A DNA stretch of 20,180 bases, taken from the NCBI RefSeq assembly GCF_000003605.2, contig NW_003129857.1, forward strand, positions 199,549-219,728, in the 5' to 3' direction. Each line of letters begins with the position of its first letter. Within the stretch, counting starts at the first letter, position 1. Below, piece after piece: positions 1-20,180 of this stretch. The position numbers and the translations under genes were made by a program. Below the pieces are notes generated by a model. The model worked only from the letters and a program-made list of their open reading frames with translations. It had not been told where the DNA came from and searched no databases. The DNA comes from Saccoglossus kowalevskii. Lineage: Eukaryota; Hemichordata; Enteropneusta; Harrimaniidae.

Positions 1-38
1 TGTGAAAAGGGCAGTTACCAATATTGACTGTGTATTAC
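1..38 (-). other. Intron start after E28 (edge)
   Basis: This is the first 38 bases of the intron downstream of E28, cut by the window edge. It begins GTAATA on the minus strand. Nothing else is visible. Confidence 0.7.
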
Positions 39-200
39 CTGCAACACATTGTCCTCCATATGGTGTTGATGGATGTGTTTGATATGATCCACTGATACAA
101 TACCATCCTGCATCACAATAATCAGTCGGCTGACTGTTACCTTGACCTTCACAGTACATACCAGGTGTACAATCCACACACCACGACTCATTGTGACCAC
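39..200 (-). CDS. Exon E28: cysteine-rich module (GHNESWC...CVAG)
   Basis: This is the most 3' exon visible, with 54 codons and phase 1 at both ends. The acceptor AG is at 201-202 and the donor GTAATA at 33-38. It contains SWCVDCTPGMYCEGQG, PTDYCDAGWYCISGS, and GGQCVAG. It aligns with the DDCMAGWYCSGGS part of E9 and with the E18/E19 border. The coding sequence continues in an exon beyond position 1. The longer open frame covering 15-200 in another register is a shadow. Confidence 0.9.
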
Positions 201-3200
201 CTACAATATTTATAATAACATCTCAAAATTATTGCCAAGGTGATGAATACATTTAGTCTTATTTGGGTTGATTAGATTTGATCTTGGTTGATCTGGTCTA
301 AAATGAGCCAGGTTGAAAATTGAACAGCACAAACTGATGCATTACAATTATGTTATAATTTCATATTCATAGTAACCCAGACATTCCATTATAATCATAT
401 AGATACATCCAAACCACAGATCTATGTTTCAGACCAATTTTTTCCAAAATTGTTCATGAAGTAATTTTCTAAACATCATAAGTAGGCAAGATTATTAAAA
501 TTGTATTGACATTTCTAAATTGAGTATATACAATATCACGGTTCCCCCATCTATTATGAAGTGTCCCACAAATATTGACCAGAAGCATTGTCTGTGTGTC
601 ATTCACGGTAAACTTTTAGTTCATGCATTTATAAGGAGATTATTAATTCTAAAAAAGGTAATGAAGTCTGCTGTGAAATCATCTGTATTTGTCCCACAGC
701 ATATACACATTGTGAAACCATGCCTGATAAATCTATATACCAAGATCATTCTATAAATATATTATATTGGAATTGAATCTCAACCAAATCTCAGACAGAC
801 ACAGTATAACCATGTCCCAACTGGAAAATTAACGGAAAATTTCCTCATTGCTTAACGCTGTATTATTGGATATATTTTGTTCCACACGTTCTAGGCTAGT
901 TGTGCAGAGCGTGTTGTGAAACTGTGTTGCATGTCAGGATTTCAGGTTCATATTTTACTACTGTATAATGTGTTAAAGTGTAAATAAGTTTAAAGCGAGG
1001 AGTCGTCACCTGCACAGGCGTCAGATGACCATAGCGTGTCATTGTTTACAAACAAGTGTCTACCCATGAGCCTTTGCGTTTTTAATGAGTGTTGTTATCA
1101 TCGCTTGGGACTTAATTTCCGCGCATGCGCAGGTGACGACCTTCACGATTAACAGATCATACAGCTTTAAAGCCAACAAAACAAGTTTGATTTGCAGATC
1201 AGATTTATACATACCAGTAAGATTGTTAAAGGTACCCTCAGGACATGGATATTGATGATCATACTGCGTTCCTTGAGGGCAGTAATACCCCGTTGGACAG
1301 ATAGTATCTGAATAGGTAGTAAAATTGCCTTCACAATAATAACCAGATGGACACGCTTTACACAGTTCTTGTCCAAGCTGGTCTTGATAAGTACCAGGTG
1401 TACATCCTACAGGCCATTCAGATCCACGAGGACAGTGATAACCAACTGGACAGACACCACCTATACCAGTATGAACACCTAAAATGATAATATGTCATGT
1501 GAAACACTTGCTCCAATTGTTATATTAAATCAAACACATTTTTCAATTAAGATTACATTTATTTCATAATTGGTTGATTACACAGTAATCAGTGATATGA
1601 TTAGAACCAAATGCTTAATCAAGGGCTTTTAATAACCTAATGGTGGCCATAATAGTAAAGACATAAAAATAGTATCTAATGCTAATACTTGCACTCGATT
1701 TCTCAAAAATGAGTTGACATACCATGGTAAATCATACATGTGTAATATTAAAGTACTTGGTTGTATTTTGTGAGCAGTTCAAAATTTTTAATTATTCATT
1801 TGCATACTCTTCATTTGCATACGCTTGGTTCGTTTGTTTCATTTCTCCACTGTGCATGGTTATTGTAGCCTATTTGCTTTGTACTGTTTACAACGCACGC
1901 TGACTGTGCCTAGTCATTTCATTTTATTTTCTTTTGCCGCCAATGTGCTTTATATACACATGGTTCTGTTCTTTGCCATTGAATAATTCATGTTATATTA
2001 GTAGCATTCCATACATCAGTAACATTACCATTCCTCTCAAGTTACATTCATGATACATGACAGTACCTGCAGGTCTCACTGGAGTTAGACTCAAGATACA
2101 CTAGTGGACATGTAAACTTACTTTTGAGAAGTAGGGTAGTACAAATATAACTGTTATATTTACCTTCAACATCACATGCTATAGCATCAATAGGTGTAGG
2201 ATTTGGTTTGTTAACTCTTGAAACACAGAAATATCCCGGATCACACTCATCTGTGGGAGATGTAAGGTTCACTCCCTCACAGTAGAAGCCACCAGGACAG
2301 TCAGTACAGTCAGTCTCCATTTCAAGTCCCAGTCTGGCACCATAGGTCCCAGATGGACAGGATGTCCAGTTACGTCCAGTGCCAGCAATGCAATAGAATC
2401 CTTGTGGACATAAACGATGGCCAGTGGAGGAGTTACCTAAAATAAAGAACAATTAGGTTGAAAATAGAATTACTTATTTTCCTACATGTATGTAGACCAA
2501 ACTACCAAAAATACTTTTGAATGAACAGCATTTTAACAAAGTTATGCTTTGAAAATTTCTGAAGAGTTCAGAGATTTTAAATTAATATTTTCAACCTTCA
2601 AATATGTCAATCAAAATTTGGAATCTCTGATTTGTGTCTATAATTAATACCATAATATTCTGATCTGTTGGATCTGAAGAAATATTCAAATATTTCAGAA
2701 ACCTCAGTATGACAAACTCATTGGAAATCAGAAAACATTTTATAGCAATTATTCATTACAGAGAATATATACATGTATCAAAGTAATTATAGTTAGTGGT
2801 ATCTGGATTAGTGGCATTTGGGAGACACACAATCAGTTTATTTTATTTGATGCTTACTTTCAGTTGACTTTGAAATGAACATCCCAGATTCAGAAAAATA
2901 TAATTCAGATACATGTATAAATGTTTGATTAATTGTACCTTCAATAACTTCCTCCGGTACACAATAGAATCCAGCTGGGCATTCCAAACACTCATCAGCC
3001 TGAGTGTAGTTTGTATAGGTGCCTGGTTCGCATGGAACTGGTAATGCACTACCCATGGGGCAATGTAACCCAATGCTACATGGGTAATCTGAAGGGTTGG
3101 GTACGATCTGTCCAGGTGGGCAGTAAAATCCTGGATCACAATCTCCAGATGGCGCAGAGAGACCTGAGAAAAAATATACAAATTTAAACTGATTTAACAT

Positions 3201-6200
3201 GGAAATATGGGTCATACATGAGTTATTATGCTTTCTTAGTAAGTTATAACAAGATCCCGTTCCAATCTCGCTCTCGCATAAGCGTTCCAACTCAGAAAAA
3301 TTCGAATGCGCATGCCCGAGGTAACTAGGATACTGGGATGTCCAGGTGGATCAAAATAGCTGCTCACGATATGACGGATTACGATAGTTATATTTTTTGT
3401 ACATTTTCGATGTATTACATTTTTTCACTATGAATGTGGTAATACATGTTATATTGTTTTATTACAAACCGCCTATGTCATGTCAGAAGGTCGTAGCACC
3501 AGTCTCGCTATCTACGAGATGGGACTTGAATGGGATCTTGACATGATGTCACCATACAGTACTATGCGCGTTGCAAACCCCAAGTAATGTACCTCTGATA
3601 TTATTCAGGTCATAAAGATGAAAACGTTTTTACAAAATGAAAGTTTTAAGTGTAGCAATAAATACATGAATTCTATGGCTAATATAAAATCAAATTTAAA
3701 CAGAATTTGTTCACATGCAACAAGATCACTAATAAAATTATGTCTGCTTGGACAAAATCTTTTTTTTTGCATATTCTTGTAATGAAATCTAGGTCAGATT
3801 ATAGTTTGACCTAAATTAAAGAATATATATATCATGTTTGTCATAGGTACACAACATCAGGATAGTGAAAATGAAAAAAAAATTACAAGATACAAAAGTA
3901 TAAAATGTCCAGGAAAATGTTAAAAAGTTGAAATTTTGAAATGGTTTCTATTGTGAAATTATTTATTCATATCTCAAAATCTTACGTGGTGACATAGGAA
4001 GAAAAATATATTAATATTGATATGAATCCTGATACTGGTTGAACATTTCACAAAATTTACATAATTTAAACAGTTCCCAGTATGACAATTGTTTTCCAGT
4101 ATGAGCAGAGCGTTGCCACTGCGGCCATCTTGGATTTGATACAAAATAGTTCATTTGTGGTTCATTCTGAAAACACAGCATACTTACCAGTTTCATTACA
4201 ATATGTGCCGTCATCACATGGATCACATTGTGATAACATCCACCTGTTGAGTGTATTGACATAGGTACCTCTAGGACAAGGTGTTGGCCAACCAGACCCC
4301 TCTGGACAATAATGACCGGTAGGACAAGACTCATTCCTTGGATCCCAAGAGCCTGCTACACAGTAGTAACTGAAATCAAATAAAGTTTTAAATCTCAATA
4401 CCTGAGATGCTTCAAACTGAAACTGAAACGAGTAATTTGGTATATCATTTCAGTTAATTCTAAACACATCTCCAAAACAAATTCAGTAGACTAGTGTAAA
4501 ACATGTCTTTTCAGCTAGCATGTTATTGTAGCTAATTTAGCTAATCTGTAGTACCCTGGAGGACAAGAAACAAAGTACTCTTTATTATAGACCAATAATT
4601 CATTAGTAACATGCTTGCTTGGCTCTCTATGATAGAATCCTGAAGTACAAGCAGAAAATCATTCTCTAATTCCAGACTTACCCTTGGTGGCAAAGTAGAG
4701 TGGTGTGTGTCATGTACAAATCGGGGCAATAGAACCCTGGAGTACAAGGAACACAGTCAGTCTCCGCTTCCAGACCAGTGATGTTACCAAATGTACCTTT
4801 GGGACAAGGGACTGGATCTGCTGTACCTTCTGGGCAATAGTAACCTTCAGGGCATATATTCGCATCATCACCTATAACAAACATAGTAAAACTGATGAAG
4901 TTTTGTATTTAGTAACAGTGTATGCATACATGTACCATCTTATTATTCAGCTTTGTGTTTTTCAAATTGTAAACTCCCCTAAGACTTTCATATAGAGATC
5001 AATGGTCGGGTATGTTATTTCAAATATTCTTGCTAACAGAATAAATTCGTGCTCTGAGACTTTTATATAGAGATCAATGGTTGATATGTTATTTCAAATA
5101 TCCGTAAACAACATAATCTAAATAATTTAGGAAAATATGTTTTATTTTGAAAAGTTGTCATTTTGCTAATTTTGATCTGTATTGTGATGGTAAGATAAAT
5201 CACAATTCTAGTTTTTAGTTTACTACTTTCTTTCATGAATTTTACTATTTAGAACTTAATGTTGGTAAGAATATTTGTTTGCCAAAATATTGGTAAGTAT
5301 TTTATATATTGATCAATATCTAATACTCATTGATTTTTAGGCTGTTCATGTATATATGTTAAGTGTCAGTGCACATTGTTGTGTTTGGAATTATGATCCA
5401 ATTTCTGTGCAATGTTCTGTAATTAAAATATGCATCTTAAACTATTATAATCATTGCAAAAATGGGAGAAAGCATTGACGTACCTTGATTTGGAGCTGAT
5501 ATATTAGCATATTGTTTACAATAATAGCCTGCATCACATGGGTCTATAGGAGTCACCATACCCGGTAATGGACAGTAATAACCACCTAGGCATGGAGTAC
5601 AATCCTCCATCTGACGTAAACCTGAAAAAAAGAAATATTAGGATAATGTACTTTAGTTATAAACATGTATACAGTGTGGGTAAAATGCAAAATTTGTTTG
5701 TGAATAGAAAATTTGATTTAGCATCTACTGGTATATGCATATGTAAGAATATCATCTACATAATATGTTATTGTAATGTTTGGTTTCTGTAATATATTCC
5801 TGGTATGACTGGTGTATGTGCATGTGTAACCCAGTGCAAGGAGTCATATGTACAATGATGTGAGAAGAAATAATTGTTTCATACAATGGCCATTAAATAT
5901 AGGAATACTTTATAACTATTAAACCACAGATTTTGTAGAGAACAACAAGCGTTAAAGCGGAGGGGTCACCACTTGTGCACGCATGGAAATTGAGCCCCAA
6001 GTGATACTAAAACTGCCAAGAATCATGGGTAGACACTTGTTTGTAAACAACGACACACTATGGATGTCTTCCATATGTGCAGGTGACGACTCCGTCGCTT
6101 TAACATTCAAAAGATTTTTAAGCAGATATAATGAGCTTGTGGTTAATAAAACAAAACAGTTACAAACATGATCACAGATGGTTTCTGTTGTAAACATCAG

Positions 6201-9200
6201 ATTTCATACAGAAACAATTTGATTCTTACTCATAATGATATATGACAGGTACCACATGGAGCAGGATGACTATAGAGGGCAGTATACATGTACTTGTCAG
6301 TATTGCTTTTTTAGTTATTGTCAGTCATTTGAATTGTGTTCTTGGAAATGTTCACCAAATAACATCAAGGAACAGACACAGAATTCCTCAATTTATTCTT
6401 ACCTGTGAGATTATTGAATGTTCCAATTGGACATGGAAACTCATATGCATATCTGGTACCATCTGGACAGTAGTAACCCATTGGACAGAGTGTTGTACTG
6501 TTATCCAGAACTACTGGAGCCATGGTGTTATCACAGAAGTATCCAGATGGACAGATCTTACATGTACTCTGTGCCTCTTCGTCTTGGTAGGTACCATTCT
6601 CACAACGTACTGGATCGTCTGAACCAAGTGGACAATAATGACCCAATGGACACCTGTAATATGCACAACAATCATGACATATTCATAGTCAATTTCTCCA
6701 AGCTTATCCATATTTCATACAAAGAAATGGTCTTTTATTTTAACATTGGGAACGTCATCAGTCAATCAATCATAATCTATATAATACCTGTAATCTGGGG
6801 ATGCTGATTGGTTCTGACCAGGTGGACAATAATAGCCAGGATCACATGGACCAATAGGAAGCTCTCTACCAACACCTGGACAATAATAGCCCTCCATACA
6901 TGGAATACAGTCCAATTCTTCATCATTCTGGATACTGTCCAGATAGGTACCAGTTGGACATGGTGTTTTATCACTACTTCCTTCAGGACAATAGTGACCA
7001 ACTGGACATACAGCACCAGTTGTGTTGTCTGTTGGGGTTGAGTCAAATGCTCCCAGAATGCAATAGAAACCTGAAATAAGAATAAATATACTTGGTGAGA
7101 GCAAAACAGTATAAAGAAAGTTAGCCTGAATATCGAATTGATAACTAACAGTTTTATTATCCTGAAAGTATAGACAAAAAAATGTTGATTGTTGTTGGCA
7201 TTTAAAATGTTTGATGACATTCATAGAAACCACATTTTATGAAAGTCTCCATGACTTCTTGTCCAAAAAACTTCAATGAAAACAACACTACCACAAAATG
7301 TTGGTTTATCATGACTTGTGAAACATAAACAGGTTTACACTATTTCCTGAACTACCTACTTTCAAACATTCTAGATTGTTGCTGTCAATTGCATTATGTC
7401 AATACTATAATTATGTGGAATACCATATCTCACAAACTAGCTTGCAACCCGGCATACAGCACTTACCAGCAGTACAGTTACCAGTAGGTGTATCCAGTCC
7501 GGCAACCTGACAATATGTACCAGGGTCACAGGGTACAGGTTTACATGACCCCTGAGGGCAGTATTCACCTGGTTGACACTCTCCACCGTCAGTGACACTC
7601 TGAGCTGTGCTAGCATTACCACCACAATACCAACCTGCAGAAAAAATGTATCATATATTTGTATCAAATAAATTGAAATATCACATAAGCACTGAATATC
7701 AATGATGTTATTTATTTATGTTTAATACAGTTTTAAATGTGTCATCTTTTTATATGTAATCTTTAGTGGCAGATTAAGCAATGTAATCTTTCCTCTCACT
7801 ACCAGCTGTATAGCAACCAGCTTGTTTATTGGTATAGACAATTTCAAGCCAATGCCAAAGCTGGAAAAAGATTACCGGCGCCAATGCTTGATTGTCTTTA
7901 AGCTCAACGTGTGATTATCTTAGCTAGAGTGTCTAACACTTTGACACTATATTTTGCGGCATTACAGATTGAGGGTATTGGCTAGCTGGCTCGACACGCA
8001 TGTGTCAAAAATTTCATTTACATGACTATTTTAGATTAATTTGTTTGTTTGCAGTCATTCCAGGCCTATGTTCAACTGAATATCTGGGCAGCAACAGTGT
8101 CCAGAATAGTGTGAAAGTATTTGGCTAGCCCTCTACAATACTAAAGGGCAATAGTCTCGGAACAGCGAGTTAAAATTTCATGCAAACAATGTTTTTTACA
8201 CACGTTGTATACACCACATTCCACCCATATCACCCATATATGTGTGGAGCAAGGACCAGCATTCCTTAAAGGCCCAGGTAAAAATACGCTCTTAAACAAT
8301 AGGGATTATTTCCTTGCTTGTCACGCTGCAGTAAACAGCTCCAGCCAAGCTCCGGTAAAAACGTGTTTTCCCGAACTTAAAGGTCGATTATGTCGTGCCA
8401 AAGTGGATGTATGTGACTATGAATTCCACAGCAGTGACTGTGTGTAGTATTTATGACAATAAATAGTGTTTAAGCTGAGATTTTAGCGGATAAAAGTCAA
8501 AAACACAACCGGGGAAAGAGACGCACAACTAATCTTGAATAATTAACTACTGTCAATCAAAGTCATGTGATGTTGGAACGCTGAAACAGGATGCGTCATA
8601 GGCTATGCAAGTGATTAACAATACTCATTAGCATAGCCACACCTCCAATTCACACTTGCCCGGGGCAAGTGAATTGGGCCTTTAAATGTCTTACCTGGAT
8701 CACACATATCTGTTGGCCAATCCAATCCATCAAGCTCACAATAATAACCACATGTACATGGTAAACAATCAAGAACATCTGTGGCACGGGTAACATTATA
8801 GAATGTACCAGCTGGGCAGGGGTTCTCAAATTCAGCACCTGTGCCAATAGGACAGTAATGTCCAGGTGGGCATGCTTTATCTTCAAAGATGACAGATCCT
8901 GTTGTGCAATTAGAAGTCACATTTAGAATGATATAAATGCAGTAAAATTGAATTAAACACAGACTCAGAAACATGAAGAATACTTATTTTGAACTAACCA
9001 TTATTTACTAAATGTTTGAAATTAATATTCTTATGACAATCGAAAAGAAATTCCAAATTCAAATACTGTTGGTAACAATATAATTGTAATTGTGTCATCT
9101 CAACAGATACTGTAATAATTTTAGTGAGCTTTCTAGTTTAGCTGATTAGCTTGTTACAGTATTAAAAATAGGATTTAGGTGATTAATTCAGACAATATGC

Positions 9201-12200
9201 ATTTCAACATGGTTTAAAAGTCTGGTGGCAAAGTAGAGTGGTATGTGTCATGTACAAATCAGGACAATAGAACCCTGGAGTACAAGGAACACAATCAGTC
9301 TCCGCTTCCAGACCAGTGGTGAGTTAATAATAAGCTTCATCCTACCTTCTGGACAGTAATATCCGGCTGGACAATCAATGCAGAGCGATCGTCCAGTTTC
9401 ATTTGCATAACTTCCAGCTGGACATAGTATAGGTTGTGGTGATCCCTCTGGACAGTAATGACCCTCAGGACATACATCTCCCATTCCAGTCTGGCCATAT
9501 GGTACTGAGCATGTTCCATTCGTGAGTGTTATGTTATTGTCTCCATTAGGAGTGGGTCTATCCACACCATATTCACAATAGTAACCTAGTAATGTACAAT
9601 AATAGTATATAATGATAAGTCTATTTAACAGTTTTATAATCATGAATTTGAGCTACTCAAAATGTTTTATTTCAACTTTAAAATGTCCATTCCTGTTTTA
9701 ATGTACATAAAAAAAGAAAACATTTCATGTGTTTCCTGCTTAAATGTGACAAACTAAAACTTCTTTATTTAAAAACACATCTTGAAATATAAAGGCAGCT
9801 GACCAATTAATGGGTGTGGCTGATTCTTCACAGAAAATACGAGGATCAACCATGAATGATTGTGAACTGAATATGGAATAGATGTATTGCATAATTTACC
9901 TGCTTGGCACTTATCTGTGACTGTGATGGCAGCTATATGATCACAATAATAACCACCGTTACAGGGTTTACAGTCTGGCTCTGCAGACAGACCAGTCTCA
10001 TTATTATACGTGCCACGTGGACACGGTTGCCAATCAGTACCGGTACCTTCCGGACAATAATAGCCTTCGGGACACAATGTCATAAGGTCACCAAGAATAC
10101 AATACCTGAAATGAGCAATGAGTGTTTTGGTGATTAGCATCATGTGATGTTGTCTGAAACATGGACTGTAGACTCTGTGGGGGAAATCTACTGTAACTAT
10201 ATGTAGGTACAAAAATGTATGCAAAATAAAAACACGTTGACATTTTAACGACAATAAAGATGAATGTGGAAATACTCTAAAATTTGCAAAACGCTTCTCG
10301 AGATGAAACAAATGACGACACTTAGTAGTTCTGTAAAATCTCTATTAGAAGCCGCATTCTTTTTGAACAATTGAGACCCAAAAATTCATCATTTCTCATA
10401 TGTGTAGATGCTCTAATAGAAGCCGCATCCTCTCTGTTGCATTGTATCATTTTAATAGAAGCTACAGCTTTTAATACAGATTTTACAGTAATATAAGACC
10501 ATTACGTATTTAAAGAAAACAAAACATTTATTGTATGTAAACTAAATCAAATTATTGTATTTTCTAAATGAATGCAACATATACATTCATTAGTATTTAT
10601 TTAGAGCATAAAATTGCGTGGTACAAACAATTGATAACATACCATCCTGCTATACAGATATCACATTGATATGCGTGTGTATGGTTCATAAAAGTACCAA
10701 ATGGACACGGTATTGGATCGGATGAATTCAACGGACAGTAATGTGCAATAGGACATGGATAGTCATATGGTCTGGATGAATTTTGACCAGCTGGACAGTA
10801 ATATCCTGGCTCACAAGGACCAGATGGGTAGTCCAAACCTGAAAAAACATTATCATAAGTAGTTTACTAGTCATGTATAAATAACGCTCACACAACAACA
10901 GCAACTTTGTATCATAAGAATGTGGTATCTATGTCACTTTAATAATTAATAACAATCATGATTATTTAATTTTCATAGCATTAAAAAACATTTCTGGCAA
11001 TTCCACAGAGGAGTAAAGAATACTGTCACTAAAGTGATTGATTAAAGCGAGGGAGTCGTCGCCTGCGCATGCTTCAGATGGCCATAGCATGTCATTGTTT
11101 ACAAACAAGTGTCTACCCATGAGCCTTTTCGTTTTTATCGTGTGTGTGCGCAGGTGACATCCCTCTCGCTTTAACTTTAATAGCAATATTTATCAATGTA
11201 AATGGTCAAACAAAGACATATCTATGAGAAATGTCCAGTACATTGGGTGGCACGAAATGGCACGCTTTAAAATTAATAACATAATTTTAAAATTAAATTT
11301 GAGATTAATTACTAGTCCCTGATTTAGTTAATAATTATTCATCTTGTATTCAGATATTCAACTCCAAAATGTCAACACTATTTTTGATAGTAAGGATGTT
11401 CATGATCTGTTTATTACTATAAAAGGATTCACATTTAGATGGGTTTTTTTAGGAAAAGTCACTTTATCTTAAAAGTCCACACACTGGGGTTCACTGCCAC
11501 AAATGTTTGGGATGTACAAGAATCACAAATTTGTTAAAATTTGTTTCATACTGTGCTTTCATACTGTGCTTACAATTATAATAACAAAGCATTAGAATAT
11601 AAGTTGTTATTATAATTGTGTAGTATTGGAAACAGTATCTGCATCTTAGCATATTAGAAAATGTGAATTACAAATAAAGAACAATTTCCAAGATGGCAGA
11701 TTTTCATCATTTTACTCATTTCTGGGCATCCTTCTCTTTCTGGGCAATACAATCACTGTACTGCCTTTGTGCATACTTTACGCCATCCTCATAATTTATA
11801 AACACACTTAAATTACTATAAATATATTTTGTTACTGACCTTGTTCTTCACAGTACATTCCTGGAGTACACGGTGTGCACTGATCGGTGCTATTAAGACC
11901 TTCATACGGATTGAATGTACCTTCTGGACACAGTGTAGGAATATCTGACTGTTGTGGACAATGGTCACCAGTTGTACATACAACCATAGTACGTGAATCA
12001 GAGCCTTCTGGACAGTAATAACCAGCACTACAAGGACCTGAACAGATAACAGTTATACATTTAACATAGAGCCTTCTGCACAGTAATAACCAGCACTACA
12101 TGGACCTGAACAGATAACAGTTATACATTTAACATAGAGCCTTCTGCACAGTAATAATATACATTTGTCGCTAGATAAACAATTTACCTTCAACATCAAG

Positions 12201-15200
12201 AAGTCCTTCACTTTCACAATAGAATCCTGCTAGACATGGTGTACAACTGCTAGAGTTATGTAAACCTTCTGTAGCTCCAAAGGTACCTGGTGGACAGGCA
12301 TATGGTTCTGCAGTGCCTTCTAAGCAGTAGGAACCTACCATTAAACCACAATTAAAAAATATATATCATATATTATGTCTGGTAGGTTTTGAATCCCAGG
12401 ACAGAATTGTAATCAATAAATTATGCAATAGTAAATTACTAGCGTGAACATGTACATGTAGCATGTATACCATATTAAGGATATAACAGTCACATCCATA
12501 CCTTGTGGACAGACATCAGCATCATAACCTAAGTTAGGTGTAGATGTATTAGCATACTGTCTACAATAGAATCCAGCAGCACACAGACCGGTAGGATAGG
12601 TGAGACCAATCTCTTCACAATAGTAACCACCTGATGAGAGACGACAACAGTGTAGATAAGTAACTGTACCCATAAACAAATTTGTATATTCATTACTGAA
12701 TGAATTGTTAAGTTTTCATTATGATATAGTAACAAATATTATAATATATTATATTGCCAGTATTTGCAGAAAATAATGAAATTAGTTGTATGAACTTACC
12801 AGAACAAGGTGTACAGTCCACAACCTGGTCATATCCAGTCTGGTTACCATAGGTACCACGTGGACATAAATGTTGATCAGCTCTCTGAGTTCCAGGTGGG
12901 CAATAGCTTCCAGCAGGGCATGTGATTGTATCATTGATTATAACAACACCCAATGAGTTATCACAGTAATACCCAGCTGGACAGGTCTTGCATGTCCATT
13001 GGCCAGCAAGGTCTTGATATGTACCACTAGGACACAGTAGCGGTTCAAATGAATGTTCAGGACAGTAGTGACCCTCAGGACATTCAATGGGGTCAGCAAT
13101 GTTTTGACCTCTAGGGCAATAGTAGCCTTGCGTACAGTTACCTATTAGACAAAATCACAATTAATAATTAGTCTAATTTACTTATGATTGAGATTTGTTG
13201 CCAGATATCACTTTTTCCTTTAAAATGATACCATACAGTACAGTCTGGTGTAAAATACAGTGTGAGGTGACAAGTCACTTTTCTGGAATGACAGATTTAG
13301 GTTGATCATTGAAATATTGAAATTTATGGGAAATATAGGAATAAATCCCAGCTACATATATACTAGGAATTAATAATGTTTGGTCTGTAACATTTTTTGA
13401 CTTATTCCAACATTTGTGTCTAAAATATTCAATTTTGTTGTTATCATCAGTAACTCTTGACAACAAATACTGTAAAGCATGTTGAAAAAGCGACATACTA
13501 TTTTTGCGAATTGCGGTTAAAGGACGTAATATCAAAATGTTGATTTAGCGAATCTTTCTAGTTTTTGTTGATTTCCTGTTTTCATAGTACTTGTCCTTCG
13601 CCTGCCAAAACAAATGCGTAGTTATCAGCTCTATAAAAACAAAGAAAAACTATCAAGTGTAATAGGGAAGCTCTCCAGATTATTATGTTTTTCTGTGTTG
13701 TTTACATATAGTATGTGTGGACAAAAGGACGTTGTTTGGCCGCCATTTTGAATTTATAATGAAGTCATTAGCAACATCTTAAATTAGTGAATAGTTCTCT
13801 CACTAAATTCGCGAAAAAGACATGTTTTACAGTGTATAATTGATATCCCAAAGGAAATTCCAAAACTGTGTTGTCTTTACAACTTCCTATTCTTACCTGA
13901 TGTCTGTGTCATGTTGAATTCTTCGCAGTATTCACCTAAACTACACAGAGTACAGTCAGTGATGTTAACATTACCAATGACAGGTGTATAAGTACCAGGG
14001 TCACATGGTATAGGATAGGGTGATCCCATTGGACAGTAAAAACCAGCAGGGCATATATCACCAATGATGCCATCACCAGGAGTAGGTGTATCCGATGTTA
14101 ATGTACAATAATAACCAGCAGAACAGTAATCTGTTGGTAGAGCTAGTCCTTCTGTTTGGCAGAATTCACCTCCTGGACAGGGTAAAGGAGCCGCAGAACC
14201 TGAAAGATAATAAACATTCCATGTTAGAAAGTGGTCGATATGTTATTCTGTGAAAACTTGTTATAAAGACAGCAAGGTTTCAATAAAATAGACAGTTTTC
14301 TTAAAAAAAACGCAGTCAAAGAGTCATAATATCCAGTACAGATGTTTTTAATAAATCAATTAACACTTTATGGCTTCATTGACAAATTCTACTTCACAGA
14401 AACCACTTTACATATCACAACTAAATGACAGGGTAGTATGGTAATTCTGAATCTGTAGTACACTTAACCTTTGATCTGGGCTGCTGAATTATCAGTGTTC
14501 AACCTCAAATAAACTAGCAGATCATAAATGTAGCACTAACTACTGCCCTATTAACAATTACCTTGCAACGTACAACAAACATTTTTACCCCAAATATCAG
14601 ATTAGTTGTATAAACAAATGGCCACCAGTCCGCCAAAATGACGTGCATCAGTAACCTACTATGACTGATGTCAATGCCAATTTTGAATGAAATCAGTCAA
14701 GGCAACATCAGCCAAATAAAAAATAAATCGATGTGCACATGTCTTTCATTATGACTTGTCTTTGTACCAGCTGTGAAGAAAATCCATCCAGGCATCTCTG
14801 AGAAATGATGACAGACACAAAGACAGAACCCAAAACATAAGTCCCTGTTTCAGACTACGTCCGACGAGGACTAATAATTTTTCTAATTAAAATTTTGAAT
14901 TCAAATAATGAAATAAAAATAATATTTCAACAGACCTTGAGGGCAGTAGTATCCAGGTTGACATATACCACCATGTGTGGTAGTATTGGGACTTGCGGAT
15001 CCACCAGAACAGTACCATCCAGCCATGCAATCATCAGTATAATTACTATTACCAAACCCTTCACAGTATTTACCAAGAGGACACGGTATACAATCATCTA
15101 TCGTTCTACCGTACAGTAGTGCATTGAATGTACCTGGTACACATGGGAATTCAGTTGAATACCGAGTGCCATTTGGACAGTAGTAACCTGAAAGAATAAA

Positions 15201-18200
15201 ACAAGAAATCAGTTATTTCTACCAGTATAAGAACACTTTGATTCAAGATTTTGAGAAGATGATTATACCAATACAAAACAAATAAAATGACACAACTACC
15301 ACTTTTATGATAAATATATTCACAATCCGTCAGAAAACTAATATCAACCATAATTTGATACATTGCTCAAGTTACTGTCAGATCGGTCAAAATTAAATCT
15401 GTCTGATTTTTTTCAAAATTGAGCATTATTAATCTTCACTGTTAAAGCGGGAGAGTCATCACCTGCACATACGCGGGAATTGAGTCCCAAGCGACGATAA
15501 CAACACACGCTAAAAATGGGTAGCCTTTCATTTGTGAAAGGTAACAACAGTTGACCTTGGCATTTGAAAGGTTAATACTGAACTGACAGTTTTTAAATTT
15601 GTATACAAACAGATTTTAAAATGGACTATTTTGTGGAAGGGTATAATGAGAGTGAAAGGGTTAACTGGACTATTTTGTGGAAGGATACAACAGTTGACTT
15701 TGGCATTCAAAAAGGTTGATGCTGAACCAACAGTTTTTAAATTTGTATAAAAACAGATTTTAAAAATGACTATTTTGAGAGAAGATACAATGAGAGTAAA
15801 AGGGTCAACTGGACTATTTTGTGGAAGATTACAACAGGAATATAAGGGTTAACAGGACTGTATTGCAGTAGGATTCACAATAAGTGGCACAATACATTAC
15901 CTGCTGGACAAGGGTAGGCATCAAACTCTGTAGAATTAGCAGTACAGTAGTAACCAGCTGGACAGAGTTTACACGTAGATCTTCCCAGTACATCGCTATA
16001 TGTTCCATCTTCACAGGGTATAGGGTGTGTGGTACCCAGGGGACAATAATGACCTAATGGACATATCCCACCAACACCTACAACAAAATAAGGAATTACA
16101 GACAGGTTTTTTTTACTTTTACATTTTGAAGAAGATAATAATTACAGTAAAATAAAAAAAAAAAAACATTGTCAATAATTATACTTCATATTAAATCACA
16201 ATTTGATCAAAGTAAATAGACATTATTCATGTCATTGTAACTACAAAGAAAAAGTTACAGCATATAGTTTTGATACTCCCTTTCTCGTAAACTATTTTAT
16301 CACCACAGTAACAAAAAATTTACCATTAAATACAAATCTTACCTCTGAAAAAACTCTGCTCTGGGCAAGCACAAGATGCATCAATTACTGTAATGTTATC
16401 AGCACTAGGCATAGGTCTGTCAACTCCAGATGTACAATAATAACCTGATAAGGGTGGATAAAACAAGGGTCAGTAACTCTACTGATATATATATATCATA
16501 CTGAATCAATGCAACAAATTAACCAGCCCTATTACACTGTACAAGGTGATGGCTATATTACATTGGACTTACCTTCAGAGCAATTACCAGTAGGTGCTGT
16601 GAGATGAACATTATCACAGTACATACCGCCCTCACAAGGTGAACACTGGTTTTGTTCACTCAACCCTTCTACATCATTGTATGTACCGGCTGGACAAGAC
16701 TGCCAATCAAGTCCAGTCCCTGTGAGAGAAAACATTTACAAAGAGAGTACTCCATTATTACTAGGATTTAATATTTTAAAATAATAATATACAATTTAAA
16801 ATTAACTTATCATAACCTGAGTGGTGTTATGTCAGAAACTTTAAAATAGCTAAATATCATAAAATAACAGAATCGTAATTTAGGTAAAATTCCAACATTT
16901 TATTGTAAGAATATAATTGTTTTATTTAGCTAATCTTGCAATAGTTGATCTAAATTAGTTCAAATGACAGTAATTGTCTGTGAGTCAATTGGATATTCAA
17001 ATGGAAGGTGTCCATTATTCTTCTTCTCTGCAATTGTGACATGTGCATGGTTGCTGTAATTTAAAGTATAGCTGTCAAATTCAACAAAGAGTAATGTCAA
17101 ACTTTAAATAACAATTACATAGAACATCATGGATGATACTGTAAAATTATTTATTTTAGCTGGAATTAATTTTTGCTGAAAAGACGTTTATGGAATTTAT
17201 TTTCACTGATTTTTGATGAGTTGAATGTAAAATATAGAAAAAAAGGTATATTCACTGGGTTTTATTTTCACTGAACCATTCCTTCAGCGAAAATTAATTC
17301 CAAGCGAAAATAAAGTATTTCACAATATTATGTACAGAGCAGAGTGTATTTATTGGAATCCAGAGTGGATATATCCCATAATACCTACCAATTGGACAGA
17401 AGTATCCTTTTGGGCATGGTTGATATGCTAATGAGGCATTGTGTATTTCTACTGGCAGGCAATAGTAACCTTCAGGGCAAATCACGCATTCTGCAGCTCC
17501 AGTAAAGTTTGTATAATATCCTGGCTCACATGACTACAACAAGAAAATTAAAACATAATCAATTTTTTTTACAATTTTCCTTTTTATAATGTATAGAAAA
17601 GTTTCTATTTTCTACACAAAGAAATTAAGCATAAAATAATTGCTTGAAAAGCCGTTTATATACACATGATTTCGTGATAAAGAATGCAATTAAATTAATA
17701 TCGATTTAATTTAATTAGTCAAACTAAAAGTTACTATACATGTCATCTAGTCTGACATTTTCAATGAATTGTTGTATTTCAAATTTTTACCATGAACCAC
17801 CCACTTCTTTACCAATTTAATTTCCGTTTTTCTCATTCTAAATATTATTTTTGAAAGGGAATGTATCTTACCTTATAAATCTCACTACCATTGGGACAAA
17901 CTAAACCAACTGGACAAATAAACTCAGCTGGGTTTGGCACACTGTTATTACCAGGGCAGTAATACCCACCCCAACATATCTCAGTCACTTCAGTCATACC
18001 ACTTGTAGGACAGTAGAAACCACCTGTTGATATTGAAGATGTTAGGGTTAATTACTGGTACTTAGATAAGTAATTGCATTACATAGTCCCTGTAAGTTAT
18101 CAAGTTCTAGAAATAGATCAAGTTTGAATATGAACAGATCTGGCATTTCAGAAATATGACTCTGGAACAGCATTCATTAAAACAAAATGGCTCCCAGTTG

Positions 18201-20103
18201 GCCATTTTGAAGTTGATCTTAAAAACAAAATGTGCATCAAGATCCCATTACATACAATACAATATATATACCAAGTTTAAATTAAATGTATCTATACATG
18301 ACCAAAATCCTGTTTCTGAATGGCAGAAATGCACAAAAACGGCCACAATCCAGGCATGTTTCAGATAAAGGTGGGATACACACAAACGCAGGCACACACA
18401 CATGGAAGTCAATCCATAAATCCTTGTTTTAACATTTCATCTGAACAGGGAATAATAATTAAAAATAATACATGCTAAAGTAATTTCATGTTTTCTGATG
18501 CAGTTGTTTACATTATTTGTTTTAAAAATTCATACTTGTATATAAACTTTCCTAATTATTTATATTTGTTTGGATCCCATCCTTAGATATACAGATTTGA
18601 ACTTCATATTTAAGATAAGATTTAGAGAATATCTCATGAAAAAAGGCATTAGAATTATCACTCTGGGCTGCAATTGCAGGATTTGTGAGTTTCAGTCCTG
18701 GATATGCCAAAATTTTGTATTTTACTCCTACTGCTTCTCTCTCTATTAACCCAGGAGTAAATGCAAACCTGGTATGGAATTGATTAGCATTTCACTCATG
18801 TGTGCATATATATCACAGCCAGGGTTGCATGCACCAGGGAGTTCAGTTGGAGAACAAGTTTGAATCAGTATATGAAAAATTGACCAGGGTAATAATGTGT
18901 CCTTCAGCATTATAAAATCAAAGATTTAGGCCCTATATAAATATGAGCATTAGTATTATTATTGAGAAAGTGAAAAACAAATGCAAGAAATTAAAGATGA
19001 ACCATCAGTAATGTGACATACCTGGGCATCCAGTACAATCTGTTTGTGCTTCAAGTCCTGGTGTATTGGACCATGTACCAGCAGGACAATCTATAGGTAT
19101 ATCTGTACCAATGGGACAATAATGACCTGATGTACACTGTTTAAACTGGGCAATATCAGCTCCACTATCACAATAATAACCTACAATAATGTATATAATA
19201 AATAAATATTTAATGTATTATATTTTCAAATTAGTAAATGTGAACCATCCACACAAGATATAATCGATTATTGTTAATAAAAATCAAAATCATTGAGACA
19301 GCCACTAGAGGGCGCAAAATCTGGTGAGAGGGCGCTGCAGAGCATACATCTCGTTACTAACCTGCATCACAAAGTGAGTCGGTATAGTTCATACCCCAGT
19401 GTTCACAATAATACCCAGGTGTGCAGTTGAAACAGTCATTCTCATTGGTCAATAGAATATCTGGATTGAAAGTACCAGGTGGGCATGGATGTGGTGCTGC
19501 TGATCCTTCCGTACAATAGTGACCAACTGGACATACATCATTGCCGTCACTGAAAGTTGGTGTTGACAAATTCGAACCACTGGTACAGAAATAACCTACA
19601 AAGAAAATTTAATGTATACAATATAAAAACTACACATTCAAGGCTTGTATAACCTTCAAATACAGCAAATCTGGTGTGTGAGTGCTAAGTACATGTAAAG
19701 GAACATTAATTCATAATTTTTCAAGAACTTGGTGCACTCTATGCCTGAGTGGCTCAAATCTGTTATTAAGAAGAAAGGGGGATACAGTGGATATTAAATT
19801 TTGGGATTCTATCAGCATGTGTTTGTTTTATTGATTGCTAATCAACGTGAACAAACTTTTGGAACATGTTGTACTTTTCCATTTCTCAGCAGGCAGTCAT
19901 AAAACCTGCAATCTCATGTTGATGTGTAACATTACCTTGTTGACAAAGTCCTGTTGGTTCTGATAACCCTTCTGTATCACAATACATTCCACCAGTACAA
20001 GGCTGACAGTCGTTTAATTCAACACGATGAGTTAGATTGTTAAACATACCACGTGGACAAGGAAACTCATTGTATCTCTTAGTCTTGGCTGGACAATAAT
20101 AAC
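39..20103 (-). CDS. Giant cysteine-rich repeat protein, internal part of a multi-exon gene (28 exons, partial)
   Basis: The exons join, in coding order, as 19936-20103, 19362-19595, 19022-19180, 17872-18023, 17389-17533, 16573-16719, 16343-16444, 15901-16077, 14936-15187, 13897-14199, 12800-13141, 12502-12630, 12188-12334, 11840-12037, 10643-10838, 9900-10105, 9346-9585, 8695-8898, 7467-7634, 6788-7070, 6403-6653, 5484-5621, 4682-4871, 4188-4369, 2939-3163, 2164-2436, 1215-1478 and 39-200. Every intron is GT-AG and every junction keeps the frame. The 1,879 residues carry about 25 modules of type CPxGxYCPxG/PCPxGTY/CxxCxxGYYC, roughly one Cys in ten residues. The module resembles Ephrin_rec_like / GCC2_GCC3, which is found in extracellular proteins. 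About 48 NxS/T sequons fit secretion. Start, stop, signal peptide and membrane anchor lie outside. Function is unknown; an extracellular matrix, mucus or cell-surface role is inferred. Confidence 0.9.
201..1214 (-). other. Intron E27-E28 with a TTAA-flanked MITE
   Basis: This intron holds the MITE copy at 990-1152. The rest, including a plus-strand open frame at 520-756, is AT-rich sequence with no domain, repeat or RNA gene that I can recognise. Confidence 0.8.
990..1152 (+). mobile_element. TTAA-flanked MITE, family A, copy 1
   Basis: This 163-base element is bounded by TTAA at 990-993 and 1149-1152. The left end AGCGAGGAGTCGTCACCTGC is inverted at the right as GCAGGTGACGAC, beyond which the right end is decayed. 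The core CATTGTTTACAAACAAGTG is shared with copies 2 and 3. It encodes no transposase. The right arm holds GCGCATGCGCA (1121-1131), an NRF1-like palindrome. TTAA target duplication would fit a piggyBac-type element, but TTAA may instead belong to the terminal repeat. Confidence 0.8.
1215..1478 (-). CDS. Exon E27: two fused cysteine-rich modules, type B (VHTGIGGVC...NNLTG)
   Basis: This exon has 88 codons and phase 1 at both ends, with acceptor AG at 1479-1480 and donor GTATGT at 1209-1214. It contains GVCPVGYHCPRG, VGCTPGTYQD, LCKACPSGYYC, ICPTGYYCPQGTQY, YPCPEGTFNNLTG. It starts the third 685-residue unit and aligns with E8+E9 start and E17+E18 start. It is a single exon where the other two units have an intron between the two modules. 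Confidence 0.93.
1479..2163 (-). other. Intron E26-E27 with a paired octamer motif
   Basis: This intron is AT-rich. Apart from the short direct repeat at 1796-1823, I see no gene, transposon end or structured RNA. Confidence 0.75.
1796..1823 (+). promoter_or_regulatory. Direct repeat with two POU octamer-like sites
   Basis: TTCATTTGCATAC occurs at 1796-1808 and again at 1811-1823. Each holds ATTTGCAT, the reverse complement of the canonical octamer ATGCAAAT bound by POU/Oct factors. Two sites 15 bases apart are unusual by chance, but AT-rich DNA makes such words fairly common. Regulatory function is only a possibility. Confidence 0.25.
2164..2436 (-). CDS. Exon E26: cysteine-rich modules (NSSTGHRLC...CDVEG)
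   Basis: This exon has 91 codons and phase 1 at both ends, with acceptor AG at 2437-2438 and donor GTAAAT at 2158-2163. It contains RLCPQGFYCIAGTGRNWTSC, PSGTYGARLG, DCTDCPGGFYC, PTDECDPGYFC, NKPNPTPIDAIACDVEG. It corresponds to E16 plus the first part of E17, here with no intron at CxPG|YFC. Sequons are NSS, NWT and NLT. Confidence 0.93.
2437..2938 (-). other. Intron E25-E26, no feature seen
   Basis: These 502 bases of AT-rich sequence show no recognisable repeat, transposon end or coding trace. Confidence 0.75.
2939..3163 (-). CDS. Exon E25: cysteine-rich module, type A (LSAPSGDC...VIEG)
   Basis: This exon has 75 codons and phase 1 at both ends, with acceptor AG at 3164-3165 and donor GTACAA at 2933-2938. 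It contains DCDPGFYCPPGQIVPNPSDY, CSIGLHCPMG, VPCEPGTYTNYTQ, ECLECPAGFYC and ends EEVIEG. It corresponds to E15 and E4+E5. The donor is weaker than most, but the junction to CPQGFYC in E26 matches the order in E16. Confidence 0.92.
3164..4187 (-). other. Intron E24-E25 with an inverted-repeat element
   Basis: This intron contains the candidate element at 3250-3540. Its remainder (3541-4187) is AT-rich, with a poly-T run near 3762 and no gene. The open frames at 4011-4334 are shadows of E24 and intron sequence. Confidence 0.7.
3250..3540 (+). mobile_element. Candidate inverted-repeat element (CAAGATCCCRTTC ends)
   Basis: CAAGATCCCGTTCCAA at 3250-3265 is inverted at 3526-3540 (TTGAATGGGATCTTG), with further weak pairing inside (CTCGCTCTCG against the CGAGATGGGAC side). 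The 291 bases between are less AT-rich than the surrounding intron and include ATGCGCATGC near 3305. No target duplication is clear and no second copy is in the window, so this may be a chance inverted repeat or an old MITE. Confidence 0.4.
4188..4369 (-). CDS. Exon E24: cysteine-rich module (YYCVAGS...CNETG)
   Basis: This exon has 182 bases. It starts in phase 2 with the base T completing Gly (acceptor AG at 4370-4371, TTTCAG|TTACTAC) and ends in phase 1 (donor GTAAGT at 4182-4187). It contains YYCVAGSWDPRNESCPTGHYC, TPCPRGTYVN, QCDPCDDGTYCNETG. The usual junction here is G|GT before YYC; this one is GG|T, a one-base shift. It corresponds to E14 and E3. Confidence 0.92.
4549..4596 (-). pseudogene. 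Second, older relic of the same exon segment
   Basis: ACCCTGGAG.ACAAG.AACA.AGT on the plus strand resembles the same part of E23, with larger deletions afterwards. On the minus strand it reads EYFVSCPPGYY before losing the pattern. It has no convincing acceptor, and its open frame ends soon after. It is either an old duplicate or a chance match; the position next to another relic favours duplication. Confidence 0.4.
4631..4677 (-). pseudogene. Decayed duplicate of part of exon E23
   Basis: On the plus strand, ATAGAATCCTGAAGTACAAG and TTCCAGAC match E23 ATAGAACCCTGGAGTACAAG and TTCCAGAC, about 70% over 47 columns with a one-base deletion. Translated in register with LEAETDCVPCTPGFYC it keeps Leu-Glu and Glu but loses both CxxC cysteines. 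It starts right after the E23 donor, so it is probably a tandem duplicate of the exon end that decayed in the intron. Confidence 0.6.
4682..4871 (-). CDS. Exon E23: cysteine-rich module (DDANICPEG...CHQG)
   Basis: This exon has 190 bases. It starts in phase 1 (acceptor AG at 4872-4873) and ends in phase 2 (donor GTAAGT at 4676-4681), so Gly is split GG|T. It contains NICPEGYYCPEG, VPCPKGTFGNITG, LEAETDCVPCTPGFYC, and LLCHQG. It corresponds to E13. Its second half (4685-4780) has a 96% identical copy at 9223-9318 and decayed copies directly downstream in its own intron, so this segment has duplicated repeatedly. Confidence 0.92.
4872..5483 (-). other. Intron E22-E23 with a 75-base duplication
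   Basis: This intron contains a two-copy tandem repeat at 4982-5103. The rest is AT-rich with no gene. The plus-strand open frame at 4705-4995 overlaps E23 and is not supported. Confidence 0.7.
4982..5103 (+). repeat. Two-copy tandem repeat, period 75
   Basis: AGACTTTCATATAGAGATCA at 4982 recurs as AGACTTTTATATAGAGATCA at 5057. Both copies continue AATGGT and then TATGTTATTTCAAATAT. It is a local duplication without coding content. Confidence 0.7.
5484..5621 (-). CDS. Exon E22: linker and half module (LRQMEDC...APNQG)
   Basis: This exon has 46 codons and phase 1 at both ends, with acceptor AG at 5622-5623 and donor GTACGT at 5478-5483. It contains EDCTPCLGGYYCPLPGM, DPCDAGYYCKQYANISAPNQ. 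It is the counterpart of E12. It begins before the CxxC, whereas E12 begins after it, so the upstream intron sits at a different point in the two units. The ORF on this exon is short and no methionine start is implied. Confidence 0.9.
5622..6402 (-). other. Intron E21-E22 with a TTAA-flanked MITE
   Basis: This intron holds MITE copy 2 at 5952-6103. The flanks show no gene; the open frames at 5983-6171 and 5952-6197 are the MITE itself. Confidence 0.8.
5952..6103 (-). mobile_element. TTAA-flanked MITE, family A, copy 2 (best ends)
   Basis: This 152-base copy has TTAA at 5952-5955 and 6100-6103 and clear terminal inverted repeats: TTAAAGCGGAGGGGTCACC on the left and GGTGACGACTCCGTCGCTTT on the right. 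Relative to copies 1 and 3 it is in the opposite orientation: its core reads CACTTGTTTGTAAACAACG. The short open frame starting MGRHLFVNND is a by-product of the repeat and is not a gene. Confidence 0.85.
6403..6653 (-). CDS. Exon E21: two fused cysteine-rich modules (CPLGHYC...NNLTG)
   Basis: This exon has 251 bases, starts in phase 2 (acceptor AG at 6654-6655) and ends in phase 1 (donor GTAAGA at 6397-6402). It has a type-I module CPLGHYCPLG/RCENGTYQD/TCKICPSGYFC followed by a type-II module LCPMGYYCPDGTRY/FPCPIGTFNNLTG. It is the counterpart of E11 and closely resembles E27, which has the same GTYQD and FNNLTG ends. Sequons are NGT, NST and NLT. Confidence 0.92.
6654..6787 (-). other. Short intron E20-E21
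   Basis: This is a 134-base phase-2 intron (GTATTA ... ACAG) with no other content. Confidence 0.8.
6788..7070 (-). CDS. Exon E20: cysteine-rich modules (FYCILGA...SPDYR)
   Basis: This exon has 283 bases. It starts in phase 1 (acceptor AG at 7071-7072) and ends in phase 2 (donor GTATTA at 6782-6787), splitting an Arg codon AG|G. It contains FYCILGAFDSTPTDNTTG, VCPVGHYCPEG, TPCPTGTYLD, DCIPCMEGYYC, PCDPGYYCPPGQNQS. It corresponds to the 3' two thirds of E10 plus the start of E11, with the addition of an intron just before CPLGHYC. Confidence 0.9.
7071..7466 (-). other. Intron E19-E20, no feature seen
   Basis: These 396 bases of AT-rich sequence hold no recognisable repeat. Open frames extending here from E20 are read-through of the acceptor. 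Confidence 0.75.
7467..7634 (-). CDS. Exon E19: cysteine-rich module (WYCGGNA...CTAG)
   Basis: This exon has 56 codons and phase 1 at both ends, with acceptor AG at 7635-7636 and donor GTAAGT at 7461-7466. It contains WYCGGNASTAQ, ECQPGEYCPQGSCKPVPC, DPGTYCQVAG, and TPTGNCTAG. It aligns with the end of E9 and start of E10. GTYCQVAG is a divergent GTY module in which Cys follows directly. Sequons are NAS and NCT. Confidence 0.9.
8266..8685 (+). mobile_element. TTAA-flanked MITE, family B (TTAAAGGCCCA ends)
   Basis: This 420-base element is bounded by TTAAAGGCCCA at 8266-8276 and its inverse TGGGCCTTTAA at 8675-8685. Its right end is preceded by a strong hairpin (8645-8677). Base composition is higher in GC than the intron around it. 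No transposase motif is present, so it is nonautonomous. It ends nine bases from the E18 splice donor. Confidence 0.7.
8645..8677 (+). repeat. Near-perfect hairpin at the element end
   Basis: CCAATTCACACTTGCCC is followed directly by GGGGCAAGTGAATTGG. The arms pair except for a two-base bulge, with almost no loop. It may be a subterminal repeat of the transposon or a later palindrome. In pre-mRNA it would fold about 17 bases beyond the E18 donor. Confidence 0.75.
8695..8898 (-). CDS. Exon E18: cysteine-rich module (SVIFEDKAC...CDPG)
   Basis: This exon has 68 codons and phase 1 at both ends, with acceptor AG at 8899-8900 and donor GTAAGA at 8689-8694. It contains KACPPGHYCPIG, NPCPAGTFYNVTR, DCLPCTCGYYC, and DMCDPG. 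CTCGYYC has an extra Cys where the family usually has Pro-Gly or Gly-Gly. The split codon at its start is G|GA. A transposon-like element begins nine bases past the donor. Confidence 0.92.
8899..9345 (-). other. Intron E17-E18 containing a copied half exon
   Basis: This intron holds the 96-base E23 copy at 9223-9318. The remaining part (8901-9222) is AT-rich with no other feature. Confidence 0.8.
9223..9318 (-). pseudogene. Recent copy of the second half of exon E23
   Basis: These 96 bases match 4685-4780 with four differences. All four are G in E23 and A here on the plus strand, and all fall on synonymous third positions (GAC/GAT, TGC/TGT, CCC/CCT, CAC/CAT). The frame is open. The donor GGTAAGT of E23 is replaced by GACTTT, and no acceptor is well placed; an AG inside the copy (CTGGAAG) would keep the phase but has no partner donor. 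I call it a non-spliced exon copy, with a cassette exon as the alternative. Confidence 0.8.
9346..9585 (-). CDS. Exon E17: cysteine-rich module, type B (YYCEYGVDRP...YYCPEG)
   Basis: This exon has 80 codons and phase 1 at both ends, with acceptor AG at 9586-9587 and donor GTAGGA at 9340-9345. It contains YYCEYGVDRPTPNG, SVPYGQTGMG, DVCPEGHYCPEG, PILCPAGSYANETG, LCIDCPAGYYCPEG. It equals E7+E8. Its donor is followed, 27 bases away, by a near-identical 96-base copy of half of E23. The frame that reads through the donor into that copy is not the module frame, so the donor is kept. Confidence 0.92.
9586..9899 (-). other. Intron E16-E17, no feature seen
   Basis: These 314 bases of AT-rich sequence show no repeat or RNA gene. 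Confidence 0.75.
9900..10105 (-). CDS. Exon E16: cysteine-rich module (YCILGDL...CQAG)
   Basis: This exon has 206 bases. It starts in phase 2 with one base completing Trp (acceptor AG at 10106-10107) and ends in phase 1 (donor GTAAAT at 9894-9899). It contains LCPEGYYCPEGTGTDWQPC, PRGTYNNETG, DCKPCNGGYYC, DKCQAG. It corresponds to E6 and the first part of E26. The open frame continues far into the upstream intron (to about 10311), which inflates a naive ORF; the splice junction and homology set the limit. Confidence 0.92.
10106..10642 (-). other. Intron E15-E16 with a small inverted-repeat element
   Basis: This phase-2 intron contains the element at 10331-10488. The open frame reaching 10311 is intronic read-through from E16. 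Confidence 0.75.
10331..10488 (+). mobile_element. MITE-like element with CTGTAAAATCT ends
   Basis: This element has inverted ends: CTGTAAAATCTCTATTAGAAGC at the left pairs with the inverse of GCTTTTAATACAGATTTTACAG at the right. Three internal copies of TATTAGAAGC/TAATAGAAGC lie near 10343, 10413 and 10453. It is 158 bases with no coding capacity. Confidence 0.6.
10643..10838 (-). CDS. Exon E15: cysteine-rich module, type A (LDYPSGPC...AGW)
   Basis: This exon has 196 bases, starts in phase 1 (acceptor AG at 10839-10840) and ends in phase 2 (donor GTATGT at 10637-10642), so the Trp codon is split TG|G. It contains PCEPGYYCPAGQN, YPCPIAHYCPLN, IPCPFGTFMN, QCDICIAGW. The junction gives CIAGW-YCILG. 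It corresponds to E25 and E4+E5. Three sequons (NSS, NSS, NHT) are present. Confidence 0.92.
10839..11839 (-). other. Intron E14-E15 with a TTAA-flanked MITE
   Basis: This 1,001-base intron holds MITE copy 3 at 11042-11174. The rest has a repeated TTTCATACTGTGCTT near 11545-11570 and otherwise nothing recognisable. Confidence 0.8.
11042..11174 (+). mobile_element. TTAA-flanked MITE, family A, copy 3 (short)
   Basis: This 133-base copy is bounded by TTAA at 11042-11045 and 11171-11174. The ends AGCGAGGGAGTCGTC and its inverse GACATCCCTCTCGCT are well matched. Compared with copy 1 it lacks about 30 bases before the right terminal repeat (the segment around TTATCATCGCTTGGGAC). Core CATTGTTTACAAACAAGTG is identical. 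Confidence 0.85.
11840..12037 (-). CDS. Exon E14: cysteine-rich module (PCSAGYYC...EEQG)
   Basis: This exon has 66 codons and phase 1 at both ends. The acceptor AG is at 12038-12039 and the donor GTCAGT at 11834-11839. It contains PCSAGYYCPEG, VCTTGDHCPQQ, TLCPEGTFNP, QCTPCTPGMYCEEQG. It matches E24 and E3. Its 5' end and acceptor are duplicated 68 bases upstream. I chose the proximal acceptor because the distal one (exon end 12105) reaches an in-frame TAA in the duplicated intron sequence. Confidence 0.9.
12001..12156 (+). repeat. 68-base tandem repeat covering the E14 splice acceptor
   Basis: Units are 12001-12068, 12069-12136 and a partial one at 12137-12156, almost identical (for example GACAGTAATAACC against CACAGTAATAACC). 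The first unit includes the first 37 bases of E14, its acceptor and 31 intron bases. The second keeps the same acceptor sequence in the intron. Divergence is very low, so the duplication is recent. Confidence 0.9.
12188..12334 (-). CDS. Exon E13: cysteine-rich module (SYCLEGT...LDVEG)
   Basis: This exon has 49 codons and phase 1 at both ends, with acceptor AG at 12335-12336 and donor GTAAAT at 12182-12187. It contains SYCLEGTAEPYACPPGTFG, SCTPCLAGFYC, and ends LLDVEG. It corresponds to E23 (YYCPEGTADPVPC). The usual Pro after YC is Leu. Its donor is followed within the intron by the 68-base repeat that copies the start of E14. Confidence 0.9.
12335..12501 (-). other. Short intron E12-E13
   Basis: This 167-base intron is AT-rich with no feature. 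Confidence 0.75.
12502..12630 (-). CDS. Exon E12: linker and half module (GYYCEEIG...CPQG)
   Basis: This exon has 43 codons and phase 1 at both ends, with acceptor AG at 12631-12632 and donor GTATGG at 12496-12501. It contains GYYCEEIGLTYPTGLCAAG, FYCRQYANTSTPN, and DVCPQG. RQYANTSTPN matches KQYANISAPN of E22 almost residue for residue, one of the clearest signs that the two units are paralogous. The intron before it splits CSG|GYYC. Confidence 0.92.
12631..12799 (-). other. Short intron E11-E12
   Basis: This 169-base intron is rich in AT dinucleotides near 12730-12755. No gene is present. Confidence 0.75.
12800..13141 (-). CDS. Exon E11: two fused cysteine-rich modules (largest exon)
   Basis: At 114 codons this is the longest exon. 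It is phase 1 at both ends, with acceptor AG at 13142-13143 and donor GTAAGT at 12794-12799. It reads NCTQGYYCPRGQN, then a type-I module ECPEGHYCPEHS/LLCPSGTYQD/TCKTCPAGYYC, then a type-II module TCPAGSYCPPGT/HLCPRGTYGNQTG/DCTPCSG. The same type I plus type II fusion without an intron is seen in E21 and E27. Sequons are NCT, NDT and NQT. Confidence 0.93.
13142..13896 (-). other. Intron E10-E11 with an inverted-repeat element
   Basis: This intron contains the candidate element at 13468-13836. The open frame at 13275-13535 overlaps it and has no recognisable domain, so it is not called. Confidence 0.7.
13468..13836 (+). mobile_element. MITE-like element with TACTGTAAA/GCATGT ends
   Basis: TACTGTAAAGCATGT at 13468-13482 is inverted at 13820-13836 as ACATGTTTTACAGTGTA. 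The similarity continues inward with GAAAAAGCG and TTTTGCGAATT on the left and AAATTCGCGAAAAAG on the right. It is 369 bases and encodes no transposase. It shares a CTGTAAA terminus with the elements at 10331 and 17139. Confidence 0.55.
13897..14199 (-). CDS. Exon E10: cysteine-rich modules (SAAPLPC...QTSG)
   Basis: This exon has 101 codons and phase 1 at both ends, with acceptor AG at 14200-14201 and donor GTAAGA at 13891-13896. It contains PLPCPGGEFC, LPTDYCSAGYYC, DTPTPGDG, DICPAGFYCPMG, IPCDPGTYTPVIG, and DCTLCSLGEYC. Sequons are NIT and NMT. It matches the 3' part of E19 plus E20. There the modules are divided by an intron at CTAG|FYC, and the corresponding CSAGYYC here is uninterrupted. 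Confidence 0.92.
14200..14935 (-). other. Intron E9-E10 with a possible dispersed repeat
   Basis: This intron has a stretch (14611-14860) that resembles 18179-18432. Otherwise it is AT-rich without a gene. Confidence 0.65.
14611..14860 (+). repeat. Possible dispersed repeat, copy 1
   Basis: It begins AACAAATGGCCACCAGTCCG and ends ACATAAGTCCCTGTTTCAG. The start and end match those of 18179-18432 (AACAAAATGGCTCCCAGTTGG and CCATAAATCCTTGTTTTAA), while the middles are weakly alike. It may be an old transposon family; I am not certain. Confidence 0.35.
14936..15187 (-). CDS. Exon E9: cysteine-rich module (YYCPNGT...YYCPQG)
   Basis: This exon has 84 codons and phase 1 at both ends, with acceptor AG at 15188-15189. 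The donor is GTCTGT at 14930-14935, weaker than the others, so this boundary rests partly on homology. It contains YYCPNGTRYSTEFPC, GTFNALLYG, DDCIPCPLGKYC, DDCMAGWYCSGGSASPN and ICQPGYYCPQG. It aligns with E18 plus the first part of E19, and with the end of E27 plus E28 (WYCISGS). The intron pattern differs among the three. Confidence 0.88.
15442..15523 (-). mobile_element. TTAA-flanked MITE, family A, copy 4 (truncated)
   Basis: The left end TTAAAGCGGGAGAGTCATCACC is intact. The body CCCAAGCGACGATAACAACAC matches the reverse complement of copy 1. Similarity stops after ATGGGTAG (15516-15523), so the core and the opposite terminal repeat are missing. The tandem array begins just beyond. Confidence 0.75.
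15544..15860 (+). repeat. Tandem array, period about 143, two units plus a part
   Basis: Units start at 15544, 15687 and 15831 with ACAACAGTTGAC or ACAACAGG. Each full unit carries CAGTTTTTAAATTTGTATA, AAACAGATTTTAAAA and GGACTATTTTGTGGAAG. The short open frame at 15528-15710 is only the repeat. It ends about 40 bases from the E8 donor. Confidence 0.8.
15901..16077 (-). CDS. Exon E8: cysteine-rich module, type B start (VGGICPLGHYC)
   Basis: This exon has 59 codons and phase 1 at both ends, with acceptor AG at 16078-16079 and donor GTAATG at 15895-15900. It contains ICPLGHYCPLG, IPCEDGTYSDVLG, TCKLCPAGYYC and YPCPAG. Spacing between GTY and the CxxC is short, the mark of a type-I module. I take it as the start of a complete 685-residue unit; its counterparts are E17 and E27. 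The donor lies 40 bases from a 143-base tandem array. Confidence 0.92.
16078..16342 (-). other. Intron E7-E8, no feature seen
   Basis: This 265-base intron has poly-A and poly-T runs and nothing else. Confidence 0.75.
16343..16444 (-). CDS. Exon E7: short linker exon (YYCTSGVDRPMP...FFRG)
   Basis: At 34 codons this is the shortest exon found. It is phase 1 at both ends, with acceptor AG at 16445-16446 and donor GTAAGA at 16337-16342. It begins YYCTSGVDRPMPSADNITV, matching YYCEYGVDRPTPNGDNNIT of E17. It then ends SCACPEQSFFRG, which departs from the family pattern. E7+E8 together equal E17, so an intron separates here what E17 holds in one exon. One NIT sequon is present. Confidence 0.85.
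16573..16719 (-). CDS. Exon E6: cysteine-rich module (TGLDWQSC...CSEG)
   Basis: This exon has 49 codons and phase 1 at both ends, with acceptor AG at 16720-16721 and donor GTAAGT at 16567-16572. It contains TGLDWQSCPAGTYND, GLSEQNQCSPCEGGMYC, and APTGNCSEG. It corresponds to E16 and to the first part of E26. The split codon at the 5' end is G|GG, still glycine. An open frame runs past the donor into the intron for a few codons, but the strong GTAAGT and homology favour this end. Confidence 0.92.
16720..17388 (-). other. Intron E5-E6 with an inverted-repeat element
   Basis: This intron contains the element at 17139-17325. The part from 16720 to 17138 shows no gene or repeat. Confidence 0.75.
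17139..17325 (+). mobile_element. MITE-like element with 40-base inverted ends (CTGTAAAATTATTTATTTTA)
   Basis: The first 40 or so bases, TGTAAAATTATTTATTTTAG followed by CTGGAATTAATTTTTGCTGAA, are inverted at 17283-17324 (TTCAGCGAAAATTAATTCC, then AAGCGAAAATAAAGTATTTC). Differences are few. The element is about 185 bases with no coding capacity. No clear target duplication is seen. Confidence 0.7.
17389..17533 (-). CDS. Exon E5: cysteine-rich module (SCEPGYY...CPIG)
   Basis: This exon has 145 bases and starts on a whole codon (phase 0, acceptor AG at 17534-17535) and ends in phase 1 (donor GTAGGT at 17383-17388). It reads SCEPGYYTNFTG, ECVICPEGYYC, and ends QPCPKGYFCPIG. The GTY position is GYY here. 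NFT and NAS sequons are present. Together with E4 it equals E15 and E25. The next exon continues CPIG|TGLDWQSC, which matches CPEGTGTDWQPC inside E16. Confidence 0.88.
17534..17871 (-). other. Intron E4-E5 (phase 0), no feature seen
   Basis: This 338-base AT-rich intron is the only one found that falls between codons. No repeat is recognised. Confidence 0.75.
17872..18023 (-). CDS. Exon E4: cysteine-rich module (GFYCPTS...SEIYK)
   Basis: This exon has 152 bases. It starts in phase 1 (acceptor AG at 18024-18025) and ends in phase 0 (donor GTAAGA at 17866-17871). It contains GFYCPTSG, EICWGGYYCPGNN, FICPVGLVCPNGSEIYK. The following intron is the only phase-0 intron found, and it cuts a type-A module that is uninterrupted in E15 and E25. 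'SVPNPAEFICPVGLVCP' here aligns with 'IVPNPSDYPCSIGLHCP' in E25, which supports the reading frame. Confidence 0.88.
18024..19021 (-). other. Intron E3-E4 with a possible dispersed repeat
   Basis: This 998-base intron includes the repeat candidate at 18179-18432. The plus-strand open frame at 18156-18368 lies in it and lacks any recognisable domain. The rest is AT-rich with no gene. Confidence 0.7.
18179..18432 (+). repeat. Possible dispersed repeat, copy 2
   Basis: Its ends match those of 14611-14860. It includes a short CA-rich stretch (GGCACACACACATGG, near 18391). Similarity in the middle is weak. Confidence 0.35.
19022..19180 (-). CDS. Exon E3: cysteine-rich module (YYCDSGA...GCPG)
   Basis: This exon has 53 codons and phase 1 at both ends, with acceptor AG at 19181-19182 and donor GTATGT at 19016-19021. 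It contains QCTSGHYCPIG, DCPAGTWSN, and GLEAQTDCTGCPG. It corresponds to E14 and E24 in the 685-residue repeat. The usual GTY is GTW here. No N-glycosylation sequon is present, which is unusual for this protein (SNTP is blocked by Pro). Confidence 0.9.
19181..19361 (-). other. Short intron E2-E3 with a CTCF-like word
   Basis: This 181-base intron carries the motif at 19302-19315 and an AATCGATT palindrome at 19263-19270. Confidence 0.7.
19302..19315 (+). promoter_or_regulatory. CTCF-like core motif
   Basis: CCACTAGAGGGCGC fits the known CTCF core (CCANNAGRNGGCRS). A second GAGAGGGCGCTGCAG lies at 19326-19340. In an AT-rich intron this GC-rich pair stands out. Binding cannot be judged from sequence alone, and such words also occur inside invertebrate repeats. 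Confidence 0.35.
19362..19595 (-). CDS. Exon E2: cysteine-rich module (YFCTSGS...CDAG)
   Basis: This exon has 78 codons and phase 1 at both ends, with acceptor AG at 19596-19597 and donor GTTAGT at 19356-19361. It contains DVCPVGHYCTEG, PHPCPPGTFNP, DCFNCTPGYYC and SLCDAG. It has sequons at NLS, NCT and NYT. It covers the same modules as E12+E13 and E22+E23, but as one exon, so an intron was lost here or gained in the other units. The alignment is easy to see: 'STPTFSDGNDVCPVG' here against 'STPNLGYDADVCPQG' in E12. Confidence 0.92.
19596..19935 (-). other. Intron E1-E2, no feature seen
   Basis: This 340-base intron has no repeat or gene I can recognise. Confidence 0.75.
19936..20103 (-). 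CDS. Exon E1: cysteine-rich module (YYCPAKT...CQQG)
   Basis: This is the most 5' exon visible, with 56 codons and phase-1 introns on both sides. The acceptor AG is at 20104-20105 and the donor GT at 19934-19935 (GTAATG). It begins YYCPAKTKRYNEFPC, continues GMFNNLTH and DCQPCTGGMYC, and ends EPTGLCQQG. It carries one NLT sequon. It matches the second half of E11 plus the start of E12, and the second half of E21 plus the start of E22, but without the intron that interrupts those two. The upstream exon lies beyond the window. Confidence 0.9.
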
Positions 20104-20180
20104 CTGAAAATTAAAATTATATGGAAGGGTCAACTAGTCATGTAATTAGTGAAACCACTTCAAAGTGTTTAGATTTTTTA
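20104..20180 (-). other. Intron end before E1 (edge)
   Basis: These are the last 77 bases of the intron upstream of E1, ending TTTTCAG on the minus strand. The intron is cut by the window edge. Confidence 0.75.

Follow-up and report, generated by a model that had tools for sequence, protein, structure and literature searches.

Did the cysteine-rich protein encoded at this locus grow by the addition of single modules or by the copying of a larger block, and do its exons record that growth? The initial annotation of the window (the whole stretch of 20,180 nucleotides analysed here) had claimed a repeat of about 685 residues and growth by duplication of blocks, not of single domains. The repeat is borne out by self-comparison, unit alignment and shuffling, and block growth is supported. 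The super-repeat is real and ancient, and is of a kind known from titin and complement receptor 1 (CR1). The explanation preferred here, with a probability of about 0.72, is that the window contains a portion of an animal gene encoding a giant extracellular rod, the unit of which would have arisen stepwise, multiplied in tandem, served as a structural period and been interrupted by introns later; the rod function of the chain is presumptive.

An independent splice model of the window gave a stop-free gene on the minus strand with 28 exons and 1,878 codons, from 20103 down to 39, the exons of which match those of the initial annotation wherever they can be followed. The model, a dynamic programming procedure trained on module motifs, provides predicted joins only, forces GT-AG and favours AG ahead of the donor. 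The cysteine-rich repeat extends downstream beyond the window, and the gene is readable in the window and in its continuation at 182280-198007 of the same contig (C2159; 368 kb), within a searched genome of 572 Mb. This readable part lies inside both ends of the gene and shows no signal peptide, anchor or partner domain.

Each module opens with a CPxGxYC-like motif, and ten modules of six to eight cysteines and about 50-97 residues each make up a unit of approximately 685 residues. Six copies of the unit, three complete and three partial, are present in the readable part of the gene, cut at a marker word resembling TGxDWQ. On the minus strand of the window, the splice model and unit alignment place a partial first unit, U0, at 16718..20103, which runs from position 7 (truncated at its start) through 10 into the opening residues of position 1, in exons E1-E5 (19936-20103, 19362-19595, 19022-19180, 17872-18023 and 17389-17533). 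The complete unit U1 (10045..16717; 684 residues, positions 1-10) starts at the marker TGLDWQSC (16717) and occupies exons E6-E15 (16573-16719, 16343-16444, 15901-16077, 14936-15187, 13897-14199, 12800-13141, 12502-12630, 12188-12334, 11840-12037 and 10643-10838) and the start of E16. U2 (2381..10044; 694 residues, positions 1-10), also complete, starts at TGTDWQPC (10044) and takes up the remainder of E16 (9900-10105), exons E17-E25 (9346-9585, 8695-8898, 7467-7634, 6788-7070, 6403-6653, 5484-5621, 4682-4871, 4188-4369 and 2939-3163) and the start of E26. The first part of U3 (39..2380), with positions 1-3 and the start of position 4, begins at TGRNWTSC (2380) and covers the remainder of E26 (2164-2436), E27 (1215-1478) and E28 (39-200, the 3′ end at 39 being uncertain). 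Downstream, C2159 182280-198007 contains the remainder of U3, then U4 and part of U5; U3 is made up of two pieces that flank 1,541 unread bases between the window and the downstream part. The complete downstream unit has only 649 residues because pieces are lost at apparent frameshifts. Single frameshifts are apparent by eye in U4 (C2159 near 188455 and 184690) and in a second gene described below (C3325 near 566190); these are apparent assembly errors or early decay.

The units align end to end with pairwise identities of 42-54 %. When the window protein was compared with itself in 30-residue windows, the top lag was 1381 (219 of 486 high-scoring), followed by 688 (209 of 1179), and both outscore the module-length lags of 72 (77 of 1795) and 78 (76 of 1789); in the downstream part the strongest lag was 662. 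Summed module lengths reproduce the periods of 683 (E8 to E17) and 689 (E17 to E27) residues reported previously, and the paired marker words fall at equal positions of the unit: RQYANTSTPN and KQYANISAPN at 7, TGLDWQSC and TGTDWQPC at 1, and VPNPAEF and VPNPSDY at 9.

Module length is fixed by position, with 51 residues at position 2 (five out of five), 72 at position 8 (five out of five), 58 at position 4 (three out of three) and 80 at position 7 in four out of five, the fifth being cut by the start of the model. Across 45 modules of the gene (U4_m03 omitted), modules at the same position in different units are identical at a fraction of 0.310 of 57 variable columns (81 pairs), compared with 0.178 otherwise (909 pairs) and 0.170 for neighbours in the chain. 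No shuffle out of 5,000 of positions within units reached the same-position value, and identity by module lag peaks at 10, 20, 30 and 40. The best partner of a module is at the same position for 28 of the 45, and individual assignments are therefore noisy.

The unit is also present in a second gene. A genome-wide search with U2, which scores the best candidates only and for which match counts are lower bounds, gave at least 65 matches, and among the matches listed all are on C2159 and on another contig, C3325, where they span 489 to 570 kb. The readable region of C3325 (559900-570562) contains another three units with the modules in the same order, the final one cut off. Two of these carry one more module behind position 1, and one of the two lacks one module between positions 7 and 10; end-to-end alignment otherwise shows a constant module order across whole blocks, the exceptions being in the second gene only. 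Twenty-nine modules of this gene were used, omitting the first module of unit V1 and, from unit V0, the only module between positions 7 and 10; in the unit tree V1 was masked before position 2 and U5 was omitted. Compared between the genes, modules have an identity of 0.283 at the same position (120 pairs) and of 0.182 otherwise (1,185 pairs). Since the second gene carries the same unit, the unit predates the split of the two genes.

Further close counterparts among known systems are Ephrin_rec_like/GCC2_GCC3 (PF07699) and TNFR_c6 modules, and ELAPOR1. Against PF07699, with a Pfam cut-off of 23.1 bits, two of six exon readings score above the cut-off (24.5 and 27.2), one scores 19.7 and three are unlisted, and both longer spliced chains score 22.9 bits. 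For TNFR_c6 (PF00020), 10 of 16 modules match at E values up to 1, the best being 0.0079. For one exon, the predicted fold matches a cysteine-rich rod of the MST1 or growth-factor-receptor kind, with weak Foldseek E values (best 0.003, no matches at 0.001 or below). That kind is also marked by Ig-like domains at the N terminus, a proline helix at the C terminus and assembly into filaments. The motif CPxG[HYF][YFH]CxxG is absent from the frames at 30 of the at least 40 PF07699 loci elsewhere in the genome (up to four frames per locus, none for two loci). By eye, exons at loci L021-L050 seem to contain about one canonical Ephrin_rec_like domain each, with EGF or sushi domains close to several of these, and the loci look like a different class of gene.

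The A-A-B order of lead-ins reported for the window is present, with A at E4, E10/11, E15, E20/21 and E25 and B at E7, E17 and E26/27, each found in its reported exon. The lead-ins are the ends of the modules just ahead of the short ones (B at position 1, A at 5 and 9), and their order reflects the short modules, which have six cysteines and lie at positions 2, 6 and 10, a spacing of 4+4+2. A block of four modules (three long and one short, approximately 281 residues) might be the real unit of growth, ten modules being two blocks and a reduced third, and the chance of this is judged to be slightly below even. The positions of the short modules fit such a block, and a lag of 281 is the best below 400 residues in the window protein, but in the downstream part lags of 72 (131 of 1210) and 208 (109 of 1074) beat that of 280 (69 of 1002). 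There is secondary similarity at module lags 4 (0.190) and 6 (0.215). Similarity within the same slot of the four was reached by 14 of 20,000 shuffles with all modules, yet by 993 of 20,000 with long modules only, and the ten-position signal is far stronger than the four-position signal. Two of the second gene's three units carry one additional module between positions 1 and 2, as would fit a third block that is less reduced; the unit with one module fewer between positions 7 and 10 speaks against the four-module block as unit of growth. Taken together, lags 4 and 6, the 281-residue self-match and the extra module suggest an older four-module block, the third copy of which lost one or two of its modules. 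Such a tier, of about four modules and 281 residues, may lie below the 685-residue tier and also account for the A-A-B order, with weak support once the short modules are left aside. It is compatible with the rod explanation, beneath which it would be an older tier.

The arrangement of the introns is the most surprising feature of the case. Of 43 modelled introns (two U4 junctions beside an apparent frameshift were excluded and a third, beside the other frameshift, was included), 36 are in phase 1 of a Gly codon and 38 are in a Gly codon in any phase; 20 of the 28 exons in the window are phase 1-1. Since GT-AG is imposed by the splice model, its presence in 43 out of 43 is no evidence; the open frames would hold the intron positions to within a few codons. 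Phase-1 introns at Gly occupy 25 of 65 AGGT sites, 4 of 62 other AGG sites and 7 of 265 other Gly codons, an excess at AGGT that is partly built in, because the model favours AG before donors. An exon pattern copied with the block, which is listed for CR1 but does not define every super-repeat protein, was looked for between units, and the sharing of positions is not above chance: 5 against 4.85 expected for AGG Gly codons (Gly preceded by A; reached by 2,642 of 5,000 shuffles), 8 against 5.30 for all Gly codons (761 of 5,000) and 10 against 7.83 for all residues with one column of slack (1,260 of 5,000). The introns as they now stand were not copied along with the block. In the second gene, a single open frame of 1,452 codons spans the same unit and contains 55 AGG Gly sites and no intron; the exons ahead of this frame are shorter, at 91 to 1,161 nt.

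Intron loss through cDNA is an established model, and introns may have been inherited with the block and then mostly lost independently in each unit, the second gene having lost them along a continuous stretch, for instance when recombining with a cDNA copy of itself. This is given nearly even odds. Apart from the established route, it is favoured by column 61 (the G before YYC), which has introns in 10 of 34 modules as an ancestral module boundary might, and by the location of the intron-free stretch of the second gene 3′ of its intron-bearing exons. The sharing of positions, however, equals random choice, the exons of the window gene are not longer towards the 3′ end (Spearman 0.11, p 0.47, 44 exons), and loss alone would need an ancestral unit with some 36-39 introns per 700 columns, as estimated from three full-length pairs; partial pairs give 18 to 55 per 430 columns. 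A more tentative proposal, which we think possible although the odds are somewhat against it, is that the units began intron-poor and that each gained about ten introns, preferably in Gly codons at AG|GT, while most of the readable array of the second gene stayed intron-free, so that the super-repeat would be a natural replicate experiment on intron birth. If this were true, the exons would be late and unrelated to the founding modules, even though 20 of 28 resemble the classic phase 1-1 exons of shuffling.

Tandem-duplication models of intron gain, in the passages on them in PMC4974935, involve duplications across splice junctions. Two tandem duplications cross splice junctions here, and no intron of the window gene was traced to a tandem duplication. 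The first, a 68-nt duplication (12000..12135, minus strand; 97 % identical), covers the acceptor junction and start of exon 14, and its outer copy would hit a stop. The second, downstream, is a 38-nt minisatellite of 9.6 copies (C2159 187173-187535; L009 7625-7987), which starts in an exon end, enters the intron and repeats the donor region. In addition, a 99-nt, 95 % identical copy of a piece of exon 23 (4685-4783) occurs in the intron that separates exons 17 and 18 (9223..9321, on the same strand), 4.5 kb upstream in the gene and outside the gene model. Two introns of the gene are largely minisatellite (L010 1172-2153, periods 18-151 nt; window 15531-15837, 144 nt). A dispersed element, about 100 nt long or longer, occurs in both orientations in several introns of the gene (window 999-1092, 6008-6103 and 11042-11145; C2159 near 188200) and apparently also at other places in the genome; the frames of L021 and L028 contain words similar to it.

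Modules might also have been added singly, with the 685-residue period a chance or selected pattern. Module trees that clustered by neighbourhood would have spoken for this, and the trees instead cluster by position overall. In the maximum-likelihood tree of the 45 modules, the position label requires 14 changes, where 9 is the minimum and shuffled labels average 33.9 (none of 200 shuffles was as low), and the unit label requires 34, with position 1 forming one well-supported group. Adding the 29 modules of the second gene gives a 74-module tree in which position takes 25 changes, against 55.5 when shuffled, and unit, over all nine units, takes 57, against 52.8 (198 of 200 shuffles were as low); the gene label clusters slightly, with 19 changes against 23.0 (24 of 500 shuffles were as low). 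The exceptions are positions 8 and 9, which mix with others in both trees (4 and 5 changes in the first), and unit V1, the modules of which do cluster together (6 changes against 9.5 when shuffled; none of 500 shuffles was as low). These exceptions, and the one scaffold common to all modules, are what single addition would lead one to expect, but the within-unit shuffles, the lengths set by position, the unclustered unit label and the same module order in the second gene make it very improbable.

The age of the copies was estimated from synonymous sites. At identical amino acids, fourfold sites agree between units of the window gene at 0.379 over 1,361 comparisons, exactly the memory-free expectation of 0.379, and Cys codons agree at 0.688 against 0.691 expected; the highest fourfold identity of any pair is 0.476 for U2-U5, over 42 sites (expected 0.382). 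Because fourfold sites are saturated, the copies are old and not homogenised, and the survival of position-specific lengths and words points to selection on each position. That the copies are recent, or homogenised by gene conversion as in satellite higher-order repeats, is thus highly implausible, short recent duplications (the 68-nt, 99-nt and 38-nt repeats) being present in the gene but both the fourfold sites and the Cys codons agreeing only at the expected rate.

Under the rod explanation, a module would first have been duplicated, then a four-module block of three long modules and one short, and about two and a half such blocks would have become the unit. Unequal exchange would then have produced tandem copies of this unit, before the two genes split or at about that time, and each position would since have been kept near its own length and sequence, it is proposed because the unit is one structural period of the rod. 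Scaled from the MST1 rod alone, each unit would measure about 26 nm and the readable chain about 120 nm, with a partner-binding surface that might recur every 26 nm or so; the predicted axial period of about 26 nm is directly testable. Introns would have come and gone after the duplications, mostly in Gly codons, which may be why exon boundaries no longer reflect the units.

As copies of a ten-module block build the protein, the gene grew in old, large steps, and the age argument, from saturated synonymous sites and two genes that share the unit, speaks against recent homogenisation. Phase 1-1 exons in a modular protein are, by themselves, no evidence of exon shuffling: in this gene conservation extends to the blocks but not to the introns. 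With units that serve as replicates inside a single gene, gains and losses of introns can be counted there.

A disulfide-rich protein of extracellular type thus joins the known super-repeat giants, of which nebulin is a further case. In the A band of titin, according to the account of it in PMC10665226, domains at comparable super-repeat positions are more alike than domains within one super-repeat, and growth was by recursive super-repeat duplication with an effect that is uneven along the chain. The present gene is similar in all of these respects, whereas titin is a muscle protein of Ig and FnIII domains and this gene has extracellular-type cysteine-rich modules, ten to a unit, with saturated synonymous sites. 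Like CR1, in which seven modules per block and four blocks are described (PMC6883348), it encodes an extracellular chain of small modules multiplied blockwise; in the same description the CR1 blocks are consecutive sets of exons and some sites are nearly identical, whereas the units here are old and their introns differ. The Chlamydomonas mastigoneme protein MST1 has one cysteine-rich domain after nine Ig-like domains, a rod of about 678 residues, 26 nm and 26 disulfides, and the passages on it in PMC11015965 mention no super-repeat, in contrast to the six unit copies in the readable part of the window gene. What sets the gene apart from titin and CR1 is the class of module, the age of the copies and the disconnection of the introns from the blocks.
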